64,000 nt of DNA from Eubacterium maltosivorans (GTDB taxonomy: Bacteria > Bacillota > Clostridia > Eubacteriales > Eubacteriaceae), in the NCBI RefSeq assembly GCF_002441855.2, contig NZ_CP029487.1:1798001-1862000 (forward strand), given 5' to 3'. The translations under genes and the position numbers were made by a program. The notes beneath the pieces are model-generated. The model searched no databases. It saw nothing but the letters and a program-made list of their open reading frames with translations, and was not told the DNA's origin. Shown here in pieces: positions 1-64,000 of the stretch; the first letter of the stretch is position 1, and each line of letters begins with the position of its first letter.

Positions 1-2857
1 GGTCGGTAAGGACAGACTCCACAGCAGAGCCGCCGCCCTGAATACGCGGCAGAATCTTCTGCAGAATGGCATGGTCCAGCCCATCCTCCTGGCTCATAAG
101 GCCATACTCAGCATTGTAGAGCAGGTAGAAACAGATTTCGTCACGTACCCGGTAGCCGATCTGGGCGTTGGCCTTCATAAGAATACCGTTCATGGCCTCA
201 AGCAGCGTGACAACCTCCTGGATCATATCGCGCTGACGTGTGCAATTGGCCAAAACCAAAACATCACTTTTTAAAAATTTGTTGCCCAGATGAATAGGCT
301 CCGGCATGGTGCGCGGCGGGTTTTGCAGATGCAGGCTCACCTGTCCGATCTCGATGAGGCTCGCCCGGTCCAGCACCTTGCGGCTCAGCGCAAAGGCAGT
401 TTCCTCGCTGCTGACAGTGCCGATGATATAGAGGTTTTCCGGCAGGTAAAGCTCGCCGTAGCGTTCTCTTGCCAGCTCGTCACGGCCAAAGGCCTCGTCT
501 CCCAGCAGGGGGTCGGTCACGGTACGGCCTTCCCGGTCCCGCCGGGTTTCCATGACCGATAAAATCTCACTGAAATAGTATTCGACCCGGGCCAGATTCA
601 TCTCATCCAGACAGAGGAAGTAAGGCTTTCTGGGATTATCCACCGCTTCTCTTATGAAGTCATTGAGCGCGCCAGGCACAAAACGCCCGGAAGAATCCAG
701 ATAGCCGAGCAGACCTCTGGAGTCCTTCCAGTCTGGGCGGACTGGCACCTGCTTATAGCGGCCGTTTTCTGTGTTGGCTCCCATGGCCTCGGCAAACAGA
801 CGGGCCAGACTCGACTTTCCAATCCCCGCAATGCCAGTCAGAATCACAAAGGGCTTGGCTTTCAGGCAGAGATAGAGGTTTTCCACAATACCCGGCGTGC
901 AGGTAAAGCCGTGAGCGGTGATATAAGTGCCCACCTGACGCAGAGTGCCGGGGATATCCACCGGCTCTTCCACCAGGTTTTCGACCCGCTCCAGGATACG
1001 TTCCACTGCGTTAACCTCCTCGGTCTCAGCTGAGGATTCCTCCATGACACGCTTGGTTTCCAGGTAAGCCGCCTCGCTGATACTGCGGACTGCCTTTTTG
1101 GGGGCTTCATTGGGGGCTTCAGGCCTTTCCGGCTCCGCTGAAGCGGCAGGCTCAGGCTGAACAGGCTCAGGCGCAGGCGCCACAGCCTCTGGCTGGGTTT
1201 CGTCTACAGGCTCTGCGGTTTCATCCACCGGCTCCCATTCAATGATTTCAGGCTCGCTGCTATCCTCAGGCGTAATGGTCTCGGCCACCGCCATTTCCTG
1301 AACCTCTGGTTCTGCTTCAGTGGCAGGTTGAACGGCAGGCTCCTGGTCCTCAACGCTTTCCGCTTCGGGCATTTCAGGGGTTTCAAGTTCCTCTGGTTCT
1401 TCCTCCTCGGGGTAGAGGTTCAAAATACAGCGTTCGTAATAATCGTTGTAGACTTCCAGCATTTCCTGAAGGTCCTTCTCCAGCTGTGCGTCGCCCGGCA
1501 CCATGCGGTCATATTCCCTGTAAAAGACCACGCCTTCGCGAAAGCGGTCGTCGTACAGATCCACATCCTTGCTGCCAGTGTCGAAACCTCTGGGGTCTAC
1601 CCTTCTCTGAATTTCCGCTGCCAGTGGGCGCAGAGCAGCGGCCACAACAGGCTTCACATCCTCCTGGCCGGTTTTCAGCGCTTCTTCCTCAATTTCCTTA
1701 AAGCCGTGGAACAGCGTCAGATACAGCTTCTGGGTATCCTTGTTGAGCAGATACTGCACAAAGACGCCGGTATTCGGCACTCTGGTGATATTGCGGTCAA
1801 GCACTGCCACCCAGGGGGTCTCGGTCCATTCCTCTACCCCTGCAAACCCGGTGACCTTATAGCGGTCGCCGTCCACAAATTTCAGGGCCTCAATGCAGCC
1901 GGGAATGCCGTCGGTCAGGATATCTTTAAAGGAATAGCGGAAATCTCTGGTAAAATAATGACCGTACTCGTCGATGAGACTGGTCAGATTTTCCTGAAGT
2001 CCGGGGCCGTCCATACGCTCAAAGTAATGCTCAATTTTCTGGTCCAGCAGCTCGATGATCAGGCGCTTGTCATCTGTGCTCAGCTCATCCAGCATAGAAA
2101 CTTCCAGAGCAAAGTAGAAATGCTCGTCAATGGTTTCCATGACCAGGAAACCCTTTTCCGCCATCAGGGCATAGGGGCCGTCCATCAAAAAGGCCAGCAC
2201 ATCGTCCAGCCCTGCTTCTTTTACATTTTCGATGGTCTTATCTGCGTTTTTATCCTGGGGTTTACCCTGTGCCTCTCTGGCCTCATAAAACTTTTTGACC
2301 CCTGCGGACACCATAAACACATCGGCCTTACCGCGGTTGTCTGCCTGCTCCAGATAATTTTTCAAAAAAACCATCTCGTAGGAGCTTTTAAAGGAGACCA
2401 CGGTTTTGCCAGGTCCCAGGTAATCAAAAAGCTCCTGCTTTTTAGTCAGCGCCTCATCGGTGGGCAGGATCATCTTAACCAGAAACGCGTCAGCCTCAAG
2501 CTTTTCGAACTGGAGAATCGGCCGCTCATCCAGCTGGTACTCGGTCATATTTTCAAAGAAATTTTCATAATCCGGGAACAGACCAATAAATTTGCTGCTC
2601 AGGGCCTTGCTCCAGGTCAGCTTAATATTGCTCGCGCTGCTCTCGCCGTAGCCGCACTCAATATAGGAGGGAAACTCCCGTCCCTCAAACAGGAAAACCA
2701 CCCGTGTCTCCCCGCTCTCTGCGCCGAAAAATTTGTTCAGCTCCGCCGGAATTGTCATGCCGCCGTCTCTGAATACAAACTGGTCAGTAATAAAGGTTAC
2801 CGTATAATCATTCAGCATTTTCCACGCGTCGTTAGGTCCGAAATTTTGCTCGATCAT
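1..2857 (-). CDS. McrB-like AAA+ ATPase with DUF3578 (MrcB_N) domain, 3' end missing
   Basis: The reading frame starts at ATG 2857, after the SD sequence GAGGTG, and is open to the left edge of the window, so the C-terminus is missing. The middle region (about residues 315-460) matches the MrcB N-terminal/DUF3578 pattern: WVAVLDRNITRVPNTGVF, YLTLFHG, then a D-L-x-x-M-L-E-V-Y stretch. A Glu/Pro-rich linker of about 140 residues follows. The AAA+ core then shows Walker A GIAGIGKSS, a McrB-type Walker B (CLDEMNLARVEYYFSEIL) and LYIIGTVSSEET...LSRKVLDRAS. McrB proteins are GTPases that power the McrC nuclease on modified DNA. The usual McrB signature MNxxDR is not exact here. The first 250 residues are an additional domain that I do not recognise. 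McrC would be expected just off the left edge. A restriction or defence role is inferred from the family. Confidence 0.8.
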   Translation of the reverse strand, partial: MIEQNFGPNDAWKMLNDYTVTFITDQFVFRDGGMTIPAELNKFFGAESGETRVVFLFEGREFPSYIECGYGESSASNIKLTWSKALSSKFIGLFPDYENFFENMTEYQLDERPILQFEKLEADAFLVKMILPTDEALTKKQELFDYLGPGKTVVSFKSSYEMVFLKNYLEQADNRGKADVFMVSAGVKKFYEAREAQGKPQDKNADKTIENVKEAGLDDVLAFLMDGPYALMAEKGFLVMETIDEHFYFALEVSMLDELSTDDKRLIIELLDQKIEHYFERMDGPGLQENLTSLIDEYGHYFTRDFRYSFKDILTDGIPGCIEALKFVDGDRYKVTGFAGVEEWTETPWVAVLDRNITRVPNTGVFVQYLLNKDTQKLYLTLFHGFKEIEEEALKTGQEDVKPVVAAALRPLAAEIQRRVDPRGFDTGSKDVDLYDDRFREGVVFYREYDRMVPGDAQLEKDLQEMLEVYNDYYERCILNLYPEEEEPEELETPEMPEAESVEDQEPAVQPATEAEPEVQEMAVAETITPEDSSEPEIIEWEPVDETAEPVDETQPEAVAPAPEPVQPEPAASAEPERPEAPNEAPKKAVRSISEAAYLETKRVMEESSAETEEVNAVERILERVENLVEEPVDIPGTLRQVGTYITAHGFTCTPGIVENLYLCLKAKPFVILTGIAGIGKSSLARLFAEAMGANTENGRYKQVPVRPDWKDSRGLLGYLDSSGRFVPGALNDFIREAVDNPRKPYFLCLDEMNLARVEYYFSEILSVMETRRDREGRTVTDPLLGDEAFGRDELARERYGELYLPENLYIIGTVSSEETAFALSRKVLDRASLIEIGQVSLHLQNPPRTMPEPIHLGNKFLKSDVLVLANCTRQRDMIQEVVTLLEAMNGILMKANAQIGYRVRDEICFYLLYNAEYGLMSQEDGLDHAILQKILPRIQGGGSAVESVLTD

Positions 2858-3028
2858 CTATGAATCACCTCGTTGATTTGGTTATCGTTTGATTTTTATT
2901 TACAGATACTATTGTAACATTTCTATGGACAAAGGGATATTCAATATTTTTACCTTTAAAGATAAAATCCCACGGATTCAGGCCCACTGTCCTCTTACGT
3001 TTACAGATACACCCAAGAAAAACAAATC

Positions 3029-3487
3029 CTAAATAAAATCATCAAAGCTGTTGCTGTAAACACTCAAAAAGTCATAAAGCTCACGGTCTTCATCCATTTC
3101 TCCCCAGACTTTTGGCGCTGCAGTCCAGTATTTCTGCTGGAACCGCTTCCAATTTTTTGAACCGAAAAAAACCGGACCCAGGTGCAGTCCTATCTTGATA
3201 AAATAAAGGCGATGGTCTCTCTTAAAGGCTCCGATCGCACGATGGGTGTCTTCAAAAACAGGCTTTCCTTCAGCGTTCAGCCCCACAGCGTAATCTCCTG
3301 TATTGGGAATCCGGTAGGCCCACTCACTTGATGCGCCCAAGGGGGACACGATCCTGGCTTTCTCAGGATTCAAATAGTGGTCGTCATCGCCAAACAGCTG
3401 GATTCCGGTCCAAGCGGCCGCATAAAAAAATGCGACTGCAGCAAACAGTATGCCTGCCCCCTTCAAAATCAACCTGCTTTTTTTCAT
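3029..3487 (-). CDS. Hypothetical small membrane-anchored protein
   Basis: This is a 152-residue protein starting at ATG 3487 behind a strong SD (GGGGGAGATTAA). Residues 1-31 are a basic N-terminus followed by one hydrophobic helix (LILKGAGILFAAVAFFYAAA), either a signal anchor or an uncleaved signal peptide; there is no lipobox cysteine. The remaining 120 residues are soluble, mixed and rich in Asp, Lys and Tyr, and presumably lie outside the membrane. I recognise no family. It is monocistronic, separated from the McrB-like gene by about 170 bp of AT-rich DNA. Function unknown. Confidence 0.6.
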   Translation of the reverse strand: MKKSRLILKGAGILFAAVAFFYAAAWTGIQLFGDDDHYLNPEKARIVSPLGASSEWAYRIPNTGDYAVGLNAEGKPVFEDTHRAIGAFKRDHRLYFIKIGLHLGPVFFGSKNWKRFQQKYWTAAPKVWGEMDEDRELYDFLSVYSNSFDDFI

Positions 3488-3601
3488 TTAATCTCCCCCT
3501 TCAGACATAAACGCCTCTCGTCCTAAAATCAATGGTTTAATTGATTTTAGCACAGCTTTAGGCCTTTGCAAAGGATATCCCAAATTTTACTTTTGGCTTA
3601 A

Positions 3602-3643
3602 GAAAAAAGAGAGCGCCGTATGCTGTGCGCACTACGCTCTCTC
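3602..3643 (-). terminator. Intrinsic terminator of the radical SAM/ABC operon
   Basis: On the minus strand GAGAGCG (3641-3635) pairs with CGCTCTC (3615-3609) and is followed by CTTTTTTCTT. It lies just beyond the ATPase stop codon. Confidence 0.8.
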
Positions 3644-3661
3644 ACTGGTTTCTGCTCCTCC

Positions 3662-4402
3662 CTAAAGGTCTCGGAGGATTTCCAGAATATTCTTTTTTTC
3701 TTTTCCAAAATCTGGGTCCATAAGCTGCTCCAGAGGGTCCTCTTTGTCAAAATTTCTCTCTATCTCCCTGACAATACAGCCTGGCCTTTTGCTGAAAACC
3801 AGTATCCGGTGGCCCAGCACCAGAGCCTCCTCGACATCATGGGTGACAAAGAGTACCGTGGGGCGCAGATCGCGCCAGACTGATAAAACCAGTTCCTGCA
3901 TCTTTGGCCGCAGCTGAGCGTCCAGCGCAGCAAAGGGCTCATCCATGAGCAGGCATTGGGGCTCCATAACCAGCAGCCGCGCCAACGCTGTGCGCTGCTG
4001 CATACCACCGGACAGAGCGTCTGGATAGTAATCGCCAAAATCCGCCAGGCCTGTGAGCGCCATAAAACGGTTCACCCGATCCAGCTGCTCCTTTCCCCGC
4101 ACACCTGCCTGCCTCAGGCCAAAGGCCACGTTGCCCGCTGCGGTAAGCCAGTCGAACAGAACAGGTGTCTGAAACATCATGCCCCGCTCTGCGCCTGGGC
4201 CTGTCACAGGGCTTTCATTAAAGCAGACCGATCCTGCCACGGGCTTTTCAAAACCGGCTGCCAGCTTTAAAAGCGTTGACTTTCCGCAGCCGCTGGGTCC
4301 CAGCAATACGGTGATTCTCCCCGGCTCTGCCCTGAAGCTCACATCCTTTAAAACCTCCAGGCCGCCATAGCCATGAGATATATTTTTAAATTCCAGACTC
4401 AT
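3662..4402 (-). CDS. ABC transporter ATP-binding protein, nitrate/sulfonate/taurine (SsuB/TauB) type
   Basis: This 246-residue nucleotide-binding subunit energises import together with the adjacent permease and lipoprotein. Visible motifs in order are Walker A GPSGCGKST, the Q-loop region (MMFQTPVLFDWLT), the ABC signature LSGGMQQR, Walker B CLLMDEPFAALDA, and the switch histidine in VLFVTHDVEEA. The FAALDAQLRPKMQE stretch is typical of the SsuB/TauB/ThiZ branch. Its start overlaps the end of the permease gene by 17 bp, indicating translational coupling. It is the last gene of a four-gene operon ending in an intrinsic terminator. The substrate cannot be read from the ATPase; candidates are sulfonates, pyrimidine or thiamine precursors, or aromatic precursors. 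Confidence 0.93.
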   Translation of the reverse strand: MSLEFKNISHGYGGLEVLKDVSFRAEPGRITVLLGPSGCGKSTLLKLAAGFEKPVAGSVCFNESPVTGPGAERGMMFQTPVLFDWLTAAGNVAFGLRQAGVRGKEQLDRVNRFMALTGLADFGDYYPDALSGGMQQRTALARLLVMEPQCLLMDEPFAALDAQLRPKMQELVLSVWRDLRPTVLFVTHDVEEALVLGHRILVFSKRPGCIVREIERNFDKEDPLEQLMDPDFGKEKKNILEILRDL

Positions 4403-5198
4403 TTTTCATGCCTCCCCTCGGGTAGATCCTTCTGCATATAACCACTAACAGAAAATCCGTCACCTTGGCTGCCACAGCAATGACGATCATCGCCGCCAGA
4501 ACCATATCCACATGGCCAAGCATTCGGGCGTCACTCATGATAGCGCCCAGTCCCTTTGTAACCCCGGTGACCTCGCCCAGCACCAGGTAGGCCCAGGCAA
4601 CGCCCAGCCCCAGACGAAGCCCTACCGCAGTCTGGGGGAAAGCCGCGGGAAAAATGACAGATCGGAAAAGTCTGAAGCCCTGCGCCCCCAGCATCTGTCC
4701 AGCCTGAATATACGTTTCCGGAATACCCGCCGCCCCGGCAGCGGTATTGACATAGATGGGAAAAAAAGCTGCCAGCGACATGAGAAAAAGGGTGTTTCCC
4801 TCACCCACCCCAAACCAGACAATGGCAATGGGCAACCAGCCGATGCCGGGCACCGCCTTGAGCAGATGGATCACCGGGTCAAAAAGACGTCTCAGCACCG
4901 TTATGCGGCCAGTCAGAAATCCCATAAGCATCCCCAGGCTTCCAGCCATAAAAAATCCGGCCAACACCCGGAGCAGACTGACCCCCAGGTTTTCCCACAG
5001 CGCGCCGGAATAAGGGGTGACGCCAAGACTGCCGGAGGCAAAGTCTGCCAGCACCCGAAGCAGCGCAACAGGAGACGGCAGCTTATAGGCTGGTATCTGT
5101 CCAGAGACAGACAGCCAGAGCCAGACCAGTACCACCACCGCCGGGACGATCCATCCCACCAGATCCACCCGCTTTATGATGCTTCGTAACCTTTCCAT
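4386..5198 (-). CDS. ABC transporter permease, SsuC/TauC type
   Basis: This 270-residue inner-membrane subunit has about six hydrophobic helices. The EAA-loop region reads GIPETYIQAGQMLGAQGFRLF...IFPAAFPQTAVGLRLGLG, a close match to the SsuC/TauC/ThiX permeases of the binding-protein-dependent transport family. It starts 8 bp after the substrate-binding protein stop codon and overlaps the ATPase start, so the three transporter genes are one unit. No strong SD precedes the ATG, which again suggests coupled translation. Confidence 0.92.
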   Translation of the reverse strand: MERLRSIIKRVDLVGWIVPAVVVLVWLWLSVSGQIPAYKLPSPVALLRVLADFASGSLGVTPYSGALWENLGVSLLRVLAGFFMAGSLGMLMGFLTGRITVLRRLFDPVIHLLKAVPGIGWLPIAIVWFGVGEGNTLFLMSLAAFFPIYVNTAAGAAGIPETYIQAGQMLGAQGFRLFRSVIFPAAFPQTAVGLRLGLGVAWAYLVLGEVTGVTKGLGAIMSDARMLGHVDMVLAAMIVIAVAAKVTDFLLVVICRRIYPRGGMKNESGI

Positions 5199-5206
5199 CG
5201 GTTTGC

Positions 5207-6175
5207 CTAACGCCGTTTAGCGGCCTGTTCCAGAAAGCTGAGGTCAAACATGGCGTCGATATCCGGCACATTGTCGATCATGCCCAGCTCCTTCATGCGG
5301 TCCGCCAGGTTTCTGGTATTCTGGATAAAGGTATCGTCAATGTCTGAGCAGAGCTCAATATTGTCTGCCGAGATTTCAAGCAGAGCCTTGTCCGTACCAA
5401 ATTCTGCCGATTTATCCAGCCATTTCTCCTTGTTCTCGTTCAGCATCCTGGTCGCGTCCACATGGGCGTTAACCAAATCCTGAACCCTTTCCGGTTTATT
5501 TTTAATGGTATCCTCGGTAACGATCATCGCCGCATTGATGGTGCCAATGCTGTCGTCAAAGTAGGGATAGCTCAGAATACGCCCATACCCCTCCTGAACA
5601 GCCTGAGACGGGTATGGCTCGCCGCTTAAAAAAGCATCAATATCCCCGTTTACCAAGGCCTGTCCCATATCGAAAAAGTCGATGCGCTTAAGCTCCACAT
5701 CGGTGTCCGGGTTAATGCCATTGCGTTTAAGCACCTCCAGCAGCAGGGCATGGTGCATGGTGCCCGGCACATAGGCAATGCGCTTGCCCTTCAGGTCTGC
5801 CTCACTCTGAATACCAGAATCGCTGCCCACCACCAGAGCCGAGCATTTGTTGCACAGGCTGGTGACGATCTTGACCGGTTCACCCTTGGAGGCAGCTGTA
5901 ATGGCAGTGACCAGTGTGGTACCGCACATATCCAGACTGCCGGCCAACAGCGCGGTTTTCTGGTCTCCAGGATTGGTGAACGGCAGAACCTCGACACTTT
6001 CTGGCATAAATTCATCGTAAAAATAAGGGGTGATGGTCTGGGCTGTTTTCCAGGTTCCCACAGTTACCTTCTCACGCTTTTCCCCCTGATCCTCTTTAGA
6101 GCTGCTGCAGCCCGCAAACAGGCCCGCTGCCATTACCACAGCAAGCGCCATTGCCATACATTTTTTTAATTTCAT
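5207..6175 (-). CDS. Substrate-binding lipoprotein of ABC transporter (SsuA/ThiY/TauA, NMT1-like)
   Basis: This 322-residue extracytoplasmic solute-binding protein is of the periplasmic-binding type II (SsuA/ThiY) fold. The ATG at 6175 is chosen because GGGAGG lies directly upstream and because it gives a proper lipoprotein signal: MKLKKCMAMAL, a hydrophobic core, and the lipobox LFAGC with the lipidated Cys at residue 22. Family features include GSLDMCGTTLVTAI near residue 80, LKGKRIAYVPG near residue 130, and a second lobe with ALVNGDIDAFLSGEPYPSQA. The ligand is unknown. Because its upstream neighbour is a BioB-like radical SAM enzyme, a cofactor or vitamin precursor is more plausible than a simple sulfonate, but this is inference. 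Confidence 0.88.
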   Translation of the reverse strand: MKLKKCMAMALAVVMAAGLFAGCSSSKEDQGEKREKVTVGTWKTAQTITPYFYDEFMPESVEVLPFTNPGDQKTALLAGSLDMCGTTLVTAITAASKGEPVKIVTSLCNKCSALVVGSDSGIQSEADLKGKRIAYVPGTMHHALLLEVLKRNGINPDTDVELKRIDFFDMGQALVNGDIDAFLSGEPYPSQAVQEGYGRILSYPYFDDSIGTINAAMIVTEDTIKNKPERVQDLVNAHVDATRMLNENKEKWLDKSAEFGTDKALLEISADNIELCSDIDDTFIQNTRNLADRMKELGMIDNVPDIDAMFDLSFLEQAAKRR

Positions 6176-6192
6176 TTTTTCCTCCCTTTTTA

Positions 6193-7209
6193 TTACATTT
6201 CCAGTCCGGCACACAAGGTGTAGCCAGCCTGTTCAAACCATTTCTCTGCTGTCTGAGCATCGAACTGATTCCATTTTTCTTTTGGCAGACAGCAGCTGTC
6301 CCGTGGAATAGAACCGGTTTCCACCACAGCCACGTTGGCGCCGAAGCGCAGAGCCTTTGGTGTCGCCGGATGCACGCAGATGTCCGGCACTCGGCTGCCG
6401 CCAGCCAGACGCGTGACGGCCACAATCTGAGCCAGCCGGTTTTCGCTTATCTGCGGATGCACGCCCAGGGGGGTTCCCGGTACCGGTACGCGGGCCATAC
6501 CGCCGGTCACAATGGCCTTGTGCTCAATGGCGCACAGGCAGATATCCGCAATTTCCTCGTTGCTGTGCTCAACACCGATGGGTTCGACCAGAAAAACCAG
6601 CTTAAGCGGTGAATCCTTGACGGCGCCCAGGGTTTTCAGGCGCTCCACAGGGTTAAACCGGGTATCCCTGCCTTCCCCCAGTCTCAGAGAATGGTATATA
6701 AAGTCCACACCGGCGCGGTGAAGGGCATTGGCCTTTTCCAGATCAAACTCACCGACGTTCAGTCCAATCTCATAGCTGCCCGGCACAGCCCCGCGGATTT
6801 TTCCAATAAGCTCTGACAATACATCCAGACTGTAAAATTCTGTGGTTCTCAGCACGATCCAGCGCACCTTGTTTTCTGCATAGTCCCGGACGCTTTCGAT
6901 GATCTCCTCTTCTGAAAAATCCCGCTCGCGGTCTGCCTCCACAATCCCCCAGGCTTCACCCAGCGAACAAAAATCACAATTCATGGGGCAGGCCTTATAG
7001 TCAACGCCCATTGCGCCCCAGAGATAGGCTCTGTCGCCTGTCACATGCGACGCCACCCGCCGGGCCGCCTGTCCCAAACGCTCACAGGCCTCCGAATCCG
7101 GATCAATGCTGAGCAGACGAACCAGCTCTGCACGTTCCAAGGCCTTTCCATCAAGCACATTTCTCTCAGCCTTTTCAATAAAAGCAAACAGCTCTTCTTT
7201 TTCCTTCAT
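6193..7209 (-). CDS. BioB/HydE-like radical SAM enzyme
   Basis: This protein of about 338 residues has the radical SAM cluster motif CPMNCDFCSL (CxxxCxxC) near residue 77, followed by a TIM-barrel-like region (WIVLRTTEFYSLDVLSEL, YEIGLNVGEFDLEKA, GVDFIYHSLRLGEGRDTRF). The C-terminal half resembles the BATS-type domain of biotin synthase and HydE relatives. I place the start at ATG 7209, behind AAAGGA with 7-nt spacing; an upstream in-frame GTG (7224) has no SD. A promoter-like TTGACA (7265-7270), 16 nt, TAATAG (7243-7248) lies upstream. It heads the operon with the SsuABC-type importer (17-bp gap). It is not a canonical biotin synthase. The substrate is unknown and may be the compound the transporter brings in. 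Confidence 0.85.
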   Translation of the reverse strand: MKEKEELFAFIEKAERNVLDGKALERAELVRLLSIDPDSEACERLGQAARRVASHVTGDRAYLWGAMGVDYKACPMNCDFCSLGEAWGIVEADRERDFSEEEIIESVRDYAENKVRWIVLRTTEFYSLDVLSELIGKIRGAVPGSYEIGLNVGEFDLEKANALHRAGVDFIYHSLRLGEGRDTRFNPVERLKTLGAVKDSPLKLVFLVEPIGVEHSNEEIADICLCAIEHKAIVTGGMARVPVPGTPLGVHPQISENRLAQIVAVTRLAGGSRVPDICVHPATPKALRFGANVAVVETGSIPRDSCCLPKEKWNQFDAQTAEKWFEQAGYTLCAGLEM

Positions 7210-7337
7210 TTCATTTCCTTTCACACATATCTTGTCATTCTTCTATTAGACTTTGTCATATAGATGTCAAAATGTAGTATAGCGTGTTTTAAGGCGTTTG
7301 TCCAGATGATTTTTAAGCCGCTGTCCATCTCCAAACA

Positions 7338-7372
7338 AAAAATCCCGGAACCAGACGGTCCGGGATTTTTCT
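7338..7372. terminator. Bidirectional intrinsic terminator
   Basis: AATCCCGG (7341-7348) pairs with CCGGGATT (7360-7367). T-runs follow on both strands. It sits just beyond the lipoprotein stop codon on the minus strand. Confidence 0.85.
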
Positions 7373-7380
7373 TTAGCAAT

Positions 7381-7875
7381 TTATTTTTTAATCATGTCTG
7401 TGGCCTTCTGAGAACCCTCCAGCATCAGGCTTGAGGCTTCCATGGCCATGCCGTCAGCTTCGCCCGCCTTGTCAACAAGGGCGTTCATAGCTGCTTCATC
7501 GATACTATTGGGATCAATGGGCGCATTAAAACATTCCTTATAAAGGGCAATGGCGGACAGCATTTTATCCGACGCTCCCTTAAAGCTGGATTGAATGTCC
7601 TCCATTTTTTTCGGGGCTTTTAAGGCTCCCAGCTTGGTCCAGCTGGTTTCCATTTCAGAAAGCTTTGACTGCACACTGTTGATCCAGTCCTGGCTTTCAT
7701 AGTCTGCTCCGCTTAAAAGCTTCTGCCAGTCTGTGTTCTCCTGGGAAATTTCAGTCGCCAGATTGGTAAACTCCTCGGCGTAAGCCTGGGTGCCGTCGTC
7801 GCCGCAGCCGGTAATGGACAGCGTCAGGCAAAAAACAATCAACAGAACCCCCAGCAGTTTCATTTGCTTTTTCAT
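7381..7875 (-). CDS. Hypothetical lipoprotein
   Basis: This predicted lipoprotein has 164 residues. The start ATG at 7875 follows GAGAGGAG and gives MKKQMKLLGVLL, a hydrophobic core and the lipobox SITGC, with the mature protein beginning at Cys23. An upstream GTG/ATG would add an unsupported leader. The mature part is acidic and predicted mainly helical (TEISQENTDWQKLL, IQSSFKGASDKMLSAI), with no Cys pairs or catalytic motif that I recognise. It is monocistronic, with its own terminator. Function unknown; it is presumably anchored on the outer face of the membrane. Confidence 0.75.
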   Translation of the reverse strand: MKKQMKLLGVLLIVFCLTLSITGCGDDGTQAYAEEFTNLATEISQENTDWQKLLSGADYESQDWINSVQSKLSEMETSWTKLGALKAPKKMEDIQSSFKGASDKMLSAIALYKECFNAPIDPNSIDEAAMNALVDKAGEADGMAMEASSLMLEGSQKATDMIKK

Positions 7876-8036
7876 TTTTCTTCTCCTCTCATCGTAAATG
7901 TTTACAACCATTTTAGCATATTTTTTATGCTAATAAAAGGAGACTTTGAATCACTTTTGACAAAATAACCACTTGTCTTTTCCTGCCTTTTGAGCTATTC
8001 TAATGACAAGGCTTACATAAACAGGAGGACTTTACC

Positions 8037-9146
8037 ATGTCCAATATTTTAGATTATCTTGACTGGCGGGGAGATCTTACCCTGGACCAGTCTCCCTTTA
8101 ACGCGGTAGACAACCTGATTCTCAGCTGCGTTTCCTATATCCGGTTCGAGGGCATTGTCCCAAACAGCACAGAAGCCGTCAGCATTGCCGAAGCTTTTGG
8201 ACGCTTTTCAGCACTGCCAGAGGCAGAGCAGCAGCTGCGCCTGCGGGTGGACGAAGACAGACGCCTTTTGAAGGCGCTGGCCCAGAGCCGCCGTTTTTCA
8301 GACATGGGGCTCTGCCTTTACGATGACCAGCTGGACCCCATCCTGGAAAAACAGTTTTGCGGGCTTACGGTTCTGACCGGTGACGGGCTGGCCTTTATTG
8401 CTTACCGTGGCACAGATAACACCCTGGTTGGCTGGAAAGAAGACTTTAACATGAGCTTTAAGACCTGTGTCCCCTCCCAGACCGAGGCCGCCGAGTATCT
8501 GAGGCGTGCTGCCGGGAGCCTGGGCGCCGTCCGTCTGCGCATAGGCGGCCACTCAAAGGGCGGCAATCTGGCAGTATACGCCGGTATTCATTGCGGGGCG
8601 TATCTCAACCGTATTGAGGTGATCTACAGCAACGATGGCCCCGGCTTTCCCGCGGAGGTGCTGGAAAGCCCCTCATACCTTGCCATTAATGACCGTATCC
8701 GTACTTTTGTACCCCAGACCTCCATTGTCGGCATGCTCCTTGAGCACGCAGAGGACTACACTGTGGTTCACAGCAAGCAAATCGGTATCGCCCAGCACGA
8801 CCCCTACTCCTGGGAAATTCTGGGGCCCGATTTCGTCTGTCTGGAATCTGTGACCGCTGGCTGCCGCTTCATGGACCAGACAGTCAAGGCCTGGGTCGAT
8901 GGTATGTCTCCTGAGGAGCGCGAGCAGTTTATCGACACCTTCTATGATATTCTCTCTGTAACACAGGCTCAAACCGTCAGTGATCTGGCACACTTCTCCC
9001 TGAAAAATGCCCGCGCTGTCAAAAAAACCCTTGAAAATACCGACCCTGAAACCAAAAAGATGATGACCGAAGCCATCTCCAAGCTTTTGGACGCTGCCAA
9101 GGAATCCTTCCATACCCTGCTGCCGCACAAAAAAGCCTCAGACTGA
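8037..9146 (+). CDS. Mbeg1-like (DUF2974) alpha/beta-hydrolase family protein
   Basis: This 369-residue protein starts at ATG 8037 behind ACAGGAGG. It opens with NILDYLDWRGDLTLDQSPFN, typical of the DUF2974/Mbeg1-like family, and carries the lipase-type nucleophile elbow GGHSKGGN (G-x-S-x-G, Ser near residue 180). YRGTDNTLVGWKEDFNM upstream of it and NDGPGFP downstream are standard landmarks in this family. No signal peptide is visible, so it should be cytosolic. It is a lone plus-strand gene between two minus-strand blocks. Members are thought to be serine hydrolases of unknown substrate. The catalytic serine is visible; the rest of the triad is not assigned. Confidence 0.85.
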   Translation: MSNILDYLDWRGDLTLDQSPFNAVDNLILSCVSYIRFEGIVPNSTEAVSIAEAFGRFSALPEAEQQLRLRVDEDRRLLKALAQSRRFSDMGLCLYDDQLDPILEKQFCGLTVLTGDGLAFIAYRGTDNTLVGWKEDFNMSFKTCVPSQTEAAEYLRRAAGSLGAVRLRIGGHSKGGNLAVYAGIHCGAYLNRIEVIYSNDGPGFPAEVLESPSYLAINDRIRTFVPQTSIVGMLLEHAEDYTVVHSKQIGIAQHDPYSWEILGPDFVCLESVTAGCRFMDQTVKAWVDGMSPEEREQFIDTFYDILSVTQAQTVSDLAHFSLKNARAVKKTLENTDPETKKMMTEAISKLLDAAKESFHTLLPHKKASD

Positions 9147-9163
9147 GATCTGAGGCTTTTCCT
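9129..9163 (+). terminator. Intrinsic terminator of the Mbeg1-like gene
   Basis: AAGCCTCAGA pairs with TCTGAGGCTT, and TTTTCCTTT follows. The hairpin overlaps the last codons of the gene. Confidence 0.75.
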
Positions 9164-9178
9164 TTATACAGCTTCACG

Positions 9179-9919
9179 TCATTCGGACGCTTGCCGCAAA
9201 AGCTCCTGATAATCTCGCCAGACTGCCTCCCAGACACTTTTTTCGCCAAAGGCAATGTCGTCGAGCTGACAAACGGGCATCATCCCCATTAAAGCGTTGG
9301 TGACAAAGGCCTCATCAAAATCGCGGGCCTCCTCGGGCAGAATCACTCTCTCCTCCACGTCGTAGCGGCTGATCAGGTAATCACGGACGGTTCCTGGCAG
9401 CAGACCGCAGGACAGCGGCGGCGTGATCAGGCGTCCTTCCCTAACAAAGAAAAGATTCGTCACCGCTCCTTCTGTCAGCCGCCCCCTGGTGTTTAAAAAC
9501 ACGGGTTCATCAAAGCCCTGGGCGTCGGCTCTTCTTTTTTCCAGAATATTTTCTCCATAGCAAAGCGTCTTGTAACGGGTCAGAGGGGAGGTTTCATTGC
9601 GCCGCACCGGACTGGTTCTCAGCACAAAGCCACGCTCGTAGTCTGCCAGAGTATAGGGGTTTTCCCGGCAGGACCACAGACAGTTTTTCTGGGATACCAT
9701 GACCTTGAGCACACCGTTCTTCATGGGGTGCTTTTTCAAAATTTCAGCCACCCACTCCGGTGTCACAGGGTTTTGGAGTCCAAAGAAATCCAAAGCTTTT
9801 TTCAGGCGTTTCAGATGCGCCTCTAAAAACACAGGCCGGCCATACATGACCGCGATGGTTTCAAAAGCCCCCAGTCCAAAACAGAAGCCATCGTCTAAAA
9901 GCATTTCCTGTCCGCTCAT
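9179..9919 (-). CDS. pabC: Aminodeoxychorismate lyase (class IV aminotransferase)
   Basis: This 246-residue PLP enzyme converts 4-amino-4-deoxychorismate to p-aminobenzoate and pyruvate for folate synthesis. It has the class IV fold signature: FCFGLGAFETIAV near residue 13 and LEAHLKRLKKALDFFG. The PLP lysine is assigned to YKTLCYGENI near residue 140, and RLTEGAVTNLFFV and LLPGTVRDYLI lie in the second half. Its ATG overlaps the pabB stop by 4 bp. A D-amino-acid or branched-chain aminotransferase is possible by sequence alone, but the direct linkage to pabA and pabB makes PabC the best call. Confidence 0.88.
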   Translation of the reverse strand: MSGQEMLLDDGFCFGLGAFETIAVMYGRPVFLEAHLKRLKKALDFFGLQNPVTPEWVAEILKKHPMKNGVLKVMVSQKNCLWSCRENPYTLADYERGFVLRTSPVRRNETSPLTRYKTLCYGENILEKRRADAQGFDEPVFLNTRGRLTEGAVTNLFFVREGRLITPPLSCGLLPGTVRDYLISRYDVEERVILPEEARDFDEAFVTNALMGMMPVCQLDDIAFGEKSVWEAVWRDYQELLRQASE

Positions 9920-11271
9920 TTCATAGCCTCCAGAAGTGCCCTGGCCTTCTGCTCCGTTTCCTCGTATTCAAATTCCAAATCCGATTCACAGGTAATGCCG
10001 CCGCCCACACCCAGGGTGTAGCAGCCGTTTTGGTAAACCGCAGTACGGATCACAATGTTCAGATCACAGCTCCCGTCCAAGCCCAGATAGCCCATGGAAC
10101 CTGTATACAGCCCTCTGCGGCTCTGCTCCAGTTCGTCGATGATTTCCATTGCCCGTATTTTGGGTGCCCCGGTAATTGACCCGCCTGGGAAAGCGGCACG
10201 GAGCAGGTCAGGGGCTGTCAGACCGTCCCGCAGCTTTCCAACAATATTGGAAACCAGGTGAAAAACTGTGGCATAGGTTTCCACGTCGAACAGGCTGGTA
10301 ACCTTCACGCTGCCTGGTTCACAGACCCGGTTAAGATCGTTGCGCTCCAAATCAACGATCATGAGCAGCTCGCTCTTATCCTTGCCGGATTCCTGAAGCT
10401 CCTTCTTCAGGGCAGCGTCCTCCTCTGGCGTCACGCCCCGGCGGCGTGTGCCCTTGATGGGCCGTGTTTCCACCAAACCGTCTTTCATGCGCAGAAACCG
10501 CTCTGGAGAAGCACTGATGACCTGAAAATCCCCATAGTTAAAATAGCCGCCAAAAGGCGAAGGATTGTTCTCACGCAGGCTCTTAAACATAGCGTAGGGC
10601 GGCTTCCCGCTGTAAGCCATAATACGCCTGGTCATATTTGCGATGTAGATATCCCCCTCCACAATATAATCAATCATCCGGTCAATAGCCTTTTTATAGG
10701 CCTCCTTTTCAAAATCCGAGGTGATTTTCACAGGGTATTCTTCCCATTCCCCAGCTTCTTGACTGTGGGTAAAAGCGCTGATTTCGGCTTTTAAGGCATC
10801 CAGAACTGCTCCAGGCTCTGCCAGCATACCACTGGCCGTCAGGTACAGCCTTTTTTCATGCCGGTCCTCAATGATGAGGTTGTCATAAAAGTTCAAAATA
10901 CAGTCTGGAACCGCCTGAGACCGGCTGTGGCGGGTCTTGATCTGCTCAAAGCTCCGGCCGTAATCATAGGTAAAATAGCCGATGGCGCCCGAGATCATGG
11001 GCAGCCCTGTATCGTTCTTTTCGTAATGCGCTGCCATATATGCGCCCAGAACCTCCTCCAGACTGCCCTCAGCCGGGCTGCCGTCCACATACAGGGCTCC
11101 ATCCTTTACCTCCAGTGTTTTATAAGGGTTCAGGCCAATAATGGAGTACCGCCCCATTTCATTGACCAGGGAGGAATCCAGTAAAACAGCGCCAGGGCGG
11201 CTGTGGTAAAGATCAAAAAGCTCAGCCGCGCCGTATTTAAGAGGCCATTCGACAATCTGTGTTTTCATCAT
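9916..11271 (-). CDS. pabB: Aminodeoxychorismate synthase component I
   Basis: This 451-residue chorismate-utilising enzyme partners the glutamine amidotransferase encoded just upstream. Conserved segments are SPERFLRMKDGLVETRPIKG (the KGT-type chorismate loop), GKDKSELLMIVDLERNDLNR, FPGGSITGAPKIRAMEII and the C-terminal GVGGGITCESD. PIKGT and the downstream pabC gene favour PabB over anthranilate synthase TrpE. Its start overlaps the pabA end by 35 bp. The product, aminodeoxychorismate, feeds PabC and then folate, the C1 carrier. Confidence 0.9.
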   Translation of the reverse strand: MMKTQIVEWPLKYGAAELFDLYHSRPGAVLLDSSLVNEMGRYSIIGLNPYKTLEVKDGALYVDGSPAEGSLEEVLGAYMAAHYEKNDTGLPMISGAIGYFTYDYGRSFEQIKTRHSRSQAVPDCILNFYDNLIIEDRHEKRLYLTASGMLAEPGAVLDALKAEISAFTHSQEAGEWEEYPVKITSDFEKEAYKKAIDRMIDYIVEGDIYIANMTRRIMAYSGKPPYAMFKSLRENNPSPFGGYFNYGDFQVISASPERFLRMKDGLVETRPIKGTRRRGVTPEEDAALKKELQESGKDKSELLMIVDLERNDLNRVCEPGSVKVTSLFDVETYATVFHLVSNIVGKLRDGLTAPDLLRAAFPGGSITGAPKIRAMEIIDELEQSRRGLYTGSMGYLGLDGSCDLNIVIRTAVYQNGCYTLGVGGGITCESDLEFEYEETEQKARALLEAMK

Positions 11272-11854
11272 GACACCACCACTCCTCGCATAATCGAATA
11301 AAATTGTTTAAAACCGCATGACCCGACTCGGTCAGCACTGCCTCTGGATGGAATTGAACGCCGTAAACCGGGTAATCCCTGTGGGAAAGCGCCATGACCA
11401 CACCATCCTCAGACCGGGCGTCGATGAGCAACACCTCCGGCAGGCTGTTTTCCGCTACCACCAGCGAGTGGTAACGGGTGACAGGCATCTCCTGCCTGAG
11501 CCCCCTAAACAGGTTCCTGCCCTTATGAAATACTGGCGTAATCTTGCCATGCATGGGTCTTTCCCCTTTTTTTACATCCGCGCCAAAAACATGGCCGATG
11601 ATCTGGTGCCCAAGGCAGACCCCCAGGATCGGCACCCTGCCCGCAAAGGCACGGACAATCCCAGCCGATTCACCGCAGTCCTGCGGGTTTTTAGGCCCCG
11701 GAGAAATGATGATTCCCCGAATGTCTCTGCGCTTAAGCAGTGCGCTCAGATCTGCCGCGTCATTGCGGATGACCTCAACCTCCTGTCCCAGTTCTTTAAA
11801 ATAAGCGTCGAGATTATAAACAAAGGAATCGTAATTGTCAATCATGATATACAT
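11237..11854 (-). CDS. pabA: Aminodeoxychorismate/anthranilate synthase component II (glutamine amidotransferase)
   Basis: This 205-residue class I glutamine amidotransferase supplies ammonia to PabB. The start at ATG 11854 (MYIMIDNYDSFVYNL) is chosen because ACAGGAGGACC precedes it; a longer frame adds ten residues without an SD. The oxyanion motif SPGPKNPQDCG, nucleophile GVCLGHQ (Cys near residue 78) and catalytic HPE in YGVQFHPEAV are all present. It is the first gene of pabABC, transcribed from a sigma-A-like promoter near 11977-12005, with an intrinsic terminator inside the leader. It may also serve TrpE, as in some Bacillota. Confidence 0.9.
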   Translation of the reverse strand: MYIMIDNYDSFVYNLDAYFKELGQEVEVIRNDAADLSALLKRRDIRGIIISPGPKNPQDCGESAGIVRAFAGRVPILGVCLGHQIIGHVFGADVKKGERPMHGKITPVFHKGRNLFRGLRQEMPVTRYHSLVVAENSLPEVLLIDARSEDGVVMALSHRDYPVYGVQFHPEAVLTESGHAVLNNFIRLCEEWWCHDENTDCRMAS

Positions 11855-11885
11855 TTGTGGTCCTCCTGTAAATCTGGTGCACAAA

Positions 11886-11930
11886 AAAAGCCAAAAACAG
11901 GCACGCCCTCAGCGCGTCTGTTTTTGGCAG
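11886..11930 (-). terminator. Intrinsic terminator within the pabA leader (candidate attenuator)
   Basis: On the minus strand GCCAAAAACAG and CTGTTTTTGGC form a perfect 11-bp stem and TTTTTTT follows. It ends about 35 nt before the pabA ATG and downstream of the pab promoter, so it sits inside the operon's own 5' leader rather than after a gene. Confidence 0.7.
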
Positions 11931-11976
11931 TCTTCTTTTCATTGAAAAGGCACACCCTATTTGGTTGATTGTTTTT

Positions 11977-12005
11977 ATCTTAACTGATTTTCACTCAAAA
12001 CTCAA
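11977..12005 (-). promoter_or_regulatory. Sigma-A promoter of pabABC
   Basis: On the minus strand TTGAGT (12005-12000), a 17-nt spacer, then TAAGAT (11982-11977). The predicted start near 11970 gives a leader of about 115 nt. Confidence 0.7.
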
Positions 12006-12026
12006 GGATATTTTTCAAAAAAGGGA

Positions 12027-12063
12027 AACGGCGCCGTGATGATTAAAACGGCGCCGCTTTCCA
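12027..12063 (-). terminator. Terminator of the fru/HPr operon
   Basis: On the minus strand GCGGCGCCGTTTT pairs with ACGGCGCCG, and TTTCCCTTTTTTG follows. It lies downstream of the HPr stop codon. Confidence 0.8.
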
Positions 12064-12093
12064 AATATATTTTAATTTAATAGAGGGAGCGAT

Positions 12094-12352
12094 TTAGAGG
12101 TTTTCTTTGAAGAATGCTTCTAATTCAACAATAGCGGTATCTTCATCAGGACCGTCTGCCTGTACAGTGATGGTTTCGCCGTTTTTAGCACCTAAGCCCA
12201 TAACGCTTAACATGCTCTTGCCATTACCGGTTTTGCCATCCTTAACCAGGCTGATTTCTGATGCATATGGCTGGGGTTTTTTTAACGAGTAAGCCTGCTG
12301 GTCTTGCATGAATACCTGCTGGGTCCGTAATTTTGTAATTAAATTCTTTCAT
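12094..12352 (-). pseudogene. HPr-family phosphocarrier, frameshifted as written
   Basis: Two overlapping frames together make one complete HPr of about 85 residues. From ATG 12352 (SD AAAGGAGA) the frame reads MKEFNYKITDPAGIHARPAG with the phosphorylatable His in GIHARPAG, then LLVKK. The +1 frame then continues with YASEISLVKDGK and GKSMLSVMGLGAKNGE (the HPrK-type Ser in GKSML) to the stop at 12094. The break is at a homopolymer pair, T7 (12277-12283) next to G4 (12273-12276) on the plus strand; removing one base restores a perfect HPr. It is the last gene of the fructose PTS operon. This may be a true frameshift, slippage, or a sequencing indel. Confidence 0.8.
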
Positions 12353-12489
12353 TTTAAGTTCTCCTTTGGACTATAAAAATTTCTAGTATTATATTAACAT
12401 TTTTACCCAAACTTGCATAGCAAATCTTGTTTATTTTCTAAAAATTTTTAACTTTATATTAATCTGGCATAAATATTGCTATTAAATGC

Positions 12490-14502
12490 TTATGCTGCTT
12501 CTTTTTTTAAGGGTTTTTTCAAAATCGCCAGCAGAATCATGCCTACAACAGAGCCAATGAGTAGTGACACAACATAGAACAGCGGGTTGCCCACCACCGG
12601 GAAAACAAACACGCCGCCGTGGGGGGCCATCAGGGTACAGCCAAAAAGCATTGAGAGGCCGCCGGCCACCGCAGAGCCCACAACGCAGGATGGAATAACG
12701 CGGATGGGGTCAGCCGCCGCAAAGGGGATCGCCCCTTCTGTGATAAAGCACAGGCCCATAATGTAGTTCGTCAGCGCCGACTGGCGTTCCTTCTGGGTAA
12801 AGCGGTTTTTAAAGAAGGTGGCGCACAGGGCAATGGCGATGGGTGGCACCATACCGCCGATCATAACCGCTGCCATGATGTCATACTGGCCGGAGCTGAT
12901 GGCTGCCGTACCAAATACATAGGCTGCTTTGTTGAATGGGCCGCCCATATCAATGGCCATCATGCCGCCCAGAATCACCCCGAGAATTACCTTGGAGCTT
13001 TCACCCATGCTGTTTAAGCCGTTGGTCATAGCAGTATTCAACGCCGCGACTGGCGGATTGATGATGAATACCATCAGCGCGCCCATGATCAAAAGGCCGA
13101 AGAAAGGATACAAAAGCGTCGGCTTGATACCTTCCAGGGCATCGGGCAGTTTATCAAATAACTTACGCAGTCCCAGCACCAGATAGCCAGCCAGAAAACC
13201 AGCAACCAGCGCGCCGAGAAAACCAGAGGTCCCGCCGGTGGTAATGGTCATGGTGCCGTCTACCATCCCCAGGATATACCCCTGGCTGGCAATATAACCG
13301 CCCACAAAACCAACCGCCAGACCTGGACGGTCCGCGATACTCATGGCAATATAGCCAGCCAAAATCGGAAGCATAAAGCCGAAAGCAGCGCCGCCGATGG
13401 TCTTTAAGAATGCCGCAAAGGGAGTATTCATCCCAAAGTTGGCTGGATCGATGGCGTAATCGTCAAAAAGGAAGGCCAGCGCGATCAGGATACCGCCGCC
13501 AATAACAAAGGGCAGCATATGGGAAACGCCATTCATGAGATCCTTGTAGATCTTGCGGCCAATACTCTGCTTTTCGCCGCTGTCGGCAGTGCTTTCTTCC
13601 TTGCTGTCAGCATGATAAATGGGCGCCTTGCCCTCCAGTGCATGGCTGATCAGCTCTTCAGGCTTATGGATACCATCGGCTACCTTGGTCTGAATAACCG
13701 GCTTGCCATCAAAACGGGCCATGGGCACATTTTTATCCGCAGCCACGATAATGGCGTCGGCATTGGCAATTTCGGCACGGGTCAGTTCATTCTTAACGCC
13801 GCCGGAGCCGTCTGTTTCAACCTTGATGCTGACCCCCATGTCCTTGGCTTTGCCCTCTAAGGCTTCAGCGGCCATATAGGTATGGGCAATCCCGGTTGGG
13901 CAGGCAGTTACAGCCAGCACCTTCGGGTATCCGGTATCCACCTCAGCCGCTGCCTCACGCACTCTGGCCTCCTCGGCTTCTACCTTTTCCACAGCCCTTT
14001 CCGCTGCGTTTTCTTTTTCCTTTTTGGCGTCTTCCTCGCCAAATTTTTCTGTTTCTTTCTGGTCGATAAGCTTCAAAAATTCATCCTTGTCCGTCGCGTT
14101 TATAAGCTTTTGCCTAAAATCCTCATCCATGAGCATCATGGATAAGCGGCTTAACAGCTCAAGATGTGTATCGTCAGAATTATCCGGCACAGCAATGGCA
14201 AAGAGCAGATGGGCAGGCTGCCCGTCCATGGATTCATAGTCGGTGCCTTCCTTGCTCACCATAACAGCCAGTCCAGCTTCCTTCACAGCGCTTGTTTTGC
14301 CATGCGGGATGGCGATCCCTTCGCCGATTCCGGTCGTTCCCTGTTCCTCTCTGGCAACAACGGCTTTCTTGTAGCCTTCCTTGTCATTAAGGTTTCCGGT
14401 CGCGTCCATGAGCTCAACCAGATTATCAATGGTCTCGCTCTTGGATGCAGATTTTCCCTGAAGGTCAATGCCTTCTTTTTTCAGTAAATCTGTAATTCGC
14501 AT
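12490..14502 (-). CDS. fruA: PTS fructose transporter subunit IIABC
   Basis: This 670-residue fused enzyme II imports fructose and delivers fructose-1-phosphate. The order is EIIA (residues 1-150; phospho-His in IAIPHGKTSAV), a charged linker, EIIB (about 190-290; VTACPTGIAHTYMAAEAL with the phospho-Cys), and the membrane EIIC domain (about 315-665; LPFVIGGGILIALAF, MPILAGYIAMSIADRPGL). SD AGGGGGAA precedes the ATG. It starts 17 bp after fruK, and HPr follows downstream. Specificity for fructose over mannitol or similar sugars follows from the IIABC order and the 1-phosphofructokinase neighbour. Confidence 0.95.
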   Translation of the reverse strand: MRITDLLKKEGIDLQGKSASKSETIDNLVELMDATGNLNDKEGYKKAVVAREEQGTTGIGEGIAIPHGKTSAVKEAGLAVMVSKEGTDYESMDGQPAHLLFAIAVPDNSDDTHLELLSRLSMMLMDEDFRQKLINATDKDEFLKLIDQKETEKFGEEDAKKEKENAAERAVEKVEAEEARVREAAAEVDTGYPKVLAVTACPTGIAHTYMAAEALEGKAKDMGVSIKVETDGSGGVKNELTRAEIANADAIIVAADKNVPMARFDGKPVIQTKVADGIHKPEELISHALEGKAPIYHADSKEESTADSGEKQSIGRKIYKDLMNGVSHMLPFVIGGGILIALAFLFDDYAIDPANFGMNTPFAAFLKTIGGAAFGFMLPILAGYIAMSIADRPGLAVGFVGGYIASQGYILGMVDGTMTITTGGTSGFLGALVAGFLAGYLVLGLRKLFDKLPDALEGIKPTLLYPFFGLLIMGALMVFIINPPVAALNTAMTNGLNSMGESSKVILGVILGGMMAIDMGGPFNKAAYVFGTAAISSGQYDIMAAVMIGGMVPPIAIALCATFFKNRFTQKERQSALTNYIMGLCFITEGAIPFAAADPIRVIPSCVVGSAVAGGLSMLFGCTLMAPHGGVFVFPVVGNPLFYVVSLLIGSVVGMILLAILKKPLKKEAA

Positions 14503-14519
14503 TTCTTTTCCCCCTGGAA

Positions 14520-15422
14520 TTAGATTTTATTTAAAAGGTCAGAGACCTCTTGTCTGGTTGCCAGCTCTTCCGAGAAAGCACTGGCACTGCCGGCAGCCAC
14601 GCCCATTTTAAAGGCAGCCGCCAGATCGCCGGATTCCAGATAGCCTGCCAGAAAGCCTGCCACCATAGAATCGCCCGCACCCACGGAATTTTTAACCTCG
14701 CCGCTGGGTGCCGCGCTTTTATGCACACTGCCATCCTCATTCAGAAAGATGGCTCCGTCGCCCGCCATGGAAACAAGCACGTTGCGCGCCCCCATTTCCT
14801 GGAGCTTTTTGCCGTATAAGATAATCTCATCATCGTTTTTAAGGGTAACCCCGAACATATCGCCAAGCTCGTGATTGTTGGGCTTGATTAAAAACGGATG
14901 ATATTTTAAAACCTTTTTAAGCAGCTCCTTTGTGGCATCTACCACAATATCAATGCCCCGATTCTCAAGCCGCGCCATGATACGCTCATAGGTGTCTGAC
15001 GGCATGGAGCTCGGAATACTGCCCGCCAACGCCAGCACATCGCCCTTTTTTAGCCTGTCCAGCTGGGCGAAAAGCTTTTCCAGCGCTTCCTCAGAAATCT
15101 GAGGCCCACGGCCGTTGATCTCGCTCTCCTCCTGGGATTTAAGCTTGACATTGATGCGGGACAGCCCGTTTTCGATTTCGATAAAATCAGAGCTGCATCC
15201 AAAGTCCCGGACACGCGTCTCGATTTCTCTGCCGGTAAAGCCGGCGATAAAGCCCAGGGCCACGTTGTCAAAGCCGAGGTTTTTAAGCACAATGGAAACA
15301 TTGATGCCCTTACCGCCAGGGAACAGCCGCTCCGAGGCGGTACGGTTTACCTGGCCGGTTTTAAAATCATCGACCTTTACAATGTAGTCCAGGGATGGAT
15401 TAAAGGTCACTGTGTAGATCAT
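14520..15422 (-). CDS. fruK: 1-phosphofructokinase
   Basis: This 300-residue PfkB-family sugar kinase phosphorylates fructose-1-phosphate to fructose-1,6-bisphosphate. Landmarks are MIYTVTFNPSLDYIVKVDDF at the N-terminus, the PfkB signature 1 region PGGKGINVSIVLKNLG, and the C-terminal ATP/anion-hole motif VGAGDSMVAGFLAGYL with the catalytic Asp. It overlaps the end of fruR by 23 bp and precedes fruA, the usual fruRKA order. Tagatose-6-phosphate kinase is the nearest alternative, but the context favours FruK. Confidence 0.94.
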   Translation of the reverse strand: MIYTVTFNPSLDYIVKVDDFKTGQVNRTASERLFPGGKGINVSIVLKNLGFDNVALGFIAGFTGREIETRVRDFGCSSDFIEIENGLSRINVKLKSQEESEINGRGPQISEEALEKLFAQLDRLKKGDVLALAGSIPSSMPSDTYERIMARLENRGIDIVVDATKELLKKVLKYHPFLIKPNNHELGDMFGVTLKNDDEIILYGKKLQEMGARNVLVSMAGDGAIFLNEDGSVHKSAAPSGEVKNSVGAGDSMVAGFLAGYLESGDLAAAFKMGVAAGSASAFSEELATRQEVSDLLNKI

Positions 15423-16170
15423 TTTTGTCTACCTCCATTATCTCTGTGAATTTCAGGTATTTATGATCCTGTAAATCCGTGGTGATGATCCTCGCGCTGC
15501 CGATGTCGCCAAAGGTAACGGAAGAAATTTTATTAAATTTTGAAGGGTCGCTCAGAATGTAAGCGTCCCGGCAATTATCAAAGGCTTCCTTTTTAACCAT
15601 GGCCTCGTGCACGTCTGGCGTGGTGTATCCTGCCGTTGGACTGATGCCATTGGTGCCGAAAAAGCCAAGGGTAAAATTATATTTCCTAAGGGCTTCCACA
15701 GTTTCCTCGCCCACCATGGCTTCGGTAGAGACCCGGAGGTGTCCGCCCGGGATAAAAACTTTATACCCCTTTTTAAGGAGTTTATTTGCGTGTCCAAGGC
15801 CGTCGGTCACATATGTCGCTTCCTTTTCGCTGATATAGTCAATGAGCGCCTCGGTAGTTGTCCCCGCGTCAATAAAGACAAAGTCGCCTTTATGAATGAG
15901 CGAAGCCGCGTACTGTCCAATGCGCTTTTTTTCCTCACTGTACTGCCCGTGTTTATAAGCCACATCGTCTTCATTTGTTGTATAGCTGTTGTCAACGGCT
16001 GTCGCACCTCCATGAACCTTATGAACCAGACCCATTTCGTGCAGGGCGGTAAGATCCCGCCGCACCGTTGATTCCGAGCTTCCGAGCAGCTCCGTCAGCT
16101 CCTGCACGGTCACTGCTTTTTTGTTCTCCACGGTTTTTAATATAATGTTAAATCTTTCCTCTGTTAACAT
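15400..16170 (-). CDS. fruR: DeoR-family repressor of the fructose operon
   Basis: This 256-residue regulator has an N-terminal DeoR helix-turn-helix (VTVQELTELLGSSESTVRRD, residues 20-40, followed by HGGA) and a C-terminal sugar-phosphate isomerase-like sensor domain (DFVFIDAGTTTEALIDYI, FTLGFFGTNGIS). SD GGAGGAGAG precedes the ATG. It is the first gene of fruR-fruK-fruA-HPr and probably represses its own operon until fructose-1-phosphate accumulates. Two direct repeats overlapping its promoter are the likely operator. Confidence 0.92.
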   Translation of the reverse strand: MLTEERFNIILKTVENKKAVTVQELTELLGSSESTVRRDLTALHEMGLVHKVHGGATAVDNSYTTNEDDVAYKHGQYSEEKKRIGQYAASLIHKGDFVFIDAGTTTEALIDYISEKEATYVTDGLGHANKLLKKGYKVFIPGGHLRVSTEAMVGEETVEALRKYNFTLGFFGTNGISPTAGYTTPDVHEAMVKKEAFDNCRDAYILSDPSKFNKISSVTFGDIGSARIITTDLQDHKYLKFTEIMEVDKNDLHSDL

Positions 16171-16191
16171 CTCTCTCTCCTCCGCAACTGT

Positions 16192-16233
16192 ATAATATCA
16201 CCATTTTCAGTCATTGTCAAGCATTTTCATTCA
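16192..16233 (-). promoter_or_regulatory. fru operon promoter with FruR-type direct repeats
   Basis: On the minus strand TTGACA (16220-16215), a 17-nt spacer, TATTAT (16197-16192). On the plus strand CATTTTCAGTCA (16202-16213) and CATTTTCATTCA (16222-16233) are direct repeats 20 bp apart, one in the spacer and one just upstream of the -35, as expected for a repressor site. Confidence 0.75.
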
Positions 16234-16397
16234 AAAAACTTCAAAAATAATCAAATATTTCCTATTTCCCGCCTTAATACTGATTGTAAATGACTGAATT
16301 TGACTGTTTAAGCCTATCATGCCCGGGTATAAAAGTCAACAAACACGAAACACTGGCGGCCGGACCACCGCCCCGGTTCTTTACAAAAAATAAAAAA

Positions 16398-16427
16398 AGA
16401 ACCAAACACGCGATTTGGTTCTTTTTT
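16398..16427. terminator. Bidirectional intrinsic terminator after the M23 gene
   Basis: AGAACCAAA (16398-16406) pairs with TTTGGTTCT (16414-16422), with T-runs on both strands. Confidence 0.85.
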
Positions 16428-16466
16428 ATCAGTGATATGCATATACTAATTTTTTCGATCATGACA

Positions 16467-17891
16467 TCAGACGTTATCGCCGTCCTTGATGTCAAAATAG
16501 TCTGGTAAAAATTGCTGAACGTCGTTAATGCGGATTTCAAAATGGGAGTGCGGTCCGGTTGAGTTACCAGTGCTGCCCATTAACGCTACGACTTGGCCCT
16601 TTTCGACCCGGTCACCAACGCTTACCTTAAATTCGGAGTTATGACCCATTCTCAGGACAGTTTTTCCATCGTCCATCATAATGTCAACGCATAATCCGTA
16701 ACCGCCAAATTCACTTGCCCGGATGACTGTACCACTCTGCGGTGCGTAGATCGGCGTACCCATTGAGTTCGCAATGTCTACTGCAAAGCAGCCTGCGTGG
16801 CTTCCTGGCTTGTCTAAAGCGGAAATATTACCGGTTGCCGGTAAAATAAAGTTGCCTTTCTTTGAAGACATGGTCGGGTACTGCTTCGTTCCCTTTGAAA
16901 CAATCTGAGCCACCGGCTCTTTCGCGACTGTTTCGGATAAGGTTGTTTCACTCACAACCTTACCGTCTTCATAGACGGTTTCGACTTCCTTATCAAGTTG
17001 TCCGTTCACACCTTGCTGTGTAACTACAGTTTGATCAACATATACATTTGGATCTTCCTGCTCAACGGTCTGGAAAGGTATGTCTTCTTTTTTAGTTGAT
17101 GTTTTAGTCAGATTAATTTTTAAGATACTGGAGCTTGTCTCAGTCTCATTATTCTGGTTTTCTACATTCTCATTACTATTATTTTCAACGGTACCTTCAG
17201 CTGCTAAAGCTTCCTCTTGGGCTGGCTCATTGCTTTGGTCTCTTGCCACATCGGCTCCACCACGGCTTGCTACCTGGATTGGAGCGTTCGTACTCTCTTC
17301 ACTCTTACTCGGATTAGTATTACCTGTTGCTAAAAGATTAGCGCACTCGTCCGGACTGTTTAAGTCCTCGAGCGGAAAATTCTTAGGCGTTTCTACAACG
17401 TCGCTCTGGATGTCGCATTTTACCAGCTTATCTGTACCCTGTACGTTACCGATCTTATTAATTGCACCTGCAATACCGGCCTGTACCTGATCAGATGAAG
17501 CCAGGTTTCCAACTTCCTGTCCGTCAACTTTTAATTCTACACCATGAACGCCAACCTGAAGGTTCTGCGCGTTCAATGCATCAGTAAATTCTTCCTCTGA
17601 CAACATTGGTTTATTAAACGTGATGCTCTTTTTAATCTGTATATCATTGTAGACATATGCTGTTTCGATCGACGTTTTCGATCGCATATCCTGCTCTACC
17701 TGATCCAGACTCTGTGTAAACACAGCCGCATCCTTTGTATAGCCTAAAACCTCTCCGTCAACCATTACCTTGTAACCAAGACAGGTTGAAGAAAAGAATC
17801 CGAGAAGAAGCGCTACACAGAAACCTGTGAATACGACTTTTTCTCTTTTGCTCAAGTGCTTGGCGTAATGCGCAAGCTTCTTAAAAAACAT
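16467..17891 (-). CDS. Membrane-anchored M23 peptidoglycan endopeptidase with G5 domain
   Basis: This 474-residue cell-wall hydrolase has an N-terminal basic segment and one membrane helix (VVFTGFCVALLLGFFSSTCL, about residues 19-38). A region of about 180 residues follows, then a low-complexity Asn/Glu linker (about 190-250). A G5-type domain comes next (about 270-345; PFQTVEQEDPNVYVDQTVV...VETVYEDGK). The lysostaphin-type M23 domain is at about 365-470, with the zinc-binding pattern SHAGCFAVDIAN and GPHSHFEI (H-x-H). ATG 17891 lacks a good SD; a GGAGGG sequence lies about 50 nt upstream, so the true start may be slightly longer or use a rare codon. Monocistronic. Role inferred: peptidoglycan cross-link cleavage during growth or division. 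Confidence 0.88.
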   Translation of the reverse strand: MFFKKLAHYAKHLSKREKVVFTGFCVALLLGFFSSTCLGYKVMVDGEVLGYTKDAAVFTQSLDQVEQDMRSKTSIETAYVYNDIQIKKSITFNKPMLSEEEFTDALNAQNLQVGVHGVELKVDGQEVGNLASSDQVQAGIAGAINKIGNVQGTDKLVKCDIQSDVVETPKNFPLEDLNSPDECANLLATGNTNPSKSEESTNAPIQVASRGGADVARDQSNEPAQEEALAAEGTVENNSNENVENQNNETETSSSILKINLTKTSTKKEDIPFQTVEQEDPNVYVDQTVVTQQGVNGQLDKEVETVYEDGKVVSETTLSETVAKEPVAQIVSKGTKQYPTMSSKKGNFILPATGNISALDKPGSHAGCFAVDIANSMGTPIYAPQSGTVIRASEFGGYGLCVDIMMDDGKTVLRMGHNSEFKVSVGDRVEKGQVVALMGSTGNSTGPHSHFEIRINDVQQFLPDYFDIKDGDNV

Positions 17892-18221
17892 TTGGAGCTT
17901 GCCACTTGAGCGATGGCTTTCGTTGCTAATGCCTAATCACCACCCTCCTATATATAATTTTGACCAAATTGTAAAGTTATTTACAATTTAGATATATTTT
18001 AACATATCCTTTGGCCCTTGCCAATACCTTAACCGAAATTACTTAATATTTTATGAAAAATTCATTAAAACATACGTGTTTTTGGTTTAATTAAGGCGGT
18101 TCTCGCCCCTTTACCGGCTTTTCAGTATTTTTTTCTTTACATTTAAGATTAAAACAAAGGGGAAAATCTTGTTGTAAAAAAATAAATTTACGAAAAAGCC
18201 CCTGTCAGGGCCCAATAAACC
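17892..18221. other. Intergenic region without a recognisable gene
   Basis: This 330-bp AT-rich divergent spacer lies between the M23 gene and the B12-regulated operon. It contains GGAGGG near 17940, a possible SD for an extended M23 start, and a small GCCC/GGGC hairpin at about 18198-18211 with T's on the minus side. I see no ORF or RNA gene. Confidence 0.5.
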
Positions 18222-18250
18222 TTGACAAAAGAAAATCAAAGGGATATGAT
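18222..18250 (+). promoter_or_regulatory. Promoter of the cobalamin-riboswitch transcript
   Basis: TTGACA (18222-18227), a 17-nt spacer, TATGAT (18245-18250), about 20 nt upstream of the riboswitch P1 stem. Confidence 0.8.
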
Positions 18251-18269
18251 AAAGGCAACTTAATATTGT

Positions 18270-18413
18270 AAACATTATGTAAATGGGAAAAAGGTGAAAA
18301 TCCTTTGCTGTAATCGCAGCTGTAATGCAATATGTCCCCTTATGTGCCACTGTCCGCCGGATGGGAAGGGAAGGGGAATGCCATTGTAGAGCCAGAAGAC
18401 CGGCATAATGTTT
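18270..18413 (+). promoter_or_regulatory. Cobalamin riboswitch
   Basis: Landmarks in order are the perfect 10-bp P1 stem AAACATTATG (18270-18279) with CATAATGTTT (18404-18413); GGTGAAAATCC; GCTGTAATCGCAGCTGTAA; GTGCCACTG; GGGAAGGG; and the B12 box AGCCAGAAGACCGGC. These match the cobalamin riboswitch family closely. A terminator hairpin about 65 nt downstream is the likely expression platform, so adenosyl- or hydroxocobalamin would switch off the downstream genes. Confidence 0.93.
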
Positions 18414-18477
18414 TCTTAAAACGCTCCGATTTAGAGTCATTTAAGAGATACGTTCCTTAATCAATTTCGTATTTTTT

Positions 18478-18506
18478 GCCTTCTCTAGCCGGGGAAGGCT
18501 TTTTTA
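18478..18506 (+). terminator. Riboswitch expression-platform terminator
   Basis: GCCTTC (18478-18483) pairs with GAAGGC (18494-18499), followed by TTTTTTA. It lies between the cobalamin aptamer and the first gene. Confidence 0.8.
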
Positions 18507-18535
18507 TTGTACTAAATGAAGGTGAGGTCTTTCCA

Positions 18536-19141
18536 TTGATTGAAATAAAAAAACAGGCAGAGCCTGCCAAAGAGTTTAAAGGTGACACCGTTATTAAAAG
18601 CCTGATGACCATTAAGCGGCAGCTTGAAGATAAACGCAGACTGTTCGGCATTCATGAATATGCCTTTGCCAAAACCAGCGATCTGCTGTTTTCCATGGGC
18701 ACAAGGCTTTTATGCGAGGGAAACCAATGCGGCCATTACGGCGCTACCTGGGCCTGCCCGCCCGCGGTAGGCAGCTACAACAGCTGTGTCGCCAAATGCC
18801 GCTCCTACGAAAACGTCTGTCTGCTCTCAACCGTTACCGATTTAAAAGGCCAGTATGACTTTAGAGGCTGGCACCGGGCCCGCATATTTCACGAGGCCGC
18901 TACGGCCAAGTCTGCCCGTCTTTTCAGAGCCCATTATCCTGGCGCTCTGGTGCTCTCCACAGAGGGCTGTATCCTCTGCGACCAGTGCACCTACCCCGAC
19001 GCCCCCTGCCGTTACCCAGACCAGATTTTTCCATCCGTGGAAGGCTATGGCATCGTCGTGATGGATCTGGCCAGCAAAACCGGCCTTTCCTATAATAATG
19101 GCCCCGAAACCGTTACCTATTTCAGCTTTGTGCTGTTTTAG
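18536..19141 (+). CDS. DUF2284 metal-binding protein under cobalamin riboswitch control
   Basis: This cysteine-rich protein of about 201 residues has the DUF2284 pattern: LLCEGNQCGHYGATWACPP, then SCVAKCRSY, and a ferredoxin-like cluster CILCDQCTYPDAPCRYPDQ near residue 150. These are probable Fe-S or other metal ligands. I choose the TTG at 18536 because AAGGTGAGG lies 8 nt upstream; the longer in-frame ATG (18476) would begin inside the terminator hairpin and cannot be right. Expression is probably derepressed when B12 is scarce. DUF2284 proteins are widespread in anaerobes and have no settled function; a link to corrinoid metabolism is inference from the riboswitch. Confidence 0.8.
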   Translation: MIEIKKQAEPAKEFKGDTVIKSLMTIKRQLEDKRRLFGIHEYAFAKTSDLLFSMGTRLLCEGNQCGHYGATWACPPAVGSYNSCVAKCRSYENVCLLSTVTDLKGQYDFRGWHRARIFHEAATAKSARLFRAHYPGALVLSTEGCILCDQCTYPDAPCRYPDQIFPSVEGYGIVVMDLASKTGLSYNNGPETVTYFSFVLF

Positions 19142-19165
19142 CCCGATTCAGAAAGGAGAACCGCC

Positions 19166-19696
19166 ATGAACCTGACTATTTCGCCCATCTCCACGGCCGA
19201 GCCCCTGCCCCCGGCCGTCGCTGTTTCCGATCTTCATGCGCTCAAAGAAAAATACAGCGTCCTCAAAAAAAAGGCCGCCACAGCCTACTGCGCCCTGGAC
19301 GGCGTTCTCTCCCTTTTTCAGGCCATCGCCCAGGAAAAAGGGATTGACTTTAACCCTGTGGTTTTCTACCCCATGTCCTCCTTTGTGAGAGAACGGGACA
19401 TCTGCAGGATGACAGAGCTGCTGCTGGAAAGCGCCTTTTCCGCCGGAGAAAAAAGCGTAGACTTCACCATCAACCTTTTTAACGCGGGCGTTATCTCCCT
19501 GTCCATTAAAACCGAGCAGCCCTGCCAGCTCCTTCCCCAGTATACCGAAGAGCTCCAGGCGCTCACTGCCGCCTATGACGGCATCCGGGACACCCGCCGA
19601 ATCGGCGGCCGGGAGCTGACTTCTTTTATCCTGAGACACAGCCCCGACCACGCCGAGGAGCGTTTTGGCAGCGATCTGCTATACGTCCGTTTTTAA
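19166..19696 (+). CDS. Hypothetical protein, second gene of the B12-regulated operon
   Basis: This 176-residue protein starts at ATG 19166 behind AGAAAGGAG, 24 bp after the DUF2284 stop, so it should share the riboswitch control. It is soluble, mixed alpha/beta by composition, with an N-terminal helical stretch (DLHALKEKYSVLKKKAATAY) and no metal-binding motif. I do not recognise a family. Its last 18 bp overlap the end of the convergent SorC-type regulator gene. It may work with the DUF2284 protein, but this rests only on co-transcription. Confidence 0.65.
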   Translation: MNLTISPISTAEPLPPAVAVSDLHALKEKYSVLKKKAATAYCALDGVLSLFQAIAQEKGIDFNPVVFYPMSSFVRERDICRMTELLLESAFSAGEKSVDFTINLFNAGVISLSIKTEQPCQLLPQYTEELQALTAAYDGIRDTRRIGGRELTSFILRHSPDHAEERFGSDLLYVRF

Positions 19697-20617
19697 AATC
19701 TTCTCAGCCGTCACCTCATCAATGATAAGGTGGCGCGCGAACCCGGTGTTCAGACAGCCGATGGCCGATCCTACATTAGCCTCCACAGGCACAATGCCAA
19801 TAAAATTCTTAATTTTAGAAAGCGGTCCCAGCGGAATCTGTATGGCAAAATCATCCTCCCCTTTTATCTGCTGTCCCTTCCAGTTAAAAAAGTAAGACAG
19901 AATATTGGAGGTCGCCCGCTCCGTGATCAGCCGCCGCCCAAAGCGCAGGGCAGTGGCGTGGTCCGGCACACAGGGGTAGCCGCCAAGGGTCACCAGTGCG
20001 GTGTCTGTCTTTTTCCACAGGGCCAGAATACTGTTATAATTATCTGTCGTCACAAATAAATCCCGTTCCTGCTTGGTCGTAGGAAAGGCCGGCGAGATCA
20101 AAAAATCCGCCTCAAATCCCGTTTTTCGGGCAAAATCCGTAGCCAGCTCATTGGGATGGTAGCCCTTGTGCGGCACTGTGGCCGTCCCGATCAGCGGACA
20201 GACCTTCCCGCTGTACTGCCCAGCAAGCTCCCTGCCCGCTAAAATATCAATGACACGGCTGATATTATAACCCCAGCCAAGGCCAAGGATTCGGGTTTTA
20301 GGCAGGATTTCCAAAAGAAAATCCACAGCGGCTTCATAAAGACGCTCCTGTGTTTCGTTCTTATCCTCTGTGCAGCTGACCACCTGGCAGCTCTTTAAGC
20401 CAAACCGGTTACACAGTTCCCGGCTTTTTCCAATGCTGGTGCTGTCAAAAGATTTGATCTCAATTTTAACAATACCTTCTTTGCGGGCTTTGTTCAGCAG
20501 ATTGCTGACCGAAGGCCGCGAGATACCCATCGACTTTGCAATCTCTGCCTGAGTCATGTTCTCTTCATAATACATCTGCGCCGCGCTAATAAGACGGATC
20601 AGCTCCTTTTCTTTCAT
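19679..20617 (-). CDS. SorC/LsrR-family sugar-binding transcriptional regulator
   Basis: This 312-residue regulator starts at ATG 20617, selected for the SD AAAGGAGAG; an upstream in-frame start would run through the operator region. Residues 1-55 form a SorC-type HTH (MTQAEIAKSMGISRPSVSNL, LNKARKEGIVKIEI). The rest is the NagB-like effector domain (ILGLGWGYNISRVI, PLIGTATVPHKGYHPNELA, LVTLGGYP). The family responds to phosphorylated sugars and includes LsrR, the AI-2-phosphate sensor. It diverges from the dhaL-dhaK-lsrF-like operon with four shared palindromes between, so autoregulation plus control of that operon is strongly suggested. Confidence 0.88.
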   Translation of the reverse strand: MKEKELIRLISAAQMYYEENMTQAEIAKSMGISRPSVSNLLNKARKEGIVKIEIKSFDSTSIGKSRELCNRFGLKSCQVVSCTEDKNETQERLYEAAVDFLLEILPKTRILGLGWGYNISRVIDILAGRELAGQYSGKVCPLIGTATVPHKGYHPNELATDFARKTGFEADFLISPAFPTTKQERDLFVTTDNYNSILALWKKTDTALVTLGGYPCVPDHATALRFGRRLITERATSNILSYFFNWKGQQIKGEDDFAIQIPLGPLSKIKNFIGIVPVEANVGSAIGCLNTGFARHLIIDEVTAEKILKTDV

Positions 20618-20629
20618 GATGCTCTCCTT

Positions 20630-20828
20630 TACAAATGTCAACAGCTTTTTTTCTAAATATACTCTATTTTTTGACAAATGTCAATCCACTATCTTTAAGA
20701 TTCAAAATGCAAAATACTTTACATTTGTCAGTTTATTGCTTATTTTTCATATTTTTATGGGTTTTTTCAAGGATTTTAAATTATTTTACGTTTTTTTGTT
20801 TGACAAATGTTAATTCCGGTGATATTCT
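20630..20828. promoter_or_regulatory. Divergent promoters with four SorC-type operator palindromes
   Basis: The palindrome TTGACAAATGTCAA occurs intact at 20671-20684. Close variants lie at about 20630-20643, 20718-20733 and 20800-20813. The 20671 copy supplies the -35 of the regulator promoter (minus: TTGACA 20684-20679, 17 nt, TATATT 20661-20656). The 20800 copy supplies the -35 of the operon promoter (plus: TTGACA 20800-20805, 17 nt, TATTCT 20823-20828). Repressor bound to these sites would block both promoters. Confidence 0.8.
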
Positions 20829-20863
20829 ATAAACAAGTTGAAACCGATACCGGAGGTGAGAGT

Positions 20864-21487
20864 ATGTCAGTAGAAACCTTAAAAATCAAAAACATGTTAT
20901 TGACATCTGCTAATAAAATTATAAGCAACGTCGAAAACTTAACCAGGCTGGATTGCGAGCTGGGTGATGGCGACCACGGAACCACCATGGAAAAGATCGC
21001 CAAAGCGCTGGTGACCGAAGTGGACGCCTGGAACGAAGAAACCGACCTGAAAGAAGCACTGGAAGCCCTGAACGATACCCTTGAGGATATCAGCGGCGGC
21101 TCCGCTGCCCCGCTTTTTGGCTCTTTTGTCTGTGGCATGGCCGATGCGGCCGACCCCAGCCAGGATACCGACGCCTTTATTAAGACCATCCTGCTTGGCG
21201 CCTATGAAGAATTTTTCGATACATCCGGCGCAAAGCCCGGTGGAAAATCCATGATGGACGCCATTTACCCTGCGACCGAGGTGATCCGAAGCGCCGATAA
21301 GATTAATCAGGAAGTCCTGAACCAGGCCGCCAAAGCCGCCCGTGAAGGCTCCGACGCAACCTCAGATATGCTTGGCAAGTATGGACGCGCCCGCTACATC
21401 GGCGACCGCGCCATCGGCCATACCGACCCTGGCTCCGTATCCTTTGCCCTGTTCTACGAAGGTCTGGCAGAAGGCTATGCCCTTTAA
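20864..21487 (+). CDS. DhaL-like dihydroxyacetone kinase nucleotide-binding subunit
   Basis: This 207-residue DhaL-domain protein starts at ATG 20864 (SD CGGAGGTGA). The ADP/Mg-binding signature LDCELGDGDHGTTMEK lies near residue 28. GAKPGGKSMMDAIYPA near residue 125 and the C-terminal GRARYIGDRAIGHTDPGS follow, all hallmarks of DhaL. In the PTS-linked form DhaL keeps ADP as a cofactor rephosphorylated by DhaM; in ATP-dependent kinases the domain is fused to DhaK. Here L and K are separate and no DhaM is in sight, so the phosphoryl donor is unclear. The substrate could be a ketose other than dihydroxyacetone. Confidence 0.87.
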   Translation: MSVETLKIKNMLLTSANKIISNVENLTRLDCELGDGDHGTTMEKIAKALVTEVDAWNEETDLKEALEALNDTLEDISGGSAAPLFGSFVCGMADAADPSQDTDAFIKTILLGAYEEFFDTSGAKPGGKSMMDAIYPATEVIRSADKINQEVLNQAAKAAREGSDATSDMLGKYGRARYIGDRAIGHTDPGSVSFALFYEGLAEGYAL

Positions 21488-21527
21488 TGACGTTTTAATT
21501 TATTAAGATTCTCAGGAGGAATTTAAG

Positions 21528-21851
21528 ATGAAATATGAAATCATGCACGTTGGCGTTCCTGTAAAGGAAACCGTATTACCTGAAGATTACGCCGAAGGCC
21601 TGAAGGTTTATATCTCCGGCCCAGACAACAACGACCTGAAATTTGAATACCTGCGCTTTGAAGAAGGCACACCCCTTCATCCCGACGTTGTGAACAAAAC
21701 CCACGTTGCCTATAAAGTGCCAAATATCGATCAATTCATCGAAGAAGAAGGCGCCACTGTCCTAAACGGAAGAATGGCCGTCGATGAAACTCTGGACATC
21801 GCCTTTGTATCCGTACACGGCACCGTCCTCGAGCTCATGGAAATGAAGTGA
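21528..21851 (+). CDS. Small VOC/glyoxalase-like protein in the DhaKL operon
   Basis: This 107-residue protein starts at ATG 21528 (SD CAGGAGGAA), 40 bp after dhaL. Residues 58-107 (HPDVVNKTHVAYKVPNIDQF, then a conserved-looking LDIAFVSVHGTVLELMEMK) have the pattern of a vicinal-oxygen-chelate/glyoxalase half. The first half is divergent. A role as an isomerase or aldehyde-handling step for the phosphorylated sugar of this operon is inference. It does not look like LsrG. Possible metal ligands are the His in NKTHVAY and the Glu in LELMEMK. Confidence 0.6.
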   Translation: MKYEIMHVGVPVKETVLPEDYAEGLKVYISGPDNNDLKFEYLRFEEGTPLHPDVVNKTHVAYKVPNIDQFIEEEGATVLNGRMAVDETLDIAFVSVHGTVLELMEMK

Positions 21852-21924
21852 GGTCCAGTTTTCAAAAAATACGATCCTTTTAAAAAACCAAATATAATCT
21901 AAATTAACAGGGGGAAATACTAAA

Positions 21925-22923
21925 ATGACAATGAAAAAATTCTTAAACCAGCCGGAAAACATCGTATCTGAATTACTGGAAGGCCTGGAACTGGCAAACC
22001 CAGATATTATCGAAGTAACAGGAAACAACCTGGTGGTTAACAAAAAATTAAAAGACGCAGACCGCGTAACCGTCGTAACCTTAGGCGGCGCCGGCCACGA
22101 ACCAGCCATCGAAGGCTTTGTGGGCGAAGGCATGGTTGACATCTGCGTGATCGGGGATATTTTTGCAGCGCCTGGCTATAAGGCCTGTATCGAAGCCTTA
22201 AAAATGGCCGACAAGGGCCACGGCGTTTTATTCGTAGTTTTAAACCATGCGGGCGATATGCTCACAGGCAACAAAACCATGAAGGAAGCCGCAAAATTAG
22301 GCTTGAACGTTAAGAAAGTCGTTACCCAGGAAGATATTGCCAACGCACCGCGCTCCAACGCCGACGACCGCCGCGGTCTGGTAGGCTGCGTGCCCGTATA
22401 CAAAATCGCAGCAGCTGCCGCAGCAGAAGGCAAATCCTTAGACGAAGTGGCTGCCATTGCCCAGAAATTCGCAGACAACATGGCCACCATTGCCGTAGCT
22501 GCCAAGGGCGCAACCCACCCGGCAAACGGCGAAGTCATCTCGACCTTAGGCGATGATGAAATGGAAGTGGGCATGGGCCAGCACGGTGAAGGCGGCGGCG
22601 GACGCCAACCAATGAAATCAGCCGACGAAACCGCTGTGATCATGGCCGACGAATTAATCGCAGACCTTGACCTCAAAGCCGGTGAAGACGTGATGGTATT
22701 CATCAACGGCAGTGGCTCCTCCACATTAATGGAGCTCCTCATTGTTTTCCGCAAGGTTTATAAATACCTGGAAGAAAAAGATATCCATGTGAAAGCAAAC
22801 TGGGTTGGCGAAATCCTGACTGTACAGGAAACAGCAGGCTTCCAGATGTTCATGGCCCGCGTAGACGAAGAAGAGCTCAAATACTGGAATGCTCCATGCA
22901 AGACCCCATACAAGGTCGTTTAA
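21925..22923 (+). CDS. DhaK-like dihydroxyacetone kinase substrate-binding subunit
   Basis: This 332-residue DhaK-domain protein starts at ATG 21925 behind AGGGGGAAA. Family landmarks are VTLGGAGHEPAIEGFVGEGM near residue 50, VLNHAGDMLTGNKTM near residue 108, and EVGMGQHGEGGGG near residue 215. The His in G-x-H-G-E corresponds to the residue that binds the ketose covalently in DhaK. The following glycine-rich stretch departs from the usual HGEPG, hinting at a different substrate. With the DhaL-like subunit it should form a ketose kinase. It sits between the VOC-like gene and, after a repeat element, the LsrF-like aldolase. Confidence 0.85.
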   Translation: MTMKKFLNQPENIVSELLEGLELANPDIIEVTGNNLVVNKKLKDADRVTVVTLGGAGHEPAIEGFVGEGMVDICVIGDIFAAPGYKACIEALKMADKGHGVLFVVLNHAGDMLTGNKTMKEAAKLGLNVKKVVTQEDIANAPRSNADDRRGLVGCVPVYKIAAAAAAEGKSLDEVAAIAQKFADNMATIAVAAKGATHPANGEVISTLGDDEMEVGMGQHGEGGGGRQPMKSADETAVIMADELIADLDLKAGEDVMVFINGSGSSTLMELLIVFRKVYKYLEEKDIHVKANWVGEILTVQETAGFQMFMARVDEEELKYWNAPCKTPYKVV

Positions 22924-22945
22924 TTTCGTTTAGAATTTAAGGCTT

Positions 22946-23159
22946 GAGGCAAAGCTAAAAAGCGGCTTGTCTTGTTGAATGGAAAATGGAGAATGGAGAA
23001 TGAAAAATGCTGGTGCGCTTTTGCCTTTGGCTCAAGCGATTCGTGCTGCGGTCTCTGACCGCAATTCTAATCAAATGTGCTCTGCACATTTGCACTATAA
23101 TTCTCAATTCTCCATTCTAAATTCTCCATTCATAAGACTGCCCTTTCACGCTTTGCCTC
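22946..23159. repeat. MITE-like palindromic repeat element with terminal inverted repeats
   Basis: This 214-bp element is bounded by perfect inverted ends GAGGCAAAGC (22946-22955) and GCTTTGCCTC (23150-23159). Inside, several AATGGAGAATGGAGAATG-like units (22978-23007) face TTCTCCATTCT units (23108-23132), forming a long imperfect stem. Two smaller hairpins lie near the centre (GCGGTC/GACCGC and CAAATGTG/CACATTTG). It has no ORF of its own and lies inside the operon between the DhaK-like and LsrF-like genes. Confidence 0.75.
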
Positions 23160-23202
23160 TTATATTAAATCTGTTTAACATTCAATAAAGGAGATCAAAC
23201 CA

Positions 23203-24078
23203 ATGGCAGATAAAGACGGCAACAAACACGCAAAAGATTTCGGCTTTGACCGGCCGGCAGAAAATAAAAGTTTCCACGTCAAGGGCATGGAAAACGTGGA
23301 CTGGGGCATGAAAACCCGCCTGTCCCAGATCTTTGACCCCAAAAGCGGCAACACCATCATGCTTGCCTTTGACCACGGCTATATCATGGGGCCAACCCAG
23401 GGTCTCGAACGCCTGGACCTGGCCATCCCGCCGCTCATGGACTACGCCGACGTGCTCATGGGCACCCGGGGCGCACTGCGCACCTGCATTCCACCAGACT
23501 GCAAAAAAGCCATCGCACTGCGCTGCTCCGCGGGCAGCTCTGTCCTGAAGGATGATATGAGCCACGAGGTGGTAGGCGTCGACATTGAGGACGCCATCCG
23601 TATGAATGCCACCTGTATGGCCATCCAGTCCTTCATCGGCTCAGAAGGCGAATGCGAAAGCATCCATAACATTGTTAAAACCATCGACGCCGGCAACCGC
23701 TACGGCATTCCTACCCTCGGCGTTGTGGCCGTAGGCAAGGAAATGGAACGCACCACCAAATATTTCTCTCTGGCAACCCGCATGCTGGCAGAATTTGGTG
23801 CACAGATCGTCAAGGTCTACTACTGTGATAACTTTGAGGAAGTGGCAGCTGCCTGCCCGGTGCCCCTCGTTATTGCCGGCGGCAAGAAAATCCCAGAGGC
23901 CGAAGCCCTCGAAATGGCTTACCAGGCCATCAGCCGCGGCGCCCACGGCGTCGATATGGGCCGCAACGTCTTCCAGGCAGACGACCCCAAAGCCATGATT
24001 CAGGCCATCCGCGAGGTCGTTCACAACGGACGCACCGGCGCAGAAGCCTACGAATGCTATCTGGACTTGAAGAAATAA
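23203..24078 (+). CDS. LsrF-like class I aldolase/thiolase (DhnA family)
   Basis: This 291-residue TIM-barrel enzyme starts at ATG 23203 (SD AAAGGAGA). It aligns along its length with the E. coli LsrF pattern: an N-terminal DWGMKTRLSQIF, then MLAFDHGYIMGPTQGLERLD, the Schiff-base lysine region AQIVKVYYCDNF near residue 205, LVIAGGKKIPEAEALEM, and GVDMGRNVFQADDPKAM. LsrF cleaves phosphorylated AI-2-derived dione with CoA; other DhnA members cleave ketose-1-phosphates. Together with a SorC/LsrR-type regulator and a DhaKL-type kinase it suggests either an AI-2-phosphate pathway with replaced kinase or a ketose catabolic route. An intrinsic terminator follows. Confidence 0.88.
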   Translation: MADKDGNKHAKDFGFDRPAENKSFHVKGMENVDWGMKTRLSQIFDPKSGNTIMLAFDHGYIMGPTQGLERLDLAIPPLMDYADVLMGTRGALRTCIPPDCKKAIALRCSAGSSVLKDDMSHEVVGVDIEDAIRMNATCMAIQSFIGSEGECESIHNIVKTIDAGNRYGIPTLGVVAVGKEMERTTKYFSLATRMLAEFGAQIVKVYYCDNFEEVAAACPVPLVIAGGKKIPEAEALEMAYQAISRGAHGVDMGRNVFQADDPKAMIQAIREVVHNGRTGAEAYECYLDLKK

Positions 24079-24108
24079 AAAAGAAGCCTCCGGGCTTCTT
24101 TTTTTACC
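24076..24108 (+). terminator. Terminator of the DhaKL/LsrF-like operon
   Basis: AGAAGCC pairs with GGGCTTCT across a short loop, and TTTTTTT follows directly after the stop codon. Confidence 0.85.
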
Positions 24109-24113
24109 TAACC

Positions 24114-24698
24114 TCACTTCCAGATTTCCACATGGTCAAACTGCCGGTCCGGGTATTCGATGACCCCCAGGCCCAGCTCCCGGGCCTCGGCCGCCACCAC
24201 ATCACAGGGCACTCCGGGGCAGTACAGATCCGCCGCGTGTCCACTCAGGTGCCAGGAGTTTTCGATGCCGCCCACCTCGGCGTTGCGCTCCTCGCAACGC
24301 ACCCCAGAGGTGATGATAACCGGCCGGTCAAAACAGCACCGCAGCGCCTCCACCCGCTCCAGCAGCTCCGGGTCCATCTCTGCCGGCCAGCCGTCACAGT
24401 AGCCCGCGCAGTCGCAGGCATACTCTGCCATCAGGAAGTGGGCCGACGCCCAGGGGCCATCGGTGATAATAGGATCCTCTGGCAGCGGGTGGTCGATCAC
24501 CGCTCCGTCCGGCGGTCTTTCAGGCTCTGGCAGCGGCTCCGTCACCAAAACCGGAGGCAGCTGTGCCTGCTGGATTTCCCCTGCTTCCTGAGTTTCCGCC
24601 TCCCGCACAGGGACCAGGTTCGCGAAAAATATACAGGCAACGAGGATGAAAATGATAAAAAAGATGCTTCGACCAATGCGTTTGTGAATGATGTTCAT
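24114..24698 (-). CDS. M15-type peptidase (endolysin/D,D-carboxypeptidase-like), membrane-anchored
   Basis: This 194-residue protein starts at ATG 24698 (SD GAAGGGAGA). Residues 10-30 form a signal-anchor helix (SIFFIIFILVACIFFANLV), followed by a Pro/Glu-rich spacer. Residues 85-194 match the Peptidase_M15_3 family: FLMAEYACDCAGYCDGWP, RPVIITSGVRCEERN, WHLSGHAADLYCPG, and the C-terminal FDHVEIWK. The H-x(6)-D and terminal D-H-V residues are the zinc ligands expected of this family. Such enzymes cut peptide stems of peptidoglycan and are common as phage endolysins. The neighbourhood (DUF1659, DUF2922, sigma factor) fits a lysis-type cassette. Confidence 0.8.
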   Translation of the reverse strand: MNIIHKRIGRSIFFIIFILVACIFFANLVPVREAETQEAGEIQQAQLPPVLVTEPLPEPERPPDGAVIDHPLPEDPIITDGPWASAHFLMAEYACDCAGYCDGWPAEMDPELLERVEALRCCFDRPVIITSGVRCEERNAEVGGIENSWHLSGHAADLYCPGVPCDVVAAEARELGLGVIEYPDRQFDHVEIWK

Positions 24699-24727
24699 AT
24701 GATCTCCCTTCTAATCAGGTAGAAAGT

Positions 24728-24754
24728 AAAAAAGGGGCTCTCGCCCCTTTTTTA
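24728..24754 (-). terminator. Intrinsic terminator after the DUF2922 gene
   Basis: AAAAAAGGGGC (24728-24738) pairs with GCCCCTTTTTT (24743-24753); T-run on the minus strand. It overlaps the DUF2922 stop codon and separates it from the M15 gene. Confidence 0.85.
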
Positions 24755-24976
24755 CTCAACTGCCACGTCGGTGGTGTCTACGCGCTTGGCGCCGGCCAGC
24801 CTGGCGAGTGCAAAGCCTTCGGGCTTGAAGATGTCGTCGGTCACGATGCCGGCCGCGCCGGTTTTAACTTCCTCATCGGTGATCCCCTCCTTGTAATGCG
24901 GGATGGTCATTCTGAATTCCTTGCCGTCGGTGCGCTCAAAGTACATTACCAGTTCTTTTTTCTGTTCTACTGCCAT
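24752..24976 (-). CDS. DUF2922 small protein
   Basis: This 74-residue protein (SD GAAGGGAGA) matches the DUF2922 pattern: KKELVMYFERTDGKEFRMT, TDEEVKTGAAGIVTDDIF, and a C-terminal LAGAKRVDTTDVAVE. Function unknown. It forms a pair with the upstream DUF1659 gene (28-bp gap), an arrangement common in Bacillota near holin or sporulation-type loci. No membrane segment or signal. The two proteins share a MAVE N-terminus and a TTD C-terminal motif, suggesting a common origin. Confidence 0.75.
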   Translation of the reverse strand: MAVEQKKELVMYFERTDGKEFRMTIPHYKEGITDEEVKTGAAGIVTDDIFKPEGFALARLAGAKRVDTTDVAVE

Positions 24977-25004
24977 TGTTTATCTCCCTTCAAAATTTAA
25001 TTTT

Positions 25005-25229
25005 CTACACAATTTCTGTGATGTCGCTGGTGGTCACCCGCTCACACCCTTCGCCAATGGGTTCCTGCATCCCGGTGATGTGCTTGTAGGCACTTCTGAG
25101 CTGCTCCTTGGTGGCCTCGTGATCCACGTCGCCGTAGGATTTGCTGGAGCGTTCAATTTTCCCCAGTTTCTCGCCGTGATTGACGGTTACCTTGAGCTTG
25201 GTGTCCTTTTTGGTCTCTTCTACTGCCAT
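25005..25229 (-). CDS. DUF1659 small protein
   Basis: This 74-residue protein behind GGAGAAAAC fits DUF1659: DTKLKVTVNHGEKLGKIERS, SYGDVDHEATKEQLRSAY, ending in ERVTTSDITEIV. Function unknown. It lies 81 bp downstream of the sigma-factor gene and just ahead of the DUF2922 gene, so the three may be co-regulated. Confidence 0.72.
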   Translation of the reverse strand: MAVEETKKDTKLKVTVNHGEKLGKIERSSKSYGDVDHEATKEQLRSAYKHITGMQEPIGEGCERVTTSDITEIV

Positions 25230-25310
25230 TTGTTTTCTCCTTTTCGGTTTGTATTTTGTGTGGCGTAGCGCTGCGCTTTTGCCTTACACTTATACATACT
25301 TTTTTTGAGC

Positions 25311-25946
25311 TCAAAATGGGACCCCCTTTAAGGATTTTTTTAAATTTTTCAGCCCTTTATCCCTCAAATTCCGAACGGCTTTATGGGTGACGCCCATTTC
25401 CTCAGCGATCTGGACCAGGCTTTTGCGCTCGTGAAAGAGTTGATAAACCACCCTGCCCTGCCTGGCCGAGAGCGCTTCCACACTTTGCCAAAGCCTCTGC
25501 CGGCTCTCGCTTTCGATATAGCGCCCTTCCAGATCCACGGTCTCGTCGGTAATTACCTCCTCCAGGCTTAACCCTTCACAGCCGCTTTCGGGTTCCGACA
25601 GCTGTGTTTCTGCTGTGACGGACCGGTTAAATTGCCCGCACTGCCATTTCCTGTAATAGAGCTGTAAATGGCTTTTGATAAAGGCGTTAAAGGCAGCGCC
25701 ATGTCCGGGGTCAAATTTCATGATCCCCTCCAAAAAGGCCAGGCACCCGTCCTGGCAGGCGTCCTCATAGCAGGAGGGCGCGATGCCGGGTGTGCGCTGC
25801 ATGGTGGACAAAATCAGCGGCTTAAAGGTCATGAGCAGCATCTCTGCCGCGTTCTTGCCGCGCTCCCGCTCCGGGCTGCCCTTGGGGCTTTTCTGCCCTG
25901 TCTGGTAGCACTGTACGTATTCATCAATGGCTTTGTAATCGCTCAA
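25311..25946 (-). CDS. Sigma-70-family RNA polymerase sigma factor (accessory)
   Basis: This 211-residue protein begins at a TTG codon with AGGAGG 5 nt upstream. Region 2-like sequence occupies about residues 35-105 (DACQDGCLAFLEGIMKFDPG, AFNAFIKSHLQLYYRKWQ). The C-terminal region 4 HTH is SARQGRVVYQLFHERKSLVQ followed by IAEEMGVTHKAVRNLRDKGL. It lacks region 1 and resembles small accessory factors of Clostridia, such as those controlling toxin, bacteriocin or phage-like operons. The likely targets are the downstream DUF1659/DUF2922 and perhaps the M15 peptidase gene. That regulon is inference. Confidence 0.78.
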   Translation of the reverse strand: MSDYKAIDEYVQCYQTGQKSPKGSPERERGKNAAEMLLMTFKPLILSTMQRTPGIAPSCYEDACQDGCLAFLEGIMKFDPGHGAAFNAFIKSHLQLYYRKWQCGQFNRSVTAETQLSEPESGCEGLSLEEVITDETVDLEGRYIESESRQRLWQSVEALSARQGRVVYQLFHERKSLVQIAEEMGVTHKAVRNLRDKGLKNLKKSLKGVPF

Positions 25947-25955
25947 ATAAACCTC

Positions 25956-26156
25956 CTACTCGTCCTCATAGACGTCTGTAATCTCAAGCACAATGCCGGG
26001 AAACTGATCTTCCACCGCGGCGCTGAACTCGTTAAATTCATCTTCGGCCTCCTCGGCGCTGCGGGCGTGAAAGCCCACCCGCGCCCGGCACTCGGCCTCG
26101 ACCATGTAGCTTCTTCTTCTGCGGACCACCCTGGGTCCTGTGCCGTATCGGTTCAT
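25956..26156 (-). CDS. Small hypothetical protein
   Basis: This 66-residue protein has a good SD (AAAGGAGAAC) before ATG 26156. It has a basic start (MNRYGTGPRVVRRRRSY) and an acidic second half (EEAEDEFNEFSAAVEDQF, ITDVYEDE). No known family. Its stop lies 9 bp before the sigma-factor TTG, so the sigma factor's SD is inside this gene and translation is probably coupled. Confidence 0.55.
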   Translation of the reverse strand: MNRYGTGPRVVRRRRSYMVEAECRARVGFHARSAEEAEDEFNEFSAAVEDQFPGIVLEITDVYEDE

Positions 26157-26223
26157 GCTGTTCTCCTTTTGTTTAAAATTGCTGGTTTGATCCTCTTTGA
26201 CGGCACGACGGGGGCGTCGTGCC

Positions 26224-26820
26224 CTACTGTTTCTTCTCTCTGGCCGCCCACATAGCGTTAAAGGCGGCCACCTCGTCGTCCGGGTACAGGGCTTTGATGG
26301 CGGCCTTCTCGGATTCGGTGAGGGGAGGCAGCAGATTAAAGCCGTGAATATCGGGCGGCGACTCCTGATTACAATACAATAGAGAAGCTTGTTTATTATT
26401 TATATTTATGAACGGGGACACTTGTGTCACAGACTGCGGGACAGTTTGTGTCCAGATTTGTGTCACACTGTGACCCTTTTCCGATGGCAGGGCAGCAACC
26501 GTCAGGCCGCTGTCAAAGGGCGTCATGCGGTAAATGCCTGACCGCTGTCCTGTGTCCTTTTGGTACGTCACACGGCCGTGGTCAATGAGGTACTGTCTTT
26601 GTCGCAGCAAAACCCGCCGGTCTTTGATGCTCAAAAGGCGCATGAGCACAGTGTTCGGAAGCCTGAAACAAACAGGCCAGTACCAGCCGCCGTCCCCTCC
26701 CTGGACGGCGGCCTTGTTGTTGTAATACATGAGCAGATGCCAGTAGGACTGGAGCAGCGGGCTGACAGGATTGGTCTCCAGCCATCTGTAAAAGGCCAGT
26801 AGCTCGGTCAGGTAGTTCAA
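26224..26820 (-). CDS. Phage-replication-like winged-helix protein
   Basis: This 198-residue protein starts at TTG 26820, overlapping the stop of the upstream gene (ATTGA arrangement). The N-terminal 110 residues (SYWHLLMYYNNKAA, RLPNTVLMRLLSIKDRRVLL, RQRQYLIDHGRVTYQKDT) look like the winged-helix domain of phage replisome organiser or DnaD-related proteins. The C-terminal part is Ser/Thr/Gln-rich and ends in a short acidic helix (TESEKAAIKALYPDDEVAAF). A replication role is inference from this resemblance. It belongs with the KilAC-like gene in a phage-type module. Confidence 0.55.
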   Translation of the reverse strand: MNYLTELLAFYRWLETNPVSPLLQSYWHLLMYYNNKAAVQGGDGGWYWPVCFRLPNTVLMRLLSIKDRRVLLRQRQYLIDHGRVTYQKDTGQRSGIYRMTPFDSGLTVAALPSEKGHSVTQIWTQTVPQSVTQVSPFININNKQASLLYCNQESPPDIHGFNLLPPLTESEKAAIKALYPDDEVAAFNAMWAAREKKQ

Positions 26821-27536
26821 TCCTGGGTCTCCCTGGCGGGTCTGGCCCGGCGCATCTTTTCGTGCAGCTCCTCGAGACGGTCTTTAAAGTAGTCACAGCC
26901 TGAGGCCGTCACCCGGATGCCCCGGCCACCGGGGGTTTTGCCGCCGCCGTTTTCCAGAATACGCATGTACTCGGCCTTTTCGGTGATGACGTTGTTGCCA
27001 TCCACCTTGCAGATATAGCCCTCCCGGCGCAGATAAGCGTAAAAGTCATGGCTGCCCATGTATATCTTCTCCTCCTCCAGCAGCCTGTCCAGAAAGGCCT
27101 GAACCGACATGGCAGGCAGGCCGGCGTAGTGTTTCCAGCCAATCATGGCCATGGTTTCGTCCATATCCATATAGTGGGGCATGATCACATCGGAAATGGG
27201 GTGCGGCTCCTCTGGCTCCACGCCCAGCCGGAGCAGCTGTTTCTTCAGCGCCTCGTTCTTACCAGACAGGCGGCAGGCTTTGGTGGTCTCCAGCTCCAGG
27301 GCCAGGTGCAGCATCCGCAGCACGTCGGCGCTGATCGTGACAGACTTTTCCTGATTGGCGATGGAAAGCTCTAAATCCTCATGGCCGTCTTTGTACTCCG
27401 CCAGGCGGATAATGGTGGAAATCCGGCTCATGGTAACATCGAGGCCAGCCTTTTTTTGGGCGCACGAACCACACCCGGTGTTTCCGCTTTTTGGGGCCAT
27501 GGTTTCTTTTTGGGTTGTGTTTTGTTTACGATTCAT
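26817..27536 (-). CDS. Phage antirepressor-like protein with KilAC-type C-terminus
   Basis: This 239-residue protein starts at ATG 27536 (SD CAGGAGG). The C-terminal third (about 150-235: FYAYLRREGYICKVDGNNVI, GIRVTASGCDYFKDRL) follows the KilAC/antirepressor C-terminal pattern of phages. The middle (ITISADVLRMLHLALELETT..., KNEALKKQLLRLG) is probably coiled-coil. A short CGSC pair lies near residue 22. Role inferred: phage-type regulation. It overlaps the downstream winged-helix gene by 4 bp. Confidence 0.6.
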   Translation of the reverse strand: MNRKQNTTQKETMAPKSGNTGCGSCAQKKAGLDVTMSRISTIIRLAEYKDGHEDLELSIANQEKSVTISADVLRMLHLALELETTKACRLSGKNEALKKQLLRLGVEPEEPHPISDVIMPHYMDMDETMAMIGWKHYAGLPAMSVQAFLDRLLEEEKIYMGSHDFYAYLRREGYICKVDGNNVITEKAEYMRILENGGGKTPGGRGIRVTASGCDYFKDRLEELHEKMRRARPARETQD

Positions 27537-27674
27537 TGTAAACCTCCTGTAAAATAAAATGATTTTATTTCAGCAGCTTTTGTTATTTTGTGTCTGCTGA
27601 TGGTTCTAGAATACAGGAATTTATGCGCTTTAAACACGCAAACAAATTTTTAATTATTAAAAATAAGATTATTT

Positions 27675-28199
27675 TTATTCTTTTAAAAACCATTGCGCCG
27701 CCCGGGCGCGCCAGCGGTACAGGGTGGCATTCTCGCCGTAATAATCCAGGGTCTCCCAGGTGCGGCGGCGTTTTCCCCTCAGGGGCCCGGGGCTGGATAG
27801 TTCATCGTTTTCAAAAAGCTGCGACAGCAGCTCCCAGACCCGGTCCAGGGCATGGCGCACCCAGCCGGCCACGCCCTCGGGAAAGACCCGCTGATGGGTT
27901 GCACACTCCAGACAAATACGGCTGCACACATAGACCACGATCACGCGCCCTTCCTCCACCTCCACGGGCTTTTCGAGGCCGTTGACCACATGAGCACAGC
28001 CGTTTTTCGCCTCGATTCTCATGGTTTTGGGCTTGAGCGCCCCGCCGCAGTCTTTACAAACCACGATACGCGCCTGTCCGGTATACACATACTCGGCGAT
28101 GACCTCCCGCCCCTGTTTGTCGGTATAGCCGGTGTTTTCAACTCTTTCAAAATCTCCGGCGTGTTCCATAATGTAATTTTTCAGATTTTTGGGCTTCAT
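27675..28199 (-). CDS. Hypothetical protein with CxxC zinc-finger-like pairs
   Basis: This 174-residue protein starts at ATG 28199, chosen for AAAAGGAGAAG upstream. It has Cys pairs VVCKDCGG near residue 50 and VCSRICLECATH near residue 95 that could bind one zinc. The C-terminal 80 residues are basic and aromatic (RGKRRRTWETLDYYG, LYRWRARAAQWFLKE). I do not recognise a family. It is the 5'-most gene of the accessory block, separated from the KilAC-like gene by 138 bp of AT-rich DNA. Confidence 0.55.
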   Translation of the reverse strand: MKPKNLKNYIMEHAGDFERVENTGYTDKQGREVIAEYVYTGQARIVVCKDCGGALKPKTMRIEAKNGCAHVVNGLEKPVEVEEGRVIVVYVCSRICLECATHQRVFPEGVAGWVRHALDRVWELLSQLFENDELSSPGPLRGKRRRTWETLDYYGENATLYRWRARAAQWFLKE

Positions 28200-28221
28200 T
28201 TCTTCTCCTTTTGGTAAAAAT

Positions 28222-28274
28222 AAAAACCCTGAATACCACATACGCGTGTGCGTATGCGGCCTTCAGGGTTTTGA
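28222..28274. terminator. Nested bidirectional intrinsic terminator
   Basis: Outer stem AAACCCTGAA (28224-28233) with TTCAGGGTTT (28262-28271). Inner stem CATACGC (28239-28245) with GCGTATG (28250-28256). T-rich flanks on both sides; it ends the 152-aa membrane protein transcript on the minus strand. Confidence 0.8.
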
Positions 28275-28312
28275 TGGGTGACAGCCAGTATCCCATTTGT
28301 TTTTAAACTATT

Positions 28313-28771
28313 TTATGCTCCCGCGATTACTGCCACTATCCCCAAAAGGATTGTAGACACATCAATCAGCAGTGTCATGATCGAGAGCGCCTTAAATGTT
28401 TTTTGATAATATAATTTATTGACCATTAACAGCCCAATAGACAATACTTCCGTCACACAAACCAGCCCGATGTAAAGATTAAGTACCGTGCTGCTGGATT
28501 GTATTACAAAGGACAGGGGGTACGTGATAAAAAAGGCGCCTGAAAAACTAAATAGCATCATATAAAAGGCGATCCATTCCAGTCTGGGAGCTGGCTTGTG
28601 TCCCACGTTCTGCCAGGCGTCAATCACGTTCAGCCTTTTCTGTGATATTCTTGCAATTTCAGAATCCGGAGCCTTTTTCTGTAATCTTTTATACAGATGG
28701 CTGGCTTTTTTATAGTCACCGTGTTGTTCCAGCTTTTGGGCATTTTCAAGTATATCTTCTAATTGAAACAT
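28313..28771 (-). CDS. Small membrane protein with TPR-like N-terminus
   Basis: This 152-residue protein (SD CAGGAGG) begins with a TPR-like helical pair (ILENAQKLEQHGDYKKASHL, YKRLQKKAPDSEIARISQK), then has three hydrophobic segments between about residues 67 and 150. It lies 14 bp downstream of the GDPD-dockerin gene and is probably co-transcribed with it. No catalytic motif is visible. A role in assembly or secretion of the large surface proteins is possible but is only a neighbourhood guess. Confidence 0.6.
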   Translation of the reverse strand: MFQLEDILENAQKLEQHGDYKKASHLYKRLQKKAPDSEIARISQKRLNVIDAWQNVGHKPAPRLEWIAFYMMLFSFSGAFFITYPLSFVIQSSSTVLNLYIGLVCVTEVLSIGLLMVNKLYYQKTFKALSIMTLLIDVSTILLGIVAVIAGA

Positions 28772-28785
28772 TTTTCCTCCTGTAA

Positions 28786-31700
28786 CTAAAAATGCATCTT
28801 AATGTCCGCAGAATATTGAGCAATTTTTTGCGCATCGATAATATTAAGTTTTTGATCAAAATTGACATCCCCTAATACTTTCTCTGCATTGGAGGGTGTC
28901 TCACTAGATGCTGTCATTTGGGCAATTCGCTGGGCATCAATAATATTGATCTTTTTGTCTTCTGTAAAATCACCAAGTTTCCCACATTTTGCTTTAGCCG
29001 TTAATGCGTTATCGTCGGCACCTATTGTATAACTTCCTGAATAGCCTTTTTGATCCTTGATCTGTTCGAGATGCACCAACTTTCCATTGATGAGCAATTC
29101 ATATGGTACATAGACCTCCCGCTTATCAGCAATACCAAAACAATAGGTCAGCACATCGCCCTTCTGAGCCGATGCACCAGCCTGAATGGGCGTACCGTTA
29201 CATAAAACAGATAACACCATCCCCTCTGCCGCTTCCGGGCTTAGGCCGGTTTCGATCTCAGGAATTCGAATCATCTCTGATGCGTTAATTATTAAATTTG
29301 CAGTCAAGCTTTCTGGTTCGGCGATGTGATTAGCATCCGTCAAAAACTGCGCTGTTACAAGGTAATCCCCTCTGCTTTTCGGTGGAACAAATTGCGGTGT
29401 ACTTTCCCCTTTTTTTAGATAACAGTACTCAACACCAATACCTTCTGGAAGCGTTCCCTTCACCGACATAGCTTGTGGTGTTCCATCTTCAAAAACAGTT
29501 TTGTCCTCAAAAACTACTCCGTCAATCTGAATAGCCTTTGGGAAAATTGTCGCAATAATTCCACTCAAATCCAACTCATAGTTCACAGCATCAGTTCCCG
29601 TTAGGGTAAGTCCATTTACACGAACTATTTTATCAGTTCCAGCATCCGGGTCTATAAATTCCATATCCGCAATTCCTGATAACTGGACGTCTGTTCCGGC
29701 GGCCAGATCCTCCCTGTTAATAAACGGATAGGCTTCCAGCTCAGCGCTCACACTACCATCATAAACCTTATCTTTTATGCTGATAACAGGTTTAAGAAGA
29801 GTCTTATTAGTCAACTCAACGCTTATGCGTATTGTCTTATCCTCTTCCCGTACACTGGCCCATGACGGTACTTCAACACTTCCTTCAAAAACAAAAGGCT
29901 TTTCTAACACGGTTTTTCCAAAATCTTTTGGTACTTCAGTTATCCATTGGATACCTGCACTTTTTTCATTTCCGACAATATTTACACCTTCTGGATAAAG
30001 CATTTGAACATTTTCGGGCAGTCCAATGGCTGCATAGCTCTCATAGCCACCCTCATAAACCGTTTTAATAATATCCTGAAGTGGCCTTAACTGAATTTCT
30101 ACAGGAGAGACCTTGATGGACTGTTCAAACACGTTTTCTTTAAATTTTAATTGATAGACATATTCGCCTCCTTTAGGTTGATAGCTTGATTCGGTCGTCC
30201 ATTGCAGCCCCAGCTCTTCTGCACTTCCTACTTCCACGGTATGATCAATATAGATTCCCTTGATCATTGTATTCATATTAATATAAGCCCTGAGCGAATC
30301 AGCAGATTTATTGGCAACGCTATTGGCGTAAACCTCATAATTTTTTCCTTCACCGACGTATTCAATTCGGTCTAATACATTCTTAACCGTTAATTGAATC
30401 TGTGCTGTTCTCCGGTTACTGCTGGCGATGCCTGGTTCTTTTGGGATGGCCGTGATTTTCATTTCTGTTGTACCGGCTTTGACCGGTATTCCTGTAATCT
30501 CACCATTTTCATTAAACTGCATTCCTTCGGGCAAAGGTGTTTCTTCAGATAGCTCATAACGGAAAAGATCATTCTCCATTGAGACATCTCCTCTATACTC
30601 CTGACCAATGGTCGCATCTAAAAGGGTTGGCGCATATGAAAAGGGCATTACAGTCACTGGATCGCTCTCAATTCCCCAAAATTCTTCTGACTCGTCAATA
30701 AATGTTTTAAAATCATAAATTTTTTCGCTGGTCATTCCCTGAAATACATACTCATTTTGACCCGAGACAACAGCCTGGCTTTCGCCAATCTGATTACTTG
30801 TTCCATGCTCAAAGGGGGCTAAAAAAATATTTGCACCATGGTCTGTACCATCCAACATCAAAGTCACTTGATTTTCCGAAAAAGCTATTAACGCAAGATT
30901 GCCAAGCTGCTGCGCTTCTCTTTCTTGTTTCAAAGCGACATCGGGTATATCAAAGGTAAATCCCTGGCTATAAGTGAGCTTCGCGTTATGATTTACATAG
31001 TTTTGTGTCTCGCCATTAAGGATGGCTGTAACCAGCTGCCCGTCCGGCATTTCTTTAGTCCATAAAGAAACTTTTCCATCAACGGCACAAAGGTTGTTTT
31101 TAAAATGTTTATCACCGATCTGGATTTCCTGAACTGGAAAATTTTCAGTTTTATTGCCAAAAACAAAAGTTGCAGGGTAAACATTATCCCCTTCACTGTT
31201 TTTCGCTTTTACAGACATCTTCTCATTCACGACCTGAAGCTCTCCGTCATCAATCACTATATCAAGTGTATTGCTTTCAGAAGCACCAATATCCTGTATA
31301 GCTGGATTAGCCGATTGCGTTTGAGCCCGTACACTCCCACCAGAAATCTTCAGCTTAAGCATATTATTTGTGGCCGGTTCAATTTTTACATCTGCATTGT
31401 TTTTATTCATTTCGGATACGCCGATGGCAGGCGACTCCGTCTGAACTGTTGCGCTGTCCGAAGATACCGCGTCAATTGAACCGCCAGAAAGGTTAAGTTC
31501 AAAAAGGGTATTTTTTGAAAACATCCCAATTCCAACTGGCGAGGCGCCGCCTTTGGAATCTGTTCCGATATTCTTTGCCGATACGTTTCCTCCATTCATA
31601 TTGAATAAAACTTTTTTAGATAACGTGTCTTGCTCGGCATGGTTTCCGGAGCCAATACCAATAACCGGTGCCTGGCCGCTTGTTGTCCCACTGATTGTTC

Positions 31701-34680
31701 CGTCATGAACATTTAGCTCCACAATTTCTTTTCCCAAATTGACTGTACTGTCTGCGGTTGCTCCATTAATCCAGCAGCCAGACGTTCCTATACCCGCGCC
31801 GCCATAGGCAGATGTAATACTCAAAGCTGCGCCTGAACCTTCTGGAATATTACATACAACATGCTGGTTGCCCGGATTGCCGTAGCCTGTTCCGATGGCA
31901 GCACCAGAACGAATGATCTCACCTCCGAACTGATTATTTTCAGACTGGGTCTGAGCCTTAACATCACCACCGTTAAGGTTAACGGTAACAGTACTGCTTT
32001 CTCCCGCGTCTCCTAAACCAGGCGTGCCAATGGCTGCCCCCATTCCTGTTGTCATTGCAGAAACCTTTCCGCCATTTACATTAAATACGAGTTCAGAATT
32101 CTGTGTCGCCCCAATAGCCGGTGCGTTATCTTTTGATTTTACATCAAGAACTCCTGACATCAAATCCAGTTTTGCACTTGATGAAGCATTAGCACCAACA
32201 AGTGCTTTTTGGTACGCTTTTCCGTTTTTCTCTGTTCCCTGTGTCAGAATCAGTGTTCCATCTGTACTGTCAAAATTTTTGATAATGCTCTCAGAACCAT
32301 TTCCTAGCTCAAATGCACTTGATTCCGCATTAACCTCTTCAATGTAATTTGTTCCCTTGACCATCAATGTTAATGTGGCATGCTCACCAACCATGATACC
32401 AGAAGCAACAGAGGCAAGCTGGTTAATATTATCGAGAATAACAGTGGCTTTTGCGCCATTCGCTATTGTGATCCCATAAGGTGTCGGCTCATTTACTTTA
32501 GACTGGTATACACGAACCATGTCGCCATCATTCACCCTTACATCTCCCACACTTAAATCAAAGGTTTTGTCTTGTCTGCCAAGAATATAGTCCGCATTCA
32601 AGCGTTCCGGTGAAAAAAGCACATTATAATTTTTATGGATATTTGAATCGTCTGTTGTAATTGAAAAAGCAGCATTGTTAATCTGCGTTTCAATATTTGA
32701 TTCGCCGTCAACAGTCCAGACATTCGTAGCTATCCCCCGGTGTCTCAGAGCATACATTTGCGCCTTATTAACGCCGCCGTAGTTAGGATCAAAAGCTGCT
32801 CCGAGCTTTCCGACAGATTTCATAACCTGATAGACAGCCTCGCTGGTGCTATTTCCAGAATGCGACGAAAGATAACCTAGACCAATGCCAGGCATCGTTT
32901 TTCCCATGTTGCTGATCTGACTCGCATTAAAACTAATCACTACAATTCGGTCCTCTACGCCCTTTTGTTCAGCTAAGTTTTTTATCATCTGTGCTACTTC
33001 TGGCTTTGATGTCTTAATCTCGACCACCAAAATCATTTCTGGAAACTCATTGACCATTGTGTCAAAGAGTTCATCCAGTGTTGCGAATTTACAATTGCTG
33101 TATTGGCCCGTTTTTTTTAGGGTATAGGACTTCAGTTGAGCCAACGTCATCGATTCAACGTTTCCCCTTGCAGAGCTGGTGGTATATCCGCTGATATCAC
33201 CATTATGATTAACGATCAACCGTTGATCACTTGTAATATATACGTCACATTCAACAGCCTCAACGCCGGCCCATCCAGCTTCTCTCAGTGATTCCACGGT
33301 ATTTTCCGGAGCTGCTTTTGGGTAGCCACGATGCCCGATAAAAGGCGTTTTGCGGCAATAAACATTTTTACCGTCAACAAGCTCATATAACCGATAGACT
33401 GCTTCTGCATTTTTTACCACGATGCCGTTTGCACCATTATCCATTGCACCTCTTGTCATTTCTTCATCATCCGCCTGATTATCCATTAGCCAGACTGACA
33501 GAAAACGACTCTGCAAGTATTCAACAGACGCCCGGCTTATCGATTTTGGTACCATAGCAATGGAGGCTTTCGAGGTATGCGTAATACTTGAAATCGCCTC
33601 TTCTCCTTCGAGTGTTTGAAACTTACGAATGGTTCGAATAGCCGACGGCTCTTCTTCATAAATGTATTGAAGCACCTCATTGCTCTCAGAAACTGCCATT
33701 AAATCAAACTCGCCATTAAAACGCACATATTCTATCAGGGCTTTAGCTTCCTCTATATTATCCACTAAAAAAGCAGGTATAACCTTTTTTCCACAGAGTT
33801 CGAATCCTTGCCGCAAGTCCATTGGCGTTTCAGCATTTAAACGAATTTTTAATGCATTGTTCTGAAGTACCAAATCAAACAGAGCAACCTGCGGTGGTTT
33901 ACTACCTGAAAGCTTTGAAATATCCACCGGTTCATCAATTTGCGAGACAACAGTTGGGGCTGCGACAATTCCAGTATTTGGCTCATATACCTCCTTAATT
34001 TTATCAGCTTCACTTGGAATCGAGTCTGGCAATGGCTGGGTTTCCTTTAAACGCACACCATAAACACGCGCCTTGCACCCATTTGTCTGAAGCGCAAACT
34101 TTCCGTTTTCACCAGAAGAAACATTATCATAAAGAATCATCGGCTTAGAATCAATAGATTCCATGACTTTATTTCCATTTACAATAGCCTGAGCGGTGTA
34201 TACTTTACCCGCCTCAATAAAATGATCGTAGCTTGCTGTACTTACCACATTCCAGTCATAACCAGATGTTCTGTATGCCACCTCGACGCCGTTACTCGCT
34301 GTGGCGTCCTGACGAATACACATATTCATATATGGAGCCGGATCCGATCCACTACCTTGAAGATGGTACATCAAAGAAAACCACCGGCTACTGTTATTCG
34401 CCTCTGTTATTGTAAAATCTGCTTCGTAAGTAAAATTACTATTTGTCTGATTTTCAGGCAGACAAAGAATTGTATCTTTTTCCAGTTCAAGGTAACCATT
34501 TTTTATACTGGCACTCCCTTTATAAACACTCCACCCATCCGGAAGCGGATTACCTTCCTCGCTTTGGGTAAAATCAATGCTGTATTCCGGCTCTGCTGCT
34601 TTGCTGGGAATACTTGTCAACAACAGGACAGATATTACACACAGCACAAAGCAAGCGATCCTTTTTAAATATATTATCAT
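28786..34680 (-). CDS. Giant secreted dockerin protein with glycerophosphodiesterase domain
   Basis: This 1964-residue protein has a signal peptide (CFVLCVISVLLLTSIPSKAA). Domain order is: jelly-roll/LamG-like (about 36-215); linker; GDPD (about 445-690; FIGHRGYPKAAPENT, AVECDVYITSDQRLIVNHNG, LVVEIKTS); beta-helix-like GAAIGT/NGG repeats (about 730-1170); Ig-like and He_PIG-type domain (about 1340-1450); two beta-sandwich modules with the KVYDG motif near 1640; and a C-terminal dockerin (about 1905-1964). The dockerin's two calcium repeats are GDFTEDKKINIIDAQRIAQ and GDVNFDQKLNIIDAQKIAQ. The GDPD has HN where the family usually has HD. It should be secreted and held on the surface through the cohesin protein of this locus. 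GDPD could act on phosphodiesters such as teichoic-acid-like polymers (inference). Confidence 0.85.
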   Translation of the reverse strand: MIIYLKRIACFVLCVISVLLLTSIPSKAAEPEYSIDFTQSEEGNPLPDGWSVYKGSASIKNGYLELEKDTILCLPENQTNSNFTYEADFTITEANNSSRWFSLMYHLQGSGSDPAPYMNMCIRQDATASNGVEVAYRTSGYDWNVVSTASYDHFIEAGKVYTAQAIVNGNKVMESIDSKPMILYDNVSSGENGKFALQTNGCKARVYGVRLKETQPLPDSIPSEADKIKEVYEPNTGIVAAPTVVSQIDEPVDISKLSGSKPPQVALFDLVLQNNALKIRLNAETPMDLRQGFELCGKKVIPAFLVDNIEEAKALIEYVRFNGEFDLMAVSESNEVLQYIYEEEPSAIRTIRKFQTLEGEEAISSITHTSKASIAMVPKSISRASVEYLQSRFLSVWLMDNQADDEEMTRGAMDNGANGIVVKNAEAVYRLYELVDGKNVYCRKTPFIGHRGYPKAAPENTVESLREAGWAGVEAVECDVYITSDQRLIVNHNGDISGYTTSSARGNVESMTLAQLKSYTLKKTGQYSNCKFATLDELFDTMVNEFPEMILVVEIKTSKPEVAQMIKNLAEQKGVEDRIVVISFNASQISNMGKTMPGIGLGYLSSHSGNSTSEAVYQVMKSVGKLGAAFDPNYGGVNKAQMYALRHRGIATNVWTVDGESNIETQINNAAFSITTDDSNIHKNYNVLFSPERLNADYILGRQDKTFDLSVGDVRVNDGDMVRVYQSKVNEPTPYGITIANGAKATVILDNINQLASVASGIMVGEHATLTLMVKGTNYIEEVNAESSAFELGNGSESIIKNFDSTDGTLILTQGTEKNGKAYQKALVGANASSSAKLDLMSGVLDVKSKDNAPAIGATQNSELVFNVNGGKVSAMTTGMGAAIGTPGLGDAGESSTVTVNLNGGDVKAQTQSENNQFGGEIIRSGAAIGTGYGNPGNQHVVCNIPEGSGAALSITSAYGGAGIGTSGCWINGATADSTVNLGKEIVELNVHDGTISGTTSGQAPVIGIGSGNHAEQDTLSKKVLFNMNGGNVSAKNIGTDSKGGASPVGIGMFSKNTLFELNLSGGSIDAVSSDSATVQTESPAIGVSEMNKNNADVKIEPATNNMLKLKISGGSVRAQTQSANPAIQDIGASESNTLDIVIDDGELQVVNEKMSVKAKNSEGDNVYPATFVFGNKTENFPVQEIQIGDKHFKNNLCAVDGKVSLWTKEMPDGQLVTAILNGETQNYVNHNAKLTYSQGFTFDIPDVALKQEREAQQLGNLALIAFSENQVTLMLDGTDHGANIFLAPFEHGTSNQIGESQAVVSGQNEYVFQGMTSEKIYDFKTFIDESEEFWGIESDPVTVMPFSYAPTLLDATIGQEYRGDVSMENDLFRYELSEETPLPEGMQFNENGEITGIPVKAGTTEMKITAIPKEPGIASSNRRTAQIQLTVKNVLDRIEYVGEGKNYEVYANSVANKSADSLRAYINMNTMIKGIYIDHTVEVGSAEELGLQWTTESSYQPKGGEYVYQLKFKENVFEQSIKVSPVEIQLRPLQDIIKTVYEGGYESYAAIGLPENVQMLYPEGVNIVGNEKSAGIQWITEVPKDFGKTVLEKPFVFEGSVEVPSWASVREEDKTIRISVELTNKTLLKPVISIKDKVYDGSVSAELEAYPFINREDLAAGTDVQLSGIADMEFIDPDAGTDKIVRVNGLTLTGTDAVNYELDLSGIIATIFPKAIQIDGVVFEDKTVFEDGTPQAMSVKGTLPEGIGVEYCYLKKGESTPQFVPPKSRGDYLVTAQFLTDANHIAEPESLTANLIINASEMIRIPEIETGLSPEAAEGMVLSVLCNGTPIQAGASAQKGDVLTYCFGIADKREVYVPYELLINGKLVHLEQIKDQKGYSGSYTIGADDNALTAKAKCGKLGDFTEDKKINIIDAQRIAQMTASSETPSNAEKVLGDVNFDQKLNIIDAQKIAQYSADIKMHF

Positions 34681-34698
34681 ATCATCACTTTTCCTATG

Positions 34699-35391
34699 TC
34701 ATTCCTTCACAATTTCAAAATAGGTTTGCTGCTCAACCGGCACGAGAACGCTCTTTCCCAATGTTTGGATATTACCTTCATATAATTTTTCTTTCAGCCG
34801 CTGAACCTTGTCCAGATGGGATCCATTAATTTTACCAATGACTGCTTCCAGTTTTTCCAGATCATCATACTGAACCACCATTTCATTCACTTCTTCTTTT
34901 ACACGGATGACCCTTAAGGTACACTGTTTTTTTCCTTTGGGTTTTTCCCGGTTGCAGAGCTCATTATATTTTTTTATAATTTTTGTAATGCTTCCTTTAA
35001 ACTCGGGGTAAAGAGTAATGTCGATTCCTTTAGCCATGGCCCTCCGAAGCCACTGGATATTGGTCAATGGCAGACTTACGTCAGCAATCAGACTTATATC
35101 CAGACCAGCTTCGAGGCCAAGTCTCAGCTCTCTTGCTTTTGCCGCACCCAGCTCAGGATTACGCAAAAGCGTATCGTCCAACCCCTGCGCCTGCACCCTG
35201 AAAATCTCAGTCAGCTGTCCGCCGCTGTATTCTGGGGCCGCGGTTTCCAGCACATTTGCACCTGCGCACAATCCATAATTAATGGCTACATACTGCTGGC
35301 TATTGAAAGTATATCCCTTTTCTTTTTTTAAAATATTTAAAGTACTTTCCATATCAGGATGCTCTTGATTTGTCACATATCTTCGACGCAT
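34699..35391 (-). CDS. Hypothetical helical-repeat protein
   Basis: This 230-residue protein starts at ATG 35391 (SD AGGAG, 10-nt spacing; an earlier GTG is too close to the SD). The middle third carries degenerate leucine-rich helical repeats, each about 24 residues: LTEIFRVQAQGLDDTLLRNP, ARELRLGLEAGLDISLIADV, WLRRAMAKGIDITLYPEF. Similar GLD-containing repeats occur in Lachnospiraceae accessory proteins. The N-terminus is basic and the C-terminus is helical and charged. No signal peptide. It lies between two giant dockerin genes, 18 bp before the GDPD one. Function unknown. Confidence 0.6.
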   Translation of the reverse strand: MRRRYVTNQEHPDMESTLNILKKEKGYTFNSQQYVAINYGLCAGANVLETAAPEYSGGQLTEIFRVQAQGLDDTLLRNPELGAAKARELRLGLEAGLDISLIADVSLPLTNIQWLRRAMAKGIDITLYPEFKGSITKIIKKYNELCNREKPKGKKQCTLRVIRVKEEVNEMVVQYDDLEKLEAVIGKINGSHLDKVQRLKEKLYEGNIQTLGKSVLVPVEQQTYFEIVKE

Positions 35392-35415
35392 TCTTATCAC
35401 ACTCCTAACTATCTG

Positions 35416-35697
35416 TCACCATTCATTTTCAGATATATTTCCTGCCATACACATACAACACATAATGATAAGAGTGGTTATAAAGCTTAGCAGACTCAAT
35501 AAAAAAATACCAATACCTTTAAAAGCGAAAAAGCCTGCTGCCATTGCATTAACAAAGGTAAACACTCCTGTTATGCGTCTGTATTTTGAACTTTTGCTGT
35601 TATTTCTTAAGTTTTGATAAACAGCCAGCCCCATCCCTGCAAATCCTGACAGTATCATACCTACTAAACCGATTAACATCTTAAACCCCACTTTCAT
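35416..35697 (-). CDS. Small two-helix membrane protein
   Basis: This protein has about 93 residues from ATG 35697 (an upstream GTG at 35712 is also possible; neither has a clear SD). It has hydrophobic segments at about residues 3-25 (FKMLIGLVGMILSGFAGMG) and 50-85 (AMAAGFFAFKGIGIFLLSLL, then a Cys/Met-rich CCMCMAG). No family recognised. It begins the small operon that leads to the 230-aa gene and the GDPD-dockerin gene. Confidence 0.5.
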   Translation of the reverse strand: MKVGFKMLIGLVGMILSGFAGMGLAVYQNLRNNSKSSKYRRITGVFTFVNAMAAGFFAFKGIGIFLLSLLSFITTLIIMCCMCMAGNISENEW

Positions 35698-35724
35698 AAA
35701 CAATCTACGCACAAAAACGCAGCT

Positions 35725-35755
35725 GCCGATGCTGTTTAAAGAGCATCGACAGGTA
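35725..35755 (-). terminator. Weak terminator-like hairpin after the 2285-aa dockerin gene
   Basis: On the minus strand TGTCGATGCT and AGCATCGGCA form a stem around CTTTAAAC; TTTTTG follows a few bases later. Confidence 0.5.
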
Positions 35756-35771
35756 CATTATAGAATTAAAT

Positions 35772-38700
35772 TTAAAACTTCTTTTCGGGATCGGCTGTAT
35801 ATTGCGCGATCTGCTGAGCATCGATGATGTTGACTTTATTGTCAAAATTCACATCTCCGGCCGCTTTTTGCACAGCTGATGGCGTCTGTCCTGCCGCTAC
35901 TGCCTGGGCAATCTGCTGGGCGTCGATAATATTGATGGTACTGTCTCCATTAAAGCTTCCCAGAAGCACGTACTGCACTGTTGCCGTGACCGAAACCGTT
36001 GGGTCCTCGGCTACATACACTGCCTGGTAGCTTCCAGCTGCCCGGTCATAAGTAAGTGTCAGCGCTTGTCCGTTAACGGTCATCACTGCCGGTACATAAG
36101 ACTTTCTGTCCTGATTCCGGGTTACGGTATAGGTTACCACTTCTCCAGCCTCTGTTACATGATCTTTATCTGCCGTGACTGTACAGCCAGTCACACCTTC
36201 GGGCAGTCCTTCCACAACCGGATCCTCTACTGTTCCTCCCGCTTCACCGATGACCATGGTTGCAGTCATGGGCGCTTTGGCCTGATGGTTATCGTCCACG
36301 GTAAAGGAGGCGGTCACGGTATAGGTCCCTGCTGCTTTAGGCGCTTCGGTGGTTTTTACCCCGTCCTTTTCATAGGTATAGCTGACGCCTGTAATGCCGC
36401 AATCCTCTGGATATACAGCTTTTAGGCTATGGGTCGCTCCATCTTCGGGGAAGCGGGCATTCTCAAAAACAACGCCGGTAATCTCGGCTTTTTTAATGCT
36501 CGCGCTCACCTGCTCAACGCTTAAAATATAGTGGTCCGCATCCTGACCAGACAGAACAATGCCTTCAACTGTGACTTTTTTGCTGTCTCCGGCGTTGGCG
36601 TCCTCAAAGGCTCCTGTTGCCTGATCCCAGTCAACGGTATAGCTGCCAAAGCCCGGATCGCCGGTAAAGGTCGCCTGGCTGAAATCTAAAACCGCATCTG
36701 CAGTACCGTCATAGACCTTATCCTGGGCCTTAACGCCCCGGATCACCAGTGCGCTTTTCTCACTCACGCGGACTGTTTTGGTCAGGACCTTCTCGCCGCC
36801 CGCATAAGCTGGAAGCGCCAATTTTGCAGTAAAAGTCTGAGTGGCTTCAGCCGTTCCAAAATCTTCCGGAACATCCGGCGTCCAGACCAGCGGTTCGTCT
36901 TTTGTTTCTTTTATGGTTCCATCTTCCGAGGTATAGGTGACTGCAATGGTGTCGAGAAGCCCCAGCTCCTGCCAGGTATATGGCATTTCGCGGGTTGGGA
37001 GCGTGGTGTCCGCAAAGGGTTCATAGGCTGCGCTGACAGGCTTGACGGTAACGTTCTGCAGCGCAAAGAACTGTCCGCCTGCGCCAACCGCCGCCACATA
37101 GATATAATCGCCGCCCCTTGGATTCCAGGTCATGCCGGAGGGGTTCCATTTACTGATGGCCTCTGCTCCCTGGGTACCGTTGTCATAAATAACTGCCACT
37201 TCCTTTGGAAGGCAGCCTGCCAGATCATCGGCACTCTGGTTTCTATCATCATTTGCGTACATTTCAATTGGATCAGGCGACTCAACCCGTACGGCCTGCC
37301 GGTCATTAAAGGTAATCTGGGAGATTAGCTGGCTGTCCTCACCTGTGATGGTATATGCGCCTGTACGCACCTTATCCGTACCCGATAAAGCCACCTCGGT
37401 TTTACTGTTAATCAGCAGTCTGCCCGGCGTATGGTGGTCACAGCTGGTGACGGTATAGTGAATAACGTCTCCGGCGCCAACTTCACTTTTTTCTGTGATC
37501 GTTCTGCCCTGGGCATCTGTCATCTCAATCTGGCATTCAGCATCTCCTGCGCAGGGAGAAGTCTTTGCAATAATCGGCAGTACTGGGTTAAACTTTGTTC
37601 GGACCTCCAGCGCCATTCCGGGCTCAGAGGCCTCTGTATTGGCGGTAGCCTCAACAATGGCTCTAAAGCTGTATGCCTTTCCGGGATCAAGATTTTTAAA
37701 GACTGGACTGTATTTATCCGCATTATCCCCATAGTTTTTACCATTATCGCTCGAGATCTGATAGATCACCTTGGCGCCGGACGCCTTAGCTGGGCCGTCC
37801 AGCTCTACCGGCTTTAACGCGATGCTCTTCAGGCTTATGTCCGCCACAGACGGAGCGCCCGGAGCCTCAATTTGCGCCTGAGTAATAACGCCGTCTTTGT
37901 AATTGGATGTTAAGGAATACCAGGCTTCATCTTCACCGGTCAGTGTCAGGCCCTCGACCGAATAGTTCAGCCCTGTTCCTGCATTTGGGGTCTGGAAACG
38001 CACAGTCGCGGTTTCACCGGACAGAGCTACCTTTTTATGATCAGCATCAAGAGTGCTTTCATCTAAACGGACCGGCACATTTTCAATGACTGTGCTTCCG
38101 TCATAGACCTTTGTAATATCTGCTGGGTCAATGATCAGTTTGGCCTGTTGCCGGGCGGTCACGGTAAAGCTGGCCTGCATTACATCGGTTGCAGCTGTTG
38201 CCCATTCTGGAAGTACAGCCTTTCCGGTAATCTCGGCAGGGTCTTTTGCCACTTTGCCAAAATCTTCCGGAAGCTGCCAGATAATGGCGGCTGTCTTATC
38301 ACGGATGTCCACATAATTATCGTATCGAATGCTGGCCGTGGTTGGGAGGCCCTCACTTTCCAGCTCTGCCAGAGTGTAGCCCTCAGGCTTTTCTTTAATG
38401 GTAATTTTTCCCACAGTGGTTTCAATCTCAGCTGTAACCGGCTCTACTTTGACCACCTGAGTCACTTTTGCTTTGGTATTATTTGTCAGCGTGCCCACAT
38501 AGGTAAGGTCTGACCCCTTAATGTCCCATTCGCCGTTTTTAAGGCTCCAGCTTTTTATGCTGTCGGTACCTTCGGTGCCATTATCGTATTCGAATTGAAC
38601 AAACTTTGGCAGCGCTTTCTCAATGTTTTCCAGGCTTTGGTTGCGCACATCGTTGGCCGCCATAATAATGGGTTCCGCGGTAATTTCCTTTACGCTCTTT

Positions 38701-41700
38701 TCCGCCGCTTCAGCCGAAGCCGTAACGGTTTTGTCACCAGGCTGAACTGTATATTCATAATACCAGGTACGTTTCTGGTCTCGCGCTTTTTTCATCCCTT
38801 CTGTTGTTTCTGAGAGAGCCAGCTCCTGCCCCTTAAAAGTAAAGTGCATGGTATGCGCGTCGCAATAGGTGATTTTATAAGTCACCTTATCTCCTGCTGC
38901 TGCCTCCAGTAAACTGGTTATCTTCTTATTCGCGGCGTCGTAAAGCTCAACACTGCACCCCTGACCGGCAGCACAGTCGCCAAAAATATCCAGCACTGGT
39001 GCAATTACCGCCACCTTGGTGCTTTCTGACGCGCTGGCCGCAGAAGCGTCTGACGCGTTTGTATTTCCTGTTGCGCCCACTCTGGCATAAAATGTATAGG
39101 CTGTTCCAGGTTCGAGGCCGGTAAAGACCGGGCTGGTCTGCCAGTTGATCTTATCCTGGCTGTACTGTGCTTTGGCGCCTGCCGCCAGCGCTGTAGGATC
39201 TGTTATTTCCACAGGCTTTAAAGCAATACGGGTAGAAGTGGTTTGGGAAACATCCACAACCGGCGCTGCCGGCGCTGCGCTGACGCTTGCCTTTGTAATT
39301 TCACCCATAAGCTTTGAAGCGGCCCAGTCAATGATGTATTTATCTGCGTCAGCGCCCGAAAGAGCATTACCTGTTACATTGACGGTTTTGTTGGCGCCAA
39401 CGCTGGCATCCTCAAATTCAGCCGTTAAACTGGCGCTTTTATTAAAGCTTACGTCAGCGCCCGCAGCAGCGCCGACTAACGCCGCACTCGTTAAATCCAA
39501 TTCGGCTGTTTTAGTGCCATCATAAGCTTTAGGTTTAACGGTAATGCCCGTTACGGTGAGCGGCGCAGCTGTTTTATATTCAGCCGTAACTTCTGCAGCC
39601 CCGGAAACGGTTGCCCAATCTGGAAGTGTGACCATTCCGGTAAAAGTTTTTTCTGCAGCCGATCCCCCTTTGGTGCCAAAATCTCCTGGTGACTGCGGAT
39701 TCCAGCTTACCGGGCAATCCATAGCATCAACGCTCTGGTCAAAGGTTACCTTCACGGTACTGCCCAATCCCAGTTCTTCCATAGTATAGGCCTCATCCCG
39801 GATAGCGATGGTTTTGGCGGCAATAACAGGCATTGTCGCAGTGACCTTATCAACCGTTACGCTCATTGTTGTTGTCTTTGCCGGGCTGCTGACCAGTGTC
39901 CCATTGTAGGCGTAGGTGCCGCCTTTTATGTCCCAGCTGCTGCTCTCGTCCAAAACCCATTGCACGGATTCTTCGCCGCTGGCTCCGTTATCATAAACTG
40001 CCTGAACCGTCTGAGGCAGGCTTTGCTCCAAAGCCTGCTGGCTGGCGTTTTTGGGATCATTGGCGTTCATCGTGACCGCTGTTGGGGCTGTGACCGTACT
40101 GATTGTCCGACTGCTAAAGCTTGCCTCCGCTTTGATAACCGTATCCTGGTCTGTAACCGTATAGTCTGCGGTATAGGTGCTGACGCCGGTTGGATCCTGC
40201 GCACCTTTTGTCAATGCAACAGCCTGTCCGTTAACCTTCAGGCCATCTGCCTCGGCCACCGTATAATTTTCGGATGGCTTCACAGTGTAAGTCACTTTTT
40301 CTCCAGCTTTGGCGTGGGTCGTGCTCGCGGTAATGGTACAGCCCGCATCATTTTTTCCAGCCCCGGCCTTGGTTGGTTCACTCACCTGAGCGTCGGTTTT
40401 AGCAGTGTCGGACGCCTGGCTTGCAGGTGAGGCCGCATTATTGCTGCTCTCTGCATAGCGGGCGTAGAACTGATAGCTGGTTCCAGGCTTTAGGCCGATA
40501 AAGGTTCCGCTTGTCTGCCAGACAGCCGGGGCCTGGCTGTCTTCGGCACAGGCGTACTCCAGACGGTAGCCATCCGCCGGGTCTGCAACACTGACCTCAG
40601 CACTGGCATCCGTGACTGAAGCGGGCACTACGGTCGGTTTATCCGGCGCGGCAACATTCACCTGTTTGGTGATCGTCGTGCTTAAGCCGCTAAAGTCCAG
40701 AACATATTTGTCCGCTTCTGGCCCACTGATAGACAGGTCTTCAACCGAAGCAATGGTACGTTTTCCAACATTGGCGCTGTCCAGATGAATGACCGGGCTG
40801 CTGCCAGACAGCGTGTAGCCCTCCAGCGGTGAGCCATCACACAATAGGGTCATAAAGCTAAGCCCATCTTTATTCCAGTTGGCTACAGTCGTACCATCGT
40901 AAGCTTTGCTGTAAAGCACCAGGCCTTCTACCTTAACAGGGGTGCCAAAGGTGATCTCCCGGCTCACTGCCGTGCTGTTTACAGTCGCCCATTCCGGTAT
41001 AGCCACCGTTCCCGTAAACACCTGCCGGTCTGTCTGTTTTGCCCCGAAATTCGCAGGAACTGAGGGGCTCCAGTTTACTGCTGCATTGTCTGTCACTGTT
41101 TCGAAGCCTGTCCCGCTGTAGGTAACCTCAAGGGTATCCTTCAGTCCCAGATCGGCCATAGTGTAGCCCCCTGATTTTACAGGCAGCTTTTCATCTTTTA
41201 ATGGTTCAAAGGCTGCGTTTACCGCGAGTACGCGCAGGGCCTGTGTTGCGGTCACATCGCCTAAAAGCGCCTCATAGGTGTACTCGCCCCCCTTTATTTT
41301 AAAGGTCTGGCCCTTTTTCATCTGCCAGTGCGCGTCGACTTCGCCGGTTGTCTTATTATCATAAGTTACGCGTACCTTTGAATCCAGGCTTGCCGCCAGG
41401 GCTTCGGCGCTTGTGTTGGCGGCGTCATTGGCATACAGTGTCTTTGCCCCCAACGTGTCCGCTGCTTTTACACTGCGGTTGTTAAAATGCACCACAGCAT
41501 TGATTGTGGTGTCACTTTCTTTAACCGTGTAGGAAAAGACCGCTGTTCTGTTTTCGGGATCTACCTGAGCCGCATCGATGGACAGCTCGGTTCCGCCAAT
41601 GGTCATGCTTGGCGTATAGCCCTCTGCATAGGAAACCGTATAGGTAATGCTTTCTGCCAGGTCCGCTTCGTTTTTATCCACCTTAACCGTGTTAGCGCTG

Positions 41701-42629
41701 TCGGACTGTCCCGGACCGTCCTTTGTGGCAGGCGCCACCACACTTTTAGTTCGAAGCTCCTGGCTGTCAGTGCCAGATTTAAAAGCTTCATCGGTAGCGG
41801 CAGTATAACTGATCAGGTTGTAGGTTGTTCCCGGCTGCAGACCCGTAACCCTACCGCCGTTAATGGTCTTGGGTATCAGCTGGCTGCCGCCGGTATACTG
41901 GTAAACGCCCAGCGCATCAGGGGTGAAGCTGAAGCCGCTGGTGGTACGGGTAACCCTGTCTGCAGGCACGGCCGTGGTGTTCTCAGGACGTGACTTAATC
42001 GCATAAGCGGCGGCTTCCCCTTCCGGGATCTCCCCCTTTTTAACGGCGCGAATATAAAGCGACTTGCCAATAAAAGCAGAAATCACATCACCGCTTTTTA
42101 TAGGATCGCCTTTAAAATCCGAAACGGTATTCATTTCATACCCCGGGCTAATGGTGATTGTTTCCTCAGGATAGCTGATCGCCGCACAGCTCTCTGGGGT
42201 GCTTGGTGCTGCCTGAAGGGTATAATAACTGGCTGCCGGGCTCGGATTATTGCCATTACTGTCGGCAGAGCATTGAAAGCTATAAGCCGTTCCGGCTTCT
42301 AAACCCTCAAACACAATGGTGCCGCCAGATGCCTGTTTCCAGACTTCCGCTGTTCCTCCATCGCGTTTATAGGCAGTGTAGTACAAGCTATCAGTGCTGT
42401 TCAGCGTTACCGATGTACTGGTACGGCTTGCAAGAGTTGGAGCGGCCTGTTCCGCCGTTAATGCCACCCCTTTCTGCATCTGTCTGGTATCATCACCACC
42501 ACTTAAGACATCTGTCGGCAGTGCCTCCTGAGCCAGGGTGGTCGCCCCAGTGGAGCTGAGAAGCATCACCCCGGACATCATCCCAGCGGCGAGTTTTTGC
42601 GAAACTTCTTTTGTTTTTCTTTTCTTCAT
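35772..42629 (-). CDS. Giant secreted repeat protein with C-terminal dockerin
   Basis: This 2285-residue protein starts at ATG 42629 (SD AAAAGGAGAA) with a signal peptide (KLAAGMMSGVMLLSSTGATT). An FN3-like domain (about 57-135) precedes four copies of a module of about 465 residues. Each module contains a Big-type domain with an ANDxxN motif (about 398, 856, 1325, 1792), two linker beta-sandwiches, a YDG domain (SKAYDG, PKAYDG, TKVYDG, DKVYDG at about 573, 1035, 1508, 1972) and an FN3-like domain (G-L-x-P-G-T-x-Y). MBG-type domains follow, then the dockerin (about 2225-2285) with calcium repeats GSFNGDSTINIIDAQQIAQ and GDVNFDNKVNIIDAQQIAQ. No enzymatic domain was seen. It is probably a long stalk or adhesin displayed through the cohesin protein. 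Confidence 0.85.
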   Translation of the reverse strand: MKKRKTKEVSQKLAAGMMSGVMLLSSTGATTLAQEALPTDVLSGGDDTRQMQKGVALTAEQAAPTLASRTSTSVTLNSTDSLYYTAYKRDGGTAEVWKQASGGTIVFEGLEAGTAYSFQCSADSNGNNPSPAASYYTLQAAPSTPESCAAISYPEETITISPGYEMNTVSDFKGDPIKSGDVISAFIGKSLYIRAVKKGEIPEGEAAAYAIKSRPENTTAVPADRVTRTTSGFSFTPDALGVYQYTGGSQLIPKTINGGRVTGLQPGTTYNLISYTAATDEAFKSGTDSQELRTKSVVAPATKDGPGQSDSANTVKVDKNEADLAESITYTVSYAEGYTPSMTIGGTELSIDAAQVDPENRTAVFSYTVKESDTTINAVVHFNNRSVKAADTLGAKTLYANDAANTSAEALAASLDSKVRVTYDNKTTGEVDAHWQMKKGQTFKIKGGEYTYEALLGDVTATQALRVLAVNAAFEPLKDEKLPVKSGGYTMADLGLKDTLEVTYSGTGFETVTDNAAVNWSPSVPANFGAKQTDRQVFTGTVAIPEWATVNSTAVSREITFGTPVKVEGLVLYSKAYDGTTVANWNKDGLSFMTLLCDGSPLEGYTLSGSSPVIHLDSANVGKRTIASVEDLSISGPEADKYVLDFSGLSTTITKQVNVAAPDKPTVVPASVTDASAEVSVADPADGYRLEYACAEDSQAPAVWQTSGTFIGLKPGTSYQFYARYAESSNNAASPASQASDTAKTDAQVSEPTKAGAGKNDAGCTITASTTHAKAGEKVTYTVKPSENYTVAEADGLKVNGQAVALTKGAQDPTGVSTYTADYTVTDQDTVIKAEASFSSRTISTVTAPTAVTMNANDPKNASQQALEQSLPQTVQAVYDNGASGEESVQWVLDESSSWDIKGGTYAYNGTLVSSPAKTTTMSVTVDKVTATMPVIAAKTIAIRDEAYTMEELGLGSTVKVTFDQSVDAMDCPVSWNPQSPGDFGTKGGSAAEKTFTGMVTLPDWATVSGAAEVTAEYKTAAPLTVTGITVKPKAYDGTKTAELDLTSAALVGAAAGADVSFNKSASLTAEFEDASVGANKTVNVTGNALSGADADKYIIDWAASKLMGEITKASVSAAPAAPVVDVSQTTSTRIALKPVEITDPTALAAGAKAQYSQDKINWQTSPVFTGLEPGTAYTFYARVGATGNTNASDASAASASESTKVAVIAPVLDIFGDCAAGQGCSVELYDAANKKITSLLEAAAGDKVTYKITYCDAHTMHFTFKGQELALSETTEGMKKARDQKRTWYYEYTVQPGDKTVTASAEAAEKSVKEITAEPIIMAANDVRNQSLENIEKALPKFVQFEYDNGTEGTDSIKSWSLKNGEWDIKGSDLTYVGTLTNNTKAKVTQVVKVEPVTAEIETTVGKITIKEKPEGYTLAELESEGLPTTASIRYDNYVDIRDKTAAIIWQLPEDFGKVAKDPAEITGKAVLPEWATAATDVMQASFTVTARQQAKLIIDPADITKVYDGSTVIENVPVRLDESTLDADHKKVALSGETATVRFQTPNAGTGLNYSVEGLTLTGEDEAWYSLTSNYKDGVITQAQIEAPGAPSVADISLKSIALKPVELDGPAKASGAKVIYQISSDNGKNYGDNADKYSPVFKNLDPGKAYSFRAIVEATANTEASEPGMALEVRTKFNPVLPIIAKTSPCAGDAECQIEMTDAQGRTITEKSEVGAGDVIHYTVTSCDHHTPGRLLINSKTEVALSGTDKVRTGAYTITGEDSQLISQITFNDRQAVRVESPDPIEMYANDDRNQSADDLAGCLPKEVAVIYDNGTQGAEAISKWNPSGMTWNPRGGDYIYVAAVGAGGQFFALQNVTVKPVSAAYEPFADTTLPTREMPYTWQELGLLDTIAVTYTSEDGTIKETKDEPLVWTPDVPEDFGTAEATQTFTAKLALPAYAGGEKVLTKTVRVSEKSALVIRGVKAQDKVYDGTADAVLDFSQATFTGDPGFGSYTVDWDQATGAFEDANAGDSKKVTVEGIVLSGQDADHYILSVEQVSASIKKAEITGVVFENARFPEDGATHSLKAVYPEDCGITGVSYTYEKDGVKTTEAPKAAGTYTVTASFTVDDNHQAKAPMTATMVIGEAGGTVEDPVVEGLPEGVTGCTVTADKDHVTEAGEVVTYTVTRNQDRKSYVPAVMTVNGQALTLTYDRAAGSYQAVYVAEDPTVSVTATVQYVLLGSFNGDSTINIIDAQQIAQAVAAGQTPSAVQKAAGDVNFDNKVNIIDAQQIAQYTADPEKKF

Positions 42630-42776
42630 AGATGATTTCTCCTTTTATTGTCAGATCCCATATGCAATGAAGGCGGGCGCGCATTTTGCCTTTCCAAAAT
42701 GGCTGCAAAATCCAACGTCCGCCCACTTGCTGCTAATTATTAAATTGCCTTGTCATAGAATTTCGTGTTTTGTGTT

Positions 42777-42803
42777 CTGGAAAGGGGGAGTTCCCCTTTC
42801 CGG
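42777..42803 (-). terminator. Hairpin downstream of the cohesin gene
   Basis: On the minus strand GGAAAGGGG pairs with CCCCCTTTCC around a short loop. There is no T-run, so termination activity is uncertain. Confidence 0.4.
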
Positions 42804-42885
42804 TGTGCTTAAATGTTTTGTGTAATGTTGTGTGTAATAATAAATAGATGTTTAATGTATCAGTTTTTTGTTTTTTAAATGTTGG

Positions 42886-44349
42886 CTAGTTCATCTTTTT
42901 TCTCATACGGAATACCTTGATCCCAGAGACGGCTAAGATGGCCAGGCCAGTGGTTAAGAAACCAAAGCCGTTCACTTCATCCTGTGTGAAGTTCAAACCT
43001 GTTACTGGGTTTTTAACATTGGATGCCGCTGCACCGCCGTTGTTCTGTCCGCCGTCAGTTCCATCCGTTGTTCCGCCACCAGCCTGGGCCTCTGCAACGG
43101 TAATTTTAAATTCAATGGATTTTCCGCCATAGGTTGCGGTTAAAGTCTGTTCGCCGGCTTTTGTTTTGTCATAGCCTGTGATTTCAGCATCGGATAATGG
43201 CAGCTCACGGACGGCTTCGCCATCGTTGATGGTGGCTTTCATCATGCCGCCTTCCAGGTTTGGCAACTCGTCCCCAACGGTGGTTTTTCCAGTCGGTGCC
43301 TGGATCAGTTCCAGAGCGGTAACTGTGGCTGCTTTAATGTTGATGGTAAAAGCGTTTTCCAGCTTCTGTCCGCCAAATTCAATGGCGACCGGAACCGCTT
43401 CGCCTACCTGATTCATGTCAACAATAGCAGTAGCCTGAGCCATATCCACTTCAACGTCGCCTGCCTGTTCATAGGTAACGGTTAATTTACCGCCAGCTAA
43501 ATCGATGGCGTCGCCCTGGAGATAATCTGTTTTGGTCGGCGCTGCTGCAACAGCCAATGCTTTAACGGTGTCTGCCTTAACGGTCACATCGGCAGAGTCT
43601 TTAAAGCCGCCTTCTTCTGTGGTCGCGGTAATGCTGGCAGTACCTGCTGCAATGGCGGTCACTTTGCCGTCTGCATCTACGGTTGCGACAGCTTCGTCAG
43701 AGGAAGACCAGCTAACGTTCTGGTTATCCGCATCTGCTGGCGCAACAGCAGCAGTTGCCTGCGCGCTCTGGCCTGGGAACAGTTCAGAAGCGTCTAAGGA
43801 AACCGCTACACCGGTTACTGGTACCGGAGCCGGCGGCGCTTCAGTAATGTTTACCGCTGTCGCGGTTCCGTTGGAATTTGCAGTAATTTCTTCAGCAGCA
43901 CCATTAGCTACAACTAAAGGCTTCATATCCAGGCCAGCGCTGCCCGCTGCACCGTCTTTTACTTTAAAGGTAGCCGTAAACAAATCTGTTGTAGACTCGA
44001 TCGGGTCAACACCAAACCAATTGGCATAAACGCCGGTAGAACCGCCGCCGCCATTAGGGGCAAATACAATGATGTAAGCAGATTTAGTAGTGTCCACCAC
44101 CTCTACCTTATCATGATCATATTCCAGCGCTGCCTCGTAAGAACCCACAGTTGGGTCCGGTGTTACTGAAACAGACACGGTAAAGGTGTCGCCCGGATGC
44201 ACCTCTGTTTTATCAGCAACAGCTGAAAAGGTTGCAGAATCCCCTGCGGCTTTCGCCTGCGGCATTATTCCTGGAATAGCCGCTGATGCAAGCAGGCTGA
44301 ACCCTAAAAATCCGGCAATCAGTCTACTTGAAAGTGTTTTTGATTTCAT
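42886..44349 (-). CDS. Cell-wall-anchored cohesin protein (mini-scaffoldin)
   Basis: This 487-residue protein starts at ATG 44349 (SD AAGGAGGAAAAT). After a signal peptide (LIAGFLGFSLLASAAIPGIM) a cohesin domain covers about 38-170: VHPGDTFTVSVSVTPDPTVG, SYEAALEYDHDKVEVVDTT, LFTATFKVKDGAAGSAGL, the classic cohesin strand pattern. A Big_2 domain follows (about 180-260; VSWSSSDEAVATVDADGKVT), then two more Ig-like domains (about 262-420) and a Gly/Thr/Asn linker. The end is NPVTG, a hydrophobic stretch (FGFLTTGLAILAVSGIKVF) and RMRKKMN, a sortase-type wall-sorting signal of variant motif. It has one cohesin only. It lies between dockerin genes on both sides and should recruit their products to the surface. 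Confidence 0.85.
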   Translation of the reverse strand: MKSKTLSSRLIAGFLGFSLLASAAIPGIMPQAKAAGDSATFSAVADKTEVHPGDTFTVSVSVTPDPTVGSYEAALEYDHDKVEVVDTTKSAYIIVFAPNGGGGSTGVYANWFGVDPIESTTDLFTATFKVKDGAAGSAGLDMKPLVVANGAAEEITANSNGTATAVNITEAPPAPVPVTGVAVSLDASELFPGQSAQATAAVAPADADNQNVSWSSSDEAVATVDADGKVTAIAAGTASITATTEEGGFKDSADVTVKADTVKALAVAAAPTKTDYLQGDAIDLAGGKLTVTYEQAGDVEVDMAQATAIVDMNQVGEAVPVAIEFGGQKLENAFTINIKAATVTALELIQAPTGKTTVGDELPNLEGGMMKATINDGEAVRELPLSDAEITGYDKTKAGEQTLTATYGGKSIEFKITVAEAQAGGGTTDGTDGGQNNGGAAASNVKNPVTGLNFTQDEVNGFGFLTTGLAILAVSGIKVFRMRKKMN

Positions 44350-44467
44350 ATTTTCCTCCTTATATGAAAATGAATAAATTTATATTAAGTGCGCGGCGCT
44401 TATCCGCGCACTTAACGACCTTAATTGCTATGTTTTAAATATTGAGTGTCTATTGGTTTTTTAAAGC

Positions 44468-47400
44468 TTAAAAGATCATATTGACATCTGCTGCGTACTG
44501 CGCAATTCTCTGGGCATCGATAATATTGACCTTGCCGTCAAAGTTCACATCGCCGCTTGCCTGCTTAACAGCCTCCTGGGCTCCGCCAGATGCAGATGCC
44601 TGAGCGACCTGCTGCGCGTCGATAATGTTAATCTTGTCATCGCCGCTGAAGTTTCCTAATAAAACACACTTGGCATCCGCCTTAAGCGCTGTATCGCCTT
44701 CCTTGACAGTATATTCCGCACTGTAGCCTTTACCTTCGGCCAATTTTACCAGGGGAATGCTTTCACCGTTCATGGTAAAGCTATAAGGAACGTAAGCGTT
44801 ACGGACATCCGCAGCGCTCAGCTGATAGGTGAGTGTGTCACCCACTGCCACGGTGTCGCCAATCTGGATGGCTTCACCGTTTTTCAGAACAACTGCGTTC
44901 ATACCAGCTGCCTGTTCCTCAGTTAATCCTGTGGTGATTTCTTCAAGAACAAGGCCCTCACTCTTAGCTTCAATCACAAGCTTTGCACTCATGGTCTGTG
45001 GTTCCACCACATGGTTGGCGTCGGTTTTAAAAGCTGCTGTAACTGTGTAGGTTCCTGCAGCACTTGGTGGCAGCTCAACGGCTTCGCTTGCGCCCTCTCT
45101 CAGATAACTGTAGCTTACGCTTACACCTTCTGGCAGTGTCCCCTTAATTTCAATGGTCTGGGTATTACCGTCCTCGGTCACTGTTTTGTCTTCCATGCTA
45201 ATACCGGAAAGGGTGATGGCCGCCGGGGTAATGTTACCTGTGGCCTGGCTGAAATCTAAGATATATTTTCCAGCATCTGAACCTGTTAAGCTTAGTCCGC
45301 TGACTTTAACCGGGATGTTCTTTCCGGCGTCAGCCGAAACGAATTCAGCCTTTGGAATACCGGATAACTGGACGTCGGCTCCCTCGGTCAGCGCTTCGGG
45401 ATCTAAAGCTGGTGTTTCCTTAAAATTGGCGGATTTCGTTCCGTCATAAACTTTATCCTCAATCGAAATCACTGGGGATAAAACCACTCTGTCACTGATG
45501 TTGACATTGACAGAAACCGCATCGCTCCCAATAGTTGCCCATACTGGCACAGCAGCGCTTCCTTCAAATACCACCGGTGCTACGGTTGCTGTTTTACCAA
45601 AGTTTTCCGGAATCTCTGTGCTCCAGCTAATGGCAAGCTCACGATCTGCACTGTTTACAGATACACCGGCCTGATAGGTGCATCCAATAGTTTCTGGCAG
45701 GCCTAGCTCGGCAATGGTCGAATAACCTTCGGCGTTTACAGGAAGTATCACATCATTTAAGGTGTTAAGCTCTGCTGTCACCGTATTAACAGTTACCGCT
45801 TGTGTAACGTTGCTGTCACTGGCAGATACGCTGTACTGGTAGGTACCGCCTTTAGGTGAAAAGACCGTGTTCGTGGCCCATCCCAAACCGAGCTTACTGG
45901 CTTTACCGATTTTTTCTTCACCATCGTTATAAGTCGCTTTTAAAACAATCTGGTTATTAACAAACGCTTTTAGCTGGGCTGCGCTCTCATTTTTTTCATC
46001 ATTTGCAAAAAGGGTAAGGTTCTTTTCATCGCCAACGCGTTCAATTTTAGTAATTCTTTTTTCACTTTCAGTCATAAAGGCTTTCATGTTCAGCTCGGTA
46101 TCCTCTGCCTTTACAACATAAGAGTAGGTGAATTTACCTGACCCTGTTGTGGCCTGAACATCATTGGCATTCAGGTTAAACTTGACAAAATCGTGCAGCG
46201 GACAGGGTATTGCTGTAAATAAAACCGTATCTCCCACCGCGGCGTTCCCATTAACGGCGGTGCTGGTCACTTCACAGCCGCAGCTTAAAGGCTGGCCTGC
46301 CAAATCTACAGCAGAGACAGTCACTTTCACCGGTTCCACCTTCAGGCTTACCGATGCGGTCCGGCTGTTATTGGCAGCAATGCCTTCATCGGTTGCGGTT
46401 GCTATAACATCAAAGGTAAAGGTACCCGCCTGTGTTGGTGTTCCTGAAAGGGCGCCGTTTGTGCTAAACGATAAGCCTTCGGGTAATACCGCCCCGTCTG
46501 CCAGCGCGTAGGTAAAACTGCCGCCTTCAATGGCCACACTGGCCTGGTAAGCGCCTTTCAATTTTGCGTTTGGCAGGCTTGGTGCGTACTCAAAGGGTTT
46601 GACAACCAGCGCTTCTTTTTGAGTCCGCCAGTAACTGTCATTTTCATTAACCAATGCTTTAATATCGTAGAGCTTGTTTTTTGTCAGCCCGCTAAAGGTA
46701 TATTCAGATTTACCGGCTTCGTAGGCTTGGGCCTGTCCAACGGGTGTACTGGCGCCATGCTCAAAGGCCTGGAGCATCACTGGCGCATCTGCCGTAACGC
46801 CATCCACTTGCATGGTGACACTGTTTTCCGCAATGCTTTTAATGCTAGAGCTTCCCAACTCTTCAGGGCTGGTGGTCTTCTTTAAAACCACATTTGGCTC
46901 TGCAAAAGTAAAGCCACTGTTATAAGCCAGGTTTATCTTTTGACTTGTATAGGCTTTTGGATCATTTTCGGCTGTTGCCGTAAAGACTTTGTTCTGACCT
47001 GGTGTGGTCCATAAATAGAGCTTTCCAGACTGGGCAGTCAAATCTTTTCCGTAGTCTTTACTGTCGATGGCTGCATTTTGTACTTTTGTCTTTTCTTCTG
47101 TGATTCCACCGATACTGACAGTTGCGGGGTAGACATTTTGATTTTGGCTGTTCTTAGCCGTTACATCCATTCTTTGATTTACAGCGTTTAAGGATCCACC
47201 GTCTACTTTAACATTAAAGGTATTGTTTGCGATGGTTCCTATATCTGGAATGCTCGTATCCGTTGACCGCGTTTCAGCGTTAATGGTTCCGCCTGTAACA
47301 TTGAGGTTAAAGGTGTTATTCTTGGCATTCTCTGTTGTTATCGTCGTGTTTTCTTTATATTTTCCAGCAATTCCGATTGCGGGTGTATTAACAGGAATAC

Positions 47401-48664
47401 CTTTTTCATCATCCATAGAAAGGCTGCTGATAAGACCACCCGAAATATTACAATCGAACGCTGCCTTTTGAGTGAACAGGCCAATACCAATACCTGGTCC
47501 GCGTCCATTATTTGTTGAAGCATCATTTACAGTCTCGATATTACCGCCTGAAATATCCACCTTTACTTTTTGGTCTGCGGCTGCGCCTGCACCTACGCCA
47601 ATGCCTGGCGCCTGTCCGGCAACTACAATTTTGGTGTTCCCACCCGCAATATTCGCTTCGACATACTCACTCGTAGATGTATTACCGTTAGGGGTACCCG
47701 TTTGGCTGTTCCAGCTACCAGAACCTCCAATAGCGGCTCCGCCATAAGCGCTGGTTAAATTAAGATCTGCGGTAGAATCCGCTGGAATATTGAGTGTAAC
47801 TTTTTGTTTTGCGTAACCGCCATAACCTGTTCCGATTACAGCGCCGCCTCTTTTTTTCCCTGGTTCTGGTGAAACATCTCTTGTATAGTTGCCACCGATT
47901 ACTTTTCCACCATTAATGGTTACATTAACAGTATTTTCCTGGTTTGCAGGTACATCCCCCTGGGTACCAATTGCGGCGCCCCAGCCTTCCGTTTGAGCTT
48001 CAACAGTTCCTCCATTAATTGTTAAATCCAGTGTTGAACCGCCATCTTTGTCATTTCCTGCAGTTGCGCCAATGGCCGGTGCATAATCCCGCGAAACTGC
48101 TTTAACAGATCCAGAATTAATGGTTAACGCGGAATGAGACTGAGCGCTCGCGCCAAGAATAACATTCTTCATTTGTTGATCTTCGGGTATTTGAGCAGAT
48201 ACCTCCACTTCTCCATCGTTATTACCATAATCTTCTATGATGCATTGTGCCCCATCCTGCAAATAAAATGTACTGGAACCATTATGCGAACATTTTAGGA
48301 TATTCTTCCCTTTCAGCAGTACTGTCGCTTCGGCATTTTTTTTGATTCTCACCGGACTAGAAGTTTTTCCAACTTCAGAACTTTGCACTACATTCAACTT
48401 TTCCAGAATAACCGTTGCAGTAGCATTTTCTTCAACATCAACATTATATTCTGCTGTCGGCGTCGTCTGGTATACACGAACTACCTCTCCATTCTTTACA
48501 CTTACGTTTCCTTTGCTTATATCCGCCGATCTTGTCTCTGTAACCCCGGCGGCTCTTGCCTCTTTTCCTTCCAACATCAAAGTTGGCAGCAAAAGCAGCA
48601 TACTAAAAAACAGAATGGTCAATGTTTTTAAAAAATGCTTTCTTTTATCCATTTGTTTCTCCAT
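44468..48664 (-). CDS. Giant secreted dockerin protein with beta-helix-like repeats
   Basis: This 1398-residue protein starts at ATG 48664 (SD GAAAGGAG). The signal peptide spans LTILFFSMLLLLPTLMLEG to ARAAG. Residues 40-560 are beta-helix-like repeats rich in NGG, PAIG and GAAIGT units, the same kind as in the GDPD-dockerin protein but without the GDPD domain. He_PIG-type Ig (about 690-790), a module with FANDEKN (about 885), a YDG domain (DKVYDG near 1070) and an MBG-like domain follow. The dockerin (about 1340-1398) has calcium repeats GNFSGDDKINIIDAQQVAQ and GDVNFDGKVNIIDAQRIAQ. It is the first gene of the dockerin/cohesin run, about 120 bp upstream of the cohesin gene. It is clearly paralogous to the 1964-aa protein. 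Confidence 0.85.
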   Translation of the reverse strand: MEKQMDKRKHFLKTLTILFFSMLLLLPTLMLEGKEARAAGVTETRSADISKGNVSVKNGEVVRVYQTTPTAEYNVDVEENATATVILEKLNVVQSSEVGKTSSPVRIKKNAEATVLLKGKNILKCSHNGSSTFYLQDGAQCIIEDYGNNDGEVEVSAQIPEDQQMKNVILGASAQSHSALTINSGSVKAVSRDYAPAIGATAGNDKDGGSTLDLTINGGTVEAQTEGWGAAIGTQGDVPANQENTVNVTINGGKVIGGNYTRDVSPEPGKKRGGAVIGTGYGGYAKQKVTLNIPADSTADLNLTSAYGGAAIGGSGSWNSQTGTPNGNTSTSEYVEANIAGGNTKIVVAGQAPGIGVGAGAAADQKVKVDISGGNIETVNDASTNNGRGPGIGIGLFTQKAAFDCNISGGLISSLSMDDEKGIPVNTPAIGIAGKYKENTTITTENAKNNTFNLNVTGGTINAETRSTDTSIPDIGTIANNTFNVKVDGGSLNAVNQRMDVTAKNSQNQNVYPATVSIGGITEEKTKVQNAAIDSKDYGKDLTAQSGKLYLWTTPGQNKVFTATAENDPKAYTSQKINLAYNSGFTFAEPNVVLKKTTSPEELGSSSIKSIAENSVTMQVDGVTADAPVMLQAFEHGASTPVGQAQAYEAGKSEYTFSGLTKNKLYDIKALVNENDSYWRTQKEALVVKPFEYAPSLPNAKLKGAYQASVAIEGGSFTYALADGAVLPEGLSFSTNGALSGTPTQAGTFTFDVIATATDEGIAANNSRTASVSLKVEPVKVTVSAVDLAGQPLSCGCEVTSTAVNGNAAVGDTVLFTAIPCPLHDFVKFNLNANDVQATTGSGKFTYSYVVKAEDTELNMKAFMTESEKRITKIERVGDEKNLTLFANDEKNESAAQLKAFVNNQIVLKATYNDGEEKIGKASKLGLGWATNTVFSPKGGTYQYSVSASDSNVTQAVTVNTVTAELNTLNDVILPVNAEGYSTIAELGLPETIGCTYQAGVSVNSADRELAISWSTEIPENFGKTATVAPVVFEGSAAVPVWATIGSDAVSVNVNISDRVVLSPVISIEDKVYDGTKSANFKETPALDPEALTEGADVQLSGIPKAEFVSADAGKNIPVKVSGLSLTGSDAGKYILDFSQATGNITPAAITLSGISMEDKTVTEDGNTQTIEIKGTLPEGVSVSYSYLREGASEAVELPPSAAGTYTVTAAFKTDANHVVEPQTMSAKLVIEAKSEGLVLEEITTGLTEEQAAGMNAVVLKNGEAIQIGDTVAVGDTLTYQLSAADVRNAYVPYSFTMNGESIPLVKLAEGKGYSAEYTVKEGDTALKADAKCVLLGNFSGDDKINIIDAQQVAQASASGGAQEAVKQASGDVNFDGKVNIIDAQRIAQYAADVNMIF

Positions 48665-49003
48665 TTTTAACTCCTTTCATATTTGCTGTTTTTCATTGTC
48701 CTCAACCATGTCCGAGCTTTAATCTCAGAGCGCCCTGCCAGCCAGTTCTTCTTCACACCTCCCGCGCTGTAACTTTTTTAAATCTTTTTTATCATCAGAA
48801 AGCCAGCATACACTAGATTGAAGACAGTTTTATATCCATCAGGTTAGCCTGTGAATAACCTCGCTTTACCTTTAACAGAATGTGCAGAGAAGGCGAACGC
48901 TGGTGTAAAAAGTTCCCGCCCTCTCTGCGATTACAAAAAGATAAAAAGGTAAAGATGTGAGAGTGCCCGAAACAGCTTGTTTGGCGCGCGCTGTTTCCTC
49001 TCT
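48665..49003. other. Long leader between HD-GYP and the first dockerin gene
   Basis: This 339-bp region upstream of the 1398-aa dockerin gene holds no ORF. It contains a strong stem (GCAGAGAGGGCG / CGCCTTCTCTGC, about 48885-48932), a second stem AAACAGC/GCTGTTT near 48973-49000 just after the HD-GYP stop codon, and a small GGTTA/TAACC hairpin. It does not match the c-di-GMP riboswitch classes I know. The transcript leader of the dockerin operon probably starts here. Confidence 0.4.
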
Positions 49004-49618
49004 CTATTCAACAGAAAAGCAGCGAATGCTTTTGCTGTGAATAACATTTTTTACTTCCAGAAAGGCCGCAACAATTTCCGGATCAAACTGAGTGCCGCTG
49101 CCTTTCTCAATTTCAGCCAGAGCCTCATGCTCGGTCAGGCTGCCCCGGTAGCATCTTTGGCTGACCATGGCGTCCCAGCTGTCGGCCACGGCGCATACTC
49201 TGGCAGCAAAGGGAATGGCTGCTCCTTCCAGTCCCATAGGATACCCGGAGCCGTCCCACCGTTCGTGGTGGTATTTGCAAACCATGGCCCCCACCCGGCA
49301 AAAGGCTCTGGCCTCCGGGCTCTCTGCCAGCTCTCTCAGCTGGTCGAAAAGGATTCCGCCAAAACGCGTGTGCCGTTTCATGATTGTCCATTCACCGATG
49401 TTTAACGCGCTGTCTTTTTCCAAAAGTTTTTTGGGTACGATGCACTTACCGATGTCGTGGTAATAAAAGGGGCTGCACCCGTTAAGACGGCACAGCGCTA
49501 TTTCGCTTTCCCGGTTCATTTCGCAAAACAGAGCCTCCATTAATTCTCCGGTTCTCTGGCAATGGCGTTGAACTTCTTCTGGACATTTTCTTAAGTATTC
49601 GTTAACGGATCGGTCCAT
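49004..49618 (-). CDS. Stand-alone HD-GYP phosphodiesterase
   Basis: This 204-residue protein consists of an HD-GYP domain alone. Metal and catalytic motifs are present: the HD of FYYHDIGK near residue 53, MKRH near 80, CKYHHERWDGSGYP near 113-126 with the GYP, AARVCAVADSWDAMVSQRCY, and GSGTQFDPEIV at the end. HD-GYP enzymes hydrolyse c-di-GMP or related cyclic dinucleotides. No sensory or receiver domain is attached, so activity may be set by expression. A promoter-like TTGAAC, 17 nt, TATACC lies at 49653-49681 (minus strand), its -35 touching the left inversion site. The recombinase gene lies 92 bp upstream in the same direction. Confidence 0.85.
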   Translation of the reverse strand: MDRSVNEYLRKCPEEVQRHCQRTGELMEALFCEMNRESEIALCRLNGCSPFYYHDIGKCIVPKKLLEKDSALNIGEWTIMKRHTRFGGILFDQLRELAESPEARAFCRVGAMVCKYHHERWDGSGYPMGLEGAAIPFAARVCAVADSWDAMVSQRCYRGSLTEHEALAEIEKGSGTQFDPEIVAAFLEVKNVIHSKSIRCFSVE

Positions 49619-49681
49619 TTTTCACTTCATCCTTTTCTTTTTTGCCTGATAGGGTATAATATTACAGCTAAAATCGTTCAA

Positions 49682-49712
49682 AAAGTCGCAAAATATACTC
49701 TTTTGCGTCTTT
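49682..49712 (-). repeat. Left inversion site (12-7-12) of the recombinase cassette
   Basis: Read on the minus strand: arm AAAGACGCAAAA (49712-49701), 7-bp core GAGTATA (49700-49694), arm TTTTGCGACTTT (49693-49682), which differs from a perfect palindrome by one base. The inner arm overlaps the recombinase stop codon. Confidence 0.85.
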
Positions 49713-50763
49713 ACACCGCTTCTGAACATATTTTCTCTATGATACTTTTAACTTTTAAATATTCATTTTCAGGAATTTGATCCATTTTTTTAATCTCTTC
49801 TTTTTTATATGTATCACTGGGATGTAGGTAAATATTCATGGTTGTTGCAGTATGGGCATGTCCTAAAATTTCACTGATCAATTGGATATCAATGCCACTT
49901 TCTTTTGCATTTGTCGCAAAGGTATGCCGTAAATCATGAAAATGACAGTGCTCAATTCCAGCTATTTTACATAGTTTAACAAAATGCCTTTGAATTGCGC
50001 GGACATCATAAAAACTTCCATTCTTTTTTCCGACAACAAAGCTTTCATCTTGGGCCTGGATGTCGTTTAAAACTTTGTAGTAGTCCTCGAGGCATGCTTT
50101 TATCTGCCTGTTCATCGGAACTGCTCTCACTGAATTCTGAGATTTTGGTGTACCCAAATGTAAAATGGTTTTCTGTTCCTTATTATTGGTCTGTATTCTT
50201 TTAAAGCTATGCTGTACATGAATAAATCCTTGCTTAAAATCGATATCTTTCCATCGTAATGCTGTGATTTCGGATATTCTCAGTCCCGCATAAAGAGCAA
50301 GCTGAATTGCTATATTTTGCGGTATTTTTTGAGTCGACAACACTTTTTCCAAACTTATCTTCTCTTCCAATGTCAATGCTTTTCCTTTCTTATTTTTACC
50401 CTTAGGCAACAGCACTAGGGTACAAGGATTGTTATAAATCAAACCCTCCTTTACGGCAAAATTCATTATTTCTGACAAACGACCAACAATATTTCGGACA
50501 GTCGTCGGGTTTAACCCCTTATCCTTCATGAGAATCTCTATAAACATTTGAATAACTTCTTCACTAACCGATGAAACATCATAAAATCCTAAAATAGGGT
50601 TGATGTGCAGATTAATTTGACGGTTATAATTCTGTAGTGTAACAGCTTTGACTTTTCCTTCACAGCGTTTCAAGTCTAGCCACTTCACAGATAATACAGC
50701 AATGGAAACCTGTTTTTTGAAAAATTTTCTCATTAATAAAGTGATAGTATCTTTAATCATCAT
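49711..50763 (-). CDS. Tyrosine recombinase (site-specific integrase/invertase)
   Basis: This 350-residue protein belongs to the phage-integrase family. The N-terminal SAM-like/core-binding domain (about 20-130) includes KWLDLKRCEGKVKAVTLQNY. The catalytic domain (about 150-330) has Arg in YAGLRISEITALRWKDID, a Lys in the beta-hairpin (TPKSQNSVRAVP region), HDLRHTFATNAKESGID (H-x-x-R), GHAHTATTMNIY (His and nucleophile Tyr), then YLHPSD. SD AAGGAGCAG precedes the ATG. It has no xis, repA or other mobile genes beside it. Inverted 12-7-12 sites flank it, which suggests it inverts its own segment. AT content is higher than in the neighbouring housekeeping genes, compatible with acquisition. Confidence 0.9.
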   Translation of the reverse strand: MMIKDTITLLMRKFFKKQVSIAVLSVKWLDLKRCEGKVKAVTLQNYNRQINLHINPILGFYDVSSVSEEVIQMFIEILMKDKGLNPTTVRNIVGRLSEIMNFAVKEGLIYNNPCTLVLLPKGKNKKGKALTLEEKISLEKVLSTQKIPQNIAIQLALYAGLRISEITALRWKDIDFKQGFIHVQHSFKRIQTNNKEQKTILHLGTPKSQNSVRAVPMNRQIKACLEDYYKVLNDIQAQDESFVVGKKNGSFYDVRAIQRHFVKLCKIAGIEHCHFHDLRHTFATNAKESGIDIQLISEILGHAHTATTMNIYLHPSDTYKKEEIKKMDQIPENEYLKVKSIIEKICSEAV

Positions 50764-50816
50764 TTCTGCTCCTTAGTTCAGCTATTAAAAAATTTTTAAA
50801 TTTATAAAAAAAACAC

Positions 50817-50845
50817 TGGCAATTTTTTTAACTTAACGTTATAAT
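50817..50845 (+). promoter_or_regulatory. Outward-facing promoter-like sequence inside the invertible cassette
   Basis: TGGCAA (50817-50822), a 17-nt spacer, TATAAT (50840-50845), pointing to the right site 27 nt away. The -10 is perfect and the -35 is weak (3 of 6). The complementary strand has an overlapping TATTAT that may drive the recombinase. Confidence 0.5.
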
Positions 50846-50872
50846 AGTTATAAAGTTAAAAATCTGCTCAAC

Positions 50873-50903
50873 AAAGACGCAAAAGAGTATATTTTGCGTC
50901 TTT
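50873..50903 (+). repeat. Right inversion site (12-7-12) of the recombinase cassette
   Basis: Arm AAAGACGCAAAA (50873-50884), core GAGTATA (50885-50891), arm TTTTGCGTCTTT (50892-50903); the arms are perfect inverted repeats. The core runs in the opposite direction to the left site. Confidence 0.88.
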
Positions 50904-51214
50904 GTTCTTTTTTTAATAACTTTTCCTTATATCGTACTATGCTCTGATTATTTGTAAATAAAATTTTTTTTGATGAAAATATGAAAAAAGAATCTTTAAG
51001 ATATAAACAGAAAAATAAAATATACCAGTAGTATATTCAACATGGTAAAAAAATATGAAAAAAAAGAACGCCGCAGATTCGTTTTTCAGTCTAGCTTTTT
51101 AAGCGCTCACCTTTAGCATTGTACGCCTCTCATCCTATCTCGTGTCCTATTATAGCATAATCATAATCTCTGTCATTTCTGATTTTACATGGGACACCAC
51201 CTGTTACTTTAATT
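50904..51214. other. AT-rich intergenic region without a recognisable gene
   Basis: This 311-bp strongly AT-rich region lies between the right inversion site and the trhP terminator. I see no ORF with a start and SD, and no RNA structure. A transcript leaving the cassette to the right would run through here and meet the convergent trhP gene. Confidence 0.5.
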
Positions 51215-51254
51215 AAAAAAAGACCACATACACGTATCGGTATGCGGTCTTTTA
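51215..51254 (-). terminator. Terminator of the U32 peptidase-like gene
   Basis: AAGACCACATAC (51220-51231) pairs with GTATGCGGTCTT (51240-51251); T-rich on both sides, with the longer run on the minus strand. Confidence 0.85.
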
Positions 51255-51273
51255 GGTCTGGTTATCTTTTAGC

Positions 51274-52509
51274 TTAAAGCTCTTTTTTTCGGATAATATC
51301 CATGGGCTTGACGGTCTTATCCATCTTCATGGTGTAGAGCATTTTGGGGTGGGGGGTTGATTCGAGGGCGTTGCCTTTTTCGTCCTTCATCTCGCCCACC
51401 TGCTGGACGTAGTAGCCCTCCGGCGAGCCTGCCACCATGACCTCGATGGTTTCGCCCACCGTGGTTTTGTTGCGCTGCTGGATGACGGCCTCACGGGTTT
51501 CGGGGTCGTAGGACTGTACTACACCGGCAAAGTCATAAAGTCTTGTGTAGCTGCTGGTGCCGTAATTCTGGTCATCGGCTGTGGTCTTATGCTCAAAGAA
51601 GCCGGTGGTGTAATTACGGTGGCTGACCTTGCACAGCTCCTGGAAGTATTTGGGATCGACGACGCTCTCCTCGGGATGGTCGTAATAATAATCGATGGCC
51701 TGGCGGTAGGCCTGTACCACGGTGGCCACATAGTAAAGGCTTTTCATGCGGCCCTCAATTTTGAGGCTGTCGATGCCTGCGTCCATGAGCTCTGGAATAT
51801 GGTCGATAAGGCAGAGGTCCTTGGAATTAAAGATAAAGGAGCCGGTTTCGTCTTCCTCTATGCTAAAGTCCTCGTCTGGTCTTGTCTCCTCGATGAGGTG
51901 GTATTTCCATCGGCATGGGTGGGCGCAGTCGCCCTGGTTCGAGTTTCTGCCGGTCATGTAATGGCTCAGCAGGCAGCGGCCAGAATAGGAGATACACATA
52001 GCGCCGTGCACAAAGGTTTCGATCTCCATGTCGGCGGGTGTTTTTTCCACGATGGTCCGCATTTCCTCAAGGCTGAGCTCCCGGGCCAGCACGATGCGCC
52101 GGGCGCCCTGGTGATACCAGAACTCCACGGTTTTCCAGTTGGTATTGTTGGCCTGGGTACTGATGGAGACCTTGAGCTCTGGCTCGGTCTCACGCACAAT
52201 GGCAAAAACGCCGGGGTCTGCCACCAGTACGGCATCTGCGCCCATGGCTTTCAGGGCATGAACATATTCTGGAAGCCCCTCCAGGTCGCGGTTGTGGGGG
52301 ATCATGTTCAGGGTAACGTAGATGCGCTTGCCTCTTTCGTGGACATAACGGACAGCTTCCTCAAGCTCTTCCATTTCAAAGTTACCAGCCCCTGCCCTCA
52401 GGCCAAAGCGTTTTCCTGCACAGTAAACTGCATCGGCGCCGTAGTGCAGGGCATATCTCAATTTTTCAAAATTCCCCGCCGGGGCGAGCAATTCAGGTTT
52501 TTTTCTCAA
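51274..52509 (-). CDS. trhP: U32-family tRNA hydroxylation protein (TrhP/YegQ-like)
   Basis: This 411-residue protein starts at TTG 52509 (SD GAAGGAGAAC). Residues 1-30 are MRKKPELLAPAGNFEKLRYA and HYGADAVYCAG. The U32 signature ETFVHGAMCISYSGRCLLSH follows near residue 163, then GDCAHPCRW, giving the conserved cysteines of the family. U32 TrhP proteins are needed for 5-hydroxyuridine at tRNA position 34, with TrmR adding the methyl group; trmR lies just upstream. A promoter-like TTGCAT, 17 nt, TATACT precedes it on the minus strand, near 52529-52557. The older label, collagenase-like peptidase, is unlikely to be the real function. Confidence 0.88.
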   Translation of the reverse strand: MRKKPELLAPAGNFEKLRYALHYGADAVYCAGKRFGLRAGAGNFEMEELEEAVRYVHERGKRIYVTLNMIPHNRDLEGLPEYVHALKAMGADAVLVADPGVFAIVRETEPELKVSISTQANNTNWKTVEFWYHQGARRIVLARELSLEEMRTIVEKTPADMEIETFVHGAMCISYSGRCLLSHYMTGRNSNQGDCAHPCRWKYHLIEETRPDEDFSIEEDETGSFIFNSKDLCLIDHIPELMDAGIDSLKIEGRMKSLYYVATVVQAYRQAIDYYYDHPEESVVDPKYFQELCKVSHRNYTTGFFEHKTTADDQNYGTSSYTRLYDFAGVVQSYDPETREAVIQQRNKTTVGETIEVMVAGSPEGYYVQQVGEMKDEKGNALESTPHPKMLYTMKMDKTVKPMDIIRKKEL

Positions 52510-52571
52510 TTTATGTTCTCCTTCGTGATTTTCATCTCTATAGTATATAGCAAATTCCCATGAAATGCAAA

Positions 52572-52598
52572 AATAAAAAGCGCTCTGGCGAGCGCCTG
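52572..52598 (-). terminator. Minus-strand intrinsic terminator upstream of trhP
   Basis: On the minus strand GGCGCTCG pairs with GAGCGCT around GCCA, then TTTTTATTTTT. It ends leftward transcripts from the trmR direction before the trhP promoter. Confidence 0.7.
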
Positions 52599-52602
52599 AT
52601 GA

Positions 52603-52631
52603 TTGTGTTCTGAATTAGAAAATGTTATAAT
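52603..52631 (+). promoter_or_regulatory. Promoter of the small toxin-like mRNA
   Basis: TTGTGT (52603-52608), 17-nt spacer, TATAAT (52626-52631). The transcript would start near 52638 and have a 65-nt leader. Confidence 0.65.
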
Positions 52632-52702
52632 TATCCCACGGGACATTCGGTCCTTGTGGCACTGGCACGGTCTAATCCAGCCCCAGAAATGGGGGTGATG
52701 GG

Positions 52703-52783
52703 ATGGATAGCAACCAATTAATACTTGTTTTAACGTTAATTGTGTTCATTCTTGAACTGATCCGAAATGGAAAAGACCGCTAG
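52703..52783 (+). CDS. 26-aa hydrophobic peptide, type I toxin-like (holin-like)
   Basis: This 26-residue peptide starts at ATG 52703 with GGGGGTGATGGG just upstream. It begins MDSNQ, has one continuous hydrophobic helix (LILVLTLIVFILELI), then a short charged tail (RNGKDR). Length, single helix and basic C-terminus are typical of small type I toxins and the putative holin-like toxin family. It is read opposite to the neighbouring housekeeping genes. A strong convergent promoter on the other strand, 75 bp downstream, could make an antisense RNA overlapping its 3' end. Expected action is membrane insertion when the antisense RNA is depleted; this is inference from the family. Confidence 0.7.
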   Translation: MDSNQLILVLTLIVFILELIRNGKDR

Positions 52784-52850
52784 CGCCTGCAAGCCATAGC
52801 GGTCCAAACCTTTACACACAGGGGCGGGCCGTTGCCGGTGTCCCTTTTCT
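52772..52850 (-). ncRNA. Predicted antisense RNA of the type I toxin-like locus
   Basis: A minus-strand promoter, TTGCAA (52885-52880), 17 nt, TATAAT (52862-52857), predicts a start near 52850. The transcript would run across the 3' part of the toxin message and stop at the hairpin GACCGCTA/TAGCGGTC (52775-52804), followed by TTTTCC, giving about 75-80 nt. The plus-strand transcript has its own hairpin at about 52824-52846 with TTTTCTT, so the two RNAs overlap at their 3' ends. Confidence 0.6.
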
Positions 52851-52856
52851 TCCTCT

Positions 52857-52885
52857 ATTATATCATCCTAACTCAAAAGTTGCAA
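52857..52885 (-). promoter_or_regulatory. Antisense RNA promoter
   Basis: On the minus strand TTGCAA (52885-52880), a 17-nt spacer, a perfect TATAAT (52862-52857). Confidence 0.72.
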
Positions 52886-52923
52886 TGTCTTTTCAGTATC
52901 AATAAAGCTATATTTCTTTTTCC

Positions 52924-53640
52924 TCAATTTTCTACTGCTTCATCCTCCGCAAAAACATCCTCATCGGTTGCATATTCACCTTTTCCATTCTCAATTGCCT
53001 TTTTAACGCTCACTGCCAATCCATCACCCAGAGGCAGCACGGTGGTCATGAGCCTGGGATCGTGGCTGATGGCGTCCAGGTATTTTCGCATCCGCTTGAC
53101 GATGGTGATCTTCCTGCGGATCACCAGCTCGTTGGTGGCGATCATACCCTTGTAGAGCACGTTGTCGGAAACGATGAGACCGCCGGGCTTTAAAAGCCGC
53201 AGGCAGTCCTCAAGCAGATGGATATAGTGTCCTTTGCCGCCGTCCAGAAAAATCATGTCAAAAGTTCCTGTAAGGCTGGCCGCTGTTTCCTGGGCGTCGC
53301 CCTGGATTAAGCGAATCCGCTTTTCATAGCCCATTTTGGCAATGTTTTCTCTGGCCTGGACAATCATGCGGTCGTCCCGCTCTACGGTGGTTACATGGCC
53401 GTCTTTACCCATGGCGTGGGCAAAAACTCCGGCGGAGTAGCCCACCGCTGTCCCAATTTCCAGTATGCTTTTGACCTGGTGGGTTTGAATCAGAATTTCC
53501 AGATAATTGCGCACCTCTGGAAAAATAATGGGCACATGATTGGTCTCTGCGATGAGCCGCAGCCGCTCAAGGAAGGGTGTCTCCTCCGGAAGCAGGCCGC
53601 GGATATAATCTTCTATGTAGTCTGGTACAATGTTACTCAC
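52924..53640 (-). CDS. trmR: tRNA 5-hydroxyuridine methyltransferase (O-methyltransferase family)
   Basis: This 238-residue SAM-dependent O-methyltransferase belongs to the CCoAOMT-like family. The SAM motif SILEIGTAVGYSAGVFAHAM is near residue 59, TTVERDDRMIVQARENI near 83, and FDMIFLDGGKGHYIHLLEDC with LLKPGGLIVSDNVLYKGM at 130-165, where the metal-binding Asp and Asn lie. The start is GTG 53640. Order mltG-trmR-trhP matches Bacillus yrrL-yrrM-yrrN/O, where YrrM is TrmR, which makes mo5U34 in tRNA. The product assignment rests on that synteny plus family motifs. Confidence 0.87.
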   Translation of the reverse strand: MSNIVPDYIEDYIRGLLPEETPFLERLRLIAETNHVPIIFPEVRNYLEILIQTHQVKSILEIGTAVGYSAGVFAHAMGKDGHVTTVERDDRMIVQARENIAKMGYEKRIRLIQGDAQETAASLTGTFDMIFLDGGKGHYIHLLEDCLRLLKPGGLIVSDNVLYKGMIATNELVIRRKITIVKRMRKYLDAISHDPRLMTTVLPLGDGLAVSVKKAIENGKGEYATDEDVFAEDEAVEN

Positions 53641-53655
53641 GGTTTGTTACGCTTT

Positions 53656-55137
53656 CTAGTCGCCCATATACTTCTGAACATCGGCATTGTGGCCTTCCAG
53701 CGTCTCATTAAAATAGAGCTTGCCGGAGTCCATATCGGCTACGAAGAACAGGTAATTGGTCTGAGCCGGGTTGATGGCTGCATCGATGGAACTTTTTCCC
53801 GGAGAGCAGATGGGGCCGACGGGCAGGCCTAAATTTTGATAGGTATTGTAGGGTGAATCGATTTTGGTCTGTTCCTCGGTCAGTACCGCATGCTTTTTAC
53901 CCAGTGCGTAGTCCACAGTAATGTCGGACTGCAGAGGCATATTCTGGGCGATACGGTTATAGAAAACGCTGGCGGCATTGGCCTTATCTTCAGGCAGCTT
54001 GGTTTCAAGCTCTACGATAGACGCCATAATGACAATCTCATCCACGCTTTTGCCCTTTTCGGTGGTCTGCTGCATAAAGTCCTGATTATAAACCTCGGTA
54101 AAACGGTCCAGCATTTTTTTCACAACATCGGACGCAGTGCTGCCAGGCTCGATCTCGTAGGTATCTGGGAACAGGTAGCCCTCAAGGGTCCGGTTCTTAT
54201 CGTCTGGAATACTGCTCAAAATCGGATACAGGGCTTTGTATTCGCCCAGCTTCTTGGTTTCGCTGATAAAGGCCGCTGAGGTACAGATATTATGTTTTTC
54301 CAGTATCTGGGCCATCTCGTTGATATTCTTGCCCTCGGACAGGAGTACTGGGATCGCGCCGCTGTAGACATCACCGTCCAGCATCTTGTTCACTATGTCC
54401 GGGACGGACATGGCATGGTTCATTTCATAATTTCCGGCCTGCATGCCGCTTGTGCCACGGCTGTGGCGTCCCGCGTAGCTCTGGAAGACCATGGTGTTTT
54501 TAATCAGGCCCTGATCGTAAAGGATCTCGCCAACGTCTTTGATGGTGGAGCCGTCTGGAATTTCGACGATCATGGTTTCTGTGCTGGTTCCTGTGGGTTC
54601 CAGCATGGCGTTGTAGAAGCTTCGTCCTGCAAAAATGGCGATAACGACAATCAGCACAACGGCCGCGATCACGATGGGCAGCTTGTACTTAAGTCCGCCT
54701 TTTTTTCTTCTCACAGGTGCTTCCATTTCCTCTGCTTCTCTTCTCCGGCGTGTTTCGGCAGGCTGCTGCTGCACCGGTCGTTTCTTTTTGGCAGTGCCCG
54801 GGCTGCCTGCCCTCTGGGCAGACTGGCCTTTTTTCTGGCCTGCAGCTCTCTGCTTCGGGGCGCCTGAGCCCGCCGGGCGGGTGGCTTCCCTGCGTTCCTG
54901 TGCTTTGCTGCCTTCTGCAGGGCGGCGTTTTACTGCTCCCTCTGCTGCCGGGCGCTGCTGTGTTTTTTTCTTTGGTGCTGTCTGGGTGCTTCCACCCGCG
55001 GGACGCTTGGCGTTTGCGCGCTTTTTATGCATCTCCACCTCGGTTGACTGGGCTGTCCACTTTTGTGTCTGACGGCCCTGTTTTTTAGGCTCCGAAGCCT
55101 CTTTCTTCGCTTCGCCCTGTGTTAATCTAATTTTCAT
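53656..55137 (-). CDS. mltG: Endolytic murein transglycosylase MltG
   Basis: This 493-residue membrane enzyme cleaves nascent glycan strands and sets their length. It has a long cytoplasmic N-terminus (about 1-148) rich in Lys, Arg, Ala, Gln and Pro, one transmembrane helix (LPIVIAAVVLIVVIAIFAG, about 151-169), a LysM-like subdomain (VEIPDGSTIKDVGEILYDQG), then the YceG catalytic domain: TLEGYLFPDTYEI, ASIVELET, MPLQSDITVDYALG, and DSPYNTYQNLGLPVGPICSP. SD GAGGTGAG precedes the ATG. It starts 77 bp after the YlbF gene and is 15 bp upstream of trmR. The unusually long basic tail may bind nucleic acid or partners (inference). Confidence 0.92.
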   Translation of the reverse strand: MKIRLTQGEAKKEASEPKKQGRQTQKWTAQSTEVEMHKKRANAKRPAGGSTQTAPKKKTQQRPAAEGAVKRRPAEGSKAQERREATRPAGSGAPKQRAAGQKKGQSAQRAGSPGTAKKKRPVQQQPAETRRRREAEEMEAPVRRKKGGLKYKLPIVIAAVVLIVVIAIFAGRSFYNAMLEPTGTSTETMIVEIPDGSTIKDVGEILYDQGLIKNTMVFQSYAGRHSRGTSGMQAGNYEMNHAMSVPDIVNKMLDGDVYSGAIPVLLSEGKNINEMAQILEKHNICTSAAFISETKKLGEYKALYPILSSIPDDKNRTLEGYLFPDTYEIEPGSTASDVVKKMLDRFTEVYNQDFMQQTTEKGKSVDEIVIMASIVELETKLPEDKANAASVFYNRIAQNMPLQSDITVDYALGKKHAVLTEEQTKIDSPYNTYQNLGLPVGPICSPGKSSIDAAINPAQTNYLFFVADMDSGKLYFNETLEGHNADVQKYMGD

Positions 55138-55166
55138 TTACTCACCTCAATTACGGGGATTTACTC

Positions 55167-55200
55167 AAAAAAAGGGTACCTTGTTTTTTGGAAAGTACCC
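55167..55200 (-). terminator. Terminator after the YlbF-family gene
   Basis: On the minus strand GGGTACTTTCC pairs with GGTACCC across an A-rich loop, and TTTTTTT follows. Confidence 0.8.
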
Positions 55201-55214
55201 CTGGATTTATTTAG

Positions 55215-55580
55215 TTACTCTGCGTCTTCCTCGCCGCCAAACATGCCGCTCATGTCTAAATCAACGGCTTTGCTGATAATATCCATGATATCCTGGAAGA
55301 CAATGCCAAAATACATCTGCGCCTGGAAGTATTCGGCAATAATCGGAATGCCCAGCACGGACGCTGTTAAGGAGTTGTAGGCTTCTACCTCTTCCTCTGT
55401 CAGCTCCTGGCCCATCATTTGTTTTGTCTGAAGGCCCATTTGCTTTTTCGCGTAATCCTGAGCCATTGCGTAATGTTCTTCGTCAGCCTTTAGCTTCAGC
55501 TCTGCTGCCTTAAAGTTCTGATATTCGTTTGATTCTTTAAGAGCCTGGGCCAAATTGTTGGCTTCATCATATACGTTCAT
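55215..55580 (-). CDS. YlbF/YmcA-family protein
   Basis: This 121-residue, mostly helical acidic protein (SD AAAGGAAC) has the DUF964/YlbF pattern: NVYDEANNLAQALKESNEYQ, AAELKLKADEEHYAMAQDYA, and AEYFQAQMYFGIVFQDIMDI. In Bacillus the YlbF-YmcA-YaaT complex tunes RNase Y and affects mRNA maturation, sporulation and competence. Here it lies next to the RNase J gene, fitting an RNA-processing link. The C-terminus carries a short acidic tail, GGEEDAE. It has its own terminator. Confidence 0.83.
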   Translation of the reverse strand: MNVYDEANNLAQALKESNEYQNFKAAELKLKADEEHYAMAQDYAKKQMGLQTKQMMGQELTEEEVEAYNSLTASVLGIPIIAEYFQAQMYFGIVFQDIMDIISKAVDLDMSGMFGGEEDAE

Positions 55581-55673
55581 TCCCTAAGTTCCTTTCTTTT
55601 CGTTTAATCAACATTATAACACATCTTAGATCAAATTGTTACTAAATTTTTACAATTATAGTGATTATTTTAG

Positions 55674-55718
55674 AAAAAGCTCCAGATAATGGGAAAATTT
55701 TCCCATATTCTGAAGCTT
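55674..55718 (-). terminator. Terminator of the RNase J gene
   Basis: On the minus strand AAGCTTCAGAATATGGGAAA folds back on TTTCCCATTATCTGGAGCTT, followed by TTTCT. It is a long imperfect stem of about 19 bp. Confidence 0.8.
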
Positions 55719-55756
55719 AAGATTTCTAATTTCTATTTAATTTAAAAACTGTGAAT

Positions 55757-57502
55757 TTACACTTCCATTAAAATCGGCAGGATCATTGGCTTCCGGTTTG
55801 TCTGGCTGTACAGGTAGCGGAACAAGGACTCTCGGATCTCGTTTTTAATGGAGCTCCAATCCACCACGCCTTTTTCTTCACAGGCCAGAAGGGCTTTTTT
55901 AACCTCGTCGCGGGCTGTGTTGATCAGCTCTTCTGATTCTCGTACATAGACGAAGCCCCTGGAGATAATATCTGGTCCTGAGATGGCCTTGCCCTTGTGC
56001 ATGGTAACCACCACAATAAACAGGCCGTCCTCAGACAGGCGCTTACGGTCGTTTAGTACAATGTTTCCAATGTCGCCAACGCCCAGGCCGTCGACCAGCA
56101 CAGGCTCTGCCTGTACCTTGCCGGTAATCTTGCAGCTTCGGTGGTCAACCTCCACGATGGACCCGTTTTCTGCAATAAAGATATTGCGTTTGTCGGTTCC
56201 CACACCTTCCGCAAGGGCGGCGTGGTGTACGAGCATCCGGGCCTCGCCGTGAACCGGTAAGAAAAATTTTGGCTTAACCAGTGTCTGGACCAGCTTTAAT
56301 TCTTCCTGGCGGGCATGGCCGGATACGTGGATGTCCGCAAATTTTTTATAGACGACCTCTGAGCCCAGATCCACAAGCTTGTTAATGACTTCTGAGACCA
56401 TCTTCTCGTTCCCCGGGACCGGAGAAGCTGAGATAATAACCGTATCTTCTTTCTTAATGTTCAGAAAGCGGTGCTCGCCGTGGGCCATACGGCCAAGGGC
56501 TGCCATGGGCTCTCCCTGGCTGCCGGTGGTGATGATCACCAGCTCGCTGTCTTTATAGCTTTTCATATCCTTGATATCAATCAGGATGTTTTTAGGAATT
56601 TTCAGATAGCCCAGGTCAGAGGCGACCTCTACCATGTTTTCCATGCTCCGGCCATTGATAATGACCTTGCGTTTATAACTGGCTGCCGCGTCGATGATCT
56701 GCTGGACACGGTGCACGTTTGATGCAAAGGTGGTGATGATGATCCGGTTTTTACACCCTCTGAACAGATTGTAGAAGGTGGCGCCAACGGAGCTTTCTGA
56801 AGGCGTAAAGCCTGCTTCCTCAACGTTGGTGCTGTCGGCCATGAGCAGATCGATACCCTGGCTCCCCAGCTTGGCGATACGCTGTAAATCCATGATTTCG
56901 CCGTCGATGGGGTGATAGTCGATCTTAAAGTCCCCTGTGTGCAGGACGGTCGCTGCCGGTGTCTTGATATAAAGGGCAACGGAATCGGCAATACTGTGGT
57001 TAACCCGGATAAATTCGACTTCGAAACTACCCTTCTGCACTCTGTCGCCTGCCTTTACAATCTGACGGTCCACTTTGGTCGTCAGGCGGTGCTCAACAAG
57101 CTTTTTGTCGATGAGTCCCATGGTAAACTTGGTCGCGTAGATGGGAACCGTGATGCCGAGCTTCTTAACCAGATAGACAATCCCTCCGATGTGGTCCTCA
57201 TGTCCGTGGGTGATAAAAAGCCCTTTCAGCTTATCGGCGTTTTCGACAATATAGCTGAAATCCGGCAGGACAATATCAATGCCGTACATTTCATCGTCTG
57301 GGAATTTTAAGCCGCAGTCTACGATGATCATCTCGTCCTTGTATTCGAAAACCGTCATGTTTTTTCCGATTTCACCAAGTCCCCCAATGGGAATCACTTT
57401 AAGCTTATCTTTATGCTTTGGCGGGTGGTTCCTTCTTTTGGACCGGTGGTTCTGACGATTCTGATTTCTATTTTCGTTTTTATTCTGTTGTGTTTCGATC
57501 AA
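55757..57502 (-). CDS. rnj: Ribonuclease J
   Basis: This 581-residue beta-CASP metallo-beta-lactamase RNase starts at TTG 57502 (SD AAAGGAGA). A basic, Asn/Gln/Arg-rich N-terminus of about 30 residues precedes VIPIGGLGEIGKNMTVFEY. The metal motif FITHGHEDHIGG is near residue 97, VLHTGDFKID near 187, LLMADSTNVEEAGFTPSE near 215, then ITTGSQGEPMAALGRMA, DIHVSGHARQEELK and FLPVHGEARM in the beta-CASP part. It acts as a 5'-to-3' exonuclease and endonuclease in mRNA turnover and RNA maturation. sfsA lies 20 bp upstream. Confidence 0.93.
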   Translation of the reverse strand: MIETQQNKNENRNQNRQNHRSKRRNHPPKHKDKLKVIPIGGLGEIGKNMTVFEYKDEMIIVDCGLKFPDDEMYGIDIVLPDFSYIVENADKLKGLFITHGHEDHIGGIVYLVKKLGITVPIYATKFTMGLIDKKLVEHRLTTKVDRQIVKAGDRVQKGSFEVEFIRVNHSIADSVALYIKTPAATVLHTGDFKIDYHPIDGEIMDLQRIAKLGSQGIDLLMADSTNVEEAGFTPSESSVGATFYNLFRGCKNRIIITTFASNVHRVQQIIDAAASYKRKVIINGRSMENMVEVASDLGYLKIPKNILIDIKDMKSYKDSELVIITTGSQGEPMAALGRMAHGEHRFLNIKKEDTVIISASPVPGNEKMVSEVINKLVDLGSEVVYKKFADIHVSGHARQEELKLVQTLVKPKFFLPVHGEARMLVHHAALAEGVGTDKRNIFIAENGSIVEVDHRSCKITGKVQAEPVLVDGLGVGDIGNIVLNDRKRLSEDGLFIVVVTMHKGKAISGPDIISRGFVYVRESEELINTARDEVKKALLACEEKGVVDWSSIKNEIRESLFRYLYSQTNRKPMILPILMEV

Positions 57503-57522
57503 AATAATCTCCTTTCATTATT

Positions 57523-58230
57523 TTATATCCGTCCGGCCGTGTCAAAACGGACCGGTATCTCTGAATCAATTGTAATTGTGTTTCCTCTGATGACACACCT
57601 TAGGGCGCGAACGACCAGGCCCTCTTCAACCCCCTTTTTAAGGAGCCCTGAAAAAAGCGGATCGGTGGCAATATTGGGCGTAAAAAACTGGGCGTCCTCT
57701 CTTTGTACAACGAAGAGCACGCCAGCCTCGTAGCCTTCTGTATGCGCATGCATGAGTTCTTCCAGGTGTTTACAGCCCCGTTCGGTCGGGGCGTCTGGAA
57801 ACATCGCCGCAGCGCCAACCACTAGGTTAGCGCTTTTCACTTCGTACAGGCAGGGGCGTCCCTCCCGCTCAAAAGCCAGATCAAAGCGGCTTTTGCCGTA
57901 GGTTACTTCCCTTTTAAGCTGACAGACATCCGGGGCTTTTTCCATAAACTCAAAGGCAAGCGCGTTGGCCATGGTCGAGTGTATGCAGACCCATGTGCTT
58001 TTGTACCATACTGTCAGCAGCGTAAAATCCGTCTTTCTCTTTGGCGACGGATTAAAAGCCATTTGAACCCGGGCGCCGGGCACGAGAAGCTCGCGCATCC
58101 GGCCGGTATTTGCTACGTGCGCCGTAATTTCACGTGGGGCGCTGTCCGTATCGATCATAACCCGGGCAATAAATCGGTTAGGCCTGGAGATGAATTCCCC
58201 CTCAACGATGGGGAAGCTGCTCAGCTCCAT
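57523..58230 (-). CDS. sfsA: SfsA family protein (DNA/RNA nuclease SfsA)
   Basis: This 235-residue protein starts at ATG 58230, chosen for the CAGGAATAATA upstream; a longer frame runs back into the DUF1292 gene. Family signatures are FISRPNRFIARV near residue 12, AHVANTGRMRELLVPGARV near 38, YEVKSANLVV near 128 and MFPDAPTERGCKHLEEL near 142. SfsA proteins carry a PD-(D/E)xK-like nuclease core with the E-V-K in the centre. The start lies 2 bp beyond the DUF1292 stop, so translation is coupled. The biological role remains debated. Confidence 0.9.
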   Translation of the reverse strand: MELSSFPIVEGEFISRPNRFIARVMIDTDSAPREITAHVANTGRMRELLVPGARVQMAFNPSPKRKTDFTLLTVWYKSTWVCIHSTMANALAFEFMEKAPDVCQLKREVTYGKSRFDLAFEREGRPCLYEVKSANLVVGAAAMFPDAPTERGCKHLEELMHAHTEGYEAGVLFVVQREDAQFFTPNIATDPLFSGLLKKGVEEGLVVRALRCVIRGNTITIDSEIPVRFDTAGRI

Positions 58231-58232
58231 TA

Positions 58233-58532
58233 TTATTCCTGATGGTCTCCGCCGCAGCCGCAGCCGCAACCGCATTCTTCGTCATCGTCGTCTTCTTCCA
58301 TCAGCTGTTCGTAGGTCTGTTCGATCAGTGCGAATTCTTCTTCGCTTTCGACTGGGTACAGGGTTTCTTCACCATTTTCATCCTCGCGGATTACGAATGG
58401 GAATACATCTTCGCTTTCTTCGTCTTCTGCTAAGAGGACATAGGTTTTGTCTTCAATGTCAAAGCTGATCACCAGCTCAAATACGCGTTCTACACCGTCT
58501 TCGTCTAATAATGTAATTTTGTTGTCTTCCAT
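58233..58532 (-). CDS. DUF1292 protein (YrzB-like) with Cys-Gly tail
   Basis: This 99-residue acidic protein (SD CGAGGTA) matches DUF1292: NKITLLDEDGVERVFELVIS, KTYVLLAEDEES, FVIREDENGEETLYPVESEE. The C-terminus is DDDDEECGCGCGCGGDHQE, a run of alternating Cys and Gly that could bind metal. DUF1292 genes normally sit beside ruvX and mltG in Bacillota, as here. Function unknown. Confidence 0.85.
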   Translation of the reverse strand: MEDNKITLLDEDGVERVFELVISFDIEDKTYVLLAEDEESEDVFPFVIREDENGEETLYPVESEEEFALIEQTYEQLMEEDDDDEECGCGCGCGGDHQE

Positions 58533-58588
58533 GTTTAAATACCTCGTTTTCTTTAAATTTAGTTTATATTATTATGCTTAATTCAGCT

Positions 58589-59026
58589 TTAATATCCTTT
58601 ATTTGTGTGCTCACCGCTGTCCAGATAGACCTGTAGGATCATCTGGGCTGCCAGGGTATCGATGTACTCCTTGCGCTTTTCACGCCGCACGCCGCCTTCG
58701 ATCAAAACCCGTTCGGAGGCTTTTGATGTCAGCCTTTCGTCAATATAGACAACCTCCAGATTCAGCCGTTTTTTTAAGAACTGGCAGAAATTGCGTGTCT
58801 TACGGGCCTGAGCGGTCTCATTTCCTTCCATGTCCCTGGGCAGTCCGGATACCAGGGTGGTCACGTTAAACTGCTCCACAACATCTGTAAAAAAGGCCAG
58901 ATCATCGTCACGCGTTTTGCGTTTCCAGGTTCTGTAACCCTGGGCGGTTATGCCAAGCGGATCACTGACTGCGATACCAATATATTTATCCCCGACGTCA
59001 AGGCCGAGTATGCGTTTTGTTGCCAT
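58589..59026 (-). CDS. ruvX: Holliday junction resolvase-like RuvX (YqgF)
   Basis: This 145-residue RNase H-fold protein starts at ATG 59026 (weak SD GGAAAGAGA). The longer frame upstream runs into the aldo/keto reductase gene and has no homology. Motifs are RILGLDVGDKYIGIAVSDPL at the N-terminus, TTLVSGLPRDMEGNETAQA near 65, VVYIDERLTSKASERVLIEG near 92-110, and the C-terminal DTLAAQMILQVYLD. The acidic residues are those of the YqgF active site. The protein is implicated in 16S rRNA 5' maturation and recombination. Synteny with DUF1292 and ireB supports the call. Confidence 0.92.
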   Translation of the reverse strand: MATKRILGLDVGDKYIGIAVSDPLGITAQGYRTWKRKTRDDDLAFFTDVVEQFNVTTLVSGLPRDMEGNETAQARKTRNFCQFLKKRLNLEVVYIDERLTSKASERVLIEGGVRREKRKEYIDTLAAQMILQVYLDSGEHTNKGY

Positions 59027-59073
59027 AAATTTTTCTCTTTCCAGTTTTATACCCAAAGTCAGCAGGTTCAATA

Positions 59074-60021
59074 CTAAATAACTTTTATGCAAAAAAGCGG
59101 ACAATAGGCCGCACAATAACAGCAGGTCAAACACTTTGAATGATCCACCTGTGCTTTTCCATCAATAATTGTGAGCGCTTTCTGGCTGCAATGGGCGGCG
59201 CATTCGCCGCAGCCCTCGCACCAATCGCTGATATGCAGGCTTTTTTTCGCGCCTGCCACGCGTTTTGCAAGCTCTGCCTCGATGGGCTCTCCGTTTATCT
59301 TGGCCGCATTGTAACGCACCTCGTCAACGGACTGCATGCCAAAGGCGATGGCGTCCAGGGTTTCCAGACCCAGGATATAATCGAAGCAGGCCTCCTTGCT
59401 GGCCAGCAGGTTACCGCCGCCCAGTGGCTTCATGCCAAAAACGCCCTTTCCGGCCTGTTTAGCCTTCAGAATCGCGGCTTCCATATCCTCACGGCTTCCG
59501 TCCTCGATGCCAATACCCGTTAGGTTAATGAGGGGAAAAACGACTTCGATCTCGTTAAAATCCACTGCATCGCGAACGCCCTCAACCCGGTGGGTCGAGA
59601 TGCCAAAGGCGCGTATCACGCCCTTCTCTTTCATTTTCAGAAGATACTCAATGGCTTCCCAGTGTCCCTCAAAGGTCAGTCGGCTCTCCTGCTCATGCAG
59701 CATATAAATATCAACATAGTCCCGTCCCAGCTCACGTAAAGCTCTGTCCAGGCTTTTGGCTACACCCTCGGCCGAGTAATCATAGGATTTGGTACAGATG
59801 ACCAGATCCTTTTTAATCTCCAATGCCTGCCTGAGGTAAGGGTAGCAGTTATACAGGTCGGCCGTATCAAAAAAATTGATTCCGGCCTCCAGAGCCGCTT
59901 CGATGATCGGGCGGCTTTCTTCCAATGTTTTGTTTTTCTGCAGCGGGCCAATGGTCAGGCTTCCAAAGCAGAGCCTTGAAACCTCGATCCCCGTCTGTCC
60001 CAGTTTGCGATATTCCATCAT
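59074..60021 (-). CDS. Aldo/keto reductase with C-terminal double [4Fe-4S] ferredoxin domain
   Basis: This 315-residue protein starts at ATG 60021 (SD AGGAAACGACGA). The aldo/keto reductase barrel is residues 1-255: MEYRKLGQTGIEVSRLCFGS, INFFDTADLYNC (catalytic Tyr), VDIYMLHEQES, IRAFGISTHRVEG. The end (about 265-315) holds two ferredoxin clusters, CEGCGECAAHC and CLTCCYCAAYC. Such fusions occur in anaerobes and are presumed electron-transfer-linked oxidoreductases; the substrate is unknown. It sits between ireB and ruvX, where no such gene is usual, and its likely promoter (TTGACA, 17 nt, TATTTC) overlaps the ireB terminator. Confidence 0.85.
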   Translation of the reverse strand: MMEYRKLGQTGIEVSRLCFGSLTIGPLQKNKTLEESRPIIEAALEAGINFFDTADLYNCYPYLRQALEIKKDLVICTKSYDYSAEGVAKSLDRALRELGRDYVDIYMLHEQESRLTFEGHWEAIEYLLKMKEKGVIRAFGISTHRVEGVRDAVDFNEIEVVFPLINLTGIGIEDGSREDMEAAILKAKQAGKGVFGMKPLGGGNLLASKEACFDYILGLETLDAIAFGMQSVDEVRYNAAKINGEPIEAELAKRVAGAKKSLHISDWCEGCGECAAHCSQKALTIIDGKAQVDHSKCLTCCYCAAYCPLFCIKVI

Positions 60022-60086
60022 TCGTCGTTTCCTGTTTATTTCTATTGGAAAAAAGACCCACGGCTCCCCTTTACAATAGAAATAAA

Positions 60087-60122
60087 AAGTCTTAGGCAAA
60101 CTGTCAAAATTCGCCTAAGACC
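60087..60122 (-). terminator. Terminator after ireB
   Basis: On the minus strand GTCTTAGGC (60121-60113) pairs with GCCTAAGAC (60100-60092), followed by TTTTTATTTC. TTGACA in its loop is probably the -35 of the next gene. Confidence 0.75.
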
Positions 60123-60142
60123 TGTGTTCATCTATAAGCTCG

Positions 60143-60415
60143 TTATTCTTGAATACTGCTCAAATAGCGTTTTACCAGCTCTTCAAGAAGTTCATCGCGT
60201 TCGATTTTCTGGATTAAGTTACGGGCGTCATTATGGCTCGTGATATAAGTCGGATCGCCAGACATAACATAACCAACGATTTGATTAACGGGATTATATC
60301 CTTTTTCGATCAGTGCCTTGTTGACTTCCTGCATGACGTCATCAATTGTTTTGGCTTTATCGTTGTTCACGTCAAACAAGATGGTCCCTCGATCAAATAC
60401 TGTATTGCTATCCAT
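60143..60415 (-). CDS. ireB: IreB-family regulatory phosphoprotein
   Basis: This 90-residue protein matches the IreB/DUF965 family throughout: [40 protein letters not shown], and [19 protein letters not shown]. In Enterococcus IreB is phosphorylated by the Ser/Thr kinase IreK and influences cephalosporin resistance. The gene normally lies between alaS and ruvX in Bacillota, as here. The N-terminal TVFDRGT is compatible with the Thr phosphorylation region. Confidence 0.93.
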
Positions 60416-60497
60416 TTTGCCATTCCTCCTCTTTACTGGTCTACGCCTATTTTAACGCAATAACCTTCAAAAGACAAGCTTTTTTTCTTTAAAACCC

Positions 60498-63137
60498 TTA
60501 GTCAAGCTGATTCTTGATGATTTCTTTAGCTTTTTCTAAGGCTTCGCCCAGTTTTTCGGGCTTTTTGCCACCAGCCTGAGCCATATCCGGGCGTCCGCCG
60601 CCGCCGCCGCCTGCAATCTGCGCTACTTCCTTAATAAGCTTGCCGGCGTGGAAACCCTTATCGAGAATATCCTTGGTGGCTGTAGCGATAAAGTTTACCT
60701 TTTCCTTACCCTTGGTGCCGAGCAGCACAATACCGGAGCCCATTCGGTCCTTAAGCATGTCGCTGATGTTGCGGAGCTCTTCCATATCCACTCCTTCAAC
60801 CTCTGCGATGGTGGTCTGTACGCCGTCGATCACGGTCACCTTCTGATGGATATCCATCACCATATTGCCGGCAAATTTATGCTTGAGCTCGTTGATGATT
60901 TTTTCTTTATGCTTGCTCTGTTCAGACAGCTCGGTAACCTTTTCCAGAAGATGGTCTGGGTTGGTCTTTAAGGCTTCCGCGGTTTCGAGCAGGGTGTCAT
61001 CCATCTGCTCAACATGATAAACGGCGTTCATGCCTGTGGCCGCTTCGATACGGCGGATGCCGGCTGCGACGCCGGTTTCGCTCAGGATTTTAAACATCCC
61101 GACCTGGGCGGAGTTCGTGATATGGCAGCCGCCGCAGAGCTCAATGCTGAAATCTCCAACCTTGACAACGCGGACAACCTCGCCGTATTTTTCACCGAAA
61201 AGAGCCATCGCGCCCATAGAGCGGGCGTCGTCGATGCTGGTTTCAAAAATGGCGACATCCATGGCTTCCAGAATCGCCTTGTTGACAATTTCCTCTACCT
61301 GACGTTTTTCTTCGTGAGTCATTGGCTGGAAATGGTTAAAGTCAAAACGGAGGCGTTCTGGCGATACAAAGGAGCCTGCCTGTTCAACATGGTCGCCCAG
61401 CACCTGCTTCAGCGCTTTCTGGAGCAAATGGGTCGAGGTATGGTTTCTCTGGGTAGCGGCGCGCAGCTCACGGTTGACCTTTGTCGTAACCTCTTCGCCC
61501 ATTTTAAAGGTTCCAGAAACCACCTTGCCATAATGGATATGGCGGCTCAGGCTGCCCTTTTTACAGTCGGTTACTTCGATCACGCTGTCGCCGGATACGA
61601 TCTGGCCTTTATCGCCAACCTGTCCGCCGCTTTCAGCGTAGAAGGAGGTTTTGTCAAGCAGCACCAGAACATCCTCACCGGCGTGTACTTCGCTCACCAG
61701 CTCTTCACCTGCGATCAGGCCAATGATTTTTCCGGTTGCTTCCAGATTGTCATAGCCTACGAATTCAACCAGTGCGTCTGGTCCCAGCGGGTTAAAGGGA
61801 TCGTCTGCCCAGACAGCCAGGTCGCTTTCGGCACGGGCCTTGCGCGCGCGCTCACGCTGCTCCTGCATGGCTTCTTCAAATTCACTGGCGATCAGGGTCA
61901 GGCCGCGTTCCTCTACAATTTCCTTAGTCAGGTCATAGGGGAAGCCGTAGGTGTCGTATAATTTAAAGGCGCCTTGTCCGGGGAATACCTTTTCTTCCTG
62001 TGCGATCAGGCTGTCCAGCTCTTTTTCGAGCAGGCTCAGACCCTGGTCGATGGTTTCTTTAAAGCGTTCTTCCTCAATTTTTATGAGCTTCTGAATGTAA
62101 TCCTGCTTTTCAGCCAGCTCCGGATAAGCGCCAGACGAAACGCGAACCACTTCCTTGGCCACATCATAAAGGAAAAGCTCCTGCATGCCAAGCAGCTTGC
62201 CGTGGCGGGCGGCACGTCTCAGGAGACGTCTCAGAACATAGCCACGGCCTTCGTTACCCGGCATAACGCCGTCAGCGATCATAAAGGTAACGCTGCGGAC
62301 ATGGTCGGTAATAACGCGGATGGAAACATCGTCCTGTGTGTTTTCGCCGTATTTTACACCGGCCTTTTTACAGATATAGTTTAAAATATGGCCGATGGTA
62401 TCAATCTCGAAAATATTGTCAACACCCTGCATAATGGTGGCCAGACGTTCCAGGCCCATGCCGGTATCGATATTTGGGTTGGCCAGCGGGTTGTAGTTGC
62501 CTTCCTCGTCCTTGTCAAACTGGGTGAATACCAGGTTCCAGAACTCAACATAACGGTCGCACTCGCAGCCCGGAGCGCAGTCTGGGCTGCCGCAGCCATA
62601 TTCTTCTCCGCGGTCATAGTAAAGCTCGGAGCAGGGGCCGCATGGTCCCAGTCCATGTTCCCAGAAATTGTCTTCTTTTCCGAGACGGACGATCCGTTCT
62701 TCCGGCACGCCGATTTCGTCATGCCAGATATCATGGGCTTCGTCATCGTCTAAATAGATGGAGACATAGATTTTTTCCGGGTCCATTTCCATGACCTCGG
62801 TACAGAATTCCCATGCCCATGGAATGGCTTCATTTTTAAAGTAATCTCCAAAGGAAAAGTTGCCGAGCATTTCAAAGAAGGTACCGTGGCGGGCGGTTTT
62901 TCCCACATTTTCAATGTCTGGGGTACGGATACACTTCTGGCAGGTGGTTACCCGTTTTCTCGGCGGAATCTCATCGCCTGTAAAATAAGGCTTCATCGGA
63001 GCCATCCCGGAGTTGATCAAAAGCAGACTCTTGTCATTGATCGGCACCAGTGGAAAGCTCTTTAATCTTAAATGTCCTTTGCTCTCAAAGAACGCTAAAA
63101 ACTTTTCACGAATTTCGTTTAAACCTAAAGGTTGCAT
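60498..63137 (-). CDS. alaS: Alanyl-tRNA synthetase
   Basis: This 879-residue class II synthetase starts at ATG 63137 (SD AAAGGGAGA); an upstream extension would run through the T-box and is rejected. The aminoacylation domain (1-360) has LLINSGMAPMKPYFTGDEIP, TARHGTFFEMLGNFSFGDYF, NPNIDTGMGLERLATIMQG, and GRGYVLRRLLRRAARHGKLL. The editing domain has HTSTHLLQKALKQVLGDHVE (HxxxH) and CGGCHITNSAQVG (Cys/His zinc ligands). The C-Ala domain carries a glycine-rich GGGGGGRPDMAQAGG near the end. It charges tRNA-Ala in the cytosol. It is controlled by an upstream T-box. Confidence 0.97.
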   Translation of the reverse strand: MQPLGLNEIREKFLAFFESKGHLRLKSFPLVPINDKSLLLINSGMAPMKPYFTGDEIPPRKRVTTCQKCIRTPDIENVGKTARHGTFFEMLGNFSFGDYFKNEAIPWAWEFCTEVMEMDPEKIYVSIYLDDDEAHDIWHDEIGVPEERIVRLGKEDNFWEHGLGPCGPCSELYYDRGEEYGCGSPDCAPGCECDRYVEFWNLVFTQFDKDEEGNYNPLANPNIDTGMGLERLATIMQGVDNIFEIDTIGHILNYICKKAGVKYGENTQDDVSIRVITDHVRSVTFMIADGVMPGNEGRGYVLRRLLRRAARHGKLLGMQELFLYDVAKEVVRVSSGAYPELAEKQDYIQKLIKIEEERFKETIDQGLSLLEKELDSLIAQEEKVFPGQGAFKLYDTYGFPYDLTKEIVEERGLTLIASEFEEAMQEQRERARKARAESDLAVWADDPFNPLGPDALVEFVGYDNLEATGKIIGLIAGEELVSEVHAGEDVLVLLDKTSFYAESGGQVGDKGQIVSGDSVIEVTDCKKGSLSRHIHYGKVVSGTFKMGEEVTTKVNRELRAATQRNHTSTHLLQKALKQVLGDHVEQAGSFVSPERLRFDFNHFQPMTHEEKRQVEEIVNKAILEAMDVAIFETSIDDARSMGAMALFGEKYGEVVRVVKVGDFSIELCGGCHITNSAQVGMFKILSETGVAAGIRRIEAATGMNAVYHVEQMDDTLLETAEALKTNPDHLLEKVTELSEQSKHKEKIINELKHKFAGNMVMDIHQKVTVIDGVQTTIAEVEGVDMEELRNISDMLKDRMGSGIVLLGTKGKEKVNFIATATKDILDKGFHAGKLIKEVAQIAGGGGGGRPDMAQAGGKKPEKLGEALEKAKEIIKNQLD

Positions 63138-63190
63138 GTTTTCGTTCTCCCTTTTATGAATTTGTTTTTGTTTATACTTGATGCTTTGAG

Positions 63191-63425
63191 TAAAAAAATA
63201 AAACTCCGCCCCTGCAAACAGGGACGAAGTTGATTTCCGCGGTACCACCCAAATTAGCAAAGCGGCGCTTTGCTCACTCAAACAAATAACGGTCTGTCAG
63301 CCGTCGGTTCTTACACTCTCCTGATTTCAGAACCGCTGCTCAAATGGGGCGGCCTTATCACTTCCATGGAAACTCACACCAACCGTTCCCTCTCTGAATG
63401 GTCTGTCATAAGGTTGTCATTCTCA
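63191..63425 (-). promoter_or_regulatory. T-box riboswitch upstream of alaS
   Basis: On the minus strand the leader contains AGAGAGGGAACGG, GGTTGGTGTGAG (stem I type), and the T-box sequence TGGGTGGTACCGCGGAA (63251-63235). A terminator stem ACTTCGTCCCTG / CAGGGGCGGAGT follows, with TTTTATTTTTTT (63210-63191). The alanine specifier is probably the GCC in GTGATAAGGCC, but I cannot fix its position with certainty. Uncharged tRNA-Ala would favour read-through. Confidence 0.9.
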
Positions 63426-63512
63426 TTGCATTCATATTTACTTAACATTCAAATTATATGTAATGTTTTCGCTTTTGTCAAGCCTTATTCTGAATTGCCT
63501 GTCAATATCCTT

Positions 63513-64000
63513 TTACCTGAGCATTTCACCCTTGGAGGATGCAAAACCGGCGATCAAATACTTCATGACAACCTTGACCGTTCCCATGATCGGTACTGCC
63601 AGAATCATACCCAGACCGCCAAACATGGCGCCAAAGAAAAAGATAGAAAAAATAATGACAACCGGGTGCAGCCCAACGTTGCCGGACATGAGCGCTGGCG
63701 CCAGCAGATTGCCGCACACCACCTGGACAACGGCCATCCAAATCAGGATATAGACCATCTGTATCGGGCTTGACAGAAGCGCCATAACGCAGATCACCAC
63801 CATTCCCACCGCCGGACCAAAATAAGGGATCATGGTCGTAACCCCCGCAATCACACCGATGACCGGCGCGTAGGGCAGCCCCATAAAGTAAGCGCCCACA
63901 CCTGTCAGAATCCCGGCGATAATGGACATGAGCCCCTGTCCACGGATAAAGCCGCCGATCACCATATCGATGTCATAAAACATTTTCTTTACCTGATTTC
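63513..64000 (-). CDS. AI-2E family transporter (C-terminal part; 5' end outside the window)
   Basis: The frame is open from the right edge of the window to the stop at 63513, so only the last 162 or so residues are seen. They contain YDIDMVIGGFIRGQGLMSII, IGVIAGVTTMIPYFGPAVGM, a long hydrophobic run (MVYILIWMAVVQVVCGNLLA), and the family-typical LHPVVIIFSIFFFGAMFGGL followed by GMILAVPIMGTVKVVMKYL. Four to five transmembrane helices are apparent. The family name comes from a proposed AI-2 exporter (TqsA), but most members have other or unknown substrates. The T-box and alaS lie just downstream. Confidence 0.85.
   Translation of the reverse strand, partial: NQVKKMFYDIDMVIGGFIRGQGLMSIIAGILTGVGAYFMGLPYAPVIGVIAGVTTMIPYFGPAVGMVVICVMALLSSPIQMVYILIWMAVVQVVCGNLLAPALMSGNVGLHPVVIIFSIFFFGAMFGGLGMILAVPIMGTVKVVMKYLIAGFASSKGEMLR

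Follow-up and report, generated by a model that had tools for sequence, protein, structure and literature searches.

Four genes on the minus strand form the locus examined here, and all four were confirmed at the coordinates originally predicted. They lie in a window that comprises the whole 64,000-nucleotide stretch of Eubacterium maltosivorans DNA under analysis. One gene encodes an anchor protein with a cohesin, while the remaining three encode the dockerin proteins A1, A2 and A3 (Table 1). The source organism, a relative of Eubacterium limosum, is an acetogen of the gut.

Table 1. Features of the locus and its surroundings, in window positions
Feature	Position	Strand	Description
152-aa gene, conserved, at the cluster's other end	28313..28771	-	No Pfam match; synteny
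A3, dockerin protein, 1964 aa	28786..34680	-	Jelly-roll-like N-terminus, GDPD, beta-solenoid-like region, YDG, C-terminal dockerin
Dockerin of A3	28813..28977	-	PF00404, 28.7 bits
Glycerophosphodiester phosphodiesterase (GDPD) domain of A3	32647..33333	-	PF03009, E=3.2e-23; solved GDPD relatives; HRG, ECD and later motifs readable
233-aa gene, conserved	34699..35400	-	No Pfam match; syntenic in three genomes
98-aa small membrane-protein-like gene, conserved	35416..35712	-	Synteny kept
Terminator-like hairpin, 11-bp stem	35723..35752	-	Directly after A2; strongest minus-strand candidate in scanned region, where the overall hit count is at chance level
A2, dockerin protein, 2285 aa	35772..42629	-	FN3, four YDG, Big_4 stalk, C-terminal dockerin
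Dockerin of A2	35799..35954	-	PF00404, 36.2 bits
Anchor protein, 487 aa	42886..44349	-	Signal peptide, one N-terminal cohesin, Big_2, two Big_3, NPVTG sorting signal
Sortase-type tail	42889..43011	-	NPVTG (aa 447), hydrophobic stretch, RMRKKMN
Cohesin domain	43876..44220	-	PF00963, E=2.5e-10; also located here by the genome search; cohesins rank first among PDB fold matches
A1, dockerin protein, 1398 aa	44468..48664	-	Beta-solenoid-like N-terminal part, He_PIG, YDG, C-terminal dockerin
Dockerin of A1	44495..44647	-	PF00404, 31.3 bits
Beta-solenoid-like region of A1	46865..48547	-	AlphaFold pLDDT 80.9, pTM 0.84; homologous to 30886-32583 of A3
HD-domain protein accompanying the cluster	49004..49618	-	PF13487, E=3e-24; synteny in G000, G001 and G002
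Tyrosine recombinase (phage-integrase family) accompanying the cluster	49711..50763	-	PF00589, E=2.2e-33

In the anchor protein, the cohesin profile PF00963 matches residues 44-157 with 41.2 bits (Pfam cut-off 24.1). An AlphaFold model of moderate confidence, built from two sequences (pLDDT 69, pTM 0.68), predicts nine strands, as in the nine-stranded jelly-roll of cohesins. Solved cohesins rank at the top when this model is compared with the PDB (E=1.2e-7, probability 1.00, TM 0.5-0.63), and the non-cellulosomal cohesins of Clostridium perfringens and Archaeoglobus fulgidus are among the matches. Furthermore, a profile built from 13 such cohesins matches the solved cohesins of CipC, NagJ and ScaB. 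The protein also displays the sequence features of a sortase substrate: a signal peptide, an [L/N]PxTG-like motif, a hydrophobic segment and a basic tail. Its motif differs from the classical LPXTG. The genome encodes four sortases, none of them close to the locus. Both the secreted single-cohesin protein and its sortase-type tail, as first proposed, are thus borne out, and the protein would be covalently attached to the wall by a sortase.

Each of the three partners ends in a type I dockerin with two tandem calcium loop-helix repeats, all scoring above the Dockerin_1 (PF00404) Pfam cut-off of 22.9 bits. The motif NIIDAQxxAQ, on which the original prediction had relied, is indeed common to all six loops. 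Set against the canonical calcium ligands (D1, N/D3, D5, N/D9, D12), the six loops all retain D5, N9 and D12, and position 1 of the first loop is N or S in A1 and A2. The A1 gene lies directly upstream of the anchor gene on the same strand, with 275 nt separating its dockerin from the cohesin domain. The Pfam search found no enzyme domain in two of the three partners. Beyond its GDPD domain, A3 also shows a marginal match to PF06439 (3-keto-disaccharide hydrolase; 27.1 bits, cut-off 26.8), so that the earlier statement that no partner carries a glycoside hydrolase is nearly, not strictly, exact: no clear one is present. For the beta-solenoid of A1, a PDB sequence search gave no relatives and a PDB fold search gave no significant match, the best-ranked being Ag43 and tailspike-type solenoids (E of at least 0.014).

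Genome comparison places the cluster and its tyrosine recombinase at two different genomic sites. The best reading is that the display locus is carried beside its own integrase; a plasmid search found no relatives.

The proposed system of one cohesin and three dockerins describes the window cluster (cluster A) correctly, but not the genome. Two further cohesin genes and two further strong dockerin genes occur in two other clusters, and each of the three cohesin genes has a single match and adjoins its own dockerin gene(s). Another gene joins an M60 peptidase to a weak dockerin. Its neighbour, a 248-aa NPSTG protein, has no Pfam match and reached a probability of 0.3% as a cohesin in profile comparison. 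In all, the genome holds three cohesin loci, or perhaps four, and the dockerin type differs from one to the next. The putative recognition residues, at positions 10-11/17-18 of the calcium loops, are shared inside each cluster and differ between clusters: II/AQ in A, [GA]L/MQ in B, AR/MR or QK in B2, [AS]Q/KR in C and mostly [AS]S/LR in D. Since these residues differ, each anchor is expected to retain its own partners only, and each connector is probably private. Variation within the genus strengthens the reading that A1-A3 serve one cohesin. In E. callanderi FD (G001), the first loop of all three partners carries D9 and L18, where N9 and Q18 prevail in the other two genomes. An unrelated protein replaces the GDPD protein in this strain, yet it has the same altered first loop, and the cohesin differs too.

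Four cohesin-bearing Eubacterium genomes were compared for the divergence of both connector halves. In cluster C, two species differ by one divergent island of 726 bp running from the dockerin start to the cohesin end (best fit 8517-9242 of locus L011; 37.9% mismatch inside against 8.2% outside, log-likelihood gain 182), with sharp edges at both points. Synonymous sites are affected too: the share of differing fourfold sites is 14% for the effector body, 7/11 for the dockerin, 20/37 for the signal peptide and cohesin, and 28% for the stalk. The putative contact residues are almost the same before and after the exchange, which therefore need not have altered specificity. Two further pairs served as island controls (G063/G066 and G016/G017); they show no comparably sharp island, but they are much more diverged and thus weak controls. 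Between clusters B and B2, the cohesins are 22% identical, the stalks 89% and the neighbouring dockerins 39%. The whole upstream region of B and B2 differs as well, beyond the dockerin-cohesin pair. The converse is seen when B2 is compared between two of the genomes (G002 and G003): dockerin and cohesin share 88-96% DNA identity, and much of the effector body only 47-75%. For the window's own cluster A, cassette exchange was considered and is unsupported. Fourfold divergence is similar in cohesin and stalk (53% vs 45%) while cohesin dN is raised (0.20-0.25 vs 0.06-0.07), that is, faster protein change is seen and an exchange is not.

These patterns bear on how the divergence arose. Accelerated point evolution under diversifying selection would fit cluster A, where synonymous divergence is not clearly raised, but the sharp rise of fourfold sites at the two edges in cluster C and so dissimilar a cohesin beside so conserved a stalk in cluster B speak against it. 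We regard it as an unlikely account of the sister loci. Clusters B and C fit a recombination that appears to have swapped both connector halves together. A search of the open-access literature gave nothing relevant on such joint exchange, though an earlier description may exist. The dockerin proteins might bind another cohesin, or none, and be adjacent only as members of a surface-protein island. Some C. perfringens cohesin-dockerin pairs are negative by ELISA, as cited in PMC12997984, and the substituted calcium position 1 in A1 and A2 would agree with such a view. Against it stand the cluster-specific motifs and the gene order itself. A dockerin lies directly upstream of 9/11 cohesins in the genus, 8/9 in the order and 14/47 in the class, where about 0.01 would be expected by chance (dockerin gene within 800 nt upstream, same strand, for the class-level count). 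Outside the genus, all eight genomes of the order that bear cohesins and look non-cellulosomal have the pair, as do 13 of 46 single-cohesin Clostridia. It is a common arrangement among Clostridia, and we consider mere adjacency highly improbable.

The cohesin protein could also be a small scaffoldin for substrate-degrading enzymes, in a minimal cellulosome-like or mucinolysome-like complex. Sortase-anchored single-cohesin scaffoldins are known, namely ScaE of Ruminococcus flavefaciens (PMC4081043) and cSca5 of the Limousia mucinolysome (PMC12997984), and the A3 domains and the M60 gene point in the same direction. However, each anchor has one cohesin, and two of the partners are enzyme-free. 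No multi-cohesin scaffoldin was found in the genome, and the four window proteins contain no CBM or dockerin-bearing glycoside hydrolase, the marginal PF06439 match aside. Identity as a cellulosome was rejected on these grounds, in agreement with the architecture outside cellulosomes that had been predicted, and the wider degradative reading is improbable.

We favour, with a probability of roughly three in four, a sortase-anchored, non-cellulosomal locus for surface display that uses a private cohesin-dockerin connector. The anchor protein would be secreted and then linked to the wall at NPVTG by a housekeeping sortase, presenting its cohesin on an Ig-like stalk. A1 (beta-solenoid-like), A2 (Ig/YDG stalk) and A3 (GDPD) would be secreted and retained non-covalently by their dockerins. 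As their recognition residues are identical, any of them could dock into the same type of cohesin. The 'competition or alternation' of partners originally envisaged does not follow, because one cohesin gene does not equal one cohesin molecule; the simpler expectation is a mixed surface set by relative expression of A1-A3. The anchors of other clusters would hold only their own partners. With the dockerin at the end of one gene and the cohesin at the start of the following one, the connector halves abut, and a single recombination tract could replace both. More tentatively, and with somewhat less than even confidence, Clostridia may carry many insulated two-gene connectors in which recombination can replace either both halves, giving a new but still matched specificity, or only the effector. 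If true, the connector would act as a plug-and-socket that can be shuffled to vary the surface, and neighbours would be unable to capture each other's secreted proteins.

Cohesin-dockerin research centres on cellulosomes. In the bacteria here, which are non-cellulolytic and have several connectors per genome, the connector seems to act as a general one-to-few tether by which large surface proteins are held. If private, the pairs would be ready-made orthogonal connectors for protein engineering. Between the cluster C alleles, both sides of the connector changed simultaneously, whereas the displayed protein and the stalk stayed almost the same; how a binding pair can change and still remain matched thus becomes directly testable.

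Among known systems, that of Archaeoglobus fulgidus is likewise a few-module non-cellulosomal pair, and its cohesin (2xdh) is among the fold matches; it is archaeal and is not known to have a sortase anchor. The C. perfringens exoenzymes NagJ/NagH and NanJ also have few cohesins and no cellulosome. The NagJ cohesin is matched by both profile and fold, and the FIVAR-dockerin combination of these enzymes recurs in cluster B. There, however, the cohesin-dockerin pair joins glycosidases together, whereas here an enzyme-free sortase-type anchor would receive stalk, solenoid and GDPD partners. ScaE of R. flavefaciens, with one cohesin and a C-terminal sortase signal, anchors a cellulosome-bearing scaffoldin (PMC4081043); here the effectors would dock directly, without scaffoldin. 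The ScaC cohesin of the same species differs sharply between close strains, like the cohesins here, and the passages on it in PMC4081043 do not describe joint replacement with the partner dockerin. Finally, cSca5 of Limousia, a gut Clostridium, combines an N-terminal cohesin with an LPxTG anchor (PMC12997984), but serves a multi-enzyme mucin-degrading complex with several scaffoldins, unlike the locus described here.

The chromosome to which the window (positions 1798001-1862000) belongs is complete (4.34 Mb; genome G000), and the 82% identity of its 487-residue cohesin protein to the counterpart in Eubacterium callanderi FD places the organism, as judged from this match, within the Eubacterium limosum group. 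A same-genus genome, G001, is identical in sequence to E. callanderi FD at this protein. The four cohesin and dockerin genes are present as originally predicted, all on the minus strand. Pfam searches located the cohesin at residues 44-157 of the anchor; the proteins of 1398, 2285 and 1964 residues (A1, A2 and A3) each have a C-terminal type I dockerin, and every match exceeds its curated cut-off. The best PDB matches of the cohesin fold are solved cohesins, for a model built from two sequences only (pLDDT 69); furthermore, a sequence profile built on 13 related cohesins matched those of CipC, NagJ and ScaB. The predicted sortase-type tail is also found: NPVTG is followed by a hydrophobic stretch and RMRKKMN, and G000 encodes four sortases, all outside the locus.

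A1 contains a beta-solenoid-like region in its predicted structure (pLDDT 81, pTM 0.84), for which a fold search of the PDB gave no significant match. A2 is an FN3/YDG stalk protein. A3 carries a GDPD domain (E=3.2e-23), a homologue of the A1 solenoid-like region and a marginal match to PF06439. Judging by its GDPD domain, A3 may act on glycerophosphodiesters; teichoic acids or phospholipid head groups are possible targets. In the reading that we favor, with a probability of about three in four, the sortase-anchored cohesin would hold the three secreted proteins through their matching dockerins, giving a mixed surface coat. One cohesin gene had been taken to imply competition among the three proteins; this does not follow, since the cell can produce many cohesin molecules.

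G000 contains three cohesin genes in total, each adjoined by its own dockerin gene or genes, and five dockerins above cut-off; a further array, cluster D, lies in the same-genus genome G002.

Coordinates of cohesin-dockerin loci and associated features
Feature	Location	Dockerins	Remarks
Cluster A	window	three
Cohesin protein of cluster A	window 42886-44349
HD-domain and tyrosine recombinase genes	window 49004-50763
U32-peptidase-like gene	window 51274-52509
Cluster B	G000, near 2.06 Mb (L010, G000:C1:2052000-2071000)	one	before DUF4430, ECF S-component and CbiQ-like genes
Cluster C	G000, near 3.20 Mb	one
Island in cluster C	L011 8517-9242
Cluster D	G002 (L058-L060, G002:C1:2448000-2495000)	at least 10 dockerin proteins	31-kb array, two cohesins
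M60-peptidase protein	G000:C1 near 1195315 (L012:1867-7104)	sub-threshold, internal	1745 aa
NPSTG-tailed protein	L012:1110-1856		248 aa, after M60 gene

The position of cluster B suggests a surface system tied to vitamin uptake, perhaps of corrinoids. Upstream of the cluster C pair (L011, L056) lie three to four tandem paralogous secreted proteins of 206-223 residues and a large protein; those of them that were searched against Pfam gave no match. Cluster D dockerin proteins carry BspA-type LRR, transglutaminase, C-type lectin or RCC1 domains. The M60-peptidase protein and the NPSTG-tailed protein are both conserved in the genus; the latter is a possible diverged cohesin, which profile comparison did not confirm.

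The HD-domain and recombinase genes precede cluster A in G000, G001 and G002. In G000 and G002 the cluster adjoins the conserved U32-peptidase-like gene; in G001 this site is occupied by a different integrase, HD gene and large gene, and cluster A is located elsewhere. Given these accompanying genes and the different site in G001, cluster A is probably on an integrative island. The site itself is integrase-associated and variable, with integrase and cargo differing among related genomes.

The specificity of classical dockerins is set by loop positions 10-11 and 17-18. Here these residues differ by cluster (A, II/AQ; B, [GA]L/MQ; C, [AS]Q/KR; D, mostly [AS]S/LR) and usually agree between the two loops of one dockerin, and their cluster specificity suggests separate pairings. 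All three E. callanderi partner dockerins have D9 and L18 in the first loop, where N9 and Q18 prevail in the other two genomes. In place of the GDPD protein, E. callanderi has as its third partner a PLAT-domain protein that is unrelated to it and whose dockerin is internal. Co-adaptation of the three partners to a single cohesin would give such a shared altered loop, and its occurrence in three different genes fits this expectation.

In clusters A, B and C the upstream gene ends in the dockerin and the downstream gene opens with the cohesin, so that the two coding segments are adjacent. Between G000 and G002, cluster C DNA is ~92% identical except for one island, which in the best fit runs from 10 nt into the dockerin domain to the cohesin end (mismatch 37.9% inside versus 8.2% outside; log-likelihood gain 182). 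Fourfold sites diverge along with the island (dockerin 7/11, signal peptide plus cohesin 20/37, against 14% in the effector body and 28% in the stalk), which points to a tract from a divergent donor rather than to amino-acid selection alone. In cluster B of the same genomes, protein identity is 89% in the FIVAR stalk, 22% in the adjoining cohesin and 39% in the neighboring dockerin; the divergence continues through the upstream genes, so this tract exceeds the pair. G002 and a further congener, G003, show the reverse in cluster B: the pair keeps 88-96% DNA identity and much of the effector body only 47-75%. The cluster B sorting tail also differs by allele (NANTG in L010, NPVTG in L057), in another tract of divergence beyond the conserved stalk. 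For cluster A we claim no exchange: the cohesin is less conserved than the stalk (69-71% versus 89-90% protein identity; dN 0.20-0.25 versus 0.06-0.07), but the two are similar in synonymous-type divergence.

The two-gene arrangement extends beyond the genus, in counts that take no account of shared ancestry or contig breaks: elsewhere in the order, with the many-module genomes G021 and G029 set aside, all eight cohesin-bearing, non-cellulosomal-looking genomes have a dockerin gene directly before a cohesin gene, and eight of nine cohesins have a dockerin within 800 nt (the ninth, 2.5 kb upstream); among 46 Clostridia with one cohesin each at first threshold, 13 genomes account for the 14 cohesins (of 47) that are preceded by a same-strand dockerin at 800 nt or less (chance expectation ~0.01). 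Eleven of the 46 gave no dockerin match at threshold. The class-level gene pairs overlap or are separated by at most 86 nt in 13 of 14 cases; anchoring is variously sortase-type, transmembrane or SLH. Among the effectors are SpoIID, glucosaminidase and subtilase proteins in the order and LRR, phosphoesterase, F5/8-type and transglutaminase proteins in the class.

In the open-access literature searched, whose coverage is incomplete, we found no description of joint dockerin and cohesin exchange across a gene junction or of the breadth of this arrangement. Strain-variable cohesins are already known from ScaC (PMC4081043). The window locus is not a cellulosome; it would work like the non-cellulosomal cohesin-dockerin pairs of C. 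perfringens and, with its sortase-type anchor, like ScaE (PMC4081043) or cSca5 (PMC12997984).
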